A stretch of 61,040 nt of DNA from a virus: the IMG/VR virus record IMGVR_UViG_3300035138_000079, positions 1 to 61,040 of that record, one strand, 5' to 3'. Within the stretch, counting starts at the first letter, position 1. Each line of letters begins with the position of its first letter. This document shows, one piece after another, positions 1 through 61,040 of the stretch. The translations under genes and the position numbers were made by a program. The notes beneath the pieces were generated by a model. That model worked only from the letters and a program-made list of their open reading frames with translations, was not told the DNA's origin and searched no databases.

Positions 1-150
1 TGTGATTGGTATCAAGAGACTTTAAAAGGTGGCCCTGTTTGTGGGTTACCTCCTGGAAAAGATTGTCCTTGTGATGTGACAAAGCCTGGTAATCAAAAAG
101 TGAAAGATTATCACAATAAAAGAAGAGATAAATATAAAAAAAGTAAGTAA
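1..150 (+). CDS. 3' end of a small Cys-containing protein (partial)
   Basis: Open from the first base of the window, 49 residues to a TAA stop; the start lies outside. The visible part has three cysteines in a loose CGLPPGKDCPC cluster and a very basic Lys/Arg tail. I do not recognise a family. It is directly followed by a hairpin terminator, so it ends a transcription unit coming from the left. A zinc- or nucleic-acid-binding role would suit the composition but is only a guess. Confidence 0.6.
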   Translation, partial: CDWYQETLKGGPVCGLPPGKDCPCDVTKPGNQKVKDYHNKRRDKYKKSK

Positions 151-154
151 AATG

Positions 155-176
155 AGGGAGATATAATCTCCCTTTT
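155..176 (+). terminator. Intrinsic terminator
   Basis: Stem AGGGAGAT / ATCTCCCT (8 bp, three-base loop) followed by TTTT, five bases after the stop of the first gene. Confidence 0.7.
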
Positions 177-197
177 ATCTATGAGGAGGTTTTTATA

Positions 198-359
198 ATG
201 GAGGAGCCAGGTACTCGTTATAGTTACATGTGTAACTGTGATTTATGTGTTAATATGTATACAAAAAAAGACATGGTGTATTGCCCTACTTGTGATAAAT
301 TGGTTTGTCCTAAATGCTGGGATGAGAAAACTAAAACATGTAGGGATTGTAGAAAATAA
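198..359 (+). CDS. Cys-rich zinc-ribbon mini-protein, 53 aa
   Basis: ATG start seven bases after a GAGGAGG ribosome site. Nine cysteines in 53 residues, mostly in CxxC-type spacing (C12/C14/C17, C29/C32, C37/C40, C48/C51), enough for two zinc sites. No other domain is visible and I cannot assign a function. It precedes the secreted protease gene by 19 bases and is likely cotranscribed with it. It belongs to a large set of short CxxC proteins in this genome. Confidence 0.75.
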   Translation: MEEPGTRYSYMCNCDLCVNMYTKKDMVYCPTCDKLVCPKCWDEKTKTCRDCRK

Positions 360-378
360 TTAAAGAGGAGAGAAAATT

Positions 379-1608
379 ATGAGGATTAATTTTAAAAAGT
401 TGTCTTATGTGTTAATGGCTTTAGTTATAGCCATGACATTAGTTGTTAGTATGGGTAATGTTTTTGCAGGTGATAAGGTTAAAGGAGAATTTAGTAAATA
501 TAAGTTAGGTGTTAAAGGCAAGGAAGCTGAGAAAAAAGCGGGTATACAGACTATTGATTTACAAAATCTTAATGGCAAGTCTAAAGCTGGCACTGCGGCG
601 GATCATAGTGCTGAGATGCCTCCTGTGGGTAATCAAGGCGGGCAGGGTTCTTGTACTGGTTGGTCTTCTAGTTATTTAATGGGTTTTCAAAAGGCTTCTG
701 AAATGGGCTGGGGTAATCAAATGTTTAGTCCAGCATTTATTTATAACCAGATAAATGGTGGGGTTGATGAAGGGGCTTATACTTCGGATGCTGTTGAATT
801 AATGTATAATATTGGAGCTGTTAGGTTGCCTGTTATGCCTTATTTTGATAGTAATTGGACCACTCAACCTGATGCTGTTCAATTAAATATAGCTGAGAAT
901 TATAAAGCTTCTAATTGGGGTTATATAGAGGATACTCCTGAAAATTTAAAATTGTGGTTGACTAATGATTGTTTTGTAACTTCTATAGCTGTATATGATG
1001 ATTTTTATGATACGCAGGAGCCAGGACATTATTATGATTCAACTAACGGGACTTTATGGGGTTATCATAGTATCTGTATTGTGGGTTATGATGATTCAAA
1101 AAATGCTTATAAGTTTATTAATTCTTGGGGGACTAGTTATGGTGTTAATGGGTATGGTTGGATAACTTATGATGTTATGTCTGCTATAAGTGGTAATAAA
1201 TATGGTATGATCGCTGGGGATAGTGAGCCTATTACTATAAAAAATCGTATTACTTTTAAGGATGCTAGAATTGTCGCAAAGGGTAATAGTTCAGGTGCAG
1301 GAAATCAATGGTCCTTTGCTTGTAAGAATGAGACTAAAAGTACTATGATTAAATATTATAGAGGAAATGATGCCAATCCTGTTATATCTGCGGATGCTTC
1401 TTTTGTTAGCACTTGGGATGGCTGTTACTTAGGGGTGCATGAGTGGGATACTCCTTCTAGTAAGGATGATTATGCTAATAAAACTATTAGTAAATTAGCT
1501 CTGGGGGATAATACTATTTATCTTACTTGTAGAGATTACGATTTAAGCTCTAGTTATTGGAGTAAATGGCGGTTTATAGTTAATAGAATTGAGGTTGAAT
1601 TAAGATAA
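379..1608 (+). CDS. Secreted papain-like (C1 family) cysteine protease
   Basis: 409 aa. A signal peptide is clear: a basic N-terminus (MRINFKK), then a hydrophobic stretch about residues 9-29 ending in VFA-G. The catalytic domain covers about 80-275 and has all papain landmarks: oxyanion Gln86 in NQGGQGSCTGW, nucleophile Cys92, His230 in GYHSICIVGYDD and Asn248 in FINSWG. A beta-rich C-terminal part of about 130 residues follows, of unknown role. Residues 31-78 are short for a classical inhibitor propeptide. The protein should act outside the cell or at the cell surface. C1 proteases are known from clostridial secretomes, but in a phage this looks like a cargo gene. The start has GAGGAGAG upstream; a perfect terminator follows. 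Confidence 0.93.
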   Translation: MRINFKKLSYVLMALVIAMTLVVSMGNVFAGDKVKGEFSKYKLGVKGKEAEKKAGIQTIDLQNLNGKSKAGTAADHSAEMPPVGNQGGQGSCTGWSSSYLMGFQKASEMGWGNQMFSPAFIYNQINGGVDEGAYTSDAVELMYNIGAVRLPVMPYFDSNWTTQPDAVQLNIAENYKASNWGYIEDTPENLKLWLTNDCFVTSIAVYDDFYDTQEPGHYYDSTNGTLWGYHSICIVGYDDSKNAYKFINSWGTSYGVNGYGWITYDVMSAISGNKYGMIAGDSEPITIKNRITFKDARIVAKGNSSGAGNQWSFACKNETKSTMIKYYRGNDANPVISADASFVSTWDGCYLGVHEWDTPSSKDDYANKTISKLALGDNTIYLTCRDYDLSSSYWSKWRFIVNRIEVELR

Positions 1609-1612
1609 ATTT

Positions 1613-1640
1613 AAGGGATTCTAATAAAAGAATCCCTTTT
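1613..1640 (+). terminator. Intrinsic terminator
   Basis: Perfect 10-bp stem AAGGGATTCT / AGAATCCCTT with a six-base loop and a T tail, just after the protease stop. Confidence 0.85.
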
Positions 1641-1658
1641 GTTATAGGAGGAATATTT

Positions 1659-2015
1659 ATGTTTGAAAAGTTTCAATATGTTACTGAGATAGCTAAAATA
1701 TATGCTAAGGAGTATTTTAATAAGCTGGGTATTATGGATCATGTTCGAGAAGTTTCTTTTTTATACGATCATGAATATAAGTATTTAAAAGTTAGCGATA
1801 AATGGGAAGCTGAGATGGCTGATCTTTATATATTGTTGGAGGCTTATTTTAATAGAAAAGATAAGACCTCTATATTAGAAGCCAGATATAAAAGATATAT
1901 AGAGAAGTTTAAGAAAGATGATTCTGCTGAGGCTCTTTTAAAGTGTCCTAAGTGTGGAGTTATAAAGCATTATGAAGGCTTATGTCATAACTGTAGTTTT
2001 GAAGAGGAAGCTTAG
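1659..2015 (+). CDS. Unknown protein with C-terminal zinc ribbon
   Basis: 118 aa, ATG seven bases after AGGAGG. Residues 1-90 are mainly charged and helical with no recognisable domain. The last 25 residues hold two CxxC knuckles (CPKCG and CHNCS) that form a rubredoxin-type zinc ribbon. It lies between a terminator and a class A promoter, so it is expressed only by read-through or from a promoter I cannot see. Function unknown. Confidence 0.75.
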   Translation: MFEKFQYVTEIAKIYAKEYFNKLGIMDHVREVSFLYDHEYKYLKVSDKWEAEMADLYILLEAYFNRKDKTSILEARYKRYIEKFKKDDSAEALLKCPKCGVIKHYEGLCHNCSFEEEA

Positions 2016-2033
2016 AATTATTTTAAATAATCC

Positions 2034-2080
2034 TTGACATATGTAAAGCATGGGTATATAATTAAATCATAAGATAAATT
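2034..2080 (+). promoter_or_regulatory. Class A promoter with ACATATGT palindrome and CATAAGATAAAT leader
   Basis: TTGACA at 2034-2039 and TATAAT at 2057-2062, spacer 17. The -35 box runs into ACATATGT. The leader motif CATAAGATAAAT follows the -10 box. Drives the gene at 2103. Confidence 0.85.
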
Positions 2081-2102
2081 ATATTTTTAGGAGGAGTCAA
2101 TT

Positions 2103-2738
2103 ATGTGTGATTATGTACCTTGTGACGCTTATGGTGCGTGTATGTTTAATGTAAATGGTTATTGTGAGTATGATGATGGAGTGGACTCTGAGCAAGAAAT
2201 GGAGTGTGTAAATAATACTAAGGAGGAGACTATGGGAAGAGAATTAATTATAAATAAATATACATTTAAATATTCGGTGGAAAATTATTATTTGAGTTTG
2301 CAGGAGCAGGATTTATTAGATGTTATGCCCAATAGAAAAAAGCTTAATAATGAAATTTATAAACTTAAAAAAACTTTTTATGAGGGTTATTTTATAGATG
2401 GTTTAAGTGTCATTTATGATAAGAATTATAAGGCATTACCTTTGACATTAGGAGAGGTATGCAGCTATATGTCCAATGGTTTTATTAATGAATTTAATAG
2501 CTTTAGTAATGATTTGGAGGAAATAGGGTCTCATATACCATATGTAAGCTTTATAAGCCCGAACTTTGAATTTATAGCTACTGAAAAGGTAGCTGATGTG
2601 GAAAGAACTCAGAAAATGTCTGTATGGGATTATTTAGCTGACTGTCATTATTATTCTTTTGGTAATACTATAGAGGAGGCCGAAAAAGATTTATGGCCTA
2701 TCTTTAATAGGGAAAGAAGGTATATTGATTCTCTCTAG
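2103..2738 (+). CDS. Unknown protein, Cys-rich N-terminus, possible internal start
   Basis: 211 aa from the ATG seven bases after AGGAGG. The first 40 residues are acidic with six cysteines; the remainder is hydrophilic, ends in an Asp/Glu/Arg-rich tail and matches no family I know. A second strong ribosome site (AGGAGG, 2221-2226) precedes an in-frame ATG at 2232, which would give a 168-aa form without the Cys-rich head. Both products may be made. It follows a class A promoter and sits just upstream of the amidoligase, which has its own class A promoter. Confidence 0.7.
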   Translation: MCDYVPCDAYGACMFNVNGYCEYDDGVDSEQEMECVNNTKEETMGRELIINKYTFKYSVENYYLSLQEQDLLDVMPNRKKLNNEIYKLKKTFYEGYFIDGLSVIYDKNYKALPLTLGEVCSYMSNGFINEFNSFSNDLEEIGSHIPYVSFISPNFEFIATEKVADVERTQKMSVWDYLADCHYYSFGNTIEEAEKDLWPIFNRERRYIDSL

Positions 2739-2775
2739 AAAATAAAATATTAACATAAAAAGTTTAAAATCCTCC

Positions 2776-2822
2776 TTGACATATGTAAAGGTTTATTATA
2801 TAATGTAAACATAAGATAAATC
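2776..2822 (+). promoter_or_regulatory. Class A promoter with leader motif
   Basis: TTGACA 2776-2781, 17-base spacer, TATAAT 2799-2804, then ACATAAGATAAAT. Upstream of the amidoligase gene. Confidence 0.87.
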
Positions 2823-2852
2823 ATTACAAATTATTTAAGGGGGATTTTAAAA

Positions 2853-3695
2853 ATGAAAAAATTAACTGGCAGAAAGTTTGGTATTGAGATAGAAATGTTA
2901 GTACCTCAGCAATATACAGGCAGAAATGTGGCCGATATTTTAATGGCTGAGGGTATTCCTTGTATATATGCTGGATATACTCATGAAGTATTAAATAATT
3001 GTTGGAAAGTCGTAACTGACTGTTCCATAAAGCCTGAGGAATCAATTAAAACAGTTAATTTTAAAGGATATGAGTTAGTATCTCCACCTTTATCGGGTAA
3101 AGATGGTGTTAATCAGTTAAAGGCTGTATGTGCTGTATTAGATACCATAGGAGCCACTGTTAATAAGTCTTGTGGTTTACATATACATCATGAGATTGTA
3201 GACTATACTTTAGATAGTTGGAAAACACTAACTAAAGCATACTTAAAGTTTGAGGATGAAATTGATAATTTTATGCCTCGCTCCAGAAAAGGCAATGCTA
3301 ATCTATATTGCTTAAACTTCTCAGATGTTTATTCTTTATCAGGCATGAATTTAAAATCAAAATTTGATTTAATCGATTCTAAAAGTACAGTTAGTGACTT
3401 ACTTGAGGTATTCACTGACACTTATAGAGCTAGATATAGAAAATTAAATGTAACCAGTTATGCTGTTTACGGTACTATTGAGTTTCGTCATCATAGTGGC
3501 ACTGTAGAGTTTGAAAAAATAGTGAACTGGTTGCTACTAACTCAGGGTTTAGTGGAAAGAGGGGCTAGGGCTAAAAAAGTTGTAGCTAAAAGACCAAACC
3601 AAGATAAATGGTTTGAATCCTTGATGTATACCGCTGAGGTAGAAGCTAGTGTAGTAAAATTCTATACTGGAAGAAAAGCATTATTAGCCTCTTAG
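2853..3695 (+). CDS. Amidoligase family protein (glutamine-synthetase-like fold)
   Basis: 280 aa. Hallmarks of the Amidoligase_2 family are visible in order: FGIEIEM (9-15), ELVSPPL (74-80), the metal-site motif CGLHIHH (107-113), the RxRYRKLN segment (192-199) and TIEFRHHSGT (208-217). Members of this family use ATP to form amide or peptide bonds and are known in phages; the substrates are mostly unproven, with peptide tagging or cell-wall-like peptides proposed. Start ATG has the ribosome site AAGGGGGA, the same sequence as before the sigma-like gene at 52352. It has its own class A promoter, and its codon use has more C-ending codons than neighbouring genes, which hints at high expression. 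No dedicated gamma-glutamyl cyclotransferase partner is seen nearby. Confidence 0.88.
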   Translation: MKKLTGRKFGIEIEMLVPQQYTGRNVADILMAEGIPCIYAGYTHEVLNNCWKVVTDCSIKPEESIKTVNFKGYELVSPPLSGKDGVNQLKAVCAVLDTIGATVNKSCGLHIHHEIVDYTLDSWKTLTKAYLKFEDEIDNFMPRSRKGNANLYCLNFSDVYSLSGMNLKSKFDLIDSKSTVSDLLEVFTDTYRARYRKLNVTSYAVYGTIEFRHHSGTVEFEKIVNWLLLTQGLVERGARAKKVVAKRPNQDKWFESLMYTAEVEASVVKFYTGRKALLAS

Positions 3696-3722
3696 GGCTA
3701 ATAGTGTTAGGAGGTGAATAGA

Positions 3723-3956
3723 ATGTTAAAATATAGTGATGATAGGCATATATTTTCTGGGGATACTTGTCTTGAAGTGGTCCAGGAAATGAAAAAGGCA
3801 GCTTATTGCAATGATAAGTCGGACCTGATATATATGTGTCAGGTACGTGATCGAGTGGAGATTTTAAAAGGTGTAAAAATAAGAGTGAATGCAGAGGGAT
3901 TTTTAAATGATTTGGAGTCCTTGGGTATACTGCATTTTATTAGAAATTTGAGTTAA
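3723..3956 (+). CDS. Unknown small protein, 77 aa
   Basis: Start chosen at the ATG (3723) because the upstream in-frame GTG at 3714 lies inside the ribosome site TTAGGAGGTG. A soluble, mixed-charge protein with two cysteines; no family recognised. It follows the amidoligase by 27 bases and is likely in its transcript. Confidence 0.7.
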   Translation: MLKYSDDRHIFSGDTCLEVVQEMKKAAYCNDKSDLIYMCQVRDRVEILKGVKIRVNAEGFLNDLESLGILHFIRNLS

Positions 3957-3974
3957 AAATTTTTAGCTTAATGC

Positions 3975-4021
3975 TTGACATATGTCAAGTCTTATTATAT
4001 AATAAGAACATAAGATAAATA
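3975..4021 (+). promoter_or_regulatory. Class A promoter with perfect 14-bp palindrome
   Basis: TTGACA 3975-3980, spacer 17, TATAAT 3998-4003. Here the -35 region is a perfect palindrome TTGACATATGTCAA (3975-3988). ACATAAGATAAAT follows. Drives the 56-aa gene at 4046. Confidence 0.88.
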
Positions 4022-4045
4022 ATAAATTTTGAGGAGGACGTTAAA

Positions 4046-4216
4046 ATGTTAAGTGTTATAGCTAAAAAAATAATTGCAAGTAGATTAATGGATAGAGGAA
4101 TTGAGTTCTCTCAATGGGAACTTGACAACTATATGATAGATAATAGCAAGTTTGAAAACTTTAACGAGTTATACGACTTTGTAGTAAAGAATTGGGGAAA
4201 ATTTATAATAGAGTAG
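4046..4216 (+). CDS. Unknown small protein, 56 aa
   Basis: ATG seven bases after GAGGAGG. Short, helical, with two Trp residues; not recognised. The gene has a private class A promoter and weak hairpin behind it, so it looks monocistronic. It is rich in C-ending codons (TTC, GAC, AAC, TAC), unlike most genes here, which fits an abundant early product. Confidence 0.7.
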   Translation: MLSVIAKKIIASRLMDRGIEFSQWELDNYMIDNSKFENFNELYDFVVKNWGKFIIE

Positions 4217-4240
4217 GGAATATTTCCCCGCTTTGTTTTA
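4216..4240 (+). terminator. Weak terminator-like hairpin
   Basis: GGGAA / TTCCC stem with a three-base loop overlapping the stop codon, then a T-rich stretch. Confidence 0.4.
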
Positions 4241-4254
4241 AAATAAATTTAAGT

Positions 4255-4285
4255 ACAGTCTTTTTTAAATATGAGGCTGTATAAT
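4255..4285 (+). promoter_or_regulatory. Class B promoter (ACA-N22-TATAAT)
   Basis: ACA at 4255-4257 and TATAAT at 4280-4285, exactly 22 bases between. TACAGTC and GGCTGTA around the spacer are also complementary. Precedes the gene at 4315. Confidence 0.65.
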
Positions 4286-4314
4286 ATTATAAGAAAGGAT
4301 TTAAGGATTTTAGT

Positions 4315-4458
4315 ATGGCAGTAAAATGTGATAGATTTCATTGCATAGGGTATTTTGAGTATACTGGAAAAACTGAGGACTTCTCAGGTATTTTATTATA
4401 CGAACATAAATGCACTAGATGTGGCAAAGTAATGTGGTATGAGAGTATAATTTATTAA
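4315..4458 (+). CDS. Zinc-finger mini-protein, 47 aa
   Basis: ATG start with a weak AAGGA site nine bases upstream. Has a C-x4-C pair near the N-terminus (C5, C10) and a CTRCGK knuckle (C33, C36), fitting one zinc site. Resembles short phage zinc-ribbon proteins in general size only; no exact function. First gene after a class B promoter; the next gene starts 18 bases after its stop. Confidence 0.68.
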   Translation: MAVKCDRFHCIGYFEYTGKTEDFSGILLYEHKCTRCGKVMWYESIIY

Positions 4459-4476
4459 GTTTATTAGGAGGTATTT

Positions 4477-4968
4477 ATGGTGAGTGAAATAAAGGAAATA
4501 AAAGATTTTATTAAGGAAGCTGAGAATTATAAAATACAGGTAGTAAATGTGTCTGAGTTAAGAAAAGAGTTTGTTGCTAAATATCCTGTGCTTGATGTTT
4601 GTCTTAATTCTGAGATTGATATCGCAGCAAATTGTGAGGATTTAAGTAAAACTAGATTATTTGAGTTAGCTAAAGATTTTAATAGTCCTATTTATATTGA
4701 GGAGGTTTTTCTGGACTATTCTTCTATTGTATTTAAAAGAGAGTTTTATGATAAGTATAGAAATATGATGTTTAAAAATTTTAATAGCTATGGGGCATAT
4801 CTTAAAGTAGCCAATAAAGCTTTTGAGAAATATGTCAAGCCAGAGCTAAACGATAATTTTGTCGGGTATTTTAAAGCTAATGTGTATGATAACAAAATTG
4901 AATACACCTATATGGAAGAGGTGTATAGAAAAGCTTTAAAAGATTATGAAGAGGCTGTATTTGGATGA
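4477..4968 (+). CDS. Unknown protein, 163 aa
   Basis: ATG after TAGGAGG. A soluble, Lys/Glu-rich protein with many aromatic residues in the second half and no CxxC motif or membrane segment. I recognise no family. It lies in the operon starting at the class B promoter at 4255. Confidence 0.7.
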   Translation: MVSEIKEIKDFIKEAENYKIQVVNVSELRKEFVAKYPVLDVCLNSEIDIAANCEDLSKTRLFELAKDFNSPIYIEEVFLDYSSIVFKREFYDKYRNMMFKNFNSYGAYLKVANKAFEKYVKPELNDNFVGYFKANVYDNKIEYTYMEEVYRKALKDYEEAVFG

Positions 4969-4993
4969 ATCTATTTTATTAGGAGGCGTGATT

Positions 4994-5611
4994 ATGATAG
5001 TAACATTAAGTTTTGAGTTTGTAGTAGAAAATTTAAAGATTGAGGATTTGGAACGTTTAGGAATAACTGAGTTTGGACAGTTACAAGAGACTCCAAAAAT
5101 AACATGGCTTTGTGATGCGGAGCATGTTGAAATAGATAATGTGTATGATGAGGATGGTAAAATAAAAAAGATAGAGATAGAGTATTCTTTCTTAAATAAT
5201 AACTCATTGGATTATTTAAGAAAATTAAAACATTTCTATAAGGATTATTTTAAGTCTGATAATTATAAAATCAGATTCCCTATAGAGTGTTTTATACAAG
5301 ATGAGGATTTTGTTTTTGAGGCTTTTGATAGTGGGGCCGAAGTGCTTGTATTTCAGCTCAGTCTGTCAGATTTGTGTAAGATTGTGTATGATTATTTAGA
5401 ATCTTGCTTAGAAGCTGAAATAGAAATTTATAGGGATTTGTTAAAAACATCAAAAGAGTCTCTTATTTCTCTTTTGGATGAGGACTTTAGTATAACACGA
5501 TTAAGAGATTGCGGGTTTAAAGTTAAAGATTTGTTTAATAGGTTAAAAGATAGAGAGAAAAAATTCGATACTCTTAGAGATAAGTATAATGCTTATGACC
5601 TTTTCGATTAA
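4994..5611 (+). CDS. Unknown acidic protein, 205 aa
   Basis: Start placed at the ATG (4994) eight bases after AGGAGG; an in-frame ATG at 4946 lies in the preceding gene and has no ribosome site. Strongly acidic, with a likely coiled coil near the C-terminus (KDREKKFDTLRDKY region). No family recognised. Same operon as the two preceding genes. Confidence 0.7.
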   Translation: MIVTLSFEFVVENLKIEDLERLGITEFGQLQETPKITWLCDAEHVEIDNVYDEDGKIKKIEIEYSFLNNNSLDYLRKLKHFYKDYFKSDNYKIRFPIECFIQDEDFVFEAFDSGAEVLVFQLSLSDLCKIVYDYLESCLEAEIEIYRDLLKTSKESLISLLDEDFSITRLRDCGFKVKDLFNRLKDREKKFDTLRDKYNAYDLFD

Positions 5612-5632
5612 CTTAGGTGAGGAGGAATTTTA

Positions 5633-5737
5633 TTGAAAACTGTTATAATTAGTGCTTGTTTACTATTAGGCAGTACTAGTGTAGTATGGTTGCCTATGCT
5701 TAGTAAAGTTGTTAGAGATTGTATAAAAGGAAGCTAA
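5633..5737 (+). CDS. Small single-span membrane peptide, 34 aa
   Basis: TTG start seven bases after GAGGAGG. Hydrophobic residues from about 4 to 24, then a basic tail (KVVRDCIKGS). Probably a membrane micro-protein; too short to classify. Confidence 0.55.
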   Translation: MKTVIISACLLLGSTSVVWLPMLSKVVRDCIKGS

Positions 5738-5775
5738 GAAGATGAGATCAAATTTAAAAAGGGAGGATTAAGCTT

Positions 5776-5904
5776 ATGTATTGTGCAGAGTGTGGCGGTA
5801 AGGCCACTTGTATAGAAGATACTGATAAATGGACTAAATGGGTTTGTGCCAGTCCAAAAAATAGTAAGTGTCGTAATTGGGAAAAATTGATTGTGAAAAA
5901 GTAA
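5776..5904 (+). CDS. Zinc-ribbon mini-protein, 42 aa
   Basis: ATG after GGGAGG. Cysteines 3, 6, 12, 24 and 32 with a CAECGG knuckle; likely one zinc site. It has three Trp and a basic C-terminus, which would suit nucleic-acid binding, but this is unproven. Confidence 0.65.
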   Translation: MYCAECGGKATCIEDTDKWTKWVCASPKNSKCRNWEKLIVKK

Positions 5905-5920
5905 GAAAGGAGGGATTCTT

Positions 5921-6142
5921 TTGAAAAAAGTAGTTTTAGTTTTGATTGTTTTAGGTTTTTGTATAGTTGGTTTATTGTTGGCTGCTAATAATGAAAAGGG
6001 TGATAGAAAGGAGCTTGAAAAGGCAATTATTAGGAGGACTTTTAAATCTTACACTCCTATTTCTCATACACCTACGCCAACTGTGACTCCAACTCCTGAA
6101 ATCACTTTACCTACGATTAAAACTCCTGAAATTACAGGATAG
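5921..6142 (+). CDS. Membrane-anchored Thr/Pro-rich protein, 73 aa
   Basis: TTG start after AAAGGAGGG. An N-terminal hydrophobic anchor (residues 4-21), a short charged segment, then a Thr/Pro-rich tail of about 25 residues (repeats of TPTPT). This is the design of a surface stalk without a head domain. Function unknown. Confidence 0.65.
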   Translation: MKKVVLVLIVLGFCIVGLLLAANNEKGDRKELEKAIIRRTFKSYTPISHTPTPTVTPTPEITLPTIKTPEITG

Positions 6143-6152
6143 AGGTGAAAGT

Positions 6153-6368
6153 ATGAATATTATAAGCAGGTTAAATGAAATTTATGAGTTGGTTAATAAT
6201 TATTTGATGTTTGTGTTTTATTCTCTTATATTTTTGGATGTAGTGGCTGGTATTTGGTTAGTGAAGTTTATAGCCAAAATAATAATAAGTATACTTAAAG
6301 GTATAAAAACTATAGAAGATCATGAGGATATGGTTAAGAGTTTAGAACATGGGGATATTAAAGATTGA
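6153..6368 (+). CDS. Small membrane protein, 71 aa
   Basis: ATG after GAGGTG. Hydrophobic from about residue 17 to 50, probably one or two membrane helices, then a charged C-terminus. Last gene before a set of promoter/terminator elements; the promoter at 6365 overlaps its stop codon. Function unknown. Confidence 0.65.
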   Translation: MNIISRLNEIYELVNNYLMFVFYSLIFLDVVAGIWLVKFIAKIIISILKGIKTIEDHEDMVKSLEHGDIKD

Positions 6369-6393
6369 CTAAAGTAAAATGGTATTTTATAAT
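6365..6393 (+). promoter_or_regulatory. Sigma-A-type promoter of a short leader
   Basis: TTGACT 6365-6370, spacer 17, TATAAT 6388-6393. A terminator at 6434 follows with no gene in between. Confidence 0.6.
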
Positions 6394-6433
6394 AGTTGTA
6401 TAGTTTTTTCATAATGGAACTGTTATTGACTTT

Positions 6434-6461
6434 AAAATAAGCTCTGTATGGGGCTTATTTT
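6434..6461 (+). terminator. Intrinsic terminator
   Basis: AAAATAAGC / GCTTATTTT stem, extended by two inner pairs, about 40 bases after the expected start point of the 6365 promoter. Confidence 0.75.
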
Positions 6462-6465
6462 AATG

Positions 6466-6494
6466 TTTACATCTGTATAGCCTTATGCTATACT
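6466..6494 (+). promoter_or_regulatory. Sigma-A-type promoter upstream of the methyltransferase
   Basis: TTTACA 6466-6471, spacer 17, TATACT 6489-6494. The leader to the methyltransferase is about 90 bases and carries a hairpin. Confidence 0.65.
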
Positions 6495-6548
6495 CAATAT
6501 AGAAGTTATTTATTATTATTGTTGCTGTGTAGTTTAATATATTTGTTT

Positions 6549-6578
6549 AAAGCTCTTTATTTTTTAAAGGGCTTTAAT
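6549..6578 (+). terminator. Hairpin in the methyltransferase leader (attenuator candidate)
   Basis: AAAGCTCTTTA / TAAAGGGCTTT, 11 pairs with one G-T, followed by AATTT rather than a clean T run. Could be a partial terminator just upstream of the ribosome site. Confidence 0.5.
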
Positions 6579-6592
6579 TTATGGGAGGAATT

Positions 6593-7564
6593 ATGCTTTT
6601 ATATAATGGTGATTGTTTTGAAGAGATGACTAAAATCCATAAGGAGCTAGATTTAATTTTGGTGGACCCTCCTTATGGAACGATTAAAGATATTGAATTA
6701 AAAGGCTATTCTAATCAGGATACGTCCTGGGATGATAGGTTAGATATGGACAAATTTTTTAATCATTGTAATAAGCTGCTGAGAGTTAAGGGCTATTTAA
6801 TAGTGTTTTCCCAGGAGCCTTATACTTCACAATTAAGAAGTTATAAACATGAAAATTTATTCTTTTTATATGATGCTGTATGGGTTAAGGATCACTTTGC
6901 AAATAATTTAATAGCTAAAAAAGCTTTGGTGAAATATCATGAGGATATAAGTATTTTTTGTAAGAAATATGATAGCAACCATAATAACCCTGTTAGATTG
7001 TATGTAAAATATTTAATGTCCTATATAAATGTTAATAGGACTAAAATAAATCATATCTTAGGACATAGAAAGGCAGAACATTTTTTAAGGTGGGATACTT
7101 TACAATTTGAATTATGTTCTGAGGATATATATCAGGAGCTTATTAATGTATTCCATATTGATAAAGCTCCTAACTTTTGGCCTTATTCTAAAGTATGTGA
7201 TAGATTTGCAAGACATAATAAAACTTTTAATATCAAGGGTAATTTTAAGGGTAGTGTGTTTTATTATAAAAAGGATTATGCTAAAGTACATCCTACGCAA
7301 AAGCCTATAAGATTATTGGAAGATATAATCACTACTTTTAGTAATGAGGGTGATACTGTTTTAGATTTTTGTTTTGGGTCTGGTGGTACTGGAATAGCTT
7401 GTGCAAATACTAAGAGATTTTTTATAGGTATAGAGAAAGATATTAAATACTTTGAGCAGTCTATTGAATGGATAAAGAAATTATTTTTATTAAATGAGTC
7501 TGCTATTGTAAGGGATAATAATAGTGTGATCATTGATTTGGCGGATACTTATGCTTTATTTTAG
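6593..7564 (+). CDS. Orphan DNA methyltransferase (N6-adenine/N4-cytosine type)
   Basis: 323 aa from the ATG at 6593, eight bases past GGGAGG; the in-frame ATG at 6581 precedes that site and is rejected. Catalytic motif DPPY at 25-28 comes first, then a central region likely to read the target sequence, HPTQKP at 233-238, and the S-adenosylmethionine motif DFCFGSGGTG at 258-267. This order (catalysis first, cofactor site last) is that of the beta class. It transfers a methyl group to an amino group on A or C in DNA. No restriction endonuclease is next to it, so it probably protects phage DNA or marks it for regulation. Confidence 0.9.
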   Translation: MLLYNGDCFEEMTKIHKELDLILVDPPYGTIKDIELKGYSNQDTSWDDRLDMDKFFNHCNKLLRVKGYLIVFSQEPYTSQLRSYKHENLFFLYDAVWVKDHFANNLIAKKALVKYHEDISIFCKKYDSNHNNPVRLYVKYLMSYINVNRTKINHILGHRKAEHFLRWDTLQFELCSEDIYQELINVFHIDKAPNFWPYSKVCDRFARHNKTFNIKGNFKGSVFYYKKDYAKVHPTQKPIRLLEDIITTFSNEGDTVLDFCFGSGGTGIACANTKRFFIGIEKDIKYFEQSIEWIKKLFLLNESAIVRDNNSVIIDLADTYALF

Positions 7565-7578
7565 GAGGAAGCTAAGAA

Positions 7579-7806
7579 ATGAATAGAGACTCTTATGAAA
7601 AGAAATTAAATAAACCTAATAAAAAAATGATTGTAACTGCGGTTCAGTTACCCAGTAAAGAGATCGAGACCATAATTAATTATAATGGGTTAGAGGAAAA
7701 GGCTGAGTATTTATTAAATGCCTATGATGATAATTTATGTTTGAAGTCTTTTAATAAAATTAAAATTTTAGATTTGATTGTAATCTCTGAGGCTGATATA
7801 ATATAA
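7579..7806 (+). CDS. Unknown protein, 75 aa
   Basis: ATG after AGGAGG, 14 bases behind the methyltransferase and likely cotranscribed. Soluble, Lys/Asn-rich, no motif recognised. The terminator at 7836 closes this unit. Confidence 0.65.
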   Translation: MNRDSYEKKLNKPNKKMIVTAVQLPSKEIETIINYNGLEEKAEYLLNAYDDNLCLKSFNKIKILDLIVISEADII

Positions 7807-7835
7807 GTAATTTACTACATATTATGCCTTTTAAG

Positions 7836-7870
7836 AAGTAAGCTCCTTTTTCAGGGGCTTATTTTATTTT
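7836..7870 (+). terminator. Intrinsic terminator
   Basis: AAGTAAGCTCC / GGGGCTTATTT stem (11 pairs, two G-T), then a T-rich run. Confidence 0.75.
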
Positions 7871-7877
7871 TATGTGT

Positions 7878-7908
7878 ACATGCTTTTTTGGTTTTTTATA
7901 GGTATAAT
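7878..7908 (+). promoter_or_regulatory. Class B promoter (ACA-N22-TATAAT)
   Basis: ACATGCTTTTTT begins at 7878; AGG-TATAAT ends at 7908; 22 bases separate ACA and TATAAT. Directly behind a terminator, ahead of 7927. Confidence 0.75.
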
Positions 7909-7926
7909 TTTAGGAGGTGTTTATAT

Positions 7927-8112
7927 TTGGTTTGGACTTTAATTGGAATGTTTTATAGTTTGTGGGTTCTTTTAATAGCAGGGTCTCATATGATATATGT
8001 TATATATGAGAGAGATTATAGCTGTAGCCGTTGGTTGATTTTAGGTATTTTCTTTATCTGGCTTTATATGTATAGACTGATTATAAAAGTAGTAAAAATT
8101 TATATGTCCTAA
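7927..8112 (+). CDS. Two-helix membrane protein, 61 aa
   Basis: TTG start eight bases after TAGGAGGTG; a longer frame upstream would run into the promoter. Two hydrophobic segments (about 4-25 and 36-54) and a basic C-terminus. Could be a small phage membrane effector; no family known to me. Confidence 0.65.
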   Translation: MVWTLIGMFYSLWVLLIAGSHMIYVIYERDYSCSRWLILGIFFIWLYMYRLIIKVVKIYMS

Positions 8113-8139
8113 ATAGGATAATAGAAAGGAGTGAAAGTT

Positions 8140-8523
8140 TTGCGTAGTACTTGTAGATTTTTAATAAAAAATTCCACTTTAGAAAAATTAAAAAAGGTGG
8201 CTGAGGAGAACCCTTTAAGTGTGGATGAAGTGGTTGACGTTTTTTTAGAATGGGCTACGGATGCTTATGAAAAAAGAAAGACTAAAAAAGTATATAAACC
8301 TTATAAGAGGTTAAGTGCAGTGAGCGACAAGAGCTTTAGTACTTTACGTAAAGTAAGAGTTTGGCGAGGATGGACACAAAGAGAGATTGCTAAAGCTTTA
8401 GGTATGTCTCTTAGTACTTATGCTAAGGTGGAGTCTGGTACTCATAGACTGTCAGATTCTTCATTGAAAGAGTTTTGTAATCTTTTAGATTATGATTATA
8501 CCAGATTGAAGGTTTTATCATGA
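8140..8523 (+). CDS. XRE/Cro-type helix-turn-helix regulator
   Basis: 127 aa. TTG start at 8140 chosen because the in-frame GTG at 8131 overlaps the AAAGGAGTG ribosome site. The C-terminal half has a Cro/CI-type DNA-binding domain: WTQREIAKALGMSLSTYAKVE, about residues 75-95. The N-terminal 45 residues are helical and may be a dimerisation part. It overlaps the next gene by four bases (ATGA), so both are translationally coupled. A phage transcription regulator; candidate ligand for the ACATATGT operator sites, without evidence. Confidence 0.82.
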   Translation: MRSTCRFLIKNSTLEKLKKVAEENPLSVDEVVDVFLEWATDAYEKRKTKKVYKPYKRLSAVSDKSFSTLRKVRVWRGWTQREIAKALGMSLSTYAKVESGTHRLSDSSLKEFCNLLDYDYTRLKVLS

Positions 8524-8906
8524 TTAATTTATTAAAGGAAAAAGATATTGAAAGAGGGCTTACATTATTAGAGTATATTGATTGGTGTAAGCTCTATGAT
8601 AAGAGAAAGATAGTTAATATTGAATCTTCTAAGGATATTAATAAGAAAGATATTTTAGAGTATTCTTCTAAGCTAAATAAAGCTCATAAGATTGCTATGA
8701 ATAATAAAAGTTATACGGATGCAAATCCTAAAATGTTTAAATGCTGGTATTGTGATTATGCTAAGGATTTTAGTAAAGCACATTCAATCTTAAGTGTTAA
8801 GATTGAGTATACCGTAACATGTTTAAAAGAAAAGGTGTGTTTTGGTGTGGCATGGGATGCCCATGTGTCTGCTTTACCTTGTTGGAAAAATGAGATTGAT
8901 TTTTAA
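8520..8906 (+). CDS. Unknown protein, 128 aa, coupled to HTH regulator
   Basis: ATG overlaps the stop of the HTH gene (ATGA). Soluble; Lys-rich first half, then a CWYC pair and further cysteines in the second half. Not recognised. The tight overlap suggests a joint role with the regulator, such as a modulating partner. Confidence 0.65.
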   Translation: MINLLKEKDIERGLTLLEYIDWCKLYDKRKIVNIESSKDINKKDILEYSSKLNKAHKIAMNNKSYTDANPKMFKCWYCDYAKDFSKAHSILSVKIEYTVTCLKEKVCFGVAWDAHVSALPCWKNEIDF

Positions 8907-8940
8907 CTGATTTTACGATACAATAAATTTACGGTACAAT
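8896..8940 (+). promoter_or_regulatory. Two overlapping sigma-A-like promoters
   Basis: TTGATT (8896) - 17 bases - TACAAT (8919), and TTTACG (8912) - 17 bases - TACAAT (8935). The second pair arises from a tandem 16-bp repeat. Upstream of the radical SAM gene, with a terminator hairpin in between. Confidence 0.5.
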
Positions 8941-8943
8941 AAA
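8912..8943 (+). repeat. Tandem 16-bp direct repeat
   Basis: TTTACGATACAATAAA followed immediately by TTTACGGTACAATAAA, one mismatch. Each copy contains a TACAAT -10-like box. Confidence 0.85.
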
Positions 8944-8967
8944 GAAAGTGGTATTCATTAATTTAAT

Positions 8968-9008
8968 AAAAGCCTCTGATATTGCCAATCTATTTATCAG
9001 GGGCTTTT
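8968..9008 (+). terminator. Strong terminator hairpin in the leader of the radical SAM gene
   Basis: 14-pair stem AAAAGCCTCTGATA / TATCAGGGGCTTTT (one G-T), 25 bases upstream of the gene start. It may be an attenuator for transcripts from the repeat promoters. Confidence 0.75.
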
Positions 9009-9032
9009 ACTTTGTAGGAGGTTATATTATTT

Positions 9033-11888
9033 ATGGTGGAAATGACGAAAATACAAATAGAAAATTTTTTAACTTCGATTATGCCTAAAATGGAAATGCC
9101 TGAGGCTTTTTTAGGTTGTGAGTGTAATACTTATGGAGAATGGGGAAAAGGTTTATTTTATAAAGAATGGGATTCTGCTGAGCTTAAATTTTTAATAGCA
9201 AATCCTTGGGGCTATAGAGATTTTGTTGGTAATCAAGGAGGACCTTTATTATATAAATTGATTAATGAGTATAGGAGATCGGATGGTATAAGACCTTTTA
9301 AAGCTGAAAGGTCTTTTATGCCTATTAGTTATAAAGAATTAAGATACTTTGAGGGGATTCCTATGTTTGGTTTGGAGTCTAAGAAGCCTATGGGTGAGTT
9401 TGATGTGGTAGGGTTTTCTTTAGGATTTCCCCCATTTTTAGCTAATGTAGTTAAAGTGTTAAAGATGTCGGGGATTCCTGTAAGATGGAAAGACAGAGAA
9501 GAAATGAAAGAAAATTATCCTTTGATTATTTCAGGAGGTTCTACTTTTGGGAGTCCTGAGATTTGGAGTCCTATAGTAGACTTTATGTTTATTGGAGAGG
9601 CTGAGGATGAAAAAGGGTCTCCTGGTTTAATGGCTGTATTAGAAGATATTAACTCTTTTAAAAAGGAAGCTGAGAGTTTTTATTATACTAAAGAAGGACG
9701 TGAAGAATTATTGCATTTTTTAGCTAAAGAATATGATTTCTTATATATGCCTAAGTTTTTATACCCTAAATATAAAAAGGTGAATAATGAGCTTAAAATA
9801 GAGTGTTTTGAGGCTAAATATGATGATATACCTAAGAAGATTAAAAAAAGATTTGTTAAGGATTTAAATAATGTGCCTTGTGTGGATGCCCCTCCAGTAC
9901 CTTGGATTTTTCCTGAGATGGGTTTAGGTGAGGTTGAATTAGCAAGGGGTTGTAATGCTGGTAACTGTTCCTTTTGTGCTGTAGGGTATCGATATAGGCC
10001 TTATAGGGAAAGGTCTATCCCTTATATGGTCAAAGCTTTAAAGGCTAATATTAAAAACTCTGGTTCTATTTATGCTTTCCCAACGGCTTTTGAGTATACG
10101 GGATATACTCAAAAGAATTTATTAACTAAGACTATTCTAGAGAAAGTGTCTGACACCTTTGATTCTCAGTCTCAGAGGATTGATAGTATGGCTGAGGACG
10201 CTAATTTTTCTTTAATATCTGGTGAGGGTGGCATGAATCAGTTGGCTGTTGGAGTAGAAGGAAGCTCAGAAAGATTAAGGACTTTTGTCAATAAAGGTGC
10301 CACTGAGGAAGTTATTTTAAAAGCTTGTGAAAATACAATTAGGGGCGGTTATAAAAAGTTAAAATTATATATGATTGCTAACTTGCCTTTTGAGTCCGAT
10401 AAAGATATAGAAGATTTTTTAGAGTTGTGTAAAAAAATTATGGATTTAAAGACTTCTATGGGGTCTTCTATAGGTGTGAGGGTTTCTTTTACACCTTTAT
10501 TAATTGAATCCTGGACTCCTTTCCAATGGCATAGGGCTACTGTAGGAGAAAAGCGATTAGCTGGTATCTTTCAAAAAATAAGAGACTTAGGTATAGAATT
10601 TACTTTAGGGAAAAAAACAAAAGAGAATTATTTGTGGAGTACTCAAGTAGCTCATTTATGTGATAGGCTTGGGGGTTATGCTCTGGTGGATTCTTATGAT
10701 GAATTGGACGCAGCTTATATAGGAGCTGTGGATAGTAGAATGAAAGAAACTTTAGAAAAAAACCTGCAGAAATATGGAGTGTCTTATGAGTATTATTTTA
10801 AAGAAAAACCTTGGGATTATATTTTTGGTTGGGATCATATTGATATAGGAGTAACTAAAGATTATATTTATGGGTTGTATAAAAAGTCTTGTGATTTTAT
10901 GCTTAATACAGAGTTAGGAGAAGATCATAGAGGACCTAATAAAAATGGTTTTCTTGTTAAAAAGTGTCTACATGGTTGTAGTACTTGTGGGGCTTGTAGT
11001 CCTGTAGAAGCAAAAAAGGTCCAGGATTCTTATAAGGCTAGAGAGAAAGATATTAGTTTTAAAGATTTATCATCTTTAAAGCGTAAGGATGAATCAACTA
11101 TAAGAGAAAAAGTAAGATTAAAAGTTTGCATACATAAAAAATATAAGTGTGTAGAAAATGTTTACTGGAAATGTTTAATTAGGCGAGCCGCTTGGAAGGC
11201 TGATATACCTATTACTAAAAGAAGTATTAGGTTTGTGTCTGATAATATTAAATTTAAGAATTGGTTATATGGTATTGATTATATAGAATTTGGTTTGCTA
11301 GAAAAGTATATTAAAAATGAGAAAGATTTAAGAGTCTTAATAAGTGAGATGAATAAAGAATTAACTCATTTTGGTATTGAGCTTTTAGATGGTATTAAAG
11401 TACCCTCTTCTATGGAAAGTTTAAAGAAACAAAAAGGATACTCTTTATATCAAATAGATACGGATAAAACAGAAATGTCTGTTATTAATGCCCTTAATTA
11501 TTGGCATAAAGCTGAAAAGGTTACTATGAAAATTAGAGAGATGATTTATAGGGCTGGTCTTAATGTTATTGAATGTAATGCTAAGGATTTTGTTAGTGAT
11601 ATATGGGCTGTGAGAGAGGGATTAGAGGTAAAACTTAAACTATTTGTTAAAGGTAAGGCCTCTCCTTTTGAGGTATATAATGCTTTATTTAATAAGGTTT
11701 TTGGTGAGGCTTATAAGCATAATATTTTAAGAGTCGATAGTTTTGTTTCTTTTAAGGATATACAGGCTGATTTTTTTAGACCTTCTTGTGTGGAGTGTGG
11801 GAAAACTATTCCTGTAAACTTTTTAGATAAATCTTTAAGTATTGATTTTTGTCCTAGATGTGCTGATAAGGGGAAGTTAATAAAATAA
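9033..11888 (+). CDS. Large B12-binding-type radical SAM protein fused to a DUF2344-like domain
   Basis: 951 aa. Residues about 95-195 look like the cobalamin-binding-type N-terminal domain of the TIGR03960 family (FDVVGFSLGFPPFLANV, PLIISGG, DFMFIGEAED). The radical SAM core starts near 295 with ELARGCNAGNCSFC; Cys307, Cys312 and Cys315 should hold the [4Fe-4S] cluster, in an unusual Cx4Cx2C spacing. A second cysteine group at 645-655 (CLHGCSTCGAC) may bind another cluster. Residues about 690-900 resemble the DUF2344 partner protein that is often a separate neighbouring gene in Clostridia. The end carries a zinc ribbon (CVECG and CPRC). In bacteria this pair lies near RNase E/G and ribosomal protein genes, role not established. 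In a phage it could modify RNA, protein or DNA; inference only. Confidence 0.85.
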   Translation: MVEMTKIQIENFLTSIMPKMEMPEAFLGCECNTYGEWGKGLFYKEWDSAELKFLIANPWGYRDFVGNQGGPLLYKLINEYRRSDGIRPFKAERSFMPISYKELRYFEGIPMFGLESKKPMGEFDVVGFSLGFPPFLANVVKVLKMSGIPVRWKDREEMKENYPLIISGGSTFGSPEIWSPIVDFMFIGEAEDEKGSPGLMAVLEDINSFKKEAESFYYTKEGREELLHFLAKEYDFLYMPKFLYPKYKKVNNELKIECFEAKYDDIPKKIKKRFVKDLNNVPCVDAPPVPWIFPEMGLGEVELARGCNAGNCSFCAVGYRYRPYRERSIPYMVKALKANIKNSGSIYAFPTAFEYTGYTQKNLLTKTILEKVSDTFDSQSQRIDSMAEDANFSLISGEGGMNQLAVGVEGSSERLRTFVNKGATEEVILKACENTIRGGYKKLKLYMIANLPFESDKDIEDFLELCKKIMDLKTSMGSSIGVRVSFTPLLIESWTPFQWHRATVGEKRLAGIFQKIRDLGIEFTLGKKTKENYLWSTQVAHLCDRLGGYALVDSYDELDAAYIGAVDSRMKETLEKNLQKYGVSYEYYFKEKPWDYIFGWDHIDIGVTKDYIYGLYKKSCDFMLNTELGEDHRGPNKNGFLVKKCLHGCSTCGACSPVEAKKVQDSYKAREKDISFKDLSSLKRKDESTIREKVRLKVCIHKKYKCVENVYWKCLIRRAAWKADIPITKRSIRFVSDNIKFKNWLYGIDYIEFGLLEKYIKNEKDLRVLISEMNKELTHFGIELLDGIKVPSSMESLKKQKGYSLYQIDTDKTEMSVINALNYWHKAEKVTMKIREMIYRAGLNVIECNAKDFVSDIWAVREGLEVKLKLFVKGKASPFEVYNALFNKVFGEAYKHNILRVDSFVSFKDIQADFFRPSCVECGKTIPVNFLDKSLSIDFCPRCADKGKLIK

Positions 11889-11912
11889 AAGGAGCTTTTT
11901 GCTTCTTTTTTT
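11888..11912 (+). terminator. Intrinsic terminator
   Basis: AAAGGAGC / GCTTCTTT stem with a T5 loop and a T run, immediately after the radical SAM stop. Confidence 0.7.
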
Positions 11913-11919
11913 GTTTGTA

Positions 11920-11950
11920 ACATTAAATTTTACTATTTTATAGGTATAAT
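11920..11950 (+). promoter_or_regulatory. Class B promoter (ACA-N22-TATAAT) for the DnaX operon
   Basis: AACATTAAATTTTACT followed by AGG-TATAATA; ACA 11920-11922, TATAAT 11945-11950. First gene follows at 11976. Confidence 0.75.
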
Positions 11951-11975
11951 ACTTTTGATGGGAGGTAGTTTATAT

Positions 11976-12278
11976 ATGGATAATGGAATGTATATGTGTA
12001 ACTATTGTAAAAAAGATTTTAAAGCTGATAGGTTTGAAGAGAAAAAAATTAATGGTGGTTTGACAGAGCGTTTTATACAGTGTGACCATTGTAAAAAACT
12101 TTATCATGTGTCATTTGAGAATGAGGCATCTTTGAAATTAGATAAGGAGATGCAGGCTAATATGGCCAAAGCCTTTAAATTTAAAAGAGGCACTACAGAT
12201 TTTAAAAAATATTATATGTTAGCTATGGAAAATAAGGAAGCTAGGAAAGAAATTTTAAGTAAATTAAATAGGAGATGA
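11976..12278 (+). CDS. Zinc-finger protein, 100 aa
   Basis: ATG start ten bases after GGGAGG; earlier in-frame TTG and ATG codons precede the ribosome site. Two CxxC knuckles (CNYCKK and CDHCKK) about 28 residues apart form one zinc ribbon, followed by a basic helical tail. First gene of the operon that encodes the clamp-loader gamma subunit. Confidence 0.75.
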   Translation: MDNGMYMCNYCKKDFKADRFEEKKINGGLTERFIQCDHCKKLYHVSFENEASLKLDKEMQANMAKAFKFKRGTTDFKKYYMLAMENKEARKEILSKLNRR

Positions 12279-12282
12279 GGAT

Positions 12283-12630
12283 ATGAAATATTTTAAGTAT
12301 AACGATAGTATAGAAAAGGTGCAGTGGTCTGAGGAAGGATTAAAAGTAATAAATGATATGATTGAGGAAATGACTCAATTGGGAATAGCTTTACATGATA
12401 AGTTTGTTGATGAGTTCCAGTTTTTTGGTGTACTTAAATTTGAAATTGACGAGTTATTTAGAGAACAGGGATTTTTTATTGAGGGTTTTGATGAGTTGAG
12501 CGAAGCCATTGCTAATCATGATCCTGATCGATTAAAGGAGACTCTTAAAAAAATGTTTGCTGTTAGTGATAATTTTTATATGGAAGCTTTTCAAGTGTTT
12601 GGGGTGTTAAAAAAGATGATGGATAAGTAA
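12283..12630 (+). CDS. Unknown acidic helical protein, 115 aa
   Basis: ATG start four bases after the previous stop. Mainly helical and acidic. It contains a short internal duplication: FQFFGVLK in the middle and FQVFGVLKK at the end. No family recognised. Same operon as dnaX. Confidence 0.7.
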   Translation: MKYFKYNDSIEKVQWSEEGLKVINDMIEEMTQLGIALHDKFVDEFQFFGVLKFEIDELFREQGFFIEGFDELSEAIANHDPDRLKETLKKMFAVSDNFYMEAFQVFGVLKKMMDK

Positions 12631-12640
12631 GGAGGTTATT

Positions 12641-12859
12641 ATGGAAGAGGTTGTATTATGTAATTATTTAGACTCACATTGTAATAAAACAGGTTTATTT
12701 CATAAGGAACCTGTTGAAATGACAACTAATTATAATGTGCAAGTCTCTAAATGGTCCATGCATTTAGTTTATTTATGTCCTATATGTGGTGGTACTAAAA
12801 ATAGGTTGTTATCTTCTGAGGATTTATTATGGGTAGGAGAAAAAGTTAAGGGGGTTTAG
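12641..12859 (+). CDS. Zinc-ribbon-like protein, 72 aa
   Basis: ATG after AAGGAGG. Cysteines in CNYLDSHC near the N-terminus and CPICGG near residue 50 could form one zinc site. Lies one base upstream of the dnaX start, so probably translationally coupled with it. Function unknown. Confidence 0.68.
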   Translation: MEEVVLCNYLDSHCNKTGLFHKEPVEMTTNYNVQVSKWSMHLVYLCPICGGTKNRLLSSEDLLWVGEKVKGV

Positions 12860-12860
12860 T

Positions 12861-13991
12861 ATGGAAAAGTTGGCATTAAAATATAGGCCTTTAAATTTAT
12901 CTGATATGGTTGGTCAAGAACATATTATTAAGATTTTGGAAGCTATTTTAGATAAACATTTTAAGGGGGCTGCTTTACCTGCAGGTTTATTGTTCTGTGG
13001 GTCTCGAGGAATAGGAAAGACTACTAGTGCAAGAATAATAGCAAGGGTTTTAAATTGCTCTGATCGAAAAGGTGTTAAAAGTTGTGGGAAATGTCCTTCT
13101 TGTTTAGCTATTTCTAAGGCTAATGATACCTCAGTTTTGGAAATAGATGCCGCTTCTAATGGTTTAGTGGATGATATCAGAAAGTTAAAAGATGTGGCTA
13201 TGACTTCTCATAATGGAGAGTATAGAGTTATAGTAATAGATGAAGTGCATGGGTGTTCTATTCAGGGATTCCAGGCATTATTAAAGATATTAGAAGAACC
13301 GCCAAGCAATACTATATTTATTATGGCTACTACTGAGAGCCATAAAGTACCTGAGACTATTAAATCAAGATTATTAGTTTTTGAATATAAGAGGATTTCT
13401 GTTAAGGATATTATGGATAGGCTCTTTTTTATTGCGGAAGCTGAGAATATTAAGTTAGATAAGGATGCTGCTCAGGCTATAGCCAATTATGTTAAGGGCG
13501 GTATGCGTGACGCTGTTATGTGTCTAGATCAACTGCAATATATTTCTAATCATATAACATCTCAGGTGTTTAAAGATTTCTTTGGAATCATAGATAAATC
13601 TTTTTATTTTGAACTTATTAATTGTTTAATTAATAATAATTTGGCAGAGGGTACGGTTTTATTGGAGGAGGTGTTTGATCGGGCTAATTCTGTTGTGATA
13701 ATTGTAGATTCTTTTATGGAGACTTTAAAAAATATTTTATTAGCTAAGAATAATGTTAAAGGTTATGAGAATTATATGGAGTTGGCAGAGAAATTAACTC
13801 CTAAAATTATCTTTAATATGTTAAATGTATTGTGGGAGTATAAAGGAAAAGTAAAAGTGTCTGGGGATAAAGTATCTTTAGGTATTGTTTATTTGAGATT
13901 AAGTTATGTGCTTAATCCAATGGTAGGAGAAGTAGAAAAGCCAGCCCATTTCACAAGTAAAGAAGCTGTAGCAAGCTTTTTTAATAGTTAG
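12861..13991 (+). CDS. dnaX: DNA polymerase III gamma-like clamp-loader ATPase
   Basis: 376 aa. Walker A GSRGIGKT at 47-54, four zinc cysteines (66, 75, 78, 81) inserted as in bacterial DnaX, and Walker B VIVIDEVH at 123-130. The arginine-finger motif SRC appears as SRL (169-171): Arg is kept, Cys is lost. The length is that of the short gamma form (domains I to III), with no tau extension, so it can form the loader ring but lacks the usual tau contacts to helicase and polymerase. Delta-prime and delta homologues lie at 53106 and 53902, 40 kb away. The ATPase would open a sliding clamp and load it on primed DNA; no clamp gene is seen in the window. Confidence 0.93.
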   Translation: MEKLALKYRPLNLSDMVGQEHIIKILEAILDKHFKGAALPAGLLFCGSRGIGKTTSARIIARVLNCSDRKGVKSCGKCPSCLAISKANDTSVLEIDAASNGLVDDIRKLKDVAMTSHNGEYRVIVIDEVHGCSIQGFQALLKILEEPPSNTIFIMATTESHKVPETIKSRLLVFEYKRISVKDIMDRLFFIAEAENIKLDKDAAQAIANYVKGGMRDAVMCLDQLQYISNHITSQVFKDFFGIIDKSFYFELINCLINNNLAEGTVLLEEVFDRANSVVIIVDSFMETLKNILLAKNNVKGYENYMELAEKLTPKIIFNMLNVLWEYKGKVKVSGDKVSLGIVYLRLSYVLNPMVGEVEKPAHFTSKEAVASFFNS

Positions 13992-14002
13992 GAGGAGTTA
14001 TT

Positions 14003-14341
14003 TTGAAAATTAATAAGGCCGTAGAAGAAAGGGAAGCTGAGATAGAAAAGATTGATGATTTGTATAAGTTGTTACTTGATTTTAAGTTTAGTGAGAAAGA
14101 CATGGCTATTATTTTATGGAAAACTAAAAGAAAAGTCTGTAAAAAATATCAGGCTATAAAATCTGTTGCTTTGTTGGAAAGAGTTAAGCCTAAAAATGAG
14201 AGTATTTATGGTAATGTTTATGGGCCTGATGTTAAATGGTTAGTTAAAAAAGGTTTGTCTTATAAAAAGATTATTGTTATGAGCATTACTTCTGGTGCTG
14301 AGTATGATCCTTTGTCTGAAAGGTTTAAACTTAAGCCTTGA
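14003..14341 (+). CDS. Unknown protein, 112 aa
   Basis: TTG start after TAGGAGGAG, 11 bases behind dnaX. Basic and helical in the first half, with a possible small DNA-binding helix pair; no family recognised. Its stop codon lies inside the -35 box of the class A promoter at 14338. Last gene of the dnaX operon. Confidence 0.68.
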   Translation: MKINKAVEEREAEIEKIDDLYKLLLDFKFSEKDMAIILWKTKRKVCKKYQAIKSVALLERVKPKNESIYGNVYGPDVKWLVKKGLSYKKIIVMSITSGAEYDPLSERFKLKP

Positions 14342-14366
14342 CATATGTATCATTTAGGGATATAAT
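14338..14366 (+). promoter_or_regulatory. Class A promoter without the leader motif
   Basis: TTGACA 14338-14343 in TTGACATATGT, spacer 17, TATAAT 14361-14366. What follows is a 140-base stretch without a gene. Confidence 0.8.
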
Positions 14367-14371
14367 TAGGC

Positions 14372-14500
14372 ACAGATTCAAAATAAAGTACTTAAGTGAT
14401 GAGGTGAAGAGTCATTGGAAAAGTGATTCTCCTTTAAATTAATTTATCTTATAGGGGCCAATATCCTCATCTATTGGCTCCATTATTATGCCTTTAGGAG
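14372..14500 (+). ncRNA. Candidate structured small RNA or leader
   Basis: Stretch between a class A promoter and the gene at 14507 with no usable reading frame. First hairpin AGAGTCA / TGATTCT (14408-14430), next to a CTCCTTT segment (14429-14435) that could pair with ribosome sites. Second hairpin GGGGCCAATA / TATTGGCTCC (14454-14481). It may act as an RNA on its own or as a leader for 14507. Confidence 0.4.
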
Positions 14501-14506
14501 GTTATT

Positions 14507-14713
14507 ATGAAAGTATTAAGTATTATACTAAGTGTTGTTTTAGGTCTTATACTTATAATATTTTTAAGAGATGTGTATAAAACAATACATCATAACGGTA
14601 ATCCATTTATACCTGTATTAATATGTTTATCCATTATATTAATTAGTATAAGTGGTTTTATTTTGCGTAAAAAATATCAAAGAGTGTCGGAAGTTATTCA
14701 GATAAAGAAATAA
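14507..14713 (+). CDS. Two-helix membrane protein, 68 aa
   Basis: ATG after TAGGAGG. Hydrophobic segments about 3-20 and 35-52, connected by a polar loop, and a basic tail. Opens the envelope-related region; followed by a terminator, so it is its own unit. Function unknown. Confidence 0.68.
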   Translation: MKVLSIILSVVLGLILIIFLRDVYKTIHHNGNPFIPVLICLSIILISISGFILRKKYQRVSEVIQIKK

Positions 14714-14721
14714 GGAGAGTG

Positions 14722-14754
14722 ACAGGGTGTATTTTTATATCCTGTTATTTTTAT
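14722..14754 (+). terminator. Intrinsic terminator
   Basis: ACAGGGTGTA / TATATCCTGT stem (two G-T pairs), TTTT loop, T-rich tail. Confidence 0.75.
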
Positions 14755-14776
14755 TTGAGGAAAATTTAAAATGATA

Positions 14777-14807
14777 ACTTAATATTTCATTATTTTTTAG
14801 GTATAAG
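14777..14807 (+). promoter_or_regulatory. Class B promoter variant (ACT-N22-TATAAG)
   Basis: ACT 14777-14779, TTTTTTAGG before TATAAG 14802-14807; spacing 22 is kept. Precedes the glycosyltransferase operon. Confidence 0.6.
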
Positions 14808-14837
14808 TATTAAATCTTATTTATGGAGGTAAAGGGA

Positions 14838-15872
14838 ATGAAAAAAGTAACTGTTATATTACCCTCTCATAACGAGGAGAAAATTATAAAAAAGGCCGTT
14901 ACTTCTTTATTAAATCAAACTTTTTGTAATATTGAAATTGTTGTCGCTTTGGATAATTGCACTGATAGAACTCAAAAGATTGTGGTAGATTCTTTTAGAG
15001 GAAATCCAAAAGTTAGAGTTTTTAAAAGTAAAAATAATAGACATAAAAAAGCAGGTGTTTTAAATCAATTATTTAGACTTTATTTTGATAAAATGGGTGA
15101 TTATATTTTAGTAATGGATGCGGATACAATTTTAGATCATAGGGCTATATTAGAAGGTGTAAAGTTTTTAGAATTGTATAAAGATCATGGAGCTGTGTGT
15201 TCTAGAGCTGGCATTTTAAATAGTGGAAAAAGAAATATGTTGTGGTGTTTTCAAAATATAGAGTATGGTTTTGGTGATACTAGTTTTGTTGAGAGTTTTG
15301 GAAATGTTTTTGTTTGTAGAGGAATGTATTCCATGTATACTAAGAAAGCCTTAAAAAATGTTTTACAAAGAGGTTTTATTTATGATATTTCGAGTATAAC
15401 GGAAGATTATGAGTTAACTTTAGAATTGAAAAAGAAAGGTTATAAAATATCCTCTTATAATAATATAAAGGCATATACTGATGTACCTTTAAAATTAAAA
15501 GAATTTTGGGTTCAGAGGGTGCGTTGGTTAAAAGGTGGATTAGAGGATTTAAAAAAGCATGGGTTAAAAAAATATACAAAAACAGATGTTTTTGAGGCTT
15601 TATTTAATAGGGCTATAATTTTAATACAAATATTTTTTATAATAGAAGCTGTAAAGGTAAGAAGTGTTAATATATATTTCTTGAGTTTAATTATTGGAGT
15701 TTATTTGTTAAATGCTGCTATTCGTTTTAAATATGTTCAGCATAAGAGTTTTAAAACTTATATGTTGGTTTTTACAGTTTTTCCAATGTTATTTTATAGT
15801 TGGTTAAATGCATTATTAATGTTATATACAACTATTTTAGCATTGTTTAAAATAAATATAAAATGGAGATAA
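14838..15872 (+). CDS. Processive family 2 glycosyltransferase, membrane-bound
   Basis: 344 aa from the ATG at 14838; the in-frame ATG at 14823 lies before the GGAGG site. The GT2 catalytic domain covers about 1-240: nucleotide-sugar binding region with VILPSHNEE, DAD at 94-96 (metal/UDP-sugar), TED at 188-190 (catalytic base) and QRVRW at 226-230, the QxxRW motif of processive beta-glycan synthases such as hyaluronan, cellulose and poly-GlcNAc synthases. Three to four membrane helices follow. It probably adds sugars to a cell-surface polymer from a UDP-sugar. Such phage genes often change the host surface and block later phages. It starts the envelope operon that runs to about 18.2 kb. Confidence 0.9.
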   Translation: MKKVTVILPSHNEEKIIKKAVTSLLNQTFCNIEIVVALDNCTDRTQKIVVDSFRGNPKVRVFKSKNNRHKKAGVLNQLFRLYFDKMGDYILVMDADTILDHRAILEGVKFLELYKDHGAVCSRAGILNSGKRNMLWCFQNIEYGFGDTSFVESFGNVFVCRGMYSMYTKKALKNVLQRGFIYDISSITEDYELTLELKKKGYKISSYNNIKAYTDVPLKLKEFWVQRVRWLKGGLEDLKKHGLKKYTKTDVFEALFNRAIILIQIFFIIEAVKVRSVNIYFLSLIIGVYLLNAAIRFKYVQHKSFKTYMLVFTVFPMLFYSWLNALLMLYTTILALFKINIKWR

Positions 15873-15885
15873 GGAGGAAATTATA

Positions 15886-16041
15886 ATGTATAATAATAAT
15901 ATTTTACCGCAGACAGGAGCTATTTCAACAGGTATTTTTGGTTTGTCTACTGGAAATACTGTGGCTATAGGTGTATGTGTTGTTTTAACTGGGGTAGTTT
16001 TATTTAAACTTTGTAGATTTAAATTGAAAGATAATAAATAA
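15886..16041 (+). CDS. LPQTG-membrane micro-protein, 51 aa
   Basis: ATG eight bases after AAGGAGG. The sequence begins MYNNNI, then LPQTG at residues 7-11, a hydrophobic span about 24-41 and a basic tail with K/R residues (KLCRFKLKDNK). This is the full layout of a Gram-positive cell-wall sorting signal, but with only six residues in front and no signal peptide. It sits between the glycosyltransferase and further membrane proteins. Either it is a sortase substrate or decoy, or the LPQTG is accidental in a small membrane protein. Confidence 0.7.
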   Translation: MYNNNILPQTGAISTGIFGLSTGNTVAIGVCVVLTGVVLFKLCRFKLKDNK

Positions 16042-16072
16042 TAGGAAAATTTTTATAGGGAGGAAGACTAAA

Positions 16073-16771
16073 ATGGATAATTTTTGGAAGGATAATAAAA
16101 ATAATATGTATGATGAAAATGAGGAGACTAAATTATTTAATGTGACAGGTAATTTTTGGGTGGATTCTTTGATTTTAAGTGTGGTACCTTGGTTACTTAT
16201 AGGGCTTGAAAGTAATAAAAGACTTAAATTTGTATGGTGGAAAGCTTGTTTAGTTGGTTTGGCTGCTTTATTGCTTGCTAATTTTAGTTTTGGTGATTTG
16301 CTAGGTTTAGGTACTGATTATAAAGCAAAGTATAAAGAAACTTTAGGGAAGTATGAAAAGTTAGAGGATAAGTTTAATGATTATGAGAATAAAGTTTCTG
16401 AGTATCAATCTAAAGTGGATAAATTAGAGGCTGAGAAAGATGATAAAAAGGTAGTTGTTAAGGAAACTGAAAAAGCTACTCCTAAACCTACTGAGAAGCC
16501 CACTAAGAAACCTGTAGTTAAAAAGACTTATAATTTTGGTCCTGGGCGTTATGTTGTTGGGTCTGATATTAAAGCTGGTACTTATGATATAGTTTGTTCG
16601 TCTGGTAGTGGTAATGTTATAGCTCATGATAATGGTTTTATGAATTCAGTTAATTTAATAATGAGTACTGTGGCAGATGATTTATATATTAGCAATTATA
16701 AAAATGCTAAGTTGAATAAAGGAGCTACTTTACAATTAGAAAGTGTTAGTGTAAAACTTATAGAAAAGTAG
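16073..16771 (+). CDS. Membrane protein with coiled coil and secreted beta domain
   Basis: 232 aa. Two hydrophobic stretches at about 27-45 and 53-75 anchor the protein, followed by a coiled coil (about 86-130), a Thr/Pro/Lys-rich linker, and a C-terminal domain from about 153 with GRYVVGSDIKAGTYDI, a pattern common in surface lipoproteins of Firmicutes. The C-terminal domain probably lies outside the cell. Part of the envelope cassette; exact role unknown. Confidence 0.78.
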   Translation: MDNFWKDNKNNMYDENEETKLFNVTGNFWVDSLILSVVPWLLIGLESNKRLKFVWWKACLVGLAALLLANFSFGDLLGLGTDYKAKYKETLGKYEKLEDKFNDYENKVSEYQSKVDKLEAEKDDKKVVVKETEKATPKPTEKPTKKPVVKKTYNFGPGRYVVGSDIKAGTYDIVCSSGSGNVIAHDNGFMNSVNLIMSTVADDLYISNYKNAKLNKGATLQLESVSVKLIEK

Positions 16772-16780
16772 GAGGCTCTT

Positions 16781-17203
16781 ATGAAAAGACTATTAATAGG
16801 TGGTTGTATAGTAGTATTGCTTTTGGGTTTAATTGCTCTGGCTCTACATGGTTTTATTAGTTTACTTGTTGATTTGGATGCTTTAGGTAATGTAGATGCT
16901 GAGAAGCAAGATATTAATGTGGGGTTAGAGCCTATAGAAGATTCCTTAAGTGTTAATGATTTAGTTATGACTGAGACCGATAATGGTTATAATATAACAG
17001 GGCTTATAAAAAATACTTCTGATGTAAATATTAAAGGTATAGAAGTAATAGTATCCTTGTATGATAAGGATAAAAATAAAATTGGTGAGGCTGCAGCTTA
17101 TTCAGGAAGACTTAAAAAAGGTGTTACTTGGAAATTTGAAGCTGTAAGCTTTGATAGTGGGGTTGTGGACTTTGATGTTGATATCGAGGTCCTGGGCCAT
17201 TAA
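16781..17203 (+). CDS. Membrane-anchored FxLYD-domain protein
   Basis: 140 aa. N-terminal hydrophobic anchor at about residues 4-30, a short acidic linker, and a domain of about 80 residues with GLIKNTSDVNIKGIEV and VSLYDKDKNKIGEA, the FxLYD signature. These domains are usually surface-exposed in Gram-positive bacteria. ATG start after TAGGAGG, ten bases behind the previous gene. Function unknown beyond surface location. Confidence 0.8.
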   Translation: MKRLLIGGCIVVLLLGLIALALHGFISLLVDLDALGNVDAEKQDINVGLEPIEDSLSVNDLVMTETDNGYNITGLIKNTSDVNIKGIEVIVSLYDKDKNKIGEAAAYSGRLKKGVTWKFEAVSFDSGVVDFDVDIEVLGH

Positions 17204-17223
17204 ATTAAAGGGAGGATTATATT

Positions 17224-17763
17224 ATGTTTAATATCTTATTGGCGGCGGGAATGTTTATAGTAGGAGTAGTTATTACTTTAGGTGTTTTGTTTTTGTTGGT
17301 TTATAAACATCTAAAAAGTATGGTGAGAGATGTTAGAAAGTTAAGTATTTCTTTAAATAAAAATAAAAAAAGGTTGGAGTCTATAGATATATTAACTTAT
17401 GGATTAATGACGAGATTTAATATGGTTCCCAGTGATCCAACTGAGGCTCCTACGGAAATGGATTTAACTCCTCATATTCCCTCGATTGTAAAGGAAGTTG
17501 TTGAGGAAGCTGAGGAGGATAAGAGTATTGTTTTTGAGAAAGAATTTTCTCAATATAGGGATATTGAAGTTGAGAAAAATAAAAAATTAAAACCTTTAAC
17601 TCGTGAAGAGTTTAGTAGTTTATCAAATGATGAGAAGATCGCTTATTTGAATCAATATAAACCTATTATTGATAAACTACCTAATAAAAAAGAAGTATTG
17701 CATAGTTTAAAAGACACTAAGAATACCTTATTAGATGAGGTTTATAATGCGAGGTGTAATTGA
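17224..17763 (+). CDS. Membrane-anchored cytoplasmic protein, 179 aa
   Basis: ATG after GGGAGG. One hydrophobic helix at about 4-30 followed by a basic segment, so the remaining 140 residues should face the cytoplasm. These are Glu/Lys-rich with no known domain. The TGA stop overlaps the next ATG (ATG starts on its last A), which suggests coupled translation. Confidence 0.7.
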   Translation: MFNILLAAGMFIVGVVITLGVLFLLVYKHLKSMVRDVRKLSISLNKNKKRLESIDILTYGLMTRFNMVPSDPTEAPTEMDLTPHIPSIVKEVVEEAEEDKSIVFEKEFSQYRDIEVEKNKKLKPLTREEFSSLSNDEKIAYLNQYKPIIDKLPNKKEVLHSLKDTKNTLLDEVYNARCN

Positions 17764-17867
17764 TGAGAAATTGTAGATCATGTCCTTGGGGTCGGATTAA
17801 CGCAGCTACTCAACAGGTAGAATGTACATATTTTAATGGCTGTGTTCAGGATGAAGAGGAGGAGTAA
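17763..17867 (+). CDS. Cys-rich mini-protein, 34 aa
   Basis: Starts on the last base of the previous stop and is followed without a gap by the next start. Four cysteines in two pairs (CRSC and C-x5-C) and an acidic Glu tail whose GAGGAGGAG codons also form the ribosome site of the next gene. Likely a zinc knuckle. Confidence 0.6.
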   Translation: MRNCRSCPWGRINAATQQVECTYFNGCVQDEEEE

Positions 17868-18107
17868 ATGGCTAAATTAGGTGTAATTGCTTATAAAAAA
17901 ATTAATCGTATTAATGAGGATTGTGGTATATGTCCTTATGCTGTTATGGATATGGAGGATTTTCAGGAGTTTAGAGAAATGTTTTGGTTTTTATATGCTA
18001 TAGCTGATCATATTTCTCGGGAAAATGCTGAAAGTATTTATCTTTTAGAGAAGTTTTTAGGATTTAGATGTACTGAGGATAAAAGATTTTTAAATAAGGT
18101 GGTGTAG
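17868..18107 (+). CDS. Unknown protein with CxxC motif, 79 aa
   Basis: ATG directly after the previous stop. Contains CGICPY near residue 19-24 and otherwise acidic helices with many aromatic residues. Not recognised. Part of the cotranscribed tail end of the envelope operon. Confidence 0.65.
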   Translation: MAKLGVIAYKKINRINEDCGICPYAVMDMEDFQEFREMFWFLYAIADHISRENAESIYLLEKFLGFRCTEDKRFLNKVV

Positions 18108-18110
18108 TTG

Positions 18111-18230
18111 ATGTTTTATCGGAATATATTTACTAGGGAGGAGCTTAGTGCTAGTGAATATCATGCTAAAGTAAAAAGATGTGAGATAGATGAAAAAGAG
18201 TGGGTAATGGTTGGTTTTGATAAGGATTAG
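18111..18230 (+). CDS. Unknown small protein, 39 aa
   Basis: ATG three bases after the previous stop, with AAGGTGG upstream. Short, soluble, no motif. Its stop codon lies in the left arm of the terminator at 18224, so it closes the accessory region before the virion genes. Confidence 0.55.
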   Translation: MFYRNIFTREELSASEYHAKVKRCEIDEKEWVMVGFDKD

Positions 18231-18257
18231 GGTTGTGTTCCCTAATCCTGTTTTTTT
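18224..18257 (+). terminator. Strong intrinsic terminator
   Basis: Perfect 9-bp stem GGATTAGGG / CCCTAATCC, seven-base loop, T7 tail. Separates accessory and virion modules. Confidence 0.9.
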
Positions 18258-18282
18258 GTCTTTTTATGATATACTATACAAT
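18256..18282 (+). promoter_or_regulatory. Possible promoter of the virion module
   Basis: A TATACTATACAATATAG stretch gives -10-like boxes at 18270 and 18277; TTGTCT at 18256 is 15 bases from TACAAT. It fits neither class A nor class B. Chosen mainly because a promoter is needed after the strong terminator. Confidence 0.35.
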
Positions 18283-18298
18283 ATAGTTAGGTGGTGAT

Positions 18299-19156
18299 TT
18301 GAGTGTGAGACGTTTAGGCTTTGGTTTAGGTTTTAGTTCAACTTATACTTTACTTGAAAATGCAGTGATACCTTTATTATTTGATGTTTTAGGTATTAGT
18401 GAGAATGCTATATTAATTTTTAATCCTTATACTCAGGTTGTAAGTAGTTTTACAGGACCTATTATTAGGTGTGTAAGGTCAGGGGATTTAGCTGAGGAAG
18501 AATTTACTTTTAAGAATGGGGTATTAGATACGGCTTCTATTTTATCCTGGTGTGGTGGAGTCGATACATTTATTAAAAGGGTTTATTTGCAAAATGATAA
18601 CAGTAAATACGCTTATCAAGAAGATTTTAATTATATGCCTAAAATTGTGAATGCTGGTGCTATTGTCACTGAGGGTTTATTATATGATGGTACTGATGAT
18701 GTATTAGTGATAGATAATTATTCAGCTTTAGATATAATAGCTCCTAAATTAGTTTTATATGCAAATTATAAAAGGGCCAGCTCTCATGTAGGCTTTGTGT
18801 TTTGTAAAAATGGTGTTGGTTCTGATGATGCACAATATTCTATTTTAAATGATGGTACTAGTGTTAGTGCTTGGTGGCATGGGAATGAGAGACTTATTGC
18901 CGCTAATGGGGAGCCTAGTCAAGATATGATTTTTTGGGATACTCTTGTGGCTGATGGGTTAAAATTAAATGCTAATGGTAGTGAATCAAGTGCTTTGTTT
19001 GATGCTACTCTGGTTAATGTTGATAATGTTTCTATAGGAGGCAGAAAAAATCCTACTAGTCATTCTACTTATTTTAATGGGCATATAAAAAGTGTTTATG
19101 TTTTTAATGCAGATGTTTATAGTAAGTATACAGATTTAAAAAATGGAGGTGTTTAA
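18299..19156 (+). CDS. Lectin-like (LamG/concanavalin fold) structural protein
   Basis: 285 aa from TTG; the GTG at 18305 is an alternative, as AGGTGG lies four bases before TTG. The segment CGGVDTFIKRVY..YMPKIV..GALL-like, with GLLYDGTDDVL, matches the pattern of arabinofuranosidase/LamG-like beta-sandwich domains found in phage adhesins. The second half continues as a jelly-roll lectin. No catalytic residues can be named. It precedes the terminase genes, an odd place for an adhesin, but the next gene is also structural-looking. Most likely a virion decoration or receptor-binding protein. Confidence 0.65.
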   Translation: MSVRRLGFGLGFSSTYTLLENAVIPLLFDVLGISENAILIFNPYTQVVSSFTGPIIRCVRSGDLAEEEFTFKNGVLDTASILSWCGGVDTFIKRVYLQNDNSKYAYQEDFNYMPKIVNAGAIVTEGLLYDGTDDVLVIDNYSALDIIAPKLVLYANYKRASSHVGFVFCKNGVGSDDAQYSILNDGTSVSAWWHGNERLIAANGEPSQDMIFWDTLVADGLKLNANGSESSALFDATLVNVDNVSIGGRKNPTSHSTYFNGHIKSVYVFNADVYSKYTDLKNGGV

Positions 19157-19501
19157 ATGCTTAATTTTGATAACAGTGTTATTAGTTTGAGTGAGGAAGA
19201 TTTAAAAGATATCAGAGCCTTAAATATTATTGGCTATAATAAGTTGGTTATTGAAAGAGCTATGTCTGGTTATTATGGTTTTAAAAGATTGGTGAATCCT
19301 GCAAGTAATATGACTCCTGATAGTGGATATAAGTTTTGTGTGGTGTATGCTGTTGAGGATTCTAATATTACGGTAACTGGTAATAGTTCTGTGGCTTCTC
19401 AGGTATTAAATAAAGGTCAGATGTTGGCGGGTAGATTTACGGAGGTGTCTTGTACGGCTGGGAGTTATGTAATGGCTTATCAAATACCTTCAGGAGCTTG
19501 A
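19157..19501 (+). CDS. Unknown, probably structural partner of the lectin-like protein
   Basis: 114 aa. ATG follows the previous stop with no gap. A beta-rich C-terminal half (residues about 50-114) with Ser/Thr/Gly-rich turns follows a helical first half. Not recognised; coupling to the lectin-like protein suggests a joint function. Confidence 0.62.
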   Translation: MLNFDNSVISLSEEDLKDIRALNIIGYNKLVIERAMSGYYGFKRLVNPASNMTPDSGYKFCVVYAVEDSNITVTGNSSVASQVLNKGQMLAGRFTEVSCTAGSYVMAYQIPSGA

Positions 19502-19691
19502 CAGTTTTTGTAAATTATGTTATGTTGTAAAAGATAACTGCTAAGCTCACTACAATAGTGTATATATAGAAATCTGATAAGACAACTTCTACTCAAAATA
19601 GAGAGTGCTTTAATAGTACTCTCTATTGTTATGTACCTTGACTTTACTTAGGTGGTGTGCTAAACTTGAGCTATAAAAGGGGGTGTCTTAA
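19502..19691 (+). other. Intergenic region before terminase, with hairpins
   Basis: 190 bases without a gene. It contains CACTA-CAA-TAGTG, then a 12-pair hairpin around AATAGAGAGT / ACTCTCTATT (19597-19627), and the terS ribosome site. Position next to terS makes it a candidate packaging site (pac or cos), not proven. Confidence 0.4.
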
Positions 19692-20189
19692 ATGCCTACT
19701 AATAATGGTGTTAATTGGATTGAAATTAAAGATTTGTATATTATGGGTGAGCTTGATAAGGAAGGAAAAATAATTTATAGCTCTAATGTGGATTTAGCCA
19801 AAAGGTTTGGGATTTCTCCTCAGGCTTTAAGTGTAAGAATAAAAGAGGAGAACTGGAAAACTGAGAAGAAATTATATTTAGATAATGTAGAAAAACGTAA
19901 GAGAGAAAAACGCATTGAGTCTCTAGCTGAGGAGGCGGCGAATTTTGATTTGAGAGTTTTAAATGTTGCTAAGGATGGATTAGAACATGTTGAGCATTAT
20001 TTTAGACAAGCTAAATTTAAATATAATGAAACTGGAAAGACTATGTCTTTAGATAGTTTAGAGTCTTTGGCAAGGTGTACAGATAAATTTCAAAAGATAG
20101 GCAGACTTGCTTTAGGTGAAAATACTAGTGCTGCTCAATCTAATATTGAGACTTGGTTGGACTTATTTGATGTGATAGAAGATGATTAG
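19692..20189 (+). CDS. terS: Terminase small subunit
   Basis: 165 aa. N-terminal helix-turn-helix (DLAKRFGISPQALSVRIKEE, about 37-56) for recognising phage DNA, then helical oligomerisation part rich in charged residues. Starts at ATG after GGGGGTG. Overlaps the large subunit gene by eight bases. It should bind the packaging site and feed DNA to the motor protein. Confidence 0.88.
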   Translation: MPTNNGVNWIEIKDLYIMGELDKEGKIIYSSNVDLAKRFGISPQALSVRIKEENWKTEKKLYLDNVEKRKREKRIESLAEEAANFDLRVLNVAKDGLEHVEHYFRQAKFKYNETGKTMSLDSLESLARCTDKFQKIGRLALGENTSAAQSNIETWLDLFDVIEDD

Positions 20190-21696
20190 TAAAGATACCG
20201 CAAGGCAGTTGTTGAGTAAAAGCAAGGAAAAGCCTGATTGGTTTATTAAGAATATGCTTGGGGCTGAGTTGTGGCAGAAACAAATTGATATAATAAATTC
20301 TGTTAAAGACAAAAGATATACTACTGTTAGGGCCTGTCATGGTCCTGGTAAAACTTTTTTATCTGGAAATACTGTGTTATGGTTCTTATATACGCATAAA
20401 CCTTCTAAAGTTATAACTACGGCTCCTACTGGGAGACAAGTTTATTCTTTATTATGGTCAGAGATAAGAGAAGCTCATGGAAGAGGCAGTAAGATTAGGC
20501 CTTTAGGGGGAGACCCTTTAAAAACTAGATTAGAATTAAAGCCTGGGTGGTATGCCGAAGGGTTTGCTACTTCTGAGTTTAATATAGAGAGGGTTACGGG
20601 ATATCATTCTGATAATATTTTAATTATTGTTGATGAAGCTAGTGGAGTTCCCGACCCTATATTTGATGCTTTAGAAGGATTAATGTCTTCTGGTAATGCT
20701 CACATGTTACTTGTAGGAAATCCAACTAGAGCTGAGGGAAGATTTAGAGAATCTTTTACTAATGATTTATATGCTAAATTTAAAATATCAGCTTTTGACA
20801 CACCTAATTTTGTTTATTTTGGTATAACTAGAGAGGATATTTTAACTGGGGCTTGGCAAGAAAAAGTTGGGGATAAGAAGATGCCCAGACCTTATTTAGT
20901 TACTCCTCAATGGGTAGCTGAAAGGTTTCAGACTTGGGGATCAGAGTCCGTTTTAGTAAAAATTAAAATTGATGCTGATTTTCCTAGTAGTGACCAAACT
21001 GATAAAGTTATTCCTATAGCTGATTTAGATGAGTGTAGGGATTTGTATTTTGCTCAAGATGAAATGTATTCAGAGATTGAGGTTGGAGTTGATATAGCCA
21101 GATATGGAACGGATGAGTCTGTATTAGCTTTTAGGGCAGGCAGACAGCCATTATATGAAAGAGTGTTATATCATAAGTCCACTATGGCTGTAGTAGGAGC
21201 TATAAGAGAGGAGATATCTTTTTTAGGTCCTCATAGGGTCAGTAAAATTAAGTTAGATGTTATTGGTTTAGGTGCAGGTCCTGTGGATAGATTGTTGGAG
21301 CTACAAGAAGAAGGAGAATTTCCTCAACATATCGAGATTATTGGTGTTAATGTAGCTATGGCTAGTAAGGATTTAAAAACTAAAGAGTTAAAAAAGGATA
21401 GATTAAGATTTGTAACTTTAAGAGATAATTTATGGTGGCAATTTAGAGAACGAGTACAAAAGAGAGAAATATCTACTAAGAATATTTCCTCGGAAGGATT
21501 AAAAGAATTATCGGCTCCTGAGTATACTATGACTTCTAAGGGTCAGACAAAAATTGAGTCAAAGGAAGATTTACGGAAAGCTGATCGATTGGGTAAGTCT
21601 CCTGATAGAGGAGACGCATGGTTATTAGCTTTTGGTAATGTAGTTCCTGAGAAAAGAAATAAGAGAGCTAAAGTTAGAGTTAGGGGAAGGAGGTAA
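20182..21696 (+). CDS. terL: Terminase large subunit
   Basis: 504 aa. ATPase part: Walker A-like CHGPGKT at 52-58, Walker B IIVDEAS with acidic pair at 151-152. Nuclease part: DIARYGTDES with Asp304, further acidic residue in KLDVIG and a final DRGDAW near residue 483, the RNase H-fold triad. It drives DNA into proheads and cuts the concatemer. Full length for the family. Confidence 0.93.
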   Translation: MISKDTARQLLSKSKEKPDWFIKNMLGAELWQKQIDIINSVKDKRYTTVRACHGPGKTFLSGNTVLWFLYTHKPSKVITTAPTGRQVYSLLWSEIREAHGRGSKIRPLGGDPLKTRLELKPGWYAEGFATSEFNIERVTGYHSDNILIIVDEASGVPDPIFDALEGLMSSGNAHMLLVGNPTRAEGRFRESFTNDLYAKFKISAFDTPNFVYFGITREDILTGAWQEKVGDKKMPRPYLVTPQWVAERFQTWGSESVLVKIKIDADFPSSDQTDKVIPIADLDECRDLYFAQDEMYSEIEVGVDIARYGTDESVLAFRAGRQPLYERVLYHKSTMAVVGAIREEISFLGPHRVSKIKLDVIGLGAGPVDRLLELQEEGEFPQHIEIIGVNVAMASKDLKTKELKKDRLRFVTLRDNLWWQFRERVQKREISTKNISSEGLKELSAPEYTMTSKGQTKIESKEDLRKADRLGKSPDRGDAWLLAFGNVVPEKRNKRAKVRVRGRR

Positions 21697-21698
21697 AA

Positions 21699-23300
21699 AT
21701 GAAGAAAATTAAGAAACCTTTTTGTTATGTTTCTAAAAGTGGTAAGACTTTTAGTGAAAGACAGTTAAATTTATTTACTGGTAAAGGTAAAGAAGCTGAG
21801 AGCAAACAGATATTATCTGATGTGTTTTTAAATGCTTATAGTACTTATCAATTAAGTGAACCTTTATATAATCCCTTATCTTTATCATATTTATTAGAGT
21901 TAAATGTGTATCATATGCGGTGTTGTCAGACTAAAGCTAAAGATACTGCGGGCTTAGGTTGGGAGTTAAAACAGACTGAAAATGAAGCGTCTCCTACTAT
22001 GAAGGAAAATATAGAAGATATTTTAAAGGATATGGATGAATCTTTGTCGAAAAGTTTATATAGAGCTTGTGTAGATTGGGAGTCTTTAGGTTATGGTGTT
22101 TTGGAGATAGTACGTGAGAGCCATAAAGCTGATGGGGAACTGGCTAAGATTTATCATTTACCTGCTATAAATTTTAGGGTCCATATTACTGGTAATAAAT
22201 ATATGCAACGTGTTGGAGCTGAACATGTTTGGTTTAAAAAAATTAATTATCCTATGGATATAGATTGTAAGACTGGACAAGAATTTCCTTTAGGAACTTT
22301 AAAGCCAGAGGATAGAGCTACGGAGATTATATTCTGGGAAAATTATTCACCTAGATGTACTTATTATGGTGTACCTGATATAGTTCCTGCTATGGGAGCT
22401 GTTCAAGGTGATATATCAAGACGAGATTATAATATTTCTTTCTTTGATAATTATGGGGTTCCTGCTTATGCTGTTTATATAACTGGTGACTTTGATCCTG
22501 GTGAGCCTGTTGATAAAGAGGGTAATCCTGATGAGACGGGTAAAACTCCTTTAGAATGGGAAATAGAGGCTCATTTTGATGAGGCTTCTAAGAATCCAAA
22601 TTCAGTGCTGATTTTATCTATTCCCTCTGTTTCTGATGATGGCGGGGGAGATGTGGAAATTAAATTCCAACCTTTATCAGTGGAAATAAAAGAGTCCTCA
22701 TTTAGATTATATAGGCAAGATAATAGAGATGAAATATTAGCTGCTCATGGGGTACCGCCTTATAGATTAGGTATTGTTGAGACAGGTACCTTAGGAAGTA
22801 ATGTTGCTGAGGAAGCTACAAAGGTGTATAAGACTTCTGTAATAGAACCTAGACAGGCTATCATTGAGGATTTTTTCAATAAAGATATTCTTTGGGGTAT
22901 GTTTGGGGCTTATGATTTAGAGTTTAAAATAGCTGCTATAGATGCTGAGGATGAAGACACTGATATTACGATGGCTGTTAAATTATTTGAAAATGCAGCT
23001 ATGACACCAAATGAACTTATTAAAAATTTTGGTGGAAGATTTGGTCTTAAGGAATCAGATCATGAGGCTATGAACTTACATTATATTAAAGGTAAAGCTA
23101 TTGACGGAGATAATACGTCTCCTGATGAAGTTAAAGAGATACTTAATGGTTTAAATGATAGATTAGCTGGGGTAGTTGTTGGTGATGATCCTGCTGAGGA
23201 TATGGAAGGTGAGATAGATGGAGAATCGACCCTTAATAGCACTCAAGGCAATGGTGGAAGTGGAGAGAACTCTTTACCACCTACAAGTAATGAAGGCTAA
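21699..23300 (+). CDS. Portal protein (PBSX-type)
   Basis: 533 aa. The region with DNRDEILAAHGVPPYRLGI and ETGTLGSNVAEEATK is typical of PBSX/SPP1-like portals. Forms the dodecameric ring at the head vertex through which DNA enters and leaves. ATG two bases after the terL stop, with AGGAGG inside terL. The last 83 bases overlap the next gene in another frame; the C-terminal tail is acidic and Ser/Gly-rich. Confidence 0.9.
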   Translation: MKKIKKPFCYVSKSGKTFSERQLNLFTGKGKEAESKQILSDVFLNAYSTYQLSEPLYNPLSLSYLLELNVYHMRCCQTKAKDTAGLGWELKQTENEASPTMKENIEDILKDMDESLSKSLYRACVDWESLGYGVLEIVRESHKADGELAKIYHLPAINFRVHITGNKYMQRVGAEHVWFKKINYPMDIDCKTGQEFPLGTLKPEDRATEIIFWENYSPRCTYYGVPDIVPAMGAVQGDISRRDYNISFFDNYGVPAYAVYITGDFDPGEPVDKEGNPDETGKTPLEWEIEAHFDEASKNPNSVLILSIPSVSDDGGGDVEIKFQPLSVEIKESSFRLYRQDNRDEILAAHGVPPYRLGIVETGTLGSNVAEEATKVYKTSVIEPRQAIIEDFFNKDILWGMFGAYDLEFKIAAIDAEDEDTDITMAVKLFENAAMTPNELIKNFGGRFGLKESDHEAMNLHYIKGKAIDGDNTSPDEVKEILNGLNDRLAGVVVGDDPAEDMEGEIDGESTLNSTQGNGGSGENSLPPTSNEG

Positions 23301-24087
23301 AAATAATGCTGAGACTAATTTAATTAATAGATTAAAAGATTTTTTTGGTAGTGTTTTTAACAATATTTTAAGGAATTTATCCAGGTTGGGGCGTGTTCCT
23401 TCAGATGATGTGACTCGTAGTAATATAGTATCTGATTTAAGAAATTCTATTGATGCTATGTCTAGTGTTGTTTTTGATGAGGTAGAACCTGCGGCTCAAG
23501 CTGCTAGAATAAAGCTTATTAATGATTTAAGGTTACAAGGTAGGCAATTAGCTAGGTCTACTTTACCTTCTACTACTGTAGATTTGTTAAGAAATCAAGT
23601 TTTTGTAGCTTCTCAGTCTACAATTAGAAGGATGACTGGGGATGTTATGGAAGTATTAGCAGATAGTTATAGTAGAGGATTAGGTATTTATGATACTACT
23701 CGTAGATTGGAGAATGTTTTTGAAGATATGCGAGGGTGGGAGCTTGAAAGAATTGCAAGGACTGAAATACAAGGGTCACAAAATCTCTCCTCTTATATGT
23801 CAGATTTAGAGTTGGGTGTTGTGTACCATATGTGGATGACTGCTTTGGATAATAGAGTTAGAGGTTTAGGGCGGTATGATAGAGCGAATCATATTGCTTT
23901 ACATGGTCAGATTGTTAGAGTGGGTGAACCTTTTTCAAATGGGTTGCAATATCCTGGGGATAGAAATGCTCCAATAAGTGAATGGATAAATTGTCGTTGT
24001 TTTACTGTTCCTTATTTAATGCCTTTAGGTTCTGCGGCTCCAAATGCTCCTTATTTTTATGAGGGAGATTTGATAAGTGTAGTTTAA
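23218..24087 (+). CDS. Head morphogenesis protein (SPP1 gp7-like)
   Basis: 289 aa if it starts at ATG 23218 (AAGGTGAG upstream), overlapping the portal gene by 83 bases; ATG 23290 would give 265 aa but lacks a clear ribosome site. The C-terminal domain carries ERIARTEIQ, DNRVRGLGRYDRANH and WINCRCF, the conserved elements of the gp7/Mu F minor head family. A few copies sit inside the prohead and help ejection. Confidence 0.87.
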   Translation: MENRPLIALKAMVEVERTLYHLQVMKAKNNAETNLINRLKDFFGSVFNNILRNLSRLGRVPSDDVTRSNIVSDLRNSIDAMSSVVFDEVEPAAQAARIKLINDLRLQGRQLARSTLPSTTVDLLRNQVFVASQSTIRRMTGDVMEVLADSYSRGLGIYDTTRRLENVFEDMRGWELERIARTEIQGSQNLSSYMSDLELGVVYHMWMTALDNRVRGLGRYDRANHIALHGQIVRVGEPFSNGLQYPGDRNAPISEWINCRCFTVPYLMPLGSAAPNAPYFYEGDLISVV

Positions 24088-24113
24088 AATTTTTAAATAA
24101 AGGAGGAAATTAA

Positions 24114-25547
24114 ATGGGTTATTATAAGATTTTACCTAATGAGATAGGTAAAGGAGAAGGTGGTTCCAAATTAGCACAAATACAAGATTTGTTAAATGCC
24201 GCTGCTGCTGATATGGAAACTTTGTATACAGCTGCTTCTGTTAATAAAGCTGCTAGAACATTCAGAGGTAATAATGAGACAAAATATGTTTTAGCAGGTG
24301 ATATAGTAGATGAGGATGCTGCTGCTTTGGCAGGGGCTTTAGTTACGGCTTATGTGAAAGATACTTCTAATGTAGCGGGTGCGGTTTTATCGGATTCAGA
24401 TGGATATTTTACAATGAATTTATACCCTGGGGTATATGATGTAGTTATTTCTAAAACAGGTTATACTAGTGTTAGTTATGATGATACTACTGTGTCGGCT
24501 GATGTTACAACTTTTGATAAGACTTTAGCGACTAATTTAGCTGTTTTATCAACGTCTCCTAGTGGTTCTTCTGCTCAACCTGCCTCAAGTATTGATATAG
24601 TATTTGATAGAACTTTAACAGATAATTCTGGTGAAGATGATATGCATACTAATATTACTTTGGAGCAAGGTACTGGGTCTATTACTATAGCTAGTTCGGC
24701 TTTAGCTACTACTACTGTGTCTAATGATACATTAAGATTAACTCTTAGTGGTACTCTTGACGAAGCGGATGAGGTTACGGTAACTATTCCTAGTGCTGCT
24801 ACTGTTAAAGGTTCTAATGATGAATTATTAGCTGATGATTATGAGTTTACATTTACAAATGGATATACTTATTTAACTGTAGCTAGTACGGTACCTACTG
24901 ATGAAGCTGATGACCAAGCTGCAAGAACTACTATAGATGTAGTGTTTGATGTAGCTATTGCGGATAATTCTGGGGATGGTGATATTAAGGATGGTATTAG
25001 TGTGCTTGTTGGTGGTGTAGCTGCTACTATTGATAGTACTTCTATAGAACAGACTTCTATTGCTGATGATACTTTAAGAATTACTATGGCTGCTGCTATT
25101 GCTTGTGAGGACCAATTAGTTGAGGTTACCGTTAATAGTGCTGCTACTGTGGCGACTGCTACTGGTGGAGTAATGGAGACTGATTTAGAATTCAGCTTTA
25201 CTATGGATACTAATTTGGCTGTTAGTTCTGTTAGTCCTGTGGCTGGTTCTGGTACAAGTGATACTAATACTATAGCTATTACTTTTGATAGAAATATTGC
25301 GGATAATTCTGGTGCGGGTGAAATAGTTGATTCTATTATAGTTACTAATGGTGGAGTGCCTGAGACCTTTACGAATGATACAACAAATATTGATATTACT
25401 GGGGCTGTTCTTACTATAACTTTAGGAGGTACTTTAGGAGAAAATAGCCAGACTGTTACAGTCACTATTCCTAGTGCCGCTACGGTTAAGGGTGATGATG
25501 GTGCTTTATTGGCTGAGGATTATACTTATAGTTTTTCAATGGTTTAA
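24114..25547 (+). CDS. Head-module protein with three tandem Ig-like (Big_5) domains
   Basis: 477 aa. After a short helical start (1-55), residues 58-125 look like a carboxypeptidase-regulatory-like beta domain (DSDGYFTMNLYPGVYDV). Three SbsA-type Ig domains follow at about 140-248, 253-364 and 366-477; each carries ITFDR/ADNSG and VTVTIPSAATVKG-like repeats. Such domains often decorate capsids or tails and bind sugars weakly. Its place between head morphogenesis and protease genes suggests a capsid decoration protein. The repeats are also visible in DNA as diverged copies. Confidence 0.82.
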   Translation: MGYYKILPNEIGKGEGGSKLAQIQDLLNAAAADMETLYTAASVNKAARTFRGNNETKYVLAGDIVDEDAAALAGALVTAYVKDTSNVAGAVLSDSDGYFTMNLYPGVYDVVISKTGYTSVSYDDTTVSADVTTFDKTLATNLAVLSTSPSGSSAQPASSIDIVFDRTLTDNSGEDDMHTNITLEQGTGSITIASSALATTTVSNDTLRLTLSGTLDEADEVTVTIPSAATVKGSNDELLADDYEFTFTNGYTYLTVASTVPTDEADDQAARTTIDVVFDVAIADNSGDGDIKDGISVLVGGVAATIDSTSIEQTSIADDTLRITMAAAIACEDQLVEVTVNSAATVATATGGVMETDLEFSFTMDTNLAVSSVSPVAGSGTSDTNTIAITFDRNIADNSGAGEIVDSIIVTNGGVPETFTNDTTNIDITGAVLTITLGGTLGENSQTVTVTIPSAATVKGDDGALLAEDYTYSFSMV

Positions 25548-25578
25548 GAGGATAATAAATAGAAAGGAGGGATTGACT

Positions 25579-27009
25579 TTGGCTAAAAATAAAAATGATA
25601 GTTATGAAGTTTTATTAAATACGGTTCAGCGTGCGGCATGGAGAAATTTTGATAATTATGACGACCCTGATAATGCTTTTGATAGTAGGGTTTTGCATAC
25701 TTTTTCGGATGCTGTTATATTAATGAATACTTGCAATGAGAAATTATATGAGGCTTCTTATCTTATTTCTGATAGTCAAGTTGTTTTTAGTAGTTTAAGA
25801 GAAGTTGAGGAGCAATATGTTGCTAAGAGGGCAAAAATAGCAGGCATAGAAATTAATTTATCAGCGGCTAAAGCTTTTAAAGGTGTGGAAATAGGTGGTC
25901 CTATTGTTATAAAAAATGCTGTTAAAAGAATTGCTCATGCTGCTGTGTTGGTTCCTGGGGAACCTGATTCAGATGGTGAAATTGTAACATCTGAAAAGAT
26001 TGAGGAAGTAGCACATGGATGGATGGAATCCTATAGAAATGTTGATTTAATGCATACTTTAAATAATGTTGGTGTGCCTGTAGAAAGTTATATTACCTCT
26101 AGCCCTATGGAGGTTGAAATATATGGAGAAAAGACCTTATTACCTAAAGGTACATGGGTATTAGCTTCTAAATTTTCTGAGGAGACCTGGAATGGTGTTG
26201 AGGATGGCACGTTTAGGGGTTACTCAGTTATGGGGGTTAGAAAGTCTGCTTTTGAAAGTGCTGCTAAGTCTAAAGATAATGATATTGCTTATAAGAGGAC
26301 TTTACTCCAAGACTTGGGGCCTGATTGGGTGGCTACTCATGTTAGTATAGTTGATGAGCCTGCTGTTCCTAAGGCAAAGTTTTTTTCTATCAAGTCTGCA
26401 GATAAGTCTGCTGAGGATAAAAAAGAAACTGAGGCAGATAATGATAACTCTTTATTTGCAAAAGTTAGTAAGTTTATGGATGCCATAGGCATTTTAAAGA
26501 AATCTAAGAAAGAGGAGGATATTGATATGTCTGATAAGAGTAACGCAAAGAAGGAAATAGATTTAGATGTTTTAGCTGAGACTATAGCCAATTCGGTTAA
26601 GACTGCTGTAGAGCCTTTAAGTGAAAGAGTGGCTACTATAGAGGAAAGTTTAACTTCTGTTAAGTCTCAAATTGAGTCTATTAATGAGGAAGCTAAGAAG
26701 TCTAAAGATGTTGATTCTACAAATGATTCTACAGATGATTCTAAGGATGAGGAAGTTAAGAAGTCTCAAGCTGATTCTACTGATGATTCTAATGTTGATT
26801 CTAAGGAAGTTAATGACGATAAAGTTTTTAAAGAGGCTATTATGGAAAGACTTGATTCTTTAGAAAAACTTTATGGTAAAAAGTCTGTTAGTTCTAAAGG
26901 CTTAAAACTTGTTGAGGCTGAAAATGGTAATAAGAATACTGAGGATAAGTATAGTATTAAAAACTATAGAGATCATTTTGGTAGAAGACGTAAAAAAGTA
27001 GCTAATTAA
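25579..27009 (+). CDS. Prohead protease (XkdF-like) fused to a scaffold-like tail
   Basis: 476 aa from the TTG at 25579, eight bases after AAAGGAGG. Residues about 105-270 match XkdF-like S78-type proteases; His159 in DLMHTL and Ser216 in FRGYSVMG are the likely catalytic residues. The second half (about 300-476) is a coiled coil with Asp/Ser/Lys low-complexity repeats (DSTDDS) and probably acts as scaffold that the protease removes. Directly upstream of the capsid gene. Confidence 0.87.
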   Translation: MAKNKNDSYEVLLNTVQRAAWRNFDNYDDPDNAFDSRVLHTFSDAVILMNTCNEKLYEASYLISDSQVVFSSLREVEEQYVAKRAKIAGIEINLSAAKAFKGVEIGGPIVIKNAVKRIAHAAVLVPGEPDSDGEIVTSEKIEEVAHGWMESYRNVDLMHTLNNVGVPVESYITSSPMEVEIYGEKTLLPKGTWVLASKFSEETWNGVEDGTFRGYSVMGVRKSAFESAAKSKDNDIAYKRTLLQDLGPDWVATHVSIVDEPAVPKAKFFSIKSADKSAEDKKETEADNDNSLFAKVSKFMDAIGILKKSKKEEDIDMSDKSNAKKEIDLDVLAETIANSVKTAVEPLSERVATIEESLTSVKSQIESINEEAKKSKDVDSTNDSTDDSKDEEVKKSQADSTDDSNVDSKEVNDDKVFKEAIMERLDSLEKLYGKKSVSSKGLKLVEAENGNKNTEDKYSIKNYRDHFGRRRKKVAN

Positions 27010-27042
27010 TTTTAAATATTTTATATAAGGAGTGAGAAATAA

Positions 27043-28068
27043 ATGGCTAGTAATATGGAAATTTTAGCAAAGTTGGATGCAGCTTTTAAAGGTATCACTG
27101 AAATATCTGATTTTGGGGATAGTATATTACAACCTGAGAAGTTCGATAGATTTGTAAGAACTATGGAACATGCTGTTAATGTTTTACCTAATGCTAGATT
27201 TATCAGGATGGATGCTCAAAAATCTGATATTGATAGAACAGGTTTTGTAGGAAGAATTATAAAAGCTGGTAGAGCTGCTGCTCAAGGTGGCGGGGCTGTA
27301 GTAGAATTAAATGCGTCTACTCATGGGGTTAGTCCTACACCTGTCACTAATCAGTTAATAGCTAGAGAGCTTGTAGCTATTACATCTCTTAGAGATGATG
27401 CATTAAGAAGAAATATTGAAAGAGGTGGGTTTGAGGATACTTTATTAGACCTATTTGGTGGAGCCGCTGGTAGAGATTTAGAAGAATATTGTTTACTTGG
27501 TGATACTGGTGTTGCTTATGGTACTGATGATGTGTTGTCTCAGACTGATGGATGGATTAAGTTAGCTGGTAATAAAATATATGGTGCGGGTGCTGGTAAG
27601 GATTTTGATCCTGCTGCTAGTTCTTATCCTGAGAATATGTTTGACGCTATGTTAGCTGCTTTACCTAAACAATATCTTGTTAATGTACAAGATTGGGAGT
27701 ATGAGGTAACTTGGGAAGTTCATAATGCTTATCATAATTTACTAAAAGCTAGAGGTACTGCTTTAGGTGATACGGCTCAAGTAGGAATGCCTCAATTGTA
27801 TTATAAGGGTATTAAAGTTAAATATGTACCAACATTAGAAAGGGCTGCTACTTCTGGTGCTTCTGATGATGGTTTAATGAATGGTAAAATTGCTTTGTTG
27901 ACTAATCCTGATAATATGGCATATGGTGTTTTCCATGATGTTATGGTTGAGAGGGAAAGAGAAGCTAAGGCAAGAAGGACTGACTTTGTTCTTTCTTTTG
28001 AAGGGGATGCCCATTATGAGGACGAAAATGCTAGTGTGGCTGCTTTGATTCAAAAAGAATCGGCTTAA
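27043..28068 (+). CDS. Major capsid protein (HK97 fold)
   Basis: 341 aa. Follows the protease gene, has TAAGGAG upstream, and shows the layout of XkdG-like capsid proteins: helical N-arm, RTGFVGRI, ELVAITSLRDDALRRNIERGG region and an A-domain with NPDNMAYG near 290. The gene is relatively Gly/Ala-rich with regular codons, as expected for the most abundant protein. Confidence 0.88.
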   Translation: MASNMEILAKLDAAFKGITEISDFGDSILQPEKFDRFVRTMEHAVNVLPNARFIRMDAQKSDIDRTGFVGRIIKAGRAAAQGGGAVVELNASTHGVSPTPVTNQLIARELVAITSLRDDALRRNIERGGFEDTLLDLFGGAAGRDLEEYCLLGDTGVAYGTDDVLSQTDGWIKLAGNKIYGAGAGKDFDPAASSYPENMFDAMLAALPKQYLVNVQDWEYEVTWEVHNAYHNLLKARGTALGDTAQVGMPQLYYKGIKVKYVPTLERAATSGASDDGLMNGKIALLTNPDNMAYGVFHDVMVEREREAKARRTDFVLSFEGDAHYEDENASVAALIQKESA

Positions 28069-28090
28069 AGTGTTTTTGTTAGATTGTGGT

Positions 28091-28110
28091 GGGTAGGAAA
28101 CTACCTACCT
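28091..28110 (+). terminator. Hairpin behind the capsid gene
   Basis: GGGTAGG / CCTACCT stem without a T run. It may act as RNA stabiliser rather than a stop signal. Confidence 0.4.
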
Positions 28111-28138
28111 AATATTTATGAGGAAAGGAGTATTTTAT

Positions 28139-28606
28139 ATGGCTAATTATAGAGTTAAAAATATATCGGATATTAATGTAGGTCGAGGTGGGATTGTATT
28201 TCCTGCAGGTAAAGTCTTAGATGTATTAATGGAAGAGGGTTCTATTAAATACAGAGAAATAAAAGCTTGTTGTAGATTAAAGATTTTAGGCTTTGTAGAT
28301 AAACCTAAAAAAGCTGTTATATCTCATGTGGTAGAATCTGAGAGTATTCCTGCTGTTACTAAAGTAAGTGAAAACTCTGAGGTAACTACTATAGAATCGT
28401 CAAAAAAAGCCCCTAAAAAGGATGCTAATGAAAATCCTTTAAATGAGTCTAAGGATAAAAAAGAGGCTATTAAAGAGGTAAAAAACGGGGATATTGATTG
28501 TCCTTATTGTGATTTTAATGGCACTAGAGCTGGTATGTTTGCTCATGTGAGATTAAAACATCCTAATCATTATGAGGCATTTAAAACTAGAATGCAAAGT
28601 GTTTAA
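28139..28606 (+). CDS. Head-module protein with C-terminal C2H2 zinc finger
   Basis: 155 aa from ATG 28139; the earlier ATG at 28118 precedes the AAAGGAG site. N-terminal beta segment (RGGIVFPAGKVLDV, 22-40) resembles small capsid-associated beta domains. A charged linker leads to CPYCDFNGTRAGMFAHVRLKH (about 127-147), a C2H2-like finger. Located between capsid and connector genes, it may be a head fibre or decoration protein that contacts DNA. Confidence 0.68.
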   Translation: MANYRVKNISDINVGRGGIVFPAGKVLDVLMEEGSIKYREIKACCRLKILGFVDKPKKAVISHVVESESIPAVTKVSENSEVTTIESSKKAPKKDANENPLNESKDKKEAIKEVKNGDIDCPYCDFNGTRAGMFAHVRLKHPNHYEAFKTRMQSV

Positions 28607-28619
28607 GGGGGTTTTATAA

Positions 28620-29024
28620 ATGGCTGTGTATAGTAGTGTAAGTGCTGTTAAGCAATATACAGGGCTTGTTTATACTGATTTGGGCCTTGTGAATGAGGCT
28701 GCTTTAGACACTTTAATAGGAGAATGGTTAGAGGAAGCTAAGAGTTTAATTGATGGAGATAGAAATAGGGATTATGATGCTGATGGCAGTGTGCCAAAAG
28801 GTATTCATAATATAGCTTTGAGAATTGTGGGAAATATGGCTTCTGTGGCAGTAATGAAAAGGCAGACTCCTGTTGTTATGAATGATGATTTTACTAATAA
28901 TATTGCTACGGATATGATTTTTACAGAGTCAATTAAAAGAGATTTAAGAAGATTTCCAGCAAAGCCAAGATTTAGAATGAGTCTTTATAAGGCCTCAACT
29001 TATGAAGATGATGAGGAGGCTTAA
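28620..29024 (+). CDS. Head-tail connector protein
   Basis: 134 aa. Helical first half (WLEEAKSLIDGDRNRDY) and placement just behind the capsid genes fit the gp6/gp15-like connector family that binds under the portal. ATG follows GGGGG. Confidence 0.8.
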   Translation: MAVYSSVSAVKQYTGLVYTDLGLVNEAALDTLIGEWLEEAKSLIDGDRNRDYDADGSVPKGIHNIALRIVGNMASVAVMKRQTPVVMNDDFTNNIATDMIFTESIKRDLRRFPAKPRFRMSLYKASTYEDDEEA

Positions 29025-29027
29025 GAT

Positions 29028-29474
29028 ATGGCTGGTAATTATGACATCCAAGTCGAAGGTATTGATAGAACTCAAATAGAAGTTATGATAGTAAAAATGA
29101 AACGGACTGCTAATAGAGCTGCTAGATTGGCTGCTATTGATACTAAGGCTAGATTGAAAGAAAAAAGCCCTTTTTATAAGGGTGTGTTAGCTAGGTCTTG
29201 GGTAGTTAGAAAGAATGGTAATTTATCTTGGGGCATTTCATCTCCTATAAATTATTTAAAAGCTGTTGTTGAGGGTACGGGTCCAGGTCCTAGACCTTTT
29301 GATCCTATTGCTCAATGGGCTAGGTATAAAGGTTTACCGCCTGGGCCTGTTTGGTGGACTATAGTCCATAGAGGTACTAAGGCTAATGATTTTGTAGATG
29401 CGGTGTCTAGGATAATAGAACCTAGATTAAATGTATATGTAGAGATGGCAATTAGAGAAAGGGGCGAGTTATAA
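29028..29474 (+). CDS. HK97 gp10-like head closure/tail protein
   Basis: 148 aa. Typical elements: RAARLAAIDTKARLKEKSPFYKG, W in LARSWVV, SSPINYLKAVVEGTG and RPFDPIAQWA. These mark the HK97-gp10-like family of neck proteins that join tail and head. Stop overlaps the next ATG. Confidence 0.85.
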   Translation: MAGNYDIQVEGIDRTQIEVMIVKMKRTANRAARLAAIDTKARLKEKSPFYKGVLARSWVVRKNGNLSWGISSPINYLKAVVEGTGPGPRPFDPIAQWARYKGLPPGPVWWTIVHRGTKANDFVDAVSRIIEPRLNVYVEMAIRERGEL

Positions 29475-29929
29475 TGCCAGAGCCTAAACTTTTGAAAGAT
29501 GCAATTGATGAGATTTTAGATTCTATTGTTTCTAAGTTAACGACTGCTATAGCTGAGAATGAGTTGAATGCTGTTTCTGTTGTTCGAGGAGATAGAGATA
29601 GACCAAACCCTAAAATGCCATCTGTGTGGGTATTTGTGGAGGAATGTATTCCTAATCATGAAAAACGGACTTTATATGAGACTTGGGAGTTGACTGCTAT
29701 TTTAACTCCTGTATTAACATCTAATATTCCTGAGGAAGGATATAGGTCGGCTACTAATATTGCAGCTCAGGCAAGATCGGCTACAATTAAAGGTAGGACT
29801 TTAAATAGGAGTTATGTACAGGATGTTAGAAGTGGTAGGTTTGAACCTTCAGCTCCTTGGCATAGGGAAGGAAATAAATATTCGGCTTTAGCTGCGGTTA
29901 AAGTTATTTTTAATATTTTAGAGTATTAA
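29474..29929 (+). CDS. Tail terminator-like neck protein
   Basis: 151 aa. Placement between gp10-like and tail tube genes and the alpha/beta pattern (LKDAIDEILDSIVSKL, then WELTAILTPVL) fit tail-completion proteins of the gp17/gpU type. Starts at ATG overlapping the previous stop. Confidence 0.75.
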   Translation: MPEPKLLKDAIDEILDSIVSKLTTAIAENELNAVSVVRGDRDRPNPKMPSVWVFVEECIPNHEKRTLYETWELTAILTPVLTSNIPEEGYRSATNIAAQARSATIKGRTLNRSYVQDVRSGRFEPSAPWHREGNKYSALAAVKVIFNILEY

Positions 29930-29948
29930 TAAAATGGAGGTGTGATTT

Positions 29949-30941
29949 ATGGCTGTACAAAGATATTTAGGTTTAGCTGAGGAGACAAGTTATAATATGG
30001 GGAGTCCTCCTGCTGCTGTAGTGCATGTAGATATAGCTTCTGCTTCTTTAGATACACCATCTGATCCTAATCTTATTTATGGAGGAGGATTACAAAGATC
30101 GGCTACCTTACAGAGACCTGGTTTTTATGCCCCTAGTGGAAATATCATGTATGCTTTTGATGTTAACAGTGTTATTTATTTATTAAAATGGGGTTTAGGA
30201 GCTTATGCTTTTACTAGTGAGGGTGGTACTGGGACGTTAAATCTGCATGAGTTTTATGGGTCTGCTAATAACGTATTGGATTCATTTTGTGCTAGAGTAG
30301 GTAAAGATTATTTTGAGCATGTTTTTAGTGGATGTGTTATTAATAGTTTGGAGTTGCAAGTAGAGGGTGAGTTTTGTAACTTAACAGCCGATATTGTGGC
30401 TGCTAAAGATTCAAAGGATACTATTCAGGCTATAGCAGATTTGTCTCTACCTGATGCTTATCCTTTAGCTTTTCATGAGGTAACTGCTACTATTGGTGGC
30501 TCTTCTGTGTCTGCTAAGGTTAAAACTTTAAATTTATCCATATCTAATAATATGGATGCTGAGTCTGGTAGAGGTTTAGGTAGTCGACATCCTTATCGGG
30601 TAATTGGTGGAGAAAGAGAGACGGAAATTTCAATGGAGTTATTCTTTGAGGATTCCAGTGTTTTAGAAGATTTCTGGGGCGGTGCTACTGGTCCTGTTGC
30701 TACTGGTGTTAGTGAGAAGGCTATAGTGTTGTCTTTTGATAATGGTGCACATGGTTCTATGACAATCACTTTACCTAAAGTTGCTTATAGTGAAGTTCAA
30801 CAGCAACCTAGTTCGAGGGATGAAATTGTGCAATCTGTTACTGGTAGGTGTTTAATGAGTACTATTACGTTATCTGATGGAGATGTGGAGAGTGAGATAG
30901 GAGTAAGTGTGGAAAATGATATAGCTAGTTTAACAGCTTAA
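29949..30941 (+). CDS. Tail tube protein
   Basis: 330 aa, beta-rich, with an N-terminal YLGLAEETSYNMGSPPAA stretch and repeated SLELQVEGEF/ISMELFFEDS strand patterns seen in siphovirus tube proteins of the Phage_tube_2 type. Located just before the tail chaperone pair. No sheath gene follows, so the tail should be non-contractile. Confidence 0.85.
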   Translation: MAVQRYLGLAEETSYNMGSPPAAVVHVDIASASLDTPSDPNLIYGGGLQRSATLQRPGFYAPSGNIMYAFDVNSVIYLLKWGLGAYAFTSEGGTGTLNLHEFYGSANNVLDSFCARVGKDYFEHVFSGCVINSLELQVEGEFCNLTADIVAAKDSKDTIQAIADLSLPDAYPLAFHEVTATIGGSSVSAKVKTLNLSISNNMDAESGRGLGSRHPYRVIGGERETEISMELFFEDSSVLEDFWGGATGPVATGVSEKAIVLSFDNGAHGSMTITLPKVAYSEVQQQPSSRDEIVQSVTGRCLMSTITLSDGDVESEIGVSVENDIASLTA

Positions 30942-30959
30942 TATTAGGAGGTTATTGTA

Positions 30960-31415
30960 GTGAGTGAAATTAAAAAGTTGTGTAAAAAAGATATTTTAAA
31001 TGGTGTTCTTAATACTGAGTGGGTGTATTTTACTGAGCTTAAAGGTGAATTGCAATTAAGACCTTTAACAGATGCCCAATGGACAAAGGTAGAAGCGATA
31101 AGGACTCGTGGTGTTTCTATTTCTGGTATGCCTGATGTTAATATGCAAGATAAATCTAATATAGATATGTCTAATATGAGCTTGAGCATGGATATGGAAA
31201 AGATAACTACGGCTGAGTTTGAAGCTGATTGTTTGGCTGTTAGTTTTGGCTTGGTAGAAGAAGAACCCTGGACTATTGAGGAGATTAAAGAGTTAACTCC
31301 TGCGGGAATAGTTAAAAAAATTGCTGAGAAAATATATGATTTAAGTGGAGTGTCTCCAAAAATTATAGGCAAAAATGCGAGGTCTGAGGCAATCAAACAA
31401 TTTCGCAAAGAGTGA
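30960..31415 (+). CDS. Tail assembly chaperone, upstream part (gpG-like)
   Basis: 151 aa from GTG after TAGGAGG. Sequence LQLRPLTDAQWTKVEAIRTRG and position between tube and tape measure identify the chaperone. Its end overlaps the next frame by 41 bases, as in the classical frameshift pair. It coats the tape measure during tail assembly. Confidence 0.85.
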   Translation: MSEIKKLCKKDILNGVLNTEWVYFTELKGELQLRPLTDAQWTKVEAIRTRGVSISGMPDVNMQDKSNIDMSNMSLSMDMEKITTAEFEADCLAVSFGLVEEEPWTIEEIKELTPAGIVKKIAEKIYDLSGVSPKIIGKNARSEAIKQFRKE

Positions 31416-31665
31416 GGAAGGTTTAAGAATTGCTTACTTGGATGTAAATGGTTATAAATTGGCTCCTACTCAAGGAGAATTAACACCTTTGCAAAGGGAA
31501 TTTTTACTTGAGGCTTTACCTGAAATTAATAGATTAATGATGGGTGATAATGGGGTTGAGAATAATAAAGGATTACCTGGGACTAAGCCTGGTAATCCTA
31601 AGAGTGGTAATGCTGATTTAAAGACTATGAAAGCTATGTATAATGCTAGAAAAAAGAGGAGGTGA
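31375..31665 (+). CDS. Tail assembly chaperone, frameshift extension (gpT-like)
   Basis: 96 codons in the +1 frame relative to the upstream part, with no ribosome site before its ATG, so it is probably made by fusion. The upstream frame can change only between about 31345 and 31412. Candidate slip points are AAA-A at 31371-31374 and TTT-C at 31401-31404, the latter followed by the rare codon CGC. The product would be a gpG-T-like fusion. Confidence 0.72.
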   Translation: MRGLRQSNNFAKSEEGLRIAYLDVNGYKLAPTQGELTPLQREFLLEALPEINRLMMGDNGVENNKGLPGTKPGNPKSGNADLKTMKAMYNARKKRR

Positions 31666-31670
31666 CTTTT

Positions 31671-34346
31671 ATGCCTGCTATAATGAATATTTTGATTAGA
31701 GCAATAGATCAAGCTAGTAATGTTATTAGAGGTGTAGGCGATCAGACAAGTGGTTTAAATAATCGTTTAATTACAACAGGGAATACTATGAGTAAAGTAG
31801 GCGGTTCTTTAACTAAAAATGTAACTGTTCCTTTGGTTGCTGTAGGTGCTGCGGCTGTAAAAACTGTAGCTAAGTTTGATGATTCTATGTCTAGGGTAAA
31901 GGCTGTCAGTGGTGCCACTGGTGGTGAAATGGTTAAGCTTAGAGATCAAGCGAAGGAAATGGGTTCTACTACTAGGTTTTCGGCTTCTGAGGCTGCAGAT
32001 GCTATGGGCTTTTTGGCTCTGGCTGGTTGGGATACTAATCAAATATTGGCGGCTACACCTTCTATGTTGGATTTGGCAAGTGCGGGGTCTTTACAGTTGG
32101 CTACTGCTGCGGATATAGTGACAGATACTATGTCTGCTTTTAATATGCAAGCTTCTGAGGCTGGTAAGGCTTCTGATATATTTGCACAAGCTCAGGCAAA
32201 AAGTAATACTAGTGTTGAGCAATTAGGTGAGGCTTTTAAATATTCCAGTGCTAATGCTCATGCGGCTGGTATGAATTTAGCACAGACGGCGGCAGTTATG
32301 GGAACCTTGGCTAATAGTGGTATAAAAGGCTCTATGGCAGGTACTACTTTTAATGCTATGTTAAGAGATTTGCGTAAGGGAGCTGAGGATGGTAAAGTGG
32401 CTATAGGTGATATGTCTGTGGCTCTTTATAATTCTAATGGTACTATGCGAGATTTAGGTAGTATTATGGGAGATGTGGAAAAGGCTACGGCTGGTATGAC
32501 TACGGCTGAGCGAGACGCTGCTTTAGGTGGTATTTTCCATGAGAGGTCTATTCGTGGTGTTAATATCATGCTGGAAACTGGCTCTAAAAAATATAAAGAG
32601 TTAGAAAAGAAAATGTATGAGTCTGAGGGAGCGGCTGAAAAAATGGCTACTACTATGGAGGATAATGTAGGAGGAGCTTTTAGAGAGTTAAAATCTAGGA
32701 CTGAGGGTTTATTAATTTCTTTGGGTGAGCAATTGGCTCCTGTTGTTACTGATACTTTGATTCCTGCTTTGGAAAAAGTAGGAGGAGTGGTTGGTAAATT
32801 GGTCGGTTGGTATGCTCAATTAAGTCCTCCTTTACAGGGTGTTGTGGCTGGTTTCATTGCTTTTGCTGTGGCTATAGGGCCTATTCTGATGGTTTTAGGG
32901 AATTTAATTTCTTCTGTAGGTGTTATAGTAGCGGTATTTCCAACGTTAGTTATGGCCTTTTCTAGTGCTGCTGTGGCGGCATGGACTTTTACTACGGCTT
33001 TGTTAGCTAATCCTATAACTTGGATTGTTTTGGGTGTTATAGCTTTAATAGCTGCTATAGTGTTATTAGTTAAAAATTGGGATACTGTAAGTGCCTTTTT
33101 GTTGGGTGTTTGGGAGACTATAAAAGCTGCGGCCATTTCTGTATGGGGTGCTATAGTTTCGTTTTTTCAATCAATACCTGAGAAGATAGGAAGTATTGTT
33201 GATGCTATTGCTAACTTTTTTAAGTCTTTACCAGGCAAGATATGGACCTTTTTATCAGGTGTTATTGCTAAGGTGGTTGAGTGGCAAGTACAATTAGCCG
33301 CAAAAGCTAGAGAAGCTGTAGCTAAATTTATAGAGGGTATTAAGAGTTTGCCTAGTGATTTGCTTTATTGGTTTGGTTTTGCTATAGGTAAAGCTGTAAG
33401 GGCTGTAATAGATTTTGGTATTAAGTTAGGACAGTTAGCCCTTAAAGTTGGAAAAGCTTTAGTAGATGGTATAATTTTCTTAGTAACTGAGTTACCAGGT
33501 AAGATGTGGAATTTATTTGTTAAGGTAGTTAATAAAGTATTGGTTTGGCGTGCTAATATGATAGCTAAAGCTAAAGAACTTGGTTCTAAGTTTTTAGCTG
33601 CTGTGATATCATTTTTTCAACAGTTGCCTGGTCGATTGTGGAATTTCTTTACTAGTTCTATAAGTAAAGCTATCTCATGGGGTTCTCAGATGAGGAGTAA
33701 GGCAATTGAAACGGGTAGGAGTTTTATAGAGGGTGTAATAAATTTCTTTAAAAATTTACCTAGTAAAGCATGGACTTTTTTACTACAAACAATTAATAAG
33801 GTTGTGTCATGGCGTGCTAAGATGATACAAAAGGCAAAAGATGCAGGTACCAAACTTGTTAGTGGTTTTATTAGTACTATTAGAGACTTACCATCTAAAA
33901 TTGGTGGTATTTTAAAAGATGCTGCTACTAAATTATTAAATATTGGGTCTACTCTTTGGAATAACGCAAAAAAAGCGGGTGCGAAGATTTGGGAAGGTTT
34001 TAAAGATGGTTTAGGTATTCATTCACCTTCATATTTGGAGCGAGCTATGGATGCAATTGCTCTGAAATCTCATGAAATGAAGAAAGACATGGTAGGTAAC
34101 TTTAGAGATTTATCTGATATTGGTATTGGTGATACTAACTTAATGAGAGTTTTAAGTAATAATCATGCTAATATGAATGGTATGTTTGCTCAAAAGTTAT
34201 CAGATTTTGTAAAGGATAGAATAGTTGTTGAGGTTCCTGTTAATTTAGATGGGCGTGAAGTGTCTAGAGTAGTAACTCCTTATGTGTCTACTAATTTAGC
34301 CAGAAAAACTGGTAATAAAAATAGGTCTGAGGGGAGGCGAAGATAA
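31671..34346 (+). CDS. Tail tape measure protein
   Basis: 891 aa from the ATG at 31671, after AGAGGAGGTGA; the GTG at 31662 lies in the ribosome site. N-terminal TIGR01760-like domain (KFDDSMSRVKAVSGATG through AALGGIFHERSI), hydrophobic helices at about 385-470, and a set of 40- to 48-residue repeats from about 500 to 750. The length predicts a tail of roughly 130 nm. It sets tail length and probably helps DNA enter the cell. Confidence 0.93.
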   Translation: MPAIMNILIRAIDQASNVIRGVGDQTSGLNNRLITTGNTMSKVGGSLTKNVTVPLVAVGAAAVKTVAKFDDSMSRVKAVSGATGGEMVKLRDQAKEMGSTTRFSASEAADAMGFLALAGWDTNQILAATPSMLDLASAGSLQLATAADIVTDTMSAFNMQASEAGKASDIFAQAQAKSNTSVEQLGEAFKYSSANAHAAGMNLAQTAAVMGTLANSGIKGSMAGTTFNAMLRDLRKGAEDGKVAIGDMSVALYNSNGTMRDLGSIMGDVEKATAGMTTAERDAALGGIFHERSIRGVNIMLETGSKKYKELEKKMYESEGAAEKMATTMEDNVGGAFRELKSRTEGLLISLGEQLAPVVTDTLIPALEKVGGVVGKLVGWYAQLSPPLQGVVAGFIAFAVAIGPILMVLGNLISSVGVIVAVFPTLVMAFSSAAVAAWTFTTALLANPITWIVLGVIALIAAIVLLVKNWDTVSAFLLGVWETIKAAAISVWGAIVSFFQSIPEKIGSIVDAIANFFKSLPGKIWTFLSGVIAKVVEWQVQLAAKAREAVAKFIEGIKSLPSDLLYWFGFAIGKAVRAVIDFGIKLGQLALKVGKALVDGIIFLVTELPGKMWNLFVKVVNKVLVWRANMIAKAKELGSKFLAAVISFFQQLPGRLWNFFTSSISKAISWGSQMRSKAIETGRSFIEGVINFFKNLPSKAWTFLLQTINKVVSWRAKMIQKAKDAGTKLVSGFISTIRDLPSKIGGILKDAATKLLNIGSTLWNNAKKAGAKIWEGFKDGLGIHSPSYLERAMDAIALKSHEMKKDMVGNFRDLSDIGIGDTNLMRVLSNNHANMNGMFAQKLSDFVKDRIVVEVPVNLDGREVSRVVTPYVSTNLARKTGNKNRSEGRRR
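33165..33915 (+). repeat. Protein-level tandem repeats in the tape measure gene
   Basis: Repeats with an LPxK/R core (SLPGK, SLPSD, ELPGK, QLPGR, NLPSK, DLPSK). The last three intervals are exactly 44 residues (132 bases); earlier ones are 40 and 48. Confidence 0.75.
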
Positions 34347-35092
34347 TGGCTAATGTCACTTTTAGTTTTGATGGAGTAGACTTTTCTAATCTTTTATTTG
34401 TTAATAATGTTGGTAGAGATTTAATTATTAATCAAATAGTTAAATCAACGGATACTAATACTAATGGAGAATTATTTATTAATAAAAGGGATGGTATTGC
34501 AACGGTACCTGTTGATGTTGTGGTATATGAGGATAGTTTAACTGCTTTACATAGTCTTAAAAGGGATATAGCTTCTAAACTTATAAAGGCTGAGCCTAAG
34601 GCTTTAATATTCTCTGATGAGAGTGATAAATATTTAAATGCGATTTTATCTGGGAATACTTCTTTAGATTTAATAGCTTTAAATGGTACAGGTACTTTAA
34701 ATTTTATGGCTTTTGATCCTTATTGGTATGCTGTAGAGGATGAGACTTTTAATTTTAATGGTACTGGCAATCATAATTTTACTAGAAGTAAGGGAAATAT
34801 AAATTCTTTGCCTAAGATTGAGATTACTGCTGTTGGTAGTGGTACTATAGAAATAATTTTAAATGGTGTTACTATTAATTATACAGGGACTATGGTCTCA
34901 GGTGATAAGTTAGTTATAGATTCTAAATTGAAAACTGCTTATATTTTAAATGGTGAAGTTAAAACAAGTGCTATTAATAATTTAGATTCTTTGGATTTTT
35001 TTGAGGCTGTTACTGGTGAAAACTCTTTTTATGTTTTAACAAGTGATTTCACCGTTGATATAGATGTGACCTGTCGAAGTCGGTGGGTGTAA
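34346..35092 (+). CDS. Distal tail protein (Dit)
   Basis: 248 aa. N-terminal VTFSFDGVDFSNLLF and a DPYWYAVEDETFNFNG segment near 125-140 match the Dit/phage tail family that forms the hub between tube and tip. Starts on the last base of the tape measure stop. A strong terminator follows. Confidence 0.85.
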   Translation: MANVTFSFDGVDFSNLLFVNNVGRDLIINQIVKSTDTNTNGELFINKRDGIATVPVDVVVYEDSLTALHSLKRDIASKLIKAEPKALIFSDESDKYLNAILSGNTSLDLIALNGTGTLNFMAFDPYWYAVEDETFNFNGTGNHNFTRSKGNINSLPKIEITAVGSGTIEIILNGVTINYTGTMVSGDKLVIDSKLKTAYILNGEVKTSAINNLDSLDFFEAVTGENSFYVLTSDFTVDIDVTCRSRWV

Positions 35093-35106
35093 GCTGTAAG
35101 GTAGAT

Positions 35107-35128
35107 GGGCGGCGGTGTGCCGCCTTTT
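35107..35128 (+). terminator. Strong GC-rich terminator inside the tail module
   Basis: GGCGGC / GCCGCC perfect stem, GGTGT loop, TTTT. It is the most GC-rich hairpin in the window. Confidence 0.85.
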
Positions 35129-35135
35129 CTATTGA

Positions 35136-35164
35136 TTGACGTATGTGTAGTTTGCTGATATAAT
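35136..35164 (+). promoter_or_regulatory. Class A promoter variant
   Basis: TTGACG 35136-35141 in TTGACGTATGTG, spacer 17, TATAAT 35159-35164. It restarts transcription for the tail-tip genes. Confidence 0.78.
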
Positions 35165-35182
35165 AAAGATTGGAGGTGTATT

Positions 35183-36100
35183 ATGGCTAATTCAGATTTT
35201 AGAGTATTAAGTACTCTAGATAGTATTTTATCAGGTCATTTAAATGCTATAGCAAAAGGAGTAATGAGACTTGAGGATTTATTAGGGTTATCTTCGGATT
35301 CTGTCTCCGATCATGAATTAACTCCTGTAATTGATCAAAGTGTAATAGCTTTGAGATATAGGATTTATGAGGCTACGGGAGGCTATAGAAATTGGTTAGA
35401 TAGTCCTACTCCTGTAATATATAGAAATGCTGTAGAGGTTGATTCTGGGGAATATGTTTTACATAAAGGTTTTGGTTTAATTATTTTTAATAGTCAACAG
35501 TTACCTGGGGATACAATTACGGCAGATTTTGATTATATAAAAGATTCTCAATCTACTGTTGTAAGTGAAGTTAATAGAAAAGTAGGTCCTGTTTATGTAC
35601 CTAATCAGTATAAAAGTGTAGCTCCTGCTTATAGGTCGGTAACTGTTTCGGCTGATACTTATTATATATTACCTTTGGAAATACCAGAGACTTTAACTTT
35701 TGATAGGATAGGAACTGATATAGTAGCGGCTTTAGCTGGTAATATGTGTGTTTCTATTTGGGCTAATGATAATGGTTATCCAGGAGAGTTAATTTATGAT
35801 GGGGAATTAGATGTTAGTAGTACTGGTGTAACTGTTTTATCAGAGGATATAATTTTAAATAAAGGTTTGTATTGGATAGGGTTTATTACTGATGTTGCTG
35901 TGGATATTCAAGGGGTAGTTACTTCTTATATTAATCCTATAGCTAGTGATTGGAACCCTGTTAAAAATTATGTAGGATATACTCTTGGGGCTACATATAC
36001 TAATGAGCCGCCTAACCCTTTTAGTGGTGGGGCTAGTTTAGTAGCTATGGAGGATGCGGCTCAATTAGGGGCGGTGTTTTTAAGACGTAAGTCTAGTTAA
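35183..36100 (+). CDS. Tail-tip or fibre structural protein, 305 aa
   Basis: N-terminal helix region (LSTLDSILSGHLNAIAKGVMRLEDLLG), then beta-rich domains; residues about 155-260 (YRSVTVSADTYYILPLEIPET) look like a carbohydrate-type beta sandwich. First gene after the internal terminator and promoter. Family not recognised with certainty. Confidence 0.65.
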   Translation: MANSDFRVLSTLDSILSGHLNAIAKGVMRLEDLLGLSSDSVSDHELTPVIDQSVIALRYRIYEATGGYRNWLDSPTPVIYRNAVEVDSGEYVLHKGFGLIIFNSQQLPGDTITADFDYIKDSQSTVVSEVNRKVGPVYVPNQYKSVAPAYRSVTVSADTYYILPLEIPETLTFDRIGTDIVAALAGNMCVSIWANDNGYPGELIYDGELDVSSTGVTVLSEDIILNKGLYWIGFITDVAVDIQGVVTSYINPIASDWNPVKNYVGYTLGATYTNEPPNPFSGGASLVAMEDAAQLGAVFLRRKSS

Positions 36101-36115
36101 AAGGAGGTTTTATTA

Positions 36116-36559
36116 ATGGCTGTAAGCACTGATTTTTTTGGAAATTTCGCTAAAAAGTTGGCAGAGGCTGAAATTAATTGGGTGAGTGATACTATAAAGT
36201 TAGCTTTGTATACTAGTTCTTTGGCTCCTGATATAAATACGGATACGTATTTAGCGGATGTTAGTGGATATGATACTTATGAGGTGTCTACTAGTGGTAC
36301 GGGTTATACACAAAAAACTTTATCATCTAAAACTAATACAACTAGTGGGGGTAATGCTTCTTTAGATGCGGCTGATATTGTTTGGAGTAGTGCGACTTTT
36401 ACTGCTCGATACGCTGTTATTTTTAAAGATACTGGCAATCCAGCGACTAGTATTGTTATTGGTTTAATAGATTTTGGAGCGGATATTAGTGTGTCCTCAG
36501 GTGATTTTACTCTTACTTGGGATGCTAATGGTGTAGTTTATTTTTCGCCTCCTGCTTAA
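36116..36559 (+). CDS. Conserved-type phage structural protein, 147 aa
   Basis: Pattern DTIKLALYTSSLAPDINTDTYLADV followed by aromatic beta strands (WSSATFTARYAVIFKDTG) recurs in many phage tail or capsid accessory proteins of similar size. Begins at ATG after AAGGAGG. Probably a tail accessory protein; exact role unknown. Confidence 0.72.
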   Translation: MAVSTDFFGNFAKKLAEAEINWVSDTIKLALYTSSLAPDINTDTYLADVSGYDTYEVSTSGTGYTQKTLSSKTNTTSGGNASLDAADIVWSSATFTARYAVIFKDTGNPATSIVIGLIDFGADISVSSGDFTLTWDANGVVYFSPPA

Positions 36560-36596
36560 TAAGTTAATCTTAAAGTTTATGAGGAGGTGATGACTT

Positions 36597-39221
36597 TTGG
36601 GTATCTATTGGTATTATACAGAGTATGGCACTGATGATGGTTATGCTACGGATGGTGGTTATTATATAAATAATGGTAGTTGGTTATATGCGGGGTTATT
36701 TGGAGATAGTACAACTCAAAATACTTTTCATGTGATTTCAGATGTAACTATTCCTCCTAAGGCTGTTATTAAAAGTGCTTATTTAAGGGCTTATTTTGAT
36801 GTAAATGTGGGAGTTTCTGTTAAGTTAAAAGTCTCCGCAGAAAAGGCCTTGAATCCTGCTGCGTGTGTGGATAATGCGGATTATTTTTCCCGTAGTTTAA
36901 CAACTAATAAAGTTGATTGGGATTTAGATGGTGAGATTTTTAATTGGGAGGATTCACCTGATTTATCTGATATGATATCTGAAATAGTTAATCAAGATGG
37001 TTGGGTTGCTGGTAATGATATTCAATTTTTCTTAAGAGATGATGGTAGTGCTGTAGGAGATTATGGTAATATTGTAGCTTTTGATTATGATGATAGTTAT
37101 ACTTATGCAGTGAGATTAATGGTTGAATGGGAGTATCCTAAATTTGATGTTAACATGCAAATACCTTCTATTAGTTGGTCTGTTAATGAGAAATTATCTA
37201 GTTTCTTAAAATATATTTCTTTGCCTGAGCCTAGTATACAATGTAATGCTGAGGTAATAGTTCCTCCTATAGGGGTAAATCTTAGTTTGCCTGAGGCTGA
37301 TCCTGGTGGTAATGTTTCTATTAATGTACCATCTATAAAGGTAAATATAGGTATGGAGCCTCTGGCTTATGCGGGTAATTATGTACCTTCTACTTCATTA
37401 AAAGTAAGTTTACCCATACCAACTTATACTAATGATTATAATAAAAGTATAAGTCCTATAAATATGGCTATGGTTTTACCTATACCTTTAGTTAGAGCTA
37501 CGGAACATTTTACTATTGTGCCTTATAATTATTTGGATATAGTTAAATATAATGATTTGGATAGTATATTTTATAATGATTCTATTAGGGAGCCTGAGAG
37601 CATAAGTAATTCTAATGTGGTTGTTTATGATGAGGCTGGGATAATGGATTTTATTTTATTACATGCTATGGATGTTATTATTAAAGAAGAAGTCAATGGT
37701 ATTTTAGAACTTACTTTTTCTTTAGCTTATAATGATGTTAATATATCTAAAGTTTTAAATGAGAAAAAAGTTAGGGTTTATGGAAAAGACTTTTATATTC
37801 GTAGAATATCTAAATTAAAAGATTTTGGTGGGGAAGTTGATATTTTTTGTGAGGCTGTATGGTATGAGTTAGGTAATATAAGTCCTATATCTATCTTTGA
37901 TGAGAATGGGGTTTATAGTGAATTTACTTGGGAAAGTTCTAATCCTGCTATTCCTTTAATTTATATATTAAGGGATACTGAGTGGGATGTTGGTATTATT
38001 TCTGAGGAGCTTTTAGATATAGTAAGGGATTTTAAAGTAAATAGTAATATGAATGTTCTTGAGTGCTTGAAATCTGTTGTTGACTTTTGGGGTGGAGAGT
38101 TAGAGTTTGATTTTATTAATTATAGAGTTAACTTTTTAAATCAAGTTGGTGGCGATCCTGGTGTTGGTATTTTGGCAGGGAAAAACATGAAAGAAATTAC
38201 TCTTGAAAGTGATAGCACAGATGTAATCACACGTTTATATCCTTATGGAAAAGACGGATTATCTATAGCGGAAGTTAATGGAGGTGTTCCTTTTGTTGAG
38301 GATTATACTTATTATAGTAAAGTAAAAGTAGGTATTATAACAGATGAAAGGTTTACTAATGCAGAGGATTTAAAAGATAAAGCTATAGAGTTGTTGACTG
38401 AGGTTTCTAAAGAGTCTTATTTATATACTATTAAAGCTTCAGATTTATCGTTTTTGGGTGATTGGTCTCATGAAGTTTTTAAGCTAGGGGATTATGTTAA
38501 AGTTTTTGATAAAGACTTAGGAATAGATATAAAAACTAGGATTTTGAAGATGGATTATAATGTGTCTTATCCTGAGGATAATATATTAGAATTATCGGCT
38601 AAGACTCCTAGTTTAGAAGATTTATTATCGGATATAGTTGTTGGTGAAGATACGGAAGAAATATTAAATGTTACTATAGATGATGATGCCATTACTGGGA
38701 ATTTTGAATTATATTTTAATTATGGTTTAGCTGAGGAATTATATTTAGGGGTTATTGAGTTAGGAGAGACTGCAAGTGGTTTTGATATTATTAGGGATGT
38801 TTCTAATATTTCAATTGATCATTCAGGTGGGGATTATTCCTTAGGACCTGATGGAGAGCCTAAAATTATTTGTAATTCTACTATTTGTAAATTAACTATT
38901 GATAAGATGTATTTGAAGTATGAGAGTGATAAAGCTTCTATTATGCCTATTAATAATGGTTATGCTATCTTGTCTGTGGATGAAGGAATTAATACTTTAG
39001 TGCCTATTACTTCTTTGAATGCTTCAGATTATTTGGATAATATAACATTGATTAGTAATACTAAAAATGAAAAAAGAGTTAAATTAGTTTTTAATAAATG
39101 TTTAAATGATGGAGCTATAGAACATGCTTTTAATCAATATGAAAAGGTTGTTAAAAAGACTGTATTTACAGCTTATTCAGAGGATGGCGAATCTCCATTA
39201 GATATTTATGTGTATGATTAG
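36597..39221 (+). CDS. Tail-associated protein (Tal) with DNRLRE-like N-terminus
   Basis: 874 aa from TTG nine bases after GAGGAGGTG. Residues about 20-185 form a beta domain homologous to the N-terminus of the protein at 42531. The region about 335-710 (VYDEAGIMDFILLHAMDV, VNGILELTFSLAYND, VITRLYPYGKDGL, YVKVFDKDLGIDIKTRILK) matches the prophage endopeptidase tail/Tal family that forms the tail tip. The last 150 residues are beta-rich and may be a receptor-binding head. Confidence 0.85.
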   Translation: MGIYWYYTEYGTDDGYATDGGYYINNGSWLYAGLFGDSTTQNTFHVISDVTIPPKAVIKSAYLRAYFDVNVGVSVKLKVSAEKALNPAACVDNADYFSRSLTTNKVDWDLDGEIFNWEDSPDLSDMISEIVNQDGWVAGNDIQFFLRDDGSAVGDYGNIVAFDYDDSYTYAVRLMVEWEYPKFDVNMQIPSISWSVNEKLSSFLKYISLPEPSIQCNAEVIVPPIGVNLSLPEADPGGNVSINVPSIKVNIGMEPLAYAGNYVPSTSLKVSLPIPTYTNDYNKSISPINMAMVLPIPLVRATEHFTIVPYNYLDIVKYNDLDSIFYNDSIREPESISNSNVVVYDEAGIMDFILLHAMDVIIKEEVNGILELTFSLAYNDVNISKVLNEKKVRVYGKDFYIRRISKLKDFGGEVDIFCEAVWYELGNISPISIFDENGVYSEFTWESSNPAIPLIYILRDTEWDVGIISEELLDIVRDFKVNSNMNVLECLKSVVDFWGGELEFDFINYRVNFLNQVGGDPGVGILAGKNMKEITLESDSTDVITRLYPYGKDGLSIAEVNGGVPFVEDYTYYSKVKVGIITDERFTNAEDLKDKAIELLTEVSKESYLYTIKASDLSFLGDWSHEVFKLGDYVKVFDKDLGIDIKTRILKMDYNVSYPEDNILELSAKTPSLEDLLSDIVVGEDTEEILNVTIDDDAITGNFELYFNYGLAEELYLGVIELGETASGFDIIRDVSNISIDHSGGDYSLGPDGEPKIICNSTICKLTIDKMYLKYESDKASIMPINNGYAILSVDEGINTLVPITSLNASDYLDNITLISNTKNEKRVKLVFNKCLNDGAIEHAFNQYEKVVKKTVFTAYSEDGESPLDIYVYD

Positions 39222-39232
39222 GAGGGGTTTTT

Positions 39233-39736
39233 ATGGCTTTAGTTATACCTTTAGGAGGCGGTGTCGGATATAAGAATTTTTTTAATTTAGAGGGTTCTTA
39301 TTTAGGAATTGTTGAAGATGGTAAATTTCAAGATGTAAGACAGTTTAAAGAAATTAAGAGGGTTACTGATGGGTTTAATTTTGTTGGAGACAAAGATATT
39401 TTAAAAATTAATTCAATGTTAACTTTAAAATATTATAGTTGGTCTCTAAAAAATTTAATTGCTGGGGTACCTTTTGATATAGATACTGGTAGTGATGGTT
39501 ATGGAAGTTTTACTAAATATTCTGTAAGAAGTTCTTATAGTTCTAGTGATTTATTGGAGGATATAACTTTTATAGGTAGTAAGTATGGGGGTGACTCCAT
39601 AACTATATCTTTAAAAAATGCTTTGAATATTGAAAATAATGCGATTAATTTTAATGAAAGAATATATCATGAGGTTACTTATGTTGGTTTTTATGCTTTT
39701 AGTAGTAGTGACCCTGTGGTAAATATTTTAGAGTAA
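39233..39736 (+). CDS. Unknown tail protein, 167 aa
   Basis: ATG after GGAGGGG. Beta-rich with Gly/Ser/Tyr-rich turns; no family recognised. Lies between Tal and a large adhesin, so probably part of the tail tip. Confidence 0.65.
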   Translation: MALVIPLGGGVGYKNFFNLEGSYLGIVEDGKFQDVRQFKEIKRVTDGFNFVGDKDILKINSMLTLKYYSWSLKNLIAGVPFDIDTGSDGYGSFTKYSVRSSYSSSDLLEDITFIGSKYGGDSITISLKNALNIENNAINFNERIYHEVTYVGFYAFSSSDPVVNILE

Positions 39737-39750
39737 AGGGGGTTATTTAA

Positions 39751-42531
39751 TTGGCTTATGCGTACAGTGCAACGGGAGCAAATAGTTATACATGGTCTGC
39801 TTTAAATTTATATAATCAACATGCCGCTAGAGTTGATTTACCTAGTGGTAGTGCTATTACAGGTTTATCTGTTTATGCAGGAGCTAAAGGCTCTAGTGTA
39901 GCGGCTAGATTGGTTTTGTGGTCTCCTGGTGGTTCGGCTGTTAGGCAATCGAGTTCCTTTACCTTAAGTGTTTCTAGTTTGTCTGTAGGGGGTCAGTCTT
40001 GGAGGTCTAAAAATATTAGTTCTTATACCATTTCCTCTGCTAAGCATATGTGGGTAGGTTTGTATAGGAATCCAAGTGGAGCCCATGTGTTTGGTTTGCA
40101 TAATGGCTCAGGTAATGGATATAGAAAAACTAATACAAGAAGTTTTCCTAGTGTCTTATCAATGAGTGGTTACTCTACACATTCAGGCAGAGAACCTATT
40201 GTTAGAGCTACTTATATTTTAAAGCCAAGTCCTGTGACTAGTGCCAGTGTGTCAAGGGTATCTGATTCTAAAATGAGTATATCTTGGAGTCGTCATGCTT
40301 CGGGAGACAGACCCTACACATATATAAAAATTGAAAGATGGAATAATGTATCTAATACTTGGAGTCAAATTAAGAGTAATTTATCAGGTAGTGCCTCCAG
40401 TTATAATGATACAGGAGTTAAAGTTAATTATAGGTATCGTTATAGAATAAGGGCCTGGAATGCGGCTGGATATTCTAGTTATGCTTATACTGGATATATT
40501 GAAACTACTCCTGCTGCTCCTACAAATGTAGTAGCTACTCGTTCGGGTTCTGGTGTAGTCATTACTTGGAATAATCCTGCAAGTGATGTAGCTGATACTA
40601 TGAAAATAGAATATTCAGAGGGGCCAGCTTATTCTTCTTGGGTTGAATTGGATTATGCAATGTCGGGTAGTGCTGTGCAAAAAACGGATGTTAGTCCTCC
40701 TGCTATTGTTAAATATAGAGTTTGGGCTAATAATTCAGCGGGTTTAAATAGTGCTTATGTGGAATCAAATGAGGTAATTACTATAGTTGAACCTAATCCT
40801 CCTACTAATTTAAGCCCATCCTCTTTGAAGGTTATAGATGTGGATAATTCTCAGACTTTTAGTTGGCAACATAATCCTTTAGATACTAGTGAGCAAACTA
40901 AATTTAGTTTAAGGTATTCAAAGACTAGCAGTTCTTATGGAGCTACTCAAGTTGAGGAAGAGGTAAGCACTGATTCTTATCATGTGTTTGCGGCATCTAC
41001 TTTTGACTCAGGAGATACTTATTATTGGCAAGTACAGACCTGGGGGGCTGATCCTGATCCTTCTGGTTGGTCTGATGAGGCAAGTTTTATAGCTAATACA
41101 AAACCTGAAATGGCTATAACTTATCCAGAAAATGAAAGTACTATCAGTGAATCTGAATTAACTGTCACATGGGATTTTAGTGATATAGATAGTGATACTC
41201 AATCTCAATATTCAGTGGGTTTATATACTGCGGATGGCTTGACTTTATTGGAAAATATATCGGGTTATGGTACCGATGGGAGTGTTACTTTTGAGAAGGT
41301 TTTAGAGAATGGGGAAAGTTATCAGGTTAGAGGGTTAGTAGCTGATTCTAGTGGTTTGTGGTCTGTAGAGGTGTCCGCTGATTTTACTGTTGAGTTTTTA
41401 CCGCCTGTTAAACCTGGTTTGTCTTTGTCAGCTTCGGAGGATGACGCTTCTACTGGGATTGTAATTGAAAATCCTTTACCTACTACGGATTTAAATTTTG
41501 AAGCTACTCAAGATACTTATGTTGATGGAGCAAATACGGGAAGTAATTATGATGATGTAGGCGAGTTAGATTTATATGATAATGGAACTTCTAAATATAT
41601 TTTGTTAGGTTTTGATTTAACTGATATTATAGGCAAGACTGTAAATTCTGCAACTTTGACATTAAATAGAAAAGATACTTTATCAGGTATTATTAATAGC
41701 TTGGTTAAATATATAACTACTTCTTGGAGTGAAGATACTGTTACTTATGCTACTTTACCTAGTTTAGATGCTACTGAATACGGTGATCATGAGCATGTTT
41801 CTGGGGAGACTGAGGAATGGGATATTACTTCTTTAATTCAAGATATAGCAGATGGTACCATTACAGATTTTGAAGGCTTAGTTATAATACCCTCTGGTAG
41901 TGATGTGTATGATAATTTTTATGATGGTAGTGTTTCAGGTAATGAGGCTTTTGTTACTGTGGAGATAGAGCCAGAAGCTGTGGAGACTACTTATAATAAA
42001 CTATATCGTTCTATTGATGGGGTTTCTTATGAGTTAGCTTTAGATGATATTGAGCCTGAGAGTGGTATTACTGATTACTTGCCTTTACTTGTGGGTACTA
42101 CTTATTATTATGTGGTAGCATTTTCCGAAACGGGAACATCTATTCAAAGTGATGTAGCTGAGGTAACTAGTAATTATAATGGAAAAGTAGCCTTAAATTC
42201 AGGAGAGGGTTATAATGATGGTATAGTTGTTTATGGGGATTTGGCAATTGAGGAGGCTTTAGAGTATGATAGAGAATTAATCCAATTCGACGGCAGAGAA
42301 AATGCGTTATTATTTGAAGGGGATTCTAGAGAGCAACGTATTACTTTTAGTTGTAATTTGCCTATTGAGGATTATGATTCTTTACAGTCTGTTATGAGTA
42401 ATTCAGGAGGAGGCTTTTATAGAGATTATTTTGGCAGATGGTTTAAAGCCAGTTTTTCTAATATAAAGGTTAAGAAAAAAGATAAAAAGAATTATGAGTT
42501 TAGTTGTACTATAAATAAGGTGGTGGGATAA
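39751..42531 (+). CDS. Large tail adhesin with fibronectin III and DNRLRE domains
   Basis: 926 aa, TTG start after AAAGGGGG. Residues about 1-155 are a Ser/Tyr/Gly-rich beta domain; 165-255 and 260-345 look like fibronectin III domains (MSISWSRHASGDRPYTYIKIERW; VVITWNNPA); two more Ig-like parts follow to about 560. Residues about 585-745 form a DNRLRE-type domain (DTYVDGANTGSNYDD, TSWSEDTVTY, WDITSLIQD). Last 80 residues are tail-like. Likely binds host surface sugars. Overlaps the next gene by one base. Confidence 0.78.
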   Translation: MAYAYSATGANSYTWSALNLYNQHAARVDLPSGSAITGLSVYAGAKGSSVAARLVLWSPGGSAVRQSSSFTLSVSSLSVGGQSWRSKNISSYTISSAKHMWVGLYRNPSGAHVFGLHNGSGNGYRKTNTRSFPSVLSMSGYSTHSGREPIVRATYILKPSPVTSASVSRVSDSKMSISWSRHASGDRPYTYIKIERWNNVSNTWSQIKSNLSGSASSYNDTGVKVNYRYRYRIRAWNAAGYSSYAYTGYIETTPAAPTNVVATRSGSGVVITWNNPASDVADTMKIEYSEGPAYSSWVELDYAMSGSAVQKTDVSPPAIVKYRVWANNSAGLNSAYVESNEVITIVEPNPPTNLSPSSLKVIDVDNSQTFSWQHNPLDTSEQTKFSLRYSKTSSSYGATQVEEEVSTDSYHVFAASTFDSGDTYYWQVQTWGADPDPSGWSDEASFIANTKPEMAITYPENESTISESELTVTWDFSDIDSDTQSQYSVGLYTADGLTLLENISGYGTDGSVTFEKVLENGESYQVRGLVADSSGLWSVEVSADFTVEFLPPVKPGLSLSASEDDASTGIVIENPLPTTDLNFEATQDTYVDGANTGSNYDDVGELDLYDNGTSKYILLGFDLTDIIGKTVNSATLTLNRKDTLSGIINSLVKYITTSWSEDTVTYATLPSLDATEYGDHEHVSGETEEWDITSLIQDIADGTITDFEGLVIIPSGSDVYDNFYDGSVSGNEAFVTVEIEPEAVETTYNKLYRSIDGVSYELALDDIEPESGITDYLPLLVGTTYYYVVAFSETGTSIQSDVAEVTSNYNGKVALNSGEGYNDGIVVYGDLAIEEALEYDRELIQFDGRENALLFEGDSREQRITFSCNLPIEDYDSLQSVMSNSGGGFYRDYFGRWFKASFSNIKVKKKDKKNYEFSCTINKVVG

Positions 42532-44240
42532 TGGCTGAGTATGGGACTTTTTATCCTTCTCATTCTTTTGATGATGGTTTTATTTTTAAAAATTATATCT
42601 CAGAGGTTTATCAAGATACTGATTTTGAAAATACAGAGGATTTAATAATTGGAGATTGGGAGCATGGTTCCTCATATTCTATAGCACATAGTTATATTAG
42701 ATTTAGAAATGTTAATATTTCTAAGGGGTCTACAATTAGAGTAGCTACGTTGCGGTTATATTGTATGTTTACTTATGATGATGCTTATGATTGTGATGTT
42801 AGGGCGTATTTTGAGAAAACAGCAAATCCTAATAGTATTGTAGACGCTGCGGATTTTGAAAGTAGGGCAGCTTCTTTAAGCACTGCTTATGGGGAATTTA
42901 ATGTTTTAGATGCTGATAGGGAATGGTTGGAGGTAGATATAACATCTGTTTTACAAGAAATAATTGATCAGCAAGAATGGATTAATGGTAATAATGCTCA
43001 GGCTATATTATTAACTCAGGCTTCGGCCCATAGTGATCCTTTTGATGCAGATATATATTTAGAGGCTTTTGATAATCTTTATGAGACGGGTTATATCCCA
43101 GAGTTGGTGGTTGAATGGGATGAACCTCCTGAGCCTACGCCTGTGTTACCACAATATAACCATTTTTATAATAATAGATTAGAAACTTTTGAATATGAGT
43201 TGTTAAAATTAGATAATGGCATTTATAAAACTGCGGGATTATTAGATTTAGTTAAAAGAAATTCTGGTGTAGTCTCTATGGATTTTACTAGAGATGTGAT
43301 TGGAGATTTAAAATTAGAGTTGATAGATGATAGTTCTATTGATTATATAACAGATTTAATACGGCCCTGGTTTATTATAAATGGTAATAGATATCCAATG
43401 GGTACATATTTTTTAAATAAACCTGTAGACTCTGTCACTGATCGAGCTATTTCTCATAGTGTAGAGGGTACGGATATATTAGAAGCTTTAGAACAGGATA
43501 AAATTGATGTTTCTTATGTTGCTTATAAGGGTGATAATGTTATCACTTTAGTAAAAGCTTTAATAGCTTCTGTAGGTTCTTGGGTTAGATATGAAATTCA
43601 AGATAATGCCGCCACTTTATCTGAGGATATGAGTTATGAAATAGGACGTTCTAAATTGTTTATTATAAATGGGTTGCTTAATACAATTAATTATTATCCC
43701 TTATGGTCCAATGGTTATGGAGTTCTTAAGACTATTGCATGGAAAGAGGACCCACAAATTACTTGGACTTTTAAAGATGATGAATATAGTTTATATAAAG
43801 GTGATTTTAAGAGAACTAAAAATTATATAGATATTTATAATAAAGTTATTTTGGTTGCTAATCAGGCTGAGGCAGATACAGAGCCTTTAATTAGTGTGAA
43901 AACTATGGAGGATGTGGGGTTGTCTGCTCATCCTTTATCTTATACAAATATTAGTAGATATAGAACTCGTAAATTTGATAGTGAGGCTTCGACTCAGGGT
44001 TATTTAGATTTAAGAGCTAAGAGGGAATTATATAAAATGTTAGAGGTTCAGGAAGATATTGAGTTTGTACATGCTTTTGTAACCCGTAGAGCTGATGGTT
44101 TACCTAATCAAGGTGATGCTTATGCTTTTTATAATAAGACTAATCAAGGAGTTTATTTATTGAAAAAACAAGTTTTTAATTTGAAGCCTGGGGGTTTAGT
44201 TGGTACTACAATGCAACAAATAAGGGAGGTAGTTTTATAA
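42531..44240 (+). CDS. Tail-tip protein with DNRLRE-like N-terminus and hub-like C-terminus
   Basis: 569 aa. Residues about 20-200 resemble the N-terminal domain of the Tal protein at 36597 (TLRLYCMF, EKTANPNSIVDAADF, IIDQQEWINGNNAQ, PELVVEW). From about 210 on, FEYELLKLDNGIYKTAGLLDLV and later TWTFKDDEYSLYKGDFKRTKNYIDIYNKVIL look like the hub-like part of tail-tip or baseplate proteins. The protein is part of the coupled row 39751-44842. Confidence 0.72.
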   Translation: MAEYGTFYPSHSFDDGFIFKNYISEVYQDTDFENTEDLIIGDWEHGSSYSIAHSYIRFRNVNISKGSTIRVATLRLYCMFTYDDAYDCDVRAYFEKTANPNSIVDAADFESRAASLSTAYGEFNVLDADREWLEVDITSVLQEIIDQQEWINGNNAQAILLTQASAHSDPFDADIYLEAFDNLYETGYIPELVVEWDEPPEPTPVLPQYNHFYNNRLETFEYELLKLDNGIYKTAGLLDLVKRNSGVVSMDFTRDVIGDLKLELIDDSSIDYITDLIRPWFIINGNRYPMGTYFLNKPVDSVTDRAISHSVEGTDILEALEQDKIDVSYVAYKGDNVITLVKALIASVGSWVRYEIQDNAATLSEDMSYEIGRSKLFIINGLLNTINYYPLWSNGYGVLKTIAWKEDPQITWTFKDDEYSLYKGDFKRTKNYIDIYNKVILVANQAEADTEPLISVKTMEDVGLSAHPLSYTNISRYRTRKFDSEASTQGYLDLRAKRELYKMLEVQEDIEFVHAFVTRRADGLPNQGDAYAFYNKTNQGVYLLKKQVFNLKPGGLVGTTMQQIREVVL

Positions 44241-44842
44241 TGGCTGATGAGGTTTTAATAGGAACGGTAAGCACTTTATATCCTTTAAAAGTGCAATTAG
44301 TGCCTAATGATACTGAATTACCTGTAATAGCTACTAGTTCTTTATCAGGTATTAAGGTAGGTTCTCGTATATTAATACAAAAATTTGGTAAACTTTTGAT
44401 AGGTATCTCTGTGATATCTAATGATGTTTTTACTAGATGTATGCTTAAGAAAACAGATGTTCAATCTATCCCTAATTCTACACAAACTAAGATTACATTT
44501 AGTAGTGGTGATGTAGAATATGACCCTTTGGGTATGTTTGATGATGGGAATGATACTATTGTTGTTCCTACAGCTGGCTGGTATGAGGTAGTTTTAGGGG
44601 GCAGGTTTGCCACAAGTACAAGTAATGGAAGATTAATGTATTTATATGTTAATGGTAGTCAGTATACAGGTTATATATGTGGGCAAGATGGGTCTGGACG
44701 CTGGGGAGGTTCCCTAACTGTAAGGCTTGAACTTAATGCTGATGATTATTTGTATTTTAATATGTATCAAAATTCTGGTGGTAGTATAAATTTTGGGGGT
44801 TCTGCTCCTTATATGACCCTTTTTTCAGTGATAAAGATATAA
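44240..44842 (+). CDS. Tail protein with C1q/TNF-like jelly-roll domain
   Basis: 200 aa. Residues 1-60 have the pattern of a small OB-like tail domain; residues about 68-200 (PNSTQTKITF, VPTAGWYEVVLGG, GRLMYLYVNG, DYLYFNMYQNSGGSINF) fit a C1q/TNF-like trimeric jelly roll, common at tips of phage fibres. Starts on the last base of the previous stop. Confidence 0.75.
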   Translation: MADEVLIGTVSTLYPLKVQLVPNDTELPVIATSSLSGIKVGSRILIQKFGKLLIGISVISNDVFTRCMLKKTDVQSIPNSTQTKITFSSGDVEYDPLGMFDDGNDTIVVPTAGWYEVVLGGRFATSTSNGRLMYLYVNGSQYTGYICGQDGSGRWGGSLTVRLELNADDYLYFNMYQNSGGSINFGGSAPYMTLFSVIKI

Positions 44843-44854
44843 AGGGGTGTTGAT

Positions 44855-45121
44855 ATGGCTAATGATGGCAAGTGTGTTTTTCATGAGGAATTTAAGGCTG
44901 TTATTGATGGTTTACAAAAGGATGTTAGAAAATTAAATGATGAGACCTTAACTAATAGTAATAAGTTAAAGGAATATGAAGCTTTTAAAAAAGAGATTAC
45001 TAAGAATGTTTGTGAACAGAGAAAAGAATTAATGTCTTTTTTAAGATGGGCTGTTGTATTTGCTTTTACTATTTTTGTATTTGTTTTTGGAGTAATCCAA
45101 TGGATAATAGACAAACATTAG
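44855..45121 (+). CDS. XhlA-like membrane protein of the lysis cassette
   Basis: 88 aa. Coiled-coil N-terminal part (about 12-60) and one membrane helix at about 66-84 close to the C-terminus. This is the XhlA/BhlA layout, a protein that helps holin and endolysin in Bacillus-type phages. It is placed directly before the endolysin gene. Confidence 0.78.
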   Translation: MANDGKCVFHEEFKAVIDGLQKDVRKLNDETLTNSNKLKEYEAFKKEITKNVCEQRKELMSFLRWAVVFAFTIFVFVFGVIQWIIDKH

Positions 45122-45137
45122 AAAGGAGGTGTTATAT

Positions 45138-45686
45138 ATGGCTTATTCTGTAGCATACACACAAAAAATGCTTAATAAATTTAATGCTAAGCTTGTAGTA
45201 GATGGAGCTAAAGGTAAAAAAACTTTGTTCTGGTTAAAAGGTTTGCAGTCTGCTGGAAAGTTAAAAGTAGATGGTATTTATGGACCTAAGACACATGAGT
45301 ATACTATGAAACTTTTAAAATCAGTAAATAAGAGAGCTGTAAATGTGGCTCATTTTAAGCAAGCCGAATTTAGATGTCATTGTTGTGGAAGTGTAGGCCC
45401 AGGTATTCATATTAACTTATTAATTTTATTAGAGGCTTTAAGATATAAGTTTGGTGGCCGACCTGTTCATATTAATTCAGGTTATAGGTGTCCTAAGCAT
45501 AATAAGGCTGTAGGAGGAGGCACTAAGAGTCAGCATTTATATGGTAATGCGGCTGATATAGTTATTAGTGGTATTTCTCCTTATGCTGTTTGGTCCTCAA
45601 GTAATATTTATAATGTTAATGGCGGTGTGGGTAAATATAATACATTTACTCATGTAGACTGTAGAGGTTTTAGAGCTAGATGGTAA
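45138..45686 (+). CDS. Endolysin: peptidoglycan-binding plus M15 peptidase
   Basis: 182 aa from ATG 45138; the GTG at 45129 lies within the AAAGGAGGTG site. An N-terminal repeat region (KLVVDGAKGKKTLFWLKGLQ, KLKVDGIYGPKTHEYT) fits a peptidoglycan-binding helix bundle. The peptidase domain shows the zinc residues His133 and Asp140 (SQHLYGNAAD) and His172 (FTHVD), with SGYRCPKHN upstream, as in M15A DD-carboxypeptidase-like endolysins. It cuts peptide cross-links in the host wall. Confidence 0.9.
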   Translation: MAYSVAYTQKMLNKFNAKLVVDGAKGKKTLFWLKGLQSAGKLKVDGIYGPKTHEYTMKLLKSVNKRAVNVAHFKQAEFRCHCCGSVGPGIHINLLILLEALRYKFGGRPVHINSGYRCPKHNKAVGGGTKSQHLYGNAADIVISGISPYAVWSSSNIYNVNGGVGKYNTFTHVDCRGFRARW

Positions 45687-45699
45687 AGGAGGTGATTTA

Positions 45700-46014
45700 A
45701 TGGAGTCTGTTATAACTTTACCTAAGGAAGTTTTACCAGCTTTAATTATAGTAATCTCAGTTATTTTAGTAGATGTAGTTTTAGGCATTTTATTAAAAGT
45801 TCATAATAATGAATTTGAGCCTGAGTTACTACCTAAATTTTTAGTAACTGGGGTTGTGCCTTATATTGGAGGATTAGTTGTTTTAGGCATAGTTGCAGAG
45901 TTTGTAGGAGTATTTTTTATTTCCTTATTTTATATGGCTGCTACTGCTGTAGTAGTTAAATATGTGGCAGATGTACGGAAGAAGATAATGTCTTTGTTTG
46001 TATCTGAGAAATAA
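45700..46014 (+). CDS. Holin
   Basis: 104 aa, ATG after AAAGGAGGTGA. Three hydrophobic segments (about 11-33, 45-65, 68-88) and a basic C-terminal tail (KYVADVRKKIMSLF), directly behind the endolysin. This suits a class of Firmicute phage holins with pore function in the cell membrane. Last gene of the late region; a perfect terminator follows. Confidence 0.83.
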   Translation: MESVITLPKEVLPALIIVISVILVDVVLGILLKVHNNEFEPELLPKFLVTGVVPYIGGLVVLGIVAEFVGVFFISLFYMAATAVVVKYVADVRKKIMSLFVSEK

Positions 46015-46022
46015 ATTATTTT

Positions 46023-46052
46023 AAAAGAGAGTAAAAAATACTCTCTTTTTTT
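46023..46052 (+). terminator. Strong terminator closing the late region
   Basis: AAAAGAGAGTA / TACTCTCTTTT perfect 11-bp stem, A5 loop, T run. Confidence 0.9.
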
Positions 46053-46062
46053 AATTTTATGC

Positions 46063-46110
46063 TTGACATATGTAAAGGATTATTATATAATATAAACATA
46101 AGATAAATTA
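46063..46110 (+). promoter_or_regulatory. Class A promoter with leader motif
   Basis: TTGACA 46063-46068 with ACATATGT, spacer 17, TATAAT 46086-46091, then ACATAAGATAAAT. Drives the gene at 46131. Confidence 0.87.
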
Positions 46111-46130
46111 AATTTTTGGAGGAGAATATT

Positions 46131-46433
46131 ATGGGATATGTTAAAAACAGTGAAATTAAAATGAATATGGCTTTGATTTTAGAATTACAAGGCAATAGAT
46201 GGGAAGAATTAAAAGAGCTTAAAACGGAGCTTAAAAAGTTGCCTATAGAGGATTCTCGTAGAGTTAAGGCAATAGCTTATATAAAAGAACACAACTTAAG
46301 TTTAAATCATGGAATGTTTGTAGGCAAGAAACCTACAAATATAGAATTGAGAATATGGGAAGATACTTTTCTTAAAAATTTAAAAGTCTTGAGTGAGGCT
46401 GTTGATAAGCTGTTAGATATTTTATACAGTTAA
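46131..46433 (+). CDS. Unknown helical protein, 100 aa
   Basis: ATG at 46131, seven bases after GGAGGAG; an earlier TTG lies before the ribosome site. Lys/Glu-rich helices throughout, no CxxC or membrane segment. Monocistronic: private class A promoter and a terminator behind. Probably an early phage protein acting on the host, judged only from its setting. Confidence 0.7.
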   Translation: MGYVKNSEIKMNMALILELQGNRWEELKELKTELKKLPIEDSRRVKAIAYIKEHNLSLNHGMFVGKKPTNIELRIWEDTFLKNLKVLSEAVDKLLDILYS

Positions 46434-46465
46434 AAATATTTATATATTAAAAATATTATAGATTA

Positions 46466-46497
46466 AAAATAGTTTACATGCTTGTAAGCTATTTTTT
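46466..46497 (+). terminator. Strong terminator overlapping a class B promoter
   Basis: AAAATAGTTTACA / TGTAAGCTATTTT, 13 pairs with one G-T, TGCT loop, T run. The ACA of the next promoter is part of the left arm. Confidence 0.85.
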
Positions 46498-46506
46498 CTG
46501 TATAAT
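46476..46506 (+). promoter_or_regulatory. Class B promoter (ACA-N22-TATAAT)
   Basis: ACATGCTTG starts at 46476; TATAAT 46501-46506. Opens the replication operon at 46522. Confidence 0.72.
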
Positions 46507-46521
46507 AGGTGGAGGTGTTTT

Positions 46522-48030
46522 ATGAATTATAAAGATATAGATATTTCTAAAGTTTTGAAAATTAAAAACATCCCTAGAATTGAATTGAAGGAGCCTAAAT
46601 TTTATAAGGGTGAGTTTAAAGAATTTCAAAAAAAGGGTATTGTTTATATGTATTTTTGTCCTAAGTGTGGGCTTTTTGACACTTGTGGTAGTGGTAAATC
46701 TCATCATATTATGGGATTGATTTCTCTTCTGAAAGAAAGAAAAGAGTTGGGTAGATGTTTATATCTAGTTCCTTCAGCTGATATCTTGGCTAAAGTAGAT
46801 GAGTTTTCTAAATTTACTTCTTTGGATTTTGGGGCTGCTGTAGGAAATATTTCTAATCGAGTATCTTTATATAATACTTGGTTGGATGTTTTAATGGTCT
46901 CTTATGAGATTATTAGAGGTAGAGATTTAGAATATTTAGGAGGATTAGAGTGGGATACAGTCTTTTTGGATGAATCCCATGTTTTTAGGAACTCAAATAC
47001 AAAAACTTTTAGAGCTATTAGGAAATTGACTGAGACTGCTACAAGAGTTCATATTTTATCAGCTACTCCTATTCAGACTTCTTTAATTGACTTATATAAT
47101 CAATTAAAGATTTTAGATTTAGGTATTTTTAGTAGTGAAAGACATTTTAGAAGAAGATATTGCGAGGAAGAGACTTTATATTTTAGAAATGGTAAAAGGT
47201 TAGTTACCAGGGATAATATAGTTTCTTATAAGCATATAGATGAATTTAAGAGAATTATAGAACCCTTTTTCTTGCGGAGGACTATAGAGGATATTGAAAG
47301 TGAAATGCCTGATCTAGTGACTGATAAAATATGGGGTAATTTGAATAAGGTACAGGCTAAACTATATAAAGAATTGCAAAAAGGTGTAGTTGAATTATTA
47401 AAGAGTGGTCAAAAAGTGGAAGCAAAAAAGCATATTCATAATATGCAGAAAGTTGTGAATAGTACAAAAGCTATAGGGGCTGATGGCAAAGACTATAGTT
47501 GGAAATTTGATTGGATTATCAGTCAATTGTATAGTAATGCTGAGTTAGGTTTTAATGGTCCTATGGCTAATGATAAAGTGGTGATTTTTGCTCAACATAA
47601 AGATACTTTAAAAGTGTTGGGTGAGAGATTAGAAGCTTTAAAAATTAAGTATGTTTTAATGACTGGGGAAGAAAGTAAGACTTTAAAACATGCTTATAAG
47701 AAAAGATTTTGGGATGATCCTGATTGTAGAGTTATGTTGGGTACCACTGCGATTGAATGTAGTGCTAATTTGCAGTGTGCCAGATATTTAATTGCTGTAG
47801 ATGTTTTAGCTAATCCAGCTAGAGTGTCTCAGTTAGTGGGTAGAATTAGACGAACTGGGTCGGTGTATAAAACAGCTTTTTTTATAATGCTATTGTCTCG
47901 TGCTACTTTTGAGGAGAGATTAATAGAAAAATTGGAAAAAAGACAAGCTGTGCATGATAATATTTTTAATGAAAACTCAGATATTTTTAATGAGTTGTCT
48001 GTACAAGATTTATTAACACTTTTTAAGTAA
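46522..48030 (+). CDS. SNF2-type DEAD/DEAH helicase
   Basis: 502 aa. Walker A is DTCGSGKS (53-60) instead of the usual DxGLGKT, with a CPKC pair directly in front (46-49). Motif II is DESH (150-153), motif III SATP (180-183). The second RecA domain has VVIFAQHKDTLKVL, LMTGEES and motif VI LVGRIRRTG. This is the SNF2/RapA-like superfamily 2 type found in many phage replication modules, where it probably moves along double-stranded DNA or removes proteins from it. First gene after the class B promoter. Confidence 0.88.
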   Translation: MNYKDIDISKVLKIKNIPRIELKEPKFYKGEFKEFQKKGIVYMYFCPKCGLFDTCGSGKSHHIMGLISLLKERKELGRCLYLVPSADILAKVDEFSKFTSLDFGAAVGNISNRVSLYNTWLDVLMVSYEIIRGRDLEYLGGLEWDTVFLDESHVFRNSNTKTFRAIRKLTETATRVHILSATPIQTSLIDLYNQLKILDLGIFSSERHFRRRYCEEETLYFRNGKRLVTRDNIVSYKHIDEFKRIIEPFFLRRTIEDIESEMPDLVTDKIWGNLNKVQAKLYKELQKGVVELLKSGQKVEAKKHIHNMQKVVNSTKAIGADGKDYSWKFDWIISQLYSNAELGFNGPMANDKVVIFAQHKDTLKVLGERLEALKIKYVLMTGEESKTLKHAYKKRFWDDPDCRVMLGTTAIECSANLQCARYLIAVDVLANPARVSQLVGRIRRTGSVYKTAFFIMLLSRATFEERLIEKLEKRQAVHDNIFNENSDIFNELSVQDLLTLFK

Positions 48031-48042
48031 GGGGTTGTTTTA

Positions 48043-49542
48043 ATGCTGGAAAATACTGAGTATTATGAAAAAAGAGTGATGTTTGGCTTATTTAATAAAA
48101 ATAATAGCCAAGTAGAAAGTAATAAAAGAGTAAAAGATTTTGTCCATTATTTGAGTGATGCTCATTTTACTGGAAAAAATAAAATTATTTATACTATTGT
48201 TGTAAGATATTTTAGGTTAACTAATAATTTAATAAGTATAAATGATTTCATAGATTCAATTAGAAATTCAGATGATATGACGGAGGCTTTATTATATGAA
48301 TATCAACAGCTCTTTTTAGAGTTTGTTTTTGGCGAGCCTATTGTAGATGTTAATAGTTTGCCAGATGGAAGCAAGGGTTATATAAGTAATTCGGAGTTTA
48401 CTTATGCTTTAGAACGTTTAAGAAAGCAAACTCAAATTGATAGATATGGTAGTGTTTTGGCTGACACTATGCAAATCTTAACTAGTGGTAAAACTATTCA
48501 GGGTAAAGTATGTAGGGGTTTTCATGCGGCTAAGGAATATTATGATATTTCTTTAACGGATATTGATAAGGTTGGTGGTTTGGATTTACCTACTGGTAAT
48601 ATTCAAGATGAATCTGAGGATATCAGAAAGGAATATGCAGAGGCTAAGCATGGGGATGGTTCTCTTTTTAGAGTAATGACAGGTATTAAGGAAGTTGATG
48701 ATTTGACTGGTGGTGGTTGCCCTGGTGAAATGTGGTTTATAGCAGGTTTTTCTGGTGAGGGTAAAACTACTGAGTGTATTAATATTACTTATAATGCTAT
48801 GTTGCAAGGTAAGAATACTTTGTTTTGTACGGCAGAGACTTTAAGAAATCAAGTAAGAAGGAGATTAATTTCTAGGCATTCTATACATCCTAAATTTAAT
48901 TATCCTAAAGGTTTACCTGCGGATAATATTAAGAAAGGTCTTTTAAGTCCTGCTGAGGAAAAAATCTTTTTTGATGTTGTTGATGATTTGACTAATAATA
49001 AGGAGTATGGGTTATTTAAGATTGAACAAATACCTAATAAATGTACTGTAAATTATATAAATTCTTTATTAGTTAAATATGAACATGAGTTTTTTATTCA
49101 TGTAGCTGTATGGGATGAGATTCGTCTAGCTGGTGTGGCTAGAGGTAGACAGTCTAGAAGGGAAGAATTAAACGATATAATAATGGAGTCTAAACAAATG
49201 GCAGTTAATCATAAGCATCTTGATGATAGTAGAGGAGTTTTATTATTAGCTCCATATCAAATATCAAGAGCTAATTGGTTGGAAGCTATTAAGAGTGGTA
49301 CTTATACTAAGGCCTGTATGAGTGAGACTTCTGAGGCTGAAAAAACTGCGGATTTGATTTTATCTCATTTAGTTGTACCTGATAGACCTAATGAGATAAA
49401 AGCTCAGATTTTAAAATATAGAGATGGTAATGATAAAATCAATGAGTTTTATTTAGATTGGCTTAGTGATTGTTGTGTGATTAAAAGCAAAGAAGTAGAA
49501 CGAGTAGATTTATTGGATAATAATGATGGAGATGATTTATAA
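48043..49542 (+). CDS. Replicative DNA helicase (DnaB-like)
   Basis: 499 aa. N-terminal helical part (1-180), then the RecA-type motor: GIKEVDDLTGGGCPGEMW, Walker A GFSGEGKTT at 235-243, FCTAETLRNQVRRR and a Walker B-like VAVWDEIRL around 345. The layout is that of DnaB hexameric helicases although the sequence has diverged. It should unwind DNA at the fork together with the two primase pieces. ATG after AAGGGG. Confidence 0.87.
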   Translation: MLENTEYYEKRVMFGLFNKNNSQVESNKRVKDFVHYLSDAHFTGKNKIIYTIVVRYFRLTNNLISINDFIDSIRNSDDMTEALLYEYQQLFLEFVFGEPIVDVNSLPDGSKGYISNSEFTYALERLRKQTQIDRYGSVLADTMQILTSGKTIQGKVCRGFHAAKEYYDISLTDIDKVGGLDLPTGNIQDESEDIRKEYAEAKHGDGSLFRVMTGIKEVDDLTGGGCPGEMWFIAGFSGEGKTTECINITYNAMLQGKNTLFCTAETLRNQVRRRLISRHSIHPKFNYPKGLPADNIKKGLLSPAEEKIFFDVVDDLTNNKEYGLFKIEQIPNKCTVNYINSLLVKYEHEFFIHVAVWDEIRLAGVARGRQSRREELNDIIMESKQMAVNHKHLDDSRGVLLLAPYQISRANWLEAIKSGTYTKACMSETSEAEKTADLILSHLVVPDRPNEIKAQILKYRDGNDKINEFYLDWLSDCCVIKSKEVERVDLLDNNDGDDL

Positions 49543-49682
49543 TGCGTAAAATACCTTGGTTTAGTGTTATTTTTTATATGATGCTTATGGTTTTATGGGT
49601 ACCTATAATTATTTATTTATGGGGAATGTTTTTAGTATTTTTAGGTTCTTTTTTGGAGGATATAAGTCGATGGATTTGGTAG
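49542..49682 (+). CDS. Small membrane peptide between helicase and primase, 46 aa
   Basis: ATG starts on the last base of the DnaB stop. One or two hydrophobic segments (about 7-37), Trp-rich. Its 3' end holds the ribosome site (TTTGGAGG) of the primase gene and overlaps it by 13 bases. Either a true micro-protein or a translation link; no family known. Confidence 0.5.
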   Translation: MRKIPWFSVIFYMMLMVLWVPIIIYLWGMFLVFLGSFLEDISRWIW

Positions 49683-50194
49683 AAGCTATAAAAAGTAGTG
49701 TGTCAATTTATAATGTTTTAGACATATATAAAATATCTTATATGGGTGATGTTAAGGAGCAAATTAATTGTCCTTTTCATGGAGCGGATGTTAAAAAGTC
49801 TGCTCGTATTTACCCTGATACAAATACTGTTTTTTGTTGGACCTGTGATAAGGTTTGGGATGTTATAGAGTTTGTTAAAGAAATGGAAGATATGTCTTTT
49901 GGATCAGCGTGTAATTTATTAATTAAAAGGTTTAGTATTAATATACATATGGAGGATTATGAGGAGAGATTTTATAAGATTAAAAACACTATTCCTTTTA
50001 CGGGAGATTACTCTGATGTAGTAGAGAGGATGTTTAGAGAGTTTTTAGGTACATTGACAAATGACCAGTTTCGTGTTAAAATAAATGAAATTAATAGGTG
50101 CTGGTCGCTTAAAGATTTATTAGATAAAGGAAAGACATCTAATAAAGTTTATATAGATTGGTTGGAGAAGTGTAAAAAATTTATAGGAGGATGA
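49670..50194 (+). CDS. Primase zinc-binding domain protein (CHC2)
   Basis: 174 aa from ATG 49670. It contains the DnaG N-terminal zinc domain: Cys34, His37 (CPFH), Cys56 and Cys59 (CWTC), with SARIYPDTNTVFCW in between and VIEFVKEMEDMSFGSACNLL behind. The RNA polymerase/Toprim part is missing; it is encoded separately at 54973. This part recognises the template start trinucleotide in DnaG-type primases. Confidence 0.87.
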   Translation: MDLVEAIKSSVSIYNVLDIYKISYMGDVKEQINCPFHGADVKKSARIYPDTNTVFCWTCDKVWDVIEFVKEMEDMSFGSACNLLIKRFSINIHMEDYEERFYKIKNTIPFTGDYSDVVERMFREFLGTLTNDQFRVKINEINRCWSLKDLLDKGKTSNKVYIDWLEKCKKFIGG

Positions 50195-50197
50195 GTC

Positions 50198-50419
50198 ATG
50201 ATAGAACGTTTTGACAAGAGTAAGATATTGCCTTTAAGCGGGTGGTATACTGTTGGGGATGTCGCGGATATTTTATATAGAAAAAGGACTCGTATACATC
50301 AAATGATTGAAGAGTCCAAGTTTAGGCCAGAGGAGTTGCGGTATATAGGGGCAAAAAAGATTTTGCTTATATCAGAGGAAGGCTTAAAAAGAATTAAAGA
50401 GGAATTACCTGAGATTTAG
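50198..50419 (+). CDS. Small helix-turn-helix protein
   Basis: 73 aa. GWYTVGDVADILYRKRTRIHQMIEESKF at about 15-42 fits an excisionase/MerR-like winged helix. ATG start three bases after the previous stop, with AGGAGG inside the primase gene. Candidate roles are regulator or replication accessory factor; I cannot choose. Confidence 0.72.
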   Translation: MIERFDKSKILPLSGWYTVGDVADILYRKRTRIHQMIEESKFRPEELRYIGAKKILLISEEGLKRIKEELPEI

Positions 50420-50440
50420 GCCTTAAGGTCTTTTATTTTT
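50418..50440 (+). terminator. Short terminator
   Basis: AGGCC / GGTCT stem, TTAA loop, T-rich tail; overlaps the stop codon of the HTH gene. Confidence 0.55.
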
Positions 50441-50448
50441 TTTATTGT

Positions 50449-50479
50449 ACATGCTTTTTTAATAATTTGCAGGTATAAT
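50449..50479 (+). promoter_or_regulatory. Class B promoter (ACA-N22-TATAAT)
   Basis: TACATGCTTTTTT ... CAGG-TATAATA; ACA 50449-50451, TATAAT 50474-50479. Ahead of the ligase gene. Confidence 0.77.
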
Positions 50480-50504
50480 ATCTAATAAAAAATGGAGGTG
50501 CTTT

Positions 50505-51722
50505 ATGGCAAGAAATAAAGAATATTTATTAAAGGAAGCTAAGGAGCTTAAAGTTGCTATAACTGGTAACGAGACTATAAGTGAGTTAATGGATAAATTA
50601 ATGGTAGTAAAAGCTCCTGAGGGTTATATTAAAAATCAAATTGCTACTATGTCCGCTCAGGATGCAAAAAAGTTTTTAGATTATTCTAAAGGAAAACCTT
50701 GGGATACTGAGGAGTTAAATAAAAGATTTTGGAATAATCCTGGTTGGATTGCTGAGGTAAAGTTAGATGGTGTTAGAATGAAAGGTCATATTCAAAATGG
50801 TAAATGGCGTTTTGATACTCGTGCCAGATCGGATGTTACTTATGTGTATACTGAGAATACTGATAAATTTCCTCATTTTAACGGGAGAGCTGATTTAAGA
50901 GAATTTAATGATACTGTTTTAGATGGGGAATTTCTAATGCCTGTTGATAGTATTGATACTAGAATATTAGACCCTAAAGGAAAAAAAGGTTCTATAACTA
51001 AAGGTACTTTGACCACTACTATGGCGGTTATTGGTTCTGATGTAGATAAGGCTATTAAATTACAGGAAGTTTATGGGCCTTGTGAATATTACCTTTTTGA
51101 CATACTTAAGTATAAGGGTAGAGATATTACGCACTTTCCTTGGTATGTTAGGAGACGAATGTTAGAAGGAGTTTTTCTTATTTTACAAAATCATAATCCT
51201 TATTTAAAAATAACTACGCCTATGAGTGATAAAAAAGAGGTTATAGAGGATTTATATTTAGATGGGGTTTGTGGGGAAGTCTGCGAAGATTTAAAGAAAA
51301 CTTTTGAGACTATTACTGCTAAAGGTGGTGAGGGTCTTATGTTTAAAAAGATAGTGGGCAAATATGCTTCTGGAAAAAAGTCTGCAGATATGTGGAAGCT
51401 TAAAAAGTTTGAATCTTTTGAGGGTTTTATAACTGGATATATCCCAGGTAAGAATAATTTTAAAGGTATGGTAGGTAGTTTATTAGTTAGTGTGTATTTG
51501 CCTAATGGAGATATACATGAAATAGCGGCGGTTAGTCAAATGTCTTTAGAGTTAAGACGTAACTTAACCGCTGAGGATGGCAGTTTAAAAGAGGAATATT
51601 TAGATAAAGTTATTGAGATAAAAGGGCAGGAATTGACTAAAAATAATAGGTATAGACATGCCGTTTTATTTAGGTGGCGGGATGATAGGAGTCCTGATTC
51701 TTGTGTTTTTGATATAGATTAA
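50505..51722 (+). CDS. ATP-dependent DNA ligase
   Basis: 405 aa. Adenylation motif KLDG at 86-89 (Lys86 takes AMP), then VLDGEFL (motif III region), GGEGLMFKK (motif IV) and MWKLKK (motif V), followed by an OB-fold part with FITGYIPGKNNFKGMVGSLLV. Seals nicks during lagging-strand synthesis or repair. Carried as first gene of a class B unit. Confidence 0.93.
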   Translation: MARNKEYLLKEAKELKVAITGNETISELMDKLMVVKAPEGYIKNQIATMSAQDAKKFLDYSKGKPWDTEELNKRFWNNPGWIAEVKLDGVRMKGHIQNGKWRFDTRARSDVTYVYTENTDKFPHFNGRADLREFNDTVLDGEFLMPVDSIDTRILDPKGKKGSITKGTLTTTMAVIGSDVDKAIKLQEVYGPCEYYLFDILKYKGRDITHFPWYVRRRMLEGVFLILQNHNPYLKITTPMSDKKEVIEDLYLDGVCGEVCEDLKKTFETITAKGGEGLMFKKIVGKYASGKKSADMWKLKKFESFEGFITGYIPGKNNFKGMVGSLLVSVYLPNGDIHEIAAVSQMSLELRRNLTAEDGSLKEEYLDKVIEIKGQELTKNNRYRHAVLFRWRDDRSPDSCVFDID

Positions 51723-51746
51723 ATTAAAAATGAGAGGAGAATATTA

Positions 51747-52268
51747 ATGGCAAGAAAACAATCAAGATTAACAGATGTAGTTTTTTTATCTGATATAGAG
51801 GAAGAAAAAGTAAAGCCTACAAAAGAGAGAAAGCCTGTTCCTGAGACTAAGGAAGATAATATAAAAAAGACTGAAAAATCTGAAAAGGTTGTAAAAGAGA
51901 CTAAGGAAAATAAAAGAAAGCCTATAAAACCTGAGGATAGAAAGAAATTTAAAAAGGTAGATGAGGTTAAAGAGATAGAATCTAAAAAAGATAAAGAAGT
52001 GAAAACTAAAAGTTCTAAAAAACGTATAACAACTAAAGAAAAGGTAGAGGCTTTTATAGAAGATAAAAATTTAGTTTTAGTGTCTCCTGAGCCTAAAGAG
52101 GAGCCTTTTAAATGTATTTGTGGTGGTAAAGGTAAGTATGGTTATGAGCTTGTGGATGATTCAGGTAATATTTATACTGTAGGCAAAACTTGTTTAGGTT
52201 ATTGTGGCATTACTTTACCCAAGAAAAAAAGACGTAGGCCAACTAAGAGTAAGGCTGAGGAAGTGTAA
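51747..52268 (+). CDS. Lys/Glu-rich protein with C-terminal zinc ribbon
   Basis: 173 aa. Residues 15-115 are low complexity, dominated by Lys, Glu and Thr, probably disordered. Residues about 130-160 hold CICGGKGKYGYEL and TCLGYCG, four cysteines for one zinc site, and the end is strongly basic (KKKRRRPTK). Likely a nucleic-acid-binding accessory protein of replication; no family known. Confidence 0.7.
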   Translation: MARKQSRLTDVVFLSDIEEEKVKPTKERKPVPETKEDNIKKTEKSEKVVKETKENKRKPIKPEDRKKFKKVDEVKEIESKKDKEVKTKSSKKRITTKEKVEAFIEDKNLVLVSPEPKEEPFKCICGGKGKYGYELVDDSGNIYTVGKTCLGYCGITLPKKKRRRPTKSKAEEV

Positions 52269-52286
52269 TAAATTTTTAAAATCTCC

Positions 52287-52315
52287 TTGACATATGTATA
52301 GGGCTATGGTATTAT
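52287..52315 (+). promoter_or_regulatory. Class A promoter of the sigma-like gene
   Basis: TTGACA 52287-52292 with ACATATGT, spacer 17, TATTAT 52310-52315. No CATAAGATAAAT leader. The ribosome site AAGGGGGAA matches that of the amidoligase gene. Confidence 0.82.
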
Positions 52316-52351
52316 ACGTTTATATTAAATATTTAAGGGGGAATTTTAAAA

Positions 52352-53044
52352 ATGAAAATAAGACTAGATAAGGATAATAGTAGTAGGAATATTTTGGGTG
52401 TAGCTCCAAAAGATTATTCGGATTTCTATAAAATATGGTTTCCTAAACTTAGAACTCATATCTATTATAAGGGATATTTCCCTGATGACATCATAGAAGA
52501 TGTCACACAAGAATTAATGACGGATTTTTTTGAGGGGGATTATTTAAATAAGTTTGACCCTGATAAAATGTTTCTTAACAAAAAAACAGGTGAAATGTCA
52601 AAAGTTAAATTTTCTACGTTTTTATATAGTTGGACTAATAAAAAGCTTCTCGGTAAAAGAGATGCTTATAAAAGACTTTTTTGGGCAGAGGGTTTATCTA
52701 CTAATAAACTGATTTCCGATTCTGATAATACCACAACCTTTATAGATAGTTTGGGAGCTGTGGCAGATAATTACCAACTAGAGTTTAAAGAGTTGGTAGA
52801 TTATATAAAAGAAAGTTTGAAAGAAAGAAAAGTAACTTCTTTAGGGAATAATTTTCCTTTATTCTTTGATAAAATTATGGAGCATGTTTTTTCTGGTGGA
52901 AAAACTCAAAGGGAATTTAAAACTAAGTCAGGTTTGAATTTAAGTTCTTTGGCTAAAGATTTGGGCATTTCTACTACGGGAGTGTCTTATATGCTAAATA
53001 AATTGAGAGTCGTTTTAAAAGACGACTTAGGAATTACTTATTAA
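52352..53044 (+). CDS. Sigma-factor-like transcription protein
   Basis: 230 aa. DDIIEDVTQELMTDFFEGDYLNKFDP (about 45-70) and KFSTFLYSWTNKKLLGKRDAY (86-106) match the pattern of sigma-70 region 2, which binds core polymerase and the -10 box. The last 34 residues contain a helix-turn-helix (LSSLAKDLGISTTGVSYMLN), as in region 4. The middle is unlike known sigmas. Monocistronic, with a class A promoter and a strong terminator. It may direct host polymerase to the class B promoters. A non-sigma regulator with a similar fold remains possible. Confidence 0.72.
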   Translation: MKIRLDKDNSSRNILGVAPKDYSDFYKIWFPKLRTHIYYKGYFPDDIIEDVTQELMTDFFEGDYLNKFDPDKMFLNKKTGEMSKVKFSTFLYSWTNKKLLGKRDAYKRLFWAEGLSTNKLISDSDNTTTFIDSLGAVADNYQLEFKELVDYIKESLKERKVTSLGNNFPLFFDKIMEHVFSGGKTQREFKTKSGLNLSSLAKDLGISTTGVSYMLNKLRVVLKDDLGITY

Positions 53045-53055
53045 AATAAATATAA

Positions 53056-53092
53056 AATAATGATAGGGTTTAAAATCTCTATCATTATTTTT
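53056..53092 (+). terminator. Strong intrinsic terminator
   Basis: AATAATGATAG / CTATCATTATT perfect 11-bp stem followed by a T run, behind the sigma-like gene. Confidence 0.9.
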
Positions 53093-53105
53093 TATAGGAG
53101 GTTTT

Positions 53106-53897
53106 ATGAGATATAAGGAATTTTTGTCTGAGTTTAAAAATCCAGGCAATTATTTATTGTCTGGTATTCCTGGGATAGGTAAATTTGAAATAGCTTTAAA
53201 AGTAGCTTTAAAATATGTAAAAAGCTATGATATTAAAAGTGTTAATAAATGTACTATAGATATAATAAGGGATATTATAAAGTTTGTTAATGTGAGGCCT
53301 TTTGGTTCAGAGTATAAAATTGTTATACTGAATATAGATGGGATATCTAATAATGCAGCACAAGCCTTATTAAAAGTTTTGGAAGAGACTCCTAATAGAA
53401 GTCGTTTTATACTGACTGGGAATATTGATTTAGGTGTACCTGAGACTATTATATCTAGGTGTAAAGTGCTTCATATTTCTCCTTTAAGTGAATATGAATT
53501 AATGGTTAAATATGAGGAGAAATATAATGTTAAAGTGCCTTTTGGAAAGGCTTGTTATGCTGGTGGTTCTTTTGGGAAATTAGAGGAGCTTATGAAGGCT
53601 GATACAATATTAAATAATATTATGCATTATATCTCAACATTGAGTAATGGAAAGATAGAGAGGTTATATGAGATTGTTAAAAGTTGGACTGAGGAAGAGG
53701 TAAAATATTTTAGGGTTTTAGTAGAAAATACTTTAGTAATGCATATAAGTCCTAGACTTTTATTTTCTAAAGATGATTTAATTCTGGCTAATACGGTTTT
53801 GTTTGATAAAGATAAGGTTTTAAAGTGGTTGGATTTACCCTTAAAAGTTTCTTTAAAAATGGTTTATATAGGTATTAGGTGTAAGGAGAGGAAGTGA
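53106..53897 (+). CDS. holB: Clamp-loader delta-prime-like subunit
   Basis: 263 aa. AAA+ fold with a damaged Walker A (GIPGIGKFE, Phe in place of Thr/Ser), VILNIDGISNNAAQALLKVLEE (Walker B-like region without the catalytic Asp-Glu pair) and a clear SRC arginine-finger motif (TIISRCKVLH, near residue 119). These are features of delta-prime, the non-hydrolysing stator of the loader. No promoter is visible between it and the upstream terminator. It is paired with the delta gene four bases behind. Confidence 0.88.
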   Translation: MRYKEFLSEFKNPGNYLLSGIPGIGKFEIALKVALKYVKSYDIKSVNKCTIDIIRDIIKFVNVRPFGSEYKIVILNIDGISNNAAQALLKVLEETPNRSRFILTGNIDLGVPETIISRCKVLHISPLSEYELMVKYEEKYNVKVPFGKACYAGGSFGKLEELMKADTILNNIMHYISTLSNGKIERLYEIVKSWTEEEVKYFRVLVENTLVMHISPRLLFSKDDLILANTVLFDKDKVLKWLDLPLKVSLKMVYIGIRCKERK

Positions 53898-53901
53898 ATT
53901 A

Positions 53902-54828
53902 ATGGCTTATTTTTTACAATGGTTAAATAAATTTCCTGAGAGGAAAAGACTTGTATACATTTGTGGAAAAGAAAGGCTTTTAGTTAATGAAGTGTTAAAA
54001 GCTGAGATGGCTAGTCGTAATGTTTCTGATTTAGGTTTAATTAAATTAGATGGGGCTAAGGATAGTATTGTTAATATAGATACTGAGTTAAAGCAATATG
54101 GGAATAATAATAGATTGATTCTTCTTAAAAATGCCGATCAAATTAAAGATTTTAGTTTTGTTATTAAATGGACTAACTTAACACATATGAGAAAGACTAG
54201 TTTAATTTGTGTAGGAAATGAGGTATTTCCTCAGACTAAGGAGGACCGATATAGACCTTTTATAGAAAAGAGGGATAGTGGTAAATTCATAGAATGTAAA
54301 GAGCTGAGTTTGGAGCAAACTTTAGAGCTTATAGCTATGAAAGGTAGTTTTACTCATGACGCAAGGAACGCATTATATGTTGCTTGTGGAGGTAATTTAT
54401 CTAAAATTTTAAATGAAATTGAAAAATTAAATTACCTGGGTAAGACAATTACTAAGGAGTTAGTAGATGAGTTTGTTAATGTAAGCATAAATGATAACTT
54501 TGTTAATAAGTTGTTTGAGAGGACTTATACTTTAGATATGGTGTCTTTAATACAAGAAAAAGATATACCTTTGATTATAGCAGGTATAGAGTATTATTTA
54601 CTTAACATGCTTTTAATTATTAAATATAGAAGTAATGATAGAGGCTTTAAAGATATAGCCTCTATATCTGGGGTACCTTTATTTTTAGTCAATAAACTAT
54701 TCTTTTTGTGCAAAGGAGTGTCTGAGGCGACTATTCTAAGAAGAATAAAATTATTAGCTAATTTAGATGTATCTTATAGAAAAGGGAATATTGTAGGAGC
54801 TTTGGAAAGGTTCTTGATATTATGGTAG
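53902..54828 (+). CDS. holA: Clamp-loader delta-like subunit
   Basis: 308 aa. Pattern of the HolA family: RLVYICGKERLLVNEVLKAEM at the start, LIKLDGAKDSIVNIDTELKQYGNNNRLILLKNAD, then a helical lid (ALYVACGGNLSKILNEIEKLNYLGKTITKELVDEFV) and C-terminal collar helices. Delta opens the sliding clamp. No Walker motif, as expected. Its last codons overlap the next small gene. Confidence 0.83.
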   Translation: MAYFLQWLNKFPERKRLVYICGKERLLVNEVLKAEMASRNVSDLGLIKLDGAKDSIVNIDTELKQYGNNNRLILLKNADQIKDFSFVIKWTNLTHMRKTSLICVGNEVFPQTKEDRYRPFIEKRDSGKFIECKELSLEQTLELIAMKGSFTHDARNALYVACGGNLSKILNEIEKLNYLGKTITKELVDEFVNVSINDNFVNKLFERTYTLDMVSLIQEKDIPLIIAGIEYYLLNMLLIIKYRSNDRGFKDIASISGVPLFLVNKLFFLCKGVSEATILRRIKLLANLDVSYRKGNIVGALERFLILW

Positions 54829-54992
54829 TTCATAGATGTTGGAGGTGTAAGAAACTTTTAAAAGAAGGAAATGAGAAGTTTTATAAAGGTTTTGCTTATG
54901 GTAAGGCCTGTTATTATAAAGTGGTCCAGGCTGATATTGAAAGAGAAGCTTTAAAAAGAAGGAGGGAGCTAAATGGAAAATCTGGTCAATAA
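54822..54992 (+). CDS. Zinc-knuckle mini-protein, 56 aa
   Basis: ATG overlaps the end of the delta gene by seven bases and the reading frame runs 20 bases into the primase gene. Contains CWRCKK at 6-11 and one further Cys at 30; the rest is very basic. Probably binds nucleic acid. Tight overlaps on both sides support that it is translated. Confidence 0.58.
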   Translation: MVVHRCWRCKKLLKEGNEKFYKGFAYGKACYYKVVQADIEREALKRRRELNGKSGQ

Positions 54993-55620
54993 TTTTAAAT
55001 ATACTTTAAAGAGACAACCTGAGGCTTATAATTATTTATTAAGTAGAGGCATGAATGATTATATTTTAGATTGTTATAATTTGGGTTATTGTAAGCAAAA
55101 GTTAACAGGTTTTGAGGTTTTATATAAAAGAATTGTTTTTCCTATATATAATTGGCAAAATGAATGCATTTCTTTTGCTAGTCGATCTCTAGATAAAGGT
55201 ATTAAATATTTGGTTTTAAACAGGCCAGGTTTTGAGAAATCTAAAAATGTTTATGGACTTAATATAGCTATGCCTCATATAGCAAAATCTAGAGTGTGTT
55301 TTATAGTAGAAGGCTTCACAGATGTTATAGGGATGCAGATGTCTGGGTTATATAATACTGTTTCTTCTATGGGTGTAGCTGCTACTAAATATCAAGCTCA
55401 ATTAATAGCAAGGTGGGCTAAAACTATAATCTTTATTTTTGATGGGGATAAAGCTGGTCAGAGGGCTAAAGATAATGTGATCTCTAAATTAAAAGAGGCT
55501 GACTTAGGTGTTAGATTAGGCTATGTTTTATTATCTGGTGGTGTTGATCCTTATGATTTATATTTAAAATATAAGTCTGAGTTGTGGAATAGTTTTTTAA
55601 AAAGTAAAATTTATTTTTAA
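54973..55620 (+). CDS. Primase catalytic (Toprim) protein, DnaG core
   Basis: 215 aa. N-terminal DnaG-type part (FPIYNWQNECISFASRSLDKGIKYL) followed by the Toprim domain with EGFTDV at 113-118, DGDKAG at 157-162 and DPYDLY from 192. These acidic residues bind the metal ions for RNA primer synthesis. It lacks the zinc domain (encoded at 49670) and the C-terminal helicase-binding domain. ATG after GGAGGGAG. Confidence 0.9.
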   Translation: MENLVNNFKYTLKRQPEAYNYLLSRGMNDYILDCYNLGYCKQKLTGFEVLYKRIVFPIYNWQNECISFASRSLDKGIKYLVLNRPGFEKSKNVYGLNIAMPHIAKSRVCFIVEGFTDVIGMQMSGLYNTVSSMGVAATKYQAQLIARWAKTIIFIFDGDKAGQRAKDNVISKLKEADLGVRLGYVLLSGGVDPYDLYLKYKSELWNSFLKSKIYF

Positions 55621-55632
55621 TAGGAGGAAAAT

Positions 55633-55962
55633 ATGAATTATTGTGAAAAATGTAATGTAGAATTAACTAATGAAATGGAAGAGGAAGGAGTAGTTAGTTA
55701 TTGTGGAGATTGTGGGATAGGCTATTGTGAAGAATGTGCAACGGATCAGATTGATACTTGTTATGAGTGTGGCAATGAGTATTGTAATGATTGTATGTAT
55801 GAGTGTCAAAAATGTTTAAATTTCTTCTGTGATGACTGTGTCAGGGATATTTCAAACGAAGATTTTGTAGATAAAAAAGATTTGGGTGAGTGGGATCAAT
55901 ATGTGGTTTGCGGGGTTTGTGAAGAAAAACTAAAAAATAATTTTAAAAAAATTAAAAAATAA
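55633..55962 (+). CDS. Very Cys-rich zinc-binding protein, 109 aa
   Basis: ATG after TAGGAGG. About eighteen cysteines, nearly all in CxxC pairs (CEKC, CGDCGIGYCEEC, CYECGNEYCNDC, CQKC, CDDC, CGVC), giving perhaps four zinc sites in a RING/B-box-like cross arrangement. Acidic apart from the Lys-rich end. Likely a protein-interaction module; role unknown. Confidence 0.75.
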   Translation: MNYCEKCNVELTNEMEEEGVVSYCGDCGIGYCEECATDQIDTCYECGNEYCNDCMYECQKCLNFFCDDCVRDISNEDFVDKKDLGEWDQYVVCGVCEEKLKNNFKKIKK

Positions 55963-55992
55963 CATTAAACTTTATTCTTTTAGAGGTATAAT
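55962..55992 (+). promoter_or_regulatory. Class B promoter (first of a tandem pair)
   Basis: AACATTAAACTTTATT ... GAGG-TATAATA; ACA 55962-55964, TATAAT 55987-55992. No gene follows before the second promoter. Confidence 0.75.
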
Positions 55993-56065
55993 ACCTGTTA
56001 GGAGCGGAAATAAATTTATATATACATGGGGGTAATGATGATAATTTAAAGTTTATTTTAAAATA

Positions 56066-56096
56066 ACAGTAAATTTTACTCTTTTGTAGGTATAAT
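56066..56096 (+). promoter_or_regulatory. Class B promoter (second of a tandem pair)
   Basis: AACAGTAAATTTTACT ... TAGG-TATAATA; ACA 56066-56068, TATAAT 56091-56096. Opens the 125-base interval ending in a terminator. Confidence 0.77.
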
Positions 56097-56102
56097 ATAA
56101 TG

Positions 56103-56229
56103 TTTTTACCTGGTAATTAGGATATCTAGTTGGTGGATGTTGGAATTATTCAGTGTAGAACTCCCTTAAATAATGATATGAAATTAAAAGATTGTGGTAG
56201 GAGCTTAAAAAGTTTCTACCTATTTTTTT
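56103..56229 (+). ncRNA. Candidate small non-coding RNA
   Basis: Two class B promoters in tandem and a strong terminator frame an interval of about 125 bases without a convincing gene; only frames of six and ten codons exist. A CTCCCTT segment (56161-56167) could pair with ribosome sites of the AAGGGAG type. The 5' end is estimated from the TATAAT box at 56091. Confidence 0.5.
56196..56229 (+). terminator. Strong terminator of the small RNA candidate
   Basis: GGTAGGAGCTT / AAGTTTCTACC, 11 pairs with two G-T, AAA loop, then TATTTTTTT. Confidence 0.85.
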
Positions 56230-56247
56230 ATAAAATTTATGTTTTCC

Positions 56248-56295
56248 TTGACATATGTATAGGACTATGGTATTATATAAACATAAGATAAATTA
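56248..56295 (+). promoter_or_regulatory. Class A promoter with leader motif
   Basis: TTGACA 56248-56253 with ACATATGT, spacer 17, TATTAT 56271-56276, then ACATAAGATAAAT. Drives 56321. Confidence 0.85.
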
Positions 56296-56320
56296 TTAAA
56301 TTTTTTGGGAGGATTCGATT

Positions 56321-56677
56321 ATGAGTAGATTTGCATTATTAAAGGAAGATGTTAAGGTTTTAAAGAAAGACCAAACTAGTAAGGTATGGTCAGGTGAAAT
56401 GATAAGAAATTTACTTCTTAGCAATCCAAATGCAGTTTTAAAAGGTGTTGTGGCTTTATATAAACTGCAAACAGCCGACGAGAAAGCTTATAAGCATACT
56501 AACGAGTCTAATGGAGTTGGATTCTCAGCCTATGACGCTCCATATATGACTAAAATAGCTGAGAGAGTTATAAGCAAAAGAGGTTTGACTAGAATGGAAG
56601 TAGCTAATTTAAGAGTAAAACTTTTAAAATATAGTAATCAATTAGCGAAAATCGCTAATAAAGAAATAAAAATATAG
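56321..56677 (+). CDS. Unknown protein with conserved-looking C-terminal motif, 118 aa
   Basis: ATG after TTGGGAGG. The second half (VGFSAYDAPYMTKIAERVISKRGLT followed by LLKYSNQLAKIAN) resembles a short module I associate with phage and plasmid proteins, of unknown role, often written as YAGQLAKIAN. The gene has its own class A promoter and a perfect terminator, and more C-ending codons than neighbours. Probably an abundant early protein. Confidence 0.65.
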   Translation: MSRFALLKEDVKVLKKDQTSKVWSGEMIRNLLLSNPNAVLKGVVALYKLQTADEKAYKHTNESNGVGFSAYDAPYMTKIAERVISKRGLTRMEVANLRVKLLKYSNQLAKIANKEIKI

Positions 56678-56684
56678 TCTAAAG

Positions 56685-56706
56685 AACCCGCTTAAAGGCG
56701 GGTTTT
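56685..56706 (+). terminator. Intrinsic terminator
   Basis: AACCCGC / GCGGGTT perfect stem, six-base loop, TTTT. Confidence 0.85.
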
Positions 56707-56725
56707 ACCATTTAAGGAGGGAGTT

Positions 56726-56836
56726 ATGGCAGTTAAATTTAATTATTGTATTAAATGTTTAAGAATGATGGACTGGGATTGGGATGAGGTCATTAAAAAA
56801 TGGGTTTGTCGTGGTTGCGGTTCTATTATGGGTTAG
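56726..56836 (+). CDS. Zinc-ribbon mini-protein, 36 aa
   Basis: ATG seven bases after AAGGAGG. Two knuckles, CIKC (8-11) and CRGC (28-31), make a complete single zinc site. Trp- and Asp-rich middle part. Function unknown. Confidence 0.65.
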   Translation: MAVKFNYCIKCLRMMDWDWDEVIKKWVCRGCGSIMG

Positions 56837-56869
56837 GAGGAAATTCTATTTAGTATTAATTGCATGTGT

Positions 56870-56899
56870 TTGTTATAAGTTCATAGTTTATGTTATAAT
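56870..56899 (+). promoter_or_regulatory. Probable promoter of the antirepressor gene
   Basis: TTGTTA 56870-56875, 18 bases, TATAAT 56894-56899. It belongs to neither repeated class. Confidence 0.45.
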
Positions 56900-56932
56900 A
56901 TGTTTAAACATAATTATGAAAGAAGGTTTCAA

Positions 56933-57649
56933 ATGGGTAATTTAGTATTGTTGGAAAATAATGTTCCATTAACTACGAGTTTAATAATTGCAAAAAAGAC
57001 AGATTTAGAACATCGTTCTATATTTAGAATGATAAAAAGATATGAAAAGGATTTAAATGAGTTTGGAGTTTTGCGATTTGATATCGCAAAACCAAAAACT
57101 GGAAGACCCTTAGATTTTGTCAAATTAAATGAAGAACAGACAAGTTTATTAATAATGTATTTAAAAAATACTGAAAAAGTAAGAATGTTTAAGAAAATGA
57201 TTAATAAACAATTTCATCAAATGAGAAAATGGGTATTAGAACAAAAAATGCAAAAAGCAAATCAGCATTATATTGAAACTAGAAATCAATCAAAGTTAGG
57301 ACGTAAGCAAGAGACTGATATTATAAAAGATTTTATAGGCTATGCTAAGAGTCAAGGGTCTAAGAGTGCTGATAAATATTATATGATAATTTCTAAGATG
57401 GAAAATAGTGCTTTTTTTATACTTAAAGAAAAATTTAATAATGTGAGAGAGATATTAAATATTCAGCAACTTAGTAAAATAATTATAGCCGATATGATTG
57501 TGAAGGAGGCTATAATTGAAGGTATGGAAAAAGAAATGTTTTATAAGGATATATTTCAATTAGCTAAGAAAAGGGTTGTTGCTATGGCTAATAGTGTAGG
57601 TATGAAAGAGATTTTACCTTCTATAGATAAGAAAGAGTTAAATGAATAG
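56933..57649 (+). CDS. Rha-type phage regulatory protein (antirepressor)
   Basis: 238 aa from ATG 56933, after AGAAGG. N-terminal Rha-like domain: TTSLIIAKKTDLEHRSIFRMIKRYEKDL, then GRPLDFVKLNEEQTSLLIMYLKNTEKV and FKKMINKQFHQMR up to about residue 97. The C-terminal part is helical and basic. Rha and related proteins act as antirepressors or host-interfering regulators in temperate phages. The gene is more A-rich and uses a private promoter type, unlike its neighbours, so it may be a recent arrival. Confidence 0.82.
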   Translation: MGNLVLLENNVPLTTSLIIAKKTDLEHRSIFRMIKRYEKDLNEFGVLRFDIAKPKTGRPLDFVKLNEEQTSLLIMYLKNTEKVRMFKKMINKQFHQMRKWVLEQKMQKANQHYIETRNQSKLGRKQETDIIKDFIGYAKSQGSKSADKYYMIISKMENSAFFILKEKFNNVREILNIQQLSKIIIADMIVKEAIIEGMEKEMFYKDIFQLAKKRVVAMANSVGMKEILPSIDKKELNE

Positions 57650-57660
57650 TGGAGGTTTAT

Positions 57661-57852
57661 ATGGCTAAAAAAATTGAATATGATAAGTATTGCCCTTCTT
57701 GTGGTGAAGGGCTGCACTTTAAAGATTTATATGTTAAATGTGAATCTTGTAATAAAATCCTTTGTAAATATTGTAATGCTAGGGTTGAGAGGTCCTATAT
57801 TGCAGGAAAAGATTTATGTGAGGATTGTAAAAAAGAAGCTATGCAAAAATAA
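57661..57852 (+). CDS. Double zinc-ribbon protein, 63 aa
   Basis: ATG at 57661 follows GGAGG; an upstream in-frame GTG overlaps the previous stop and is rejected. Eight cysteines in four pairs (CPSCG, CESC, CKYC, CEDC), enough for two zinc sites in a RING-like order. Function unknown. Confidence 0.72.
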   Translation: MAKKIEYDKYCPSCGEGLHFKDLYVKCESCNKILCKYCNARVERSYIAGKDLCEDCKKEAMQK

Positions 57853-57858
57853 AATTGC

Positions 57859-57889
57859 ACATGCTTTTAATTTATTTTTGAGGTATAAT
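57859..57889 (+). promoter_or_regulatory. Class B promoter (ACA-N22-TATAAT) for the polymerase gene
   Basis: CACATGCTTTT ... GAGG-TATAATA; ACA 57859-57861, TATAAT 57884-57889. Confidence 0.77.
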
Positions 57890-57917
57890 ATTTAAAATTG
57901 AAAGGAGTTGTTTTATT

Positions 57918-60419
57918 TTGCCTTTATTTCAGGGAGTTAATTATCAGTGTATTGATGAGGAAGAGAAATTAAATGCAGTAATAAACGTTTTAAAAGATGT
58001 GTCCGTTTGTTCTATAGACTTGGAAACAAGCGGCTTGTCTGTTTATGATGATTATATAGTTGGGATAGGTTTGTCCTGGCAAGAAGGAACTGGGGTGTAT
58101 ATTCCTGTTAATCATGAGAAAGGGAAAAATATTGATTATGATAAAGCTTTAGAACTTTTAAAGCCTTGTTTGGAAAATGAAAATATTTGTTATATAGCTC
58201 ACAATAGAAAGTTTGATCAAACTCTTCTAGGGGCTTCTTACTTGACAGATGATTTTATAAAGAATAATCCTAACTATGCTACTGATTTGTGGTTATCTGT
58301 TTTCCATAAAGAAATGGGTATTCAATGGCAACCTACCTTATTTAAAAAGCTTGGTATTAATTGCTTTGTTAAGTTTGATACTATGGCTATGGCCTATTTA
58401 ACAGGCCGTTATATGAATATTGGAACGGGTAGCTCAACGGCCAGTCTTAAAAAGATAGTTTTATCTGAGCTAGGGATTCAAATGGTTCAGATAGAGCAAT
58501 TATTTGGGGTTGACCCTGATAAGAAAAGTGCTGGTAAAAAGGCTAAGGCTAAAAAAGCTAATCTTATCAGATTTGAGACTTTGGACCCAAGAGAAGAAAT
58601 CCCTTTACCTGGTGGAGATTTGGTTAGTCCTTATCAATACGGTTGTGCTGATTGTGATATGACCTTAAGACTATTTAATAAATTATATCCTCAAGTTAAA
58701 GATATGTTTTTATTAAAAGTCGATCAAGGTATAATCCCATTGGTTAAGTTGATGGAGTTAAATGGTGTACTGTGTAATATTGAAGAAATGAAAAGACAAT
58801 ATAAAGCCTTAACTTCGGAGAATGTCAGATTACAGACTTTAATTTATGAGTTTGTTTCTGATAAAGTGGGGGCTAAAATTACTTTTGATTTGGGTTCTTC
58901 TGCTCAAGTCGGTAAAATTTTATTTGAGCGATTGGGTTTACCAGTTCAGGAAAGGTCTCCTAAGACTGGTAAACCATTAACTAAGGCCTCTGTGCTTGAG
59001 GCAATGGCTAAAGATTATCCTATTGTTAAGAATATTCTTTATTGGCGATCTATTCGTAAACATGCTGAGGATTTCTTTAATGGTATGCAGGAGTATATTA
59101 ATAATATTACTAATAGGATTCATACTTCTTACGCTACGGCTCATGTTATTAGTGGTCGTTTTGCCAGTGAGAGTCCTAATATGCAAAATCAGCCTAAGAA
59201 AGCCAGTTGGGATGTTTATAATCCTTATGGAGAGGATTATGAGATTAGCTGTAATGTGAGAAAGTGTTATGTACCTCCTAAGGATTTTTATGTCTTAGAG
59301 GGTGACTTTTCTCAGGTAGAGTATAGGGTATTTGCTGGACGTTCTCAGTCCAGAGCTTTATTGGAAGGTTATAAGCATGGTGTTGATATGCATACTAAAA
59401 ACGCTTCTATGATTTTCCAAGTGCCAGAGGCTCAGGTTACAAAGAAATTAAGGTCTGATGGTAAAACTTTTTCTTTTGGTATTATGTTTGGTATGAGGGC
59501 TATGGGTATTTCTAAAAGAATTGGGATACCAAAAGCGGAGTGTCAGAAATATGTTAATAACTATTTTCAGGCCATCCCTGAGGGAGTTCAACATATCAAA
59601 GATATTACTGATGGAGCAAAAAGAAATTGTTATGTAGTTACTCATTTTGGGCGTATTGCTCATATGCCTGAGTTTAGAAGTGATAATAGTAAATTAAGGT
59701 TTAAGGCTGAGCGTGAAGCTTTTAATATTACAATTCAAGGTACCGCTGCAGATATTATGCGTATTGCCATGTATAGATTAGGACAGACTCTTTTAAAAGA
59801 TTTTGGTCCTCGGTTTAATGATGTGATTAAACCTATCTTAACTACTCATGACTCCTTTGCTTTATATGTGCATCGCTCTGTAGATGTTAATAAATTAATG
59901 GCTGCTATGCGTAAAGCTTGTGAGATTCCTATTACTAATTTTCCTCATATTAAAATGGATTTTCAAGTTGGACCGTCTTATGGTGAGTTATTAGATTGGG
60001 GAGAAGGAATAGAAAAATATTTTGATACTGGAAAAGATGACTTTGGATTTGGCTCTTATTTTGATGATTTAAAGCCTAAAAATAATCCTGATAAAAAACC
60101 TGAGGAAGATAAAAAAGTTGATTTAAATGTGGTTTCTGGTGAGAATAAACCCATTAATAAATCTCCTGTTATTTTAAAAGTAGTTATACCTAAGGAATTA
60201 AATCCTGTGGAGGCTAACGCTATTAAAAATTTAATGGCTGCTTATCCTGGACAAAATAAAGTAATTATAGATTATCCTGGTGGTGAGGTACCTATTAATA
60301 TAACTACGAGTTTAGGTTTAGATGATGAATCTAAATTTCAAATGATTTGTACTTGTAAATTAACTTTAGATTCTAAGTCTATTAGTGGTAAGGCTTTAAC
60401 TACTGGTTTGAAATTATAA
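57918..60419 (+). CDS. polA: Family A DNA polymerase with 3'-5' exonuclease and unusual C-terminal extension
   Basis: 833 aa, TTG start after AAAGGAG. Proofreading exonuclease: SIDLET with Asp34/Glu36, AHNRKFD (95-100) and YGCADCD (241-247). There is no 5'-3' nuclease domain. Polymerase: motif A EGDFSQVEYR with Asp463; motif B around Arg512, Lys516 and FSFGIMFGM, where the usual Tyr of YG is Phe524; motif C THDS with Asp645, where the common HDE Glu is Ser646. After residue 717 a Lys/Pro-rich linker leads to residues 750-815 (VILKVVIPKELNP, NLMAAYPGQNKVII), which resemble the C-terminal domain of DnaE. This part could contact the clamp loader or clamp; that is an inference. Confidence 0.93.
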   Translation: MPLFQGVNYQCIDEEEKLNAVINVLKDVSVCSIDLETSGLSVYDDYIVGIGLSWQEGTGVYIPVNHEKGKNIDYDKALELLKPCLENENICYIAHNRKFDQTLLGASYLTDDFIKNNPNYATDLWLSVFHKEMGIQWQPTLFKKLGINCFVKFDTMAMAYLTGRYMNIGTGSSTASLKKIVLSELGIQMVQIEQLFGVDPDKKSAGKKAKAKKANLIRFETLDPREEIPLPGGDLVSPYQYGCADCDMTLRLFNKLYPQVKDMFLLKVDQGIIPLVKLMELNGVLCNIEEMKRQYKALTSENVRLQTLIYEFVSDKVGAKITFDLGSSAQVGKILFERLGLPVQERSPKTGKPLTKASVLEAMAKDYPIVKNILYWRSIRKHAEDFFNGMQEYINNITNRIHTSYATAHVISGRFASESPNMQNQPKKASWDVYNPYGEDYEISCNVRKCYVPPKDFYVLEGDFSQVEYRVFAGRSQSRALLEGYKHGVDMHTKNASMIFQVPEAQVTKKLRSDGKTFSFGIMFGMRAMGISKRIGIPKAECQKYVNNYFQAIPEGVQHIKDITDGAKRNCYVVTHFGRIAHMPEFRSDNSKLRFKAEREAFNITIQGTAADIMRIAMYRLGQTLLKDFGPRFNDVIKPILTTHDSFALYVHRSVDVNKLMAAMRKACEIPITNFPHIKMDFQVGPSYGELLDWGEGIEKYFDTGKDDFGFGSYFDDLKPKNNPDKKPEEDKKVDLNVVSGENKPINKSPVILKVVIPKELNPVEANAIKNLMAAYPGQNKVIIDYPGGEVPINITTSLGLDDESKFQMICTCKLTLDSKSISGKALTTGLKL

Positions 60420-60425
60420 TGTTTG

Positions 60426-60460
60426 CGGTTAAGATTTTTTTAATCTTAACTGTCTTTTTT
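60426..60460 (+). terminator. Strong intrinsic terminator
   Basis: CGGTTAAGATT / AATCTTAACTG, 11 pairs with one G-T, T5 loop, T-rich tail, six bases after the polymerase stop. Confidence 0.88.
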
Positions 60461-60479
60461 CTATTTTTATAGGTATAAT
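60449..60479 (+). promoter_or_regulatory. Class B promoter variant (ACT-N22-TATAAT)
   Basis: ACT 60449-60451 lies in the right arm of the terminator; TATAGG-TATAATA with TATAAT 60474-60479. Ahead of 60509. Confidence 0.68.
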
Positions 60480-60508
60480 ATTTTAGTTAGAAAAAGGGAG
60501 GGGAATTT

Positions 60509-60655
60509 ATGGAAGATTTGAAATGTCCTTTGAATCCTGAGTGTAAAAATGATGATAAAGAAATATGTTCTCTTTGTCAGGTGTCTTTAGAAGAATATTA
60601 TAGAACTATGGAAGAGGTAGCAAAGGAGCTTATTTATGCAAGTAAAGATTGTTAG
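60509..60655 (+). CDS. Zinc-binding mini-protein, 48 aa
   Basis: ATG after GGGAGGGG. Cysteines 6, 12, 20 and 23 (CPLNPEC and CSLC) make one zinc site; the remaining part is an acidic helix. Overlaps the next gene by 20 bases. Function unknown. Confidence 0.65.
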   Translation: MEDLKCPLNPECKNDDKEICSLCQVSLEEYYRTMEEVAKELIYASKDC

Positions 60656-60860
60656 ACTCAAGAAATTTCCTTCTAAGTTGGTAAGAGATCATATGTGTGA
60701 TAAATTACCTGCTGAGAGTAAAAAGCATACCTTTATTATAATGTTGACCACTATAGATAGGAGGAAATTTTATAGAGAGGGAAGTTTTTCTATAGTGGCT
60801 GTTTGTCCTCATTGTAAGGAGGAGATTAAATATAATGTAATTAATATATGTAAAAGGTAG
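60636..60860 (+). CDS. Unknown basic protein with CPHC motif, 74 aa
   Basis: ATG seven bases after AAAGGAG, which lies in the preceding gene. Basic N-terminal half, then AVCPHCKEEI near residue 57 and a last Cys. May bind nucleic acid via a partial zinc ribbon. Function unknown. Confidence 0.65.
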   Translation: MQVKIVRLKKFPSKLVRDHMCDKLPAESKKHTFIIMLTTIDRRKFYREGSFSIVAVCPHCKEEIKYNVINICKR

Positions 60861-60870
60861 GAGTGGTTTT

Positions 60871-61040
60871 ATGACTATTAGTATGGGTTGTAAATGCAAT
60901 ATAGGTAAGCAATATGAGATGATGGAGTTTCATGTTGAAATAGATAGTAATGATTATCCTATTATTAATGGGTGTGATCCTGATGTTCAATTAAAATATT
61001 TACAGGGTAAGGCCTTATTACAGTTACTTTTATTTAAAGT
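60871..61040 (+). CDS. Unknown protein, 5' part only
   Basis: ATG after TAGGAG; open to the end of the window (56 codons visible). Contains CKC near the start. Too little is visible to classify it. Confidence 0.6.
   Translation, partial: MTISMGCKCNIGKQYEMMEFHVEIDSNDYPIINGCDPDVQLKYLQGKALLQLLLFK

Follow-up and report, generated by a model that had tools for sequence, protein, structure and literature searches.

The window, meaning the whole stretch of DNA analysed here, is a linear virus record of 61,040 bases. It carries genes for terminase, portal, head maturation protease, capsid, tape measure and tail proteins, together with ligase, helicase, primase and polymerase. A search with the polymerase identified contigs of two close sister phages: G001, of 79,979 bases, whose polymerase is 100% identical, and G002, of 88,665 bases (95%). 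Positions 1-5000 of the window are 89% identical to G001 DNA over their full length, with gene order kept. About 29 kb present in G001 between the positions corresponding to base 1 of the window and to the polymerase are missing from the window, which suggests a genome of near 90 kb. Close to base 1 lies the gene for a predicted secreted peptidase, the features of which are as follows.

198-359, + strand: Cys-rich 53-aa ORF directly upstream of the protease gene
364-372, + strand: ribosome-binding sequence AGAGGAGAG, read from the sequence
379-1608, + strand: gene for a predicted secreted, xylellain-type C1A peptidase of 409 aa (ORF, Pfam, PHROG, PDB sequence and fold matches)
379-468, + strand: predicted signal peptide, residues 1-30, identical as protein to that of sister phage G001
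469-588, + strand: putative pro-segment, residues 31-70 (alignment)
589-1224, + strand: C1 peptidase core, residues 71-282 (Pfam, alignments and a model with pLDDT mostly >90)
634-636, 652-654, 1066-1068 and 1120-1122, + strand: catalytic codons Q86, C92, H230 and N248, respectively (alignment)
1225-1605, + strand: C-terminal domain, residues 283-409, belonging to no database family and mostly beta in low-confidence models
1613-1638, + strand: intrinsic terminator 3' of the protease gene, unlike those of G001 and G002
1659-2015, + strand: downstream flanking ORF marking the 3' limit of the swapped block; its identity is 96% in G001, 90% in G002

ORF 379-1608 starts with ATG and matched PF00112 (Peptidase_C1) in Pfam with E 2.5e-7 and 31.5 bits, against a gathering cut-off of 20.7, as well as phrog_16701 ('peptidase') in PHROG (E 4.8e-12). 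Its best solved relative was xylellain of Xylella fastidiosa (PDB 3ois), by sequence (E 5.3e-13) and by fold (E 7e-18); 3ois headed 291 PDB fold matches at E<=0.001, as expected of a papain fold. The AlphaFold2 core was confident, with ten-residue pLDDT means of 82-98 over residues 71-280, and a search of BFVD matched 24 viral proteins (E<=0.001), of which several came from Caudovirales. NCBIfam gave no match for any of the three phage peptidases described here, and PADLOC gave nothing for the five proteins submitted. Gln86, Cys92, His230 and Asn248, the C1A catalytic set, were invariant and in order in a 36-row alignment, which bears out the original prediction that all catalytic residues are present. 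Taken together, alignment and model confirmed the prediction of an intact C1A papain-like peptidase.

The leader reads MRINFKK-LSYVLMALVIAMTLVVS-MGNVFA, with a KK pair, a hydrophobic core and an A-x-A-like end, and its best 12-residue mean hydropathy is 2.93. The n-, h- and c-regions and a signal peptidase site were recognised by inspection and hydropathy alone, and on these grounds the signal peptide does appear as good as had been claimed. The putative pro-segment that follows carries an F-S-K-Y-K-L-G-like motif, which the alignment showed to be common to the other phage copies.

We found no consensus promoter just upstream of the protease gene; the nearest in G001 lies ~700 bases away, and a terminator-like hairpin (154-174) stands between the nearest promoter and the gene. 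With so distant a promoter and an intervening hairpin, the timing of expression can only be guessed. Of the promoter and terminator that a moron carries of its own, the terminator was found adjoining the gene and the promoter was not.

Elsewhere in the window, near-consensus TTGACA-17-TATAAT promoters number ten on the coding (+) strand and one on the - strand, and because of this bias a bacterium is the more likely host. Positions 2034, 2776, 3975, 14338 and 46063 (+ strand) carry repeated perfect TTGACA-17-TATAAT promoters, which have the start TTGACATATGT in common; the one at 3975 is palindromic over its -35 (TTGACATATGTCAA) and could be an operator. The terminase (20182-21696) is nearest to that of a Methanosarcinales virus (39%), and the nearest named relatives of the capsid (27043-28068) belong to Methanobacterium and Methanothermobacter viruses (~33%). 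A host was searched for and not found; in a search made with no positive control, the capsid was not detected in eight genomes containing papain relatives. The accessory block adjoining the protease includes an Amidoligase_2 protein (2853-3695; PF12224, E 4e-36). At 9033-11888 lies a 951-aa B12-binding radical SAM protein, related to TIGR03960 well under the cut-off and with no PHROG match.

Exchange and absence of the gene among sister phages

The 77 ORFs of the window were compared with G001 and G002. Matches in G001 were found for 66, and 62 of these were 96-100% identical; the peptidase was the lowest of all, at 55%. The others below 96% were a 53-aa frame (74% over 43% of its length), ORF 16073-16771 (85%) and another 53-aa frame (92%). 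Of the 11 ORFs unmatched in G001, eight (39233-46433) coincide with the end of the G001 contig. Matches in G002 were found for 73 of the 77 ORFs, the peptidase being among the four without one. Only 33 bases separate the matched flanks there, the upstream ORF running directly into a terminator. The gene is thus present in one phage and missing from a close relative in which its neighbours are joined, as is typical of a moron.

Alignment of window and G001 DNA located the edges of the divergence. Near-identity extends across the upstream ORF and most signal-peptide codons, then drops to ~65% in the mature part; the two terminators differ, and near-identity resumes from ~1645. Nei-Gojobori counts gave pN 0 and pS 0.105 for the leader, and pS of 0.64, 0.44 and 0.51 with pN of 0.39, 0.31 and 0.34 for the pro-segment, core and C-terminal domain, respectively; for five flanking genes pS was 0.04-0.11 and pN 0-0.03. 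Since silent sites have diverged too, the pattern indicates replacement by a distant allele rather than fast protein change in place. Synonymous saturation in this 32% GC genome inflates dN/dS, and we therefore make no case for adaptive evolution. Because the leader is identical while mature part and terminator differ, the gene must have been swapped at the signal-peptide boundary. The active site is kept in both alleles and in the copy of a third phage, G025 (see below). These results show that the exchanged block runs from the signal-peptide boundary to the terminator, with one allele-carrying and one empty sister found.

A lysis cassette stands elsewhere in the window, with an XhlA-like protein and an M15 endolysin (45129-45686) that has a peptidoglycan-binding domain. 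Since the phage has this endolysin of its own, the C1 peptidase is neither its main lysin nor the sole or main peptidoglycan hydrolase of a lysis cassette. The gene had been predicted to play no part in phage growth, and its absence from G002 together with the separate M15 endolysin agrees with this.

Two further genes of the window are missing from both sisters. One, at 14823-15872, encodes a GT2-family glycosyltransferase (PF00535, PgaC/GtrB-like) and forms a second variable cassette, which probably acts at the cell surface. The other (56900-57649) encodes a pRha regulatory protein (PF09669), whose nearest named relatives are in Plesiomonas and Vibrio phages (~40%).

Relatives of the core and of the C-terminal domain

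To find relatives, viral contigs and genomes were scanned with a profile built from a 3-row alignment. Five viral loci were recovered: the G001 copy, a full-length homologue in G025, two core-only matches (35% and 33%) and one weak match (28%). The G025 homologue (L164) includes the C-terminal domain and is 39% identical by BLASTP. G025 itself is a siphophage-like contig of 55,853 bases. The window terminase has no match among its genes, and it shares few genes with the window group, for example a HAD-like protein at 72-75% (labelled HAD by eye). A run of its genes (L169, 385-9978) resembles surface-sugar synthesis, as judged by eye from N-termini. A single-protein scan of the viral contigs found no relative, a weak negative since it also missed the G001 copy present in the collection. 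PF00112 was found in none of 16 records related to the window through its capsid or amidoligase, most of them short pieces; these 16 came from the 40 distinct records of the capsid and amidoligase searches, G001 and G002 aside. One candidate locus, L174, was rejected as a homologue because the matching strand there carries no ORF of 80 aa or more.

Scanning of bacterial and archaeal genomes recovered 145 relatives from many phyla, of which 80 were kept (29-42% identical). Structure alignment A3 drew on 31 of these 80 loci, and a C1 core tree of 83 rows on 74 (L142, L151, L152, L153, L159 and L160 were left out, and viral locus L167 was unused). The three phage copies formed one clade in this tree (support 100/99), which Halanaerobacter jeridensis adjoins (99/88). 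Papain relatives occurred in 2 of 13 genomes of Halanaerobacter's order; among 391 Clostridia-class genomes, 4 had one at E 1e-20. On a Priestia megaterium plasmid (L016, 2899-4093), a C1 peptidase gene is followed directly by a gene for an I42 (chagasin-like) inhibitor, and the two may be a protease/inhibitor pair.

Within the phage clade, the core tree groups the G001 copy with that of G025, not with that of the window (100/87). Core identities agree (G001-G025 58.8% versus window-G001 56.3%). Over the whole protein the order is reversed, at 57.6% for window-G001 versus 44.7% for G001-G025, and so it is for the C-terminal domain (53.7% versus 27.8%). We do not press the G001-G025 pairing because the overall and C-terminal identities favour window-G001. 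Domain-level mosaicism within the protease gene is suggested by these sequence comparisons, and is not clear.

Leaders are common among the bacterial relatives. An SP-like leader could be read from some in-frame start in 72 of the 77 relatives with a complete 5' end, compared with 114 of 291 other ORFs from the same loci; for the latter we considered the first start and any ATG within the first 100 codons, a rule near-identical to that for the relatives and not the same. The rule is permissive, yet the excess of predicted leaders among the bacterial relatives is large. C-terminal extensions are also present in most of them, and in 6 of 10 sampled relatives these were domains of adhesion or Ig type (F5/8C, fn3, CARDB in two, Big_7 and Big_5). 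Since leaders and adhesion-type extensions are common in the relatives, the family design appears to be that of an exported protease joined to a C-terminal binding part, a plan to which the phage protein conforms with its own domain.

The C-terminal domain of the phage protein was modelled unreliably within the whole protein (pLDDT <50 over most of it) and poorly by itself (mostly strands, mean pLDDT 49.8). Pfam matched it in none of the three phage copies, even at E 1, and comparison with the PDB gave nothing below E 0.2. Neither tblastn of the homologue loci nor an HMM search of all loci detected a relative outside the three phages, and a later viral scan with the domain recovered the two other known phages only. 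Among the 391 Clostridia-class genomes there was one weak match (E 5e-4, in a 942-aa frame). That match aside, the domain has no known relatives beyond these phages in the searches made. By analogy with the C-terminal extensions of its relatives, it is probably a binding or targeting module.

Possible roles and known systems

We propose, with a probability of roughly one half, that the gene is an accessory, moron-like cassette for an exported and exchangeable xylellain-type C1A protease that cuts an extracytoplasmic, most likely host-surface, protein. The infected cell would make the peptidase before lysis and, as the signal peptide predicts, export it by Sec, with the leader and probably also the pro-segment being removed. 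The Cys/His/Asn enzyme would then cleave a protein outside the cytoplasmic membrane, the likeliest substrate class being a host cell-surface protein (S-layer, pilus or receptor). Such cleavage would keep competing phages out or release progeny from debris, and allele exchange would change substrate or inhibitor specificity with export unchanged. If the enzyme does act on the host surface, it would offer the phage a protease-based way to alter its host's display to other phages, and the existence of allele-carrying and empty sister phages makes this idea directly testable by comparison. A bolder version, which we regard as doubtful, would see here a dedicated phage lineage of exported proteases that strip or edit host surface proteins against rival phages; unrelated phages would exchange the mature part, with the signal-peptide boundary as the joint, in step with the variety of host surface proteins or host protease inhibitors.

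An exported enzyme might instead digest external protein so that amino acids feed the infected cell, as a nutrient-scavenging, auxiliary metabolic protease. The bacterial relatives, mostly exported, with adhesion-type domains and spread over many phyla, may feed in this way. However, we saw neither a peptide transporter gene nor any other catabolic gene adjoining the protease gene (ORFs examined by eye, some by Pfam), and the sharp allele difference between near-identical phages would be more in keeping with a specific antagonist or target than with bulk digestion. We therefore think scavenging rather unlikely.

Help with release, in which late cleavage of an S-layer or envelope protein is completed by the M15 endolysin, would fit an exported protease encoded in addition to a separate endolysin, and growth of G002 without the gene shows only that such help is optional. 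Yet the gene and the lysis cassette (44855-45686) are ~44 kb apart, and the gene is surrounded by small genes with sigma-70-type promoters at their head, outside the structural and lysis block, making this role improbable in our view.

The original prediction also raised a conversion gene, acting on competitors or in a eukaryotic environment. Precedents exist in a C10 protease on a Bacteroides fragilis prophage (PMC2873492) and in GtgE, a phage-encoded papain-like effector (PMC10318531). However, neither tyrosine integrase (PF00589) nor resolvase (PF00239) matched in any of the four records, window, G001, G002 and G025, which are perhaps incomplete. With neither found, lysogenic conversion is unsupported and this part of the prediction was not upheld; as far as these possibly incomplete records go, there is no sign of the temperate phage that a lysogenic conversion gene calls for. 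The phage moreover has a replication gene set of its own, and no eukaryotic link was found; the evidence points neither towards nor away from a eukaryotic or gut setting. A conversion factor accordingly seems very unlikely.

There is still less to suggest a virion or entry protein, packed in or attached to particles and cutting a surface protein during entry. Virions of jumbo phage XacN1, for which a C1 family peptidase is listed, do contain envelope enzymes (M23 peptidase, chitinase and lipase; PMC5852040). However, our peptidase has a Sec leader and its gene is outside the structural block, and the virion enzymes named in the portion of PMC5852040 drawn on here do not include ORF382, the C1 peptidase of XacN1. 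Finally, host-DNA contamination or an assembly chimera at the contig end, a concern raised with the original prediction and favoured by the start of the gene 379 bases from that end, is refuted for practical purposes: gene and flanks recur internally in the 79,979-base G001, and the flanks are the same in G002.

Among known enzymes, the proposed exported protease most resembles xylellain (3ois; MEROPS C1A, a short bacterial C1A), with which it shares the Gln/Cys/His/Asn set and an N-terminal segment before the core. The two are ~23% identical in the fold alignment, and the phage protein differs in adding a 127-residue C-terminal domain. Short xylellain-type C1A peptidases have been acquired independently by Mimiviridae and by Myoviridae and Siphoviridae (PMC10380794), the latter cases being, like ours, tailed phages with a bacterial C1A peptidase; the available portion of that paper describes no swap pattern. 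A C1 protease in a phage is thus not in itself surprising, such cases being already published (PMC10380794). Our search of INPHARED returned two matches, Burkholderia phage FLC9 and an uncultured 595-kb phage, both to the core only and both in another part of the core tree; the FLC9 protein has no leader.

C10 proteases are exported cysteine proteases of clan CA, the clan of the window enzyme too. The C10 protease gene bfp3 of Bacteroides fragilis resembles the window gene in lying on a siphovirus-type element, the siphovirus-like prophage Bfgi2 (PMC2873492). It differs in family (C10, not C1) and in residing on a temperate prophage, and the part of PMC2873492 drawn on makes no comparison of alleles between sister phages. 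The CHAP-type cell-wall enzyme of PMC5146660, as far as the part of that paper considered goes, is not a close parallel.

Phage morons and superinfection exclusion genes share with the protease gene its optional nature, its precise absence from a sister and its own terminator. Unlike phage morons, it has no adjoining promoter of its own, and an exclusion role here is our inference; a review of superinfection exclusion (PMC11436027) uses neither 'protease' nor 'proteoly' in its main text. Our searches of the open-licence literature found no description of the swap pattern or of the C-terminal domain. We conclude that the C-terminal domain and the pattern of swap and absence are new; tailed phages with C1A peptidases, and a prophage with a clan-CA protease, had been published before. 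Because the gene belongs to a known class, that of phage-borne C1A peptidases, the advance is one of architecture and evolution, not of the enzyme itself.

Follow-up and report, generated by a model that had tools for sequence, protein, structure and literature searches.

A bacterial-type clamp loader encoded alongside a family A DNA polymerase in a phage with a probable genome size of about 88.5 kb

Genes for three clamp loader subunits

The window, i.e. the whole stretch of DNA analysed here, is an entire IMG/VR virus record of 61,040 bp, classed as linear and representing a partial virus. Three open reading frames that the initial annotation had read as the gamma, delta' and delta subunits of a bacterial-type clamp loader are present on its plus strand, at 12861..13991, 53106..53897 and 53902..54828, respectively. 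Profile searches agreed with this reading and placed neither of the latter two genes in unrelated families.

The 376-residue product of 12861..13991 is a short form of DnaX, of gamma length and without the tau extension. It scored 311.9 bits against TIGR02397 (dnaX_nterm; E 6.1e-93), exceeding the curated cut-off of 250, and matched phrog_5846 (E 3.6e-67) as well as E. coli gamma/tau structures in the PDB (E 1.8e-45). As read from the sequence, it carries a Walker A motif (GSRGIGKT, residues 47-54), a Walker B motif (VIVIDEVH, with D127 and E128), four zinc cysteines (C66, C75, C78 and C81) and an SR arginine finger at 169-170. The protein is ~40% identical to bacterial DnaX, a level similar to that seen for its best-matching phage proteins. 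When genomes were scanned with gamma, DnaX proteins from many phyla came up, again at ~40% identity; these matches were steered by the peptide patterns used in the scan, which therefore indicates nothing firm about the host.

The 263-residue product of 53106..53897 matched TIGR00678 (holB) with an E value of 6.9e-20 over the AAA+ core only (residues 47-137). With 71.4 bits, it lies far below the curated cut-off of 180.6, and we therefore call it delta'-like. It also matched PF13177 (E 1.5e-16). Its Walker A motif is degenerate (GIPGIGKF, where F27 replaces T/S), NI stands at the position of the DE of gamma in Walker B, and the SRC arginine finger is intact at 117-119. Neither the sequence nor an alignment with gamma and with gp18 of Streptococcus phage Dp-1 revealed a zinc module in this protein. 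We labelled it delta' rather than a second gamma on account of its inactive ATPase motifs, its ranking with holB and its location beside delta.

The third gene starts 4 bp after the delta' gene and encodes 308 residues, of which 18-306 align with nearly the whole TIGR01128 (holA) model (E 1.1e-18). Here too the score, 67.6 bits, is below the curated cut-off (80), hence the designation delta-like. A phmmer search of the PDB with delta found no relative, and an AF2 model (mean pLDDT 41) was too poor for comparison with the three-domain fold of delta subunits. Inspection of the sequence revealed no Walker A motif in delta. The division of motifs proposed in the initial annotation was thus recovered, with intact Walker A and B motifs only in gamma, and gamma is predicted to be the only ATPase-competent subunit among the three.

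Two close IMG/VR relatives, both longer than the window, share DNA with it at 91-99.6% identity: 3300035152_000033 (79,979 bp, ~99.6%) and 3300031369_000002 (88,665 bp, ~91-95%). The three loader genes are conserved in both, with protein identities of 96-100%. The two ends of the 88,665-bp relative overlap exactly over 127 bp and correspond to neighbouring positions in the window, indicating that this relative is effectively a closed circle of ~88.5 kb. The window is thus about two thirds of a genome of this kind, and by way of the closed relative the whole genome was in effect searched for a clamp and for polymerases. The window also contains an ~815-bp segment (56846-57659) that is absent from both relatives, whose DNA runs directly from ~56845 to 57660; this segment carries an ORF for a Rha-family regulator (56900-57649; PF09669, 4.6e-14).

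The polymerase, its neighbours and the sliding clamp

A gene at 57918..60419 (plus strand) encodes a family A DNA polymerase (PolA) of 833 residues. It matched PF00476 with 282.8 bits (E 5.3e-84), above the gathering score of 34.3, as well as the Klenow fragment (E 1.2e-73), and it includes a 3'-5' exonuclease, i.e. proofreading, domain (PF01612, E 7.3e-18); a 5' nuclease domain was not found in PolA. Neither a family C (DnaE/PolC) nor a family B (PolB) polymerase was found in the window or in either relative. Judged by these searches, the family A enzyme, which the initial annotation had also assigned to this family, is the only polymerase detected in this phage.

PolA lies in a region rich in replication genes, all on the plus strand. 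These encode a DnaB-like replicative helicase (48043..49542; PF03796, 1.3e-10; phrog_19, 4.4e-30), an ATP-dependent DNA ligase (50505..51722; PF01068, 5.1e-22; phrog_114, 3.8e-46) and the two halves of a DnaG-type primase, namely a CHC2 zinc-binding half (49595..50194; PF01807, 5.9e-11) and a catalytic RNAP-core/Toprim half (54973..55620; TIGR01391, 1.7e-43; Toprim_2, 5.9e-14), which come from two genes ~5 kb apart. A SNF2-type helicase is encoded in the same region, and a possible sigma-like factor (52352..53044; sigma70-ECF superfamily, 1.8e-4, below cut-off) lies directly upstream of delta'.

No DnaN was found within the 61,040-bp window, whereas each of the two relatives carries one DnaN-like gene, matching TIGR00663 over nearly all 367 positions (E 3e-35 and 6e-35). 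In the match with an E value of 3.2e-35, model positions 1-355 of 367 were aligned; its score of 116.5 bits is below the curated cut-off of 137.65, and for this reason we call the protein DnaN-like. The protein contains the beta N-terminal (9e-17) and C-terminal (7.5e-11) Pfam domains, and it matched both the phage processivity-factor family phrog_947 (E 1.9e-41) and solved beta clamps (E 9.6e-19). In the 88,665-bp relative, the clamp gene lies ~10 kb past the point that matches the right end of the window. The initial annotation had envisaged either the host DnaN or a phage clamp outside the window; the presence of a clamp gene in both relatives favours the phage clamp over that of the host. 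This phage thus most likely brings its own clamp, assuming that the strain resembles its 91-99.6%-identical relatives there. The segment missing from the window also holds a RecA-like recombinase (7e-61), SbcD- and SbcC-like ORFs and, near the clamp gene, a Cas4-like nuclease. The clamp encoded at L026:12519-13619 (minus strand) ends in NQLQIDFD and, by eye, extends past the usual end of a beta clamp.

No canonical clamp-binding peptide was found in PolA, the ligase or the loader. A scan of all phage proteins gave a single strict match, in the portal protein, versus 0.6 expected from shuffling, which corresponds to the chance rate. PolA possesses a C-terminal extension of ~130 residues (about 700-833) past the polymerase domain, and searches of Pfam, NCBIfam and the PDB with this tail gave no match. 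By eye, its stretch IKNLMAAYPGQNKVIIDYPGG is similar to the DnaE C-terminal domain, to which the tau subunit of the loader binds in E. coli (PMC3919608). When 56 DnaE tails were combined into a profile and 3288 targets, including 3000 shuffles, were searched with it, the window's PolA tail ranked first, but only with an E value of 0.11; the PolA tail of the near-identical relative gave 1.3 and that of Microbacterium phage Magritte (OR553905) 220. Profile-profile alignment (hhalign) of the PolA tail with the DnaE domain yielded P 0.0011 and a probability of 21% over 30 columns, compared with P 0.48 for an unrelated control and 0.53 for the Magritte PolA tail. An AF2 model of the tail (pLDDT 36) was too poor for fold comparison. 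Since the likeness was noticed first and tested afterwards, the comparison is post hoc and is kept as a lead only. It is unlikely that part of the extension is a homologue of the DnaE C-terminal domain, grafted onto the Pol I-type enzyme so as to dock it on the loader or clamp, a reading that also sits poorly with a gamma that lacks the tau extension. If true, such a PolA would combine Pol I and Pol III architectures in a real chimaera.

Comparison with known systems and a proposed replicase

The initial annotation implied that a family A polymerase beside such a loader is an oddity, on the grounds that these polymerases normally work without one. This is true for T7-like phages; among phages it is not a rule. 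Streptococcus phage Dp-1 (NC_015274) has the same set, with a DnaN (gp10), gamma (gp17), delta' (gp18), delta (gp19) and a family A polymerase (gp71), and Streptococcus phage MS1 (KY629621) likewise encodes the clamp, gamma, delta', delta and PolA. Magritte has at least gamma, a delta just upstream of PolA and a DnaN-like clamp; its PolA also carries a C-terminal extension. Magritte differs in its host group and in its 133 kb genome, where the loader and clamp genes are annotated only as 'ASCE ATPase'.

The likeness to Dp-1 extends to DnaB, DnaG, an SF2 helicase, a sigma-like factor, a RecA-like recombinase and an HD hydrolase, and the delta' of Dp-1 is similarly devoid of a zinc module. However, the two phages are far apart: gamma is 37% and PolA 23% identical, while delta and the clamp could not be aligned by blastp. 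Moreover, gamma, delta' and delta are contiguous in Dp-1, whereas gamma is set apart from delta' and delta in the window; DnaG is a single gene in Dp-1 and split in our phage; the Dp-1 gamma lacks the zinc insert, whereas the window gamma has the zinc cysteines; and the Dp-1 polymerase lacks the long C-terminal tail.

With the E. coli Pol III loader gamma3-delta-delta' (PDB 1jr3 and others), the window phage shares the ATPase motifs and zinc module of gamma, a dead delta' with SRC and a Walker-less delta. It differs in having no tau extension, no zinc module in delta' and no encoded family C polymerase. Thermocrinis Octopus Spring virus (TOSV) and its relatives combine a family A polymerase with a DnaN-like clamp, and the authors found no obvious clamp loader (PMC7689252), in contrast to the full loader of the window phage.

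Thus, the window phage is a diverged addition to a small, little-studied class that was already known, a finding that is solid but not unprecedented. It adds an effectively complete genome to the phages that combine a Pol I-type polymerase, a bacterial-type clamp and a full loader. Such a system would allow a direct test of whether a family A polymerase can serve as a processive replicase with a beta-type clamp, as well as of its clamp contact, the latter also being a question for TOSV, where no loader was found.

Taken together, we propose, with a probability of about 0.8, that the phage encodes a nearly self-sufficient gamma-delta-delta'/beta/PolA replicase, in which the loader opens the phage's own clamp and the clamp tethers PolA. 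The division of labour in the E. coli loader is well established, and the combination of an ATPase-competent gamma, an ATPase-dead delta' and a Walker-less delta matches that of bacterial loaders, which supports the proposal. In such a machine, gamma would supply ATP hydrolysis, delta would open the clamp, and delta' would be the partner that carries the arginine finger. The loader, most likely a gamma3-delta-delta' complex by analogy with that of E. coli, would place the phage DnaN-like beta clamp, presumably in preference to that of the host, at primer ends. The clamp would then tether PolA, its probable main client, and perhaps other clients too, during replication of the ~88.5-kb genome, while the phage DnaB-like helicase, split DnaG-type primase, ligase and RecA would act alongside. 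This model is weakest at the step that connects PolA with the clamp.

As an alternative, the loader might work mainly with the host DnaN clamp or recruit host Pol III, leaving PolA to act alone as in T7-like phages; this would fit a gamma that still resembles cellular DnaX and a PolA in which no clamp motif was recognised. However, both longer relatives have a DnaN-like clamp of their own and the phage has its own proofreading PolA, and the presence of all three, loader, clamp and polymerase, suggests that they form a dedicated set, so that we regard a host-directed loader as improbable. Still less probable is a clamp and loader that serve mainly non-replicative clients, for example late transcription coupled to the clamp in the manner of T4 gp45 through the sigma-like ORF at 52352-53044. 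This ORF lies 61 bp upstream of delta', and the sigma factor of Dp-1 also adjoins its DnaB, DnaG and PolA genes, but the match itself is weak, adjacency alone is poor evidence, and a role in transcription could be additional to replication rather than an alternative to it. Finally, it is hardly credible that delta' and delta are misannotated here and belong to diverged AAA+-like proteins of other function: both score below their curated cut-offs and delta found no PDB relative by phmmer, yet holA is aligned over almost its full length (1e-18), the two genes lie side by side, and in Dp-1 gamma is followed by the same pair, gp18 matching holB (1.5e-13) and gp19 matching holA above its cut-off (5e-25).

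Promoter-like repeats and other genes of the window

Besides the replication genes, the window contains at least seven similar promoter-like units of the form CTTGACATATGTNNNG ... TATAAT, in which an inverted repeat spans the -35 box. They are located at 2019-2102, 2761-2844, 3960-4043, 14332-14368, 46048-46131, 52275-52316 and 56233-56316, and several of them are followed by a AACATAAGATAAAT block. These units probably form a single co-regulated family of phage promoters/operators. Another family of promoter-like repeats ends in AGGTATAAT and shows no evident -35 consensus; its members lie at 7864-7911, 11906-11955, 50435-50482, 55948-55997, 56052-56101 and 60435-60484, and this family possibly represents a different temporal class.

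The 951-residue ORF that starts at 9033 was considered as a polymerase and rejected, as profiles identify it as a radical SAM protein. This gene (9033-11888) encodes a relative of the TIGR03960 B12-binding family (2.5e-71, below cut-off), which is unusual cargo for a phage. At 379-1608, the window also encodes a cysteine peptidase of the papain family that appears to carry a signal peptide (PF00112, 2.5e-7; phrog_16701, 4.8e-12).
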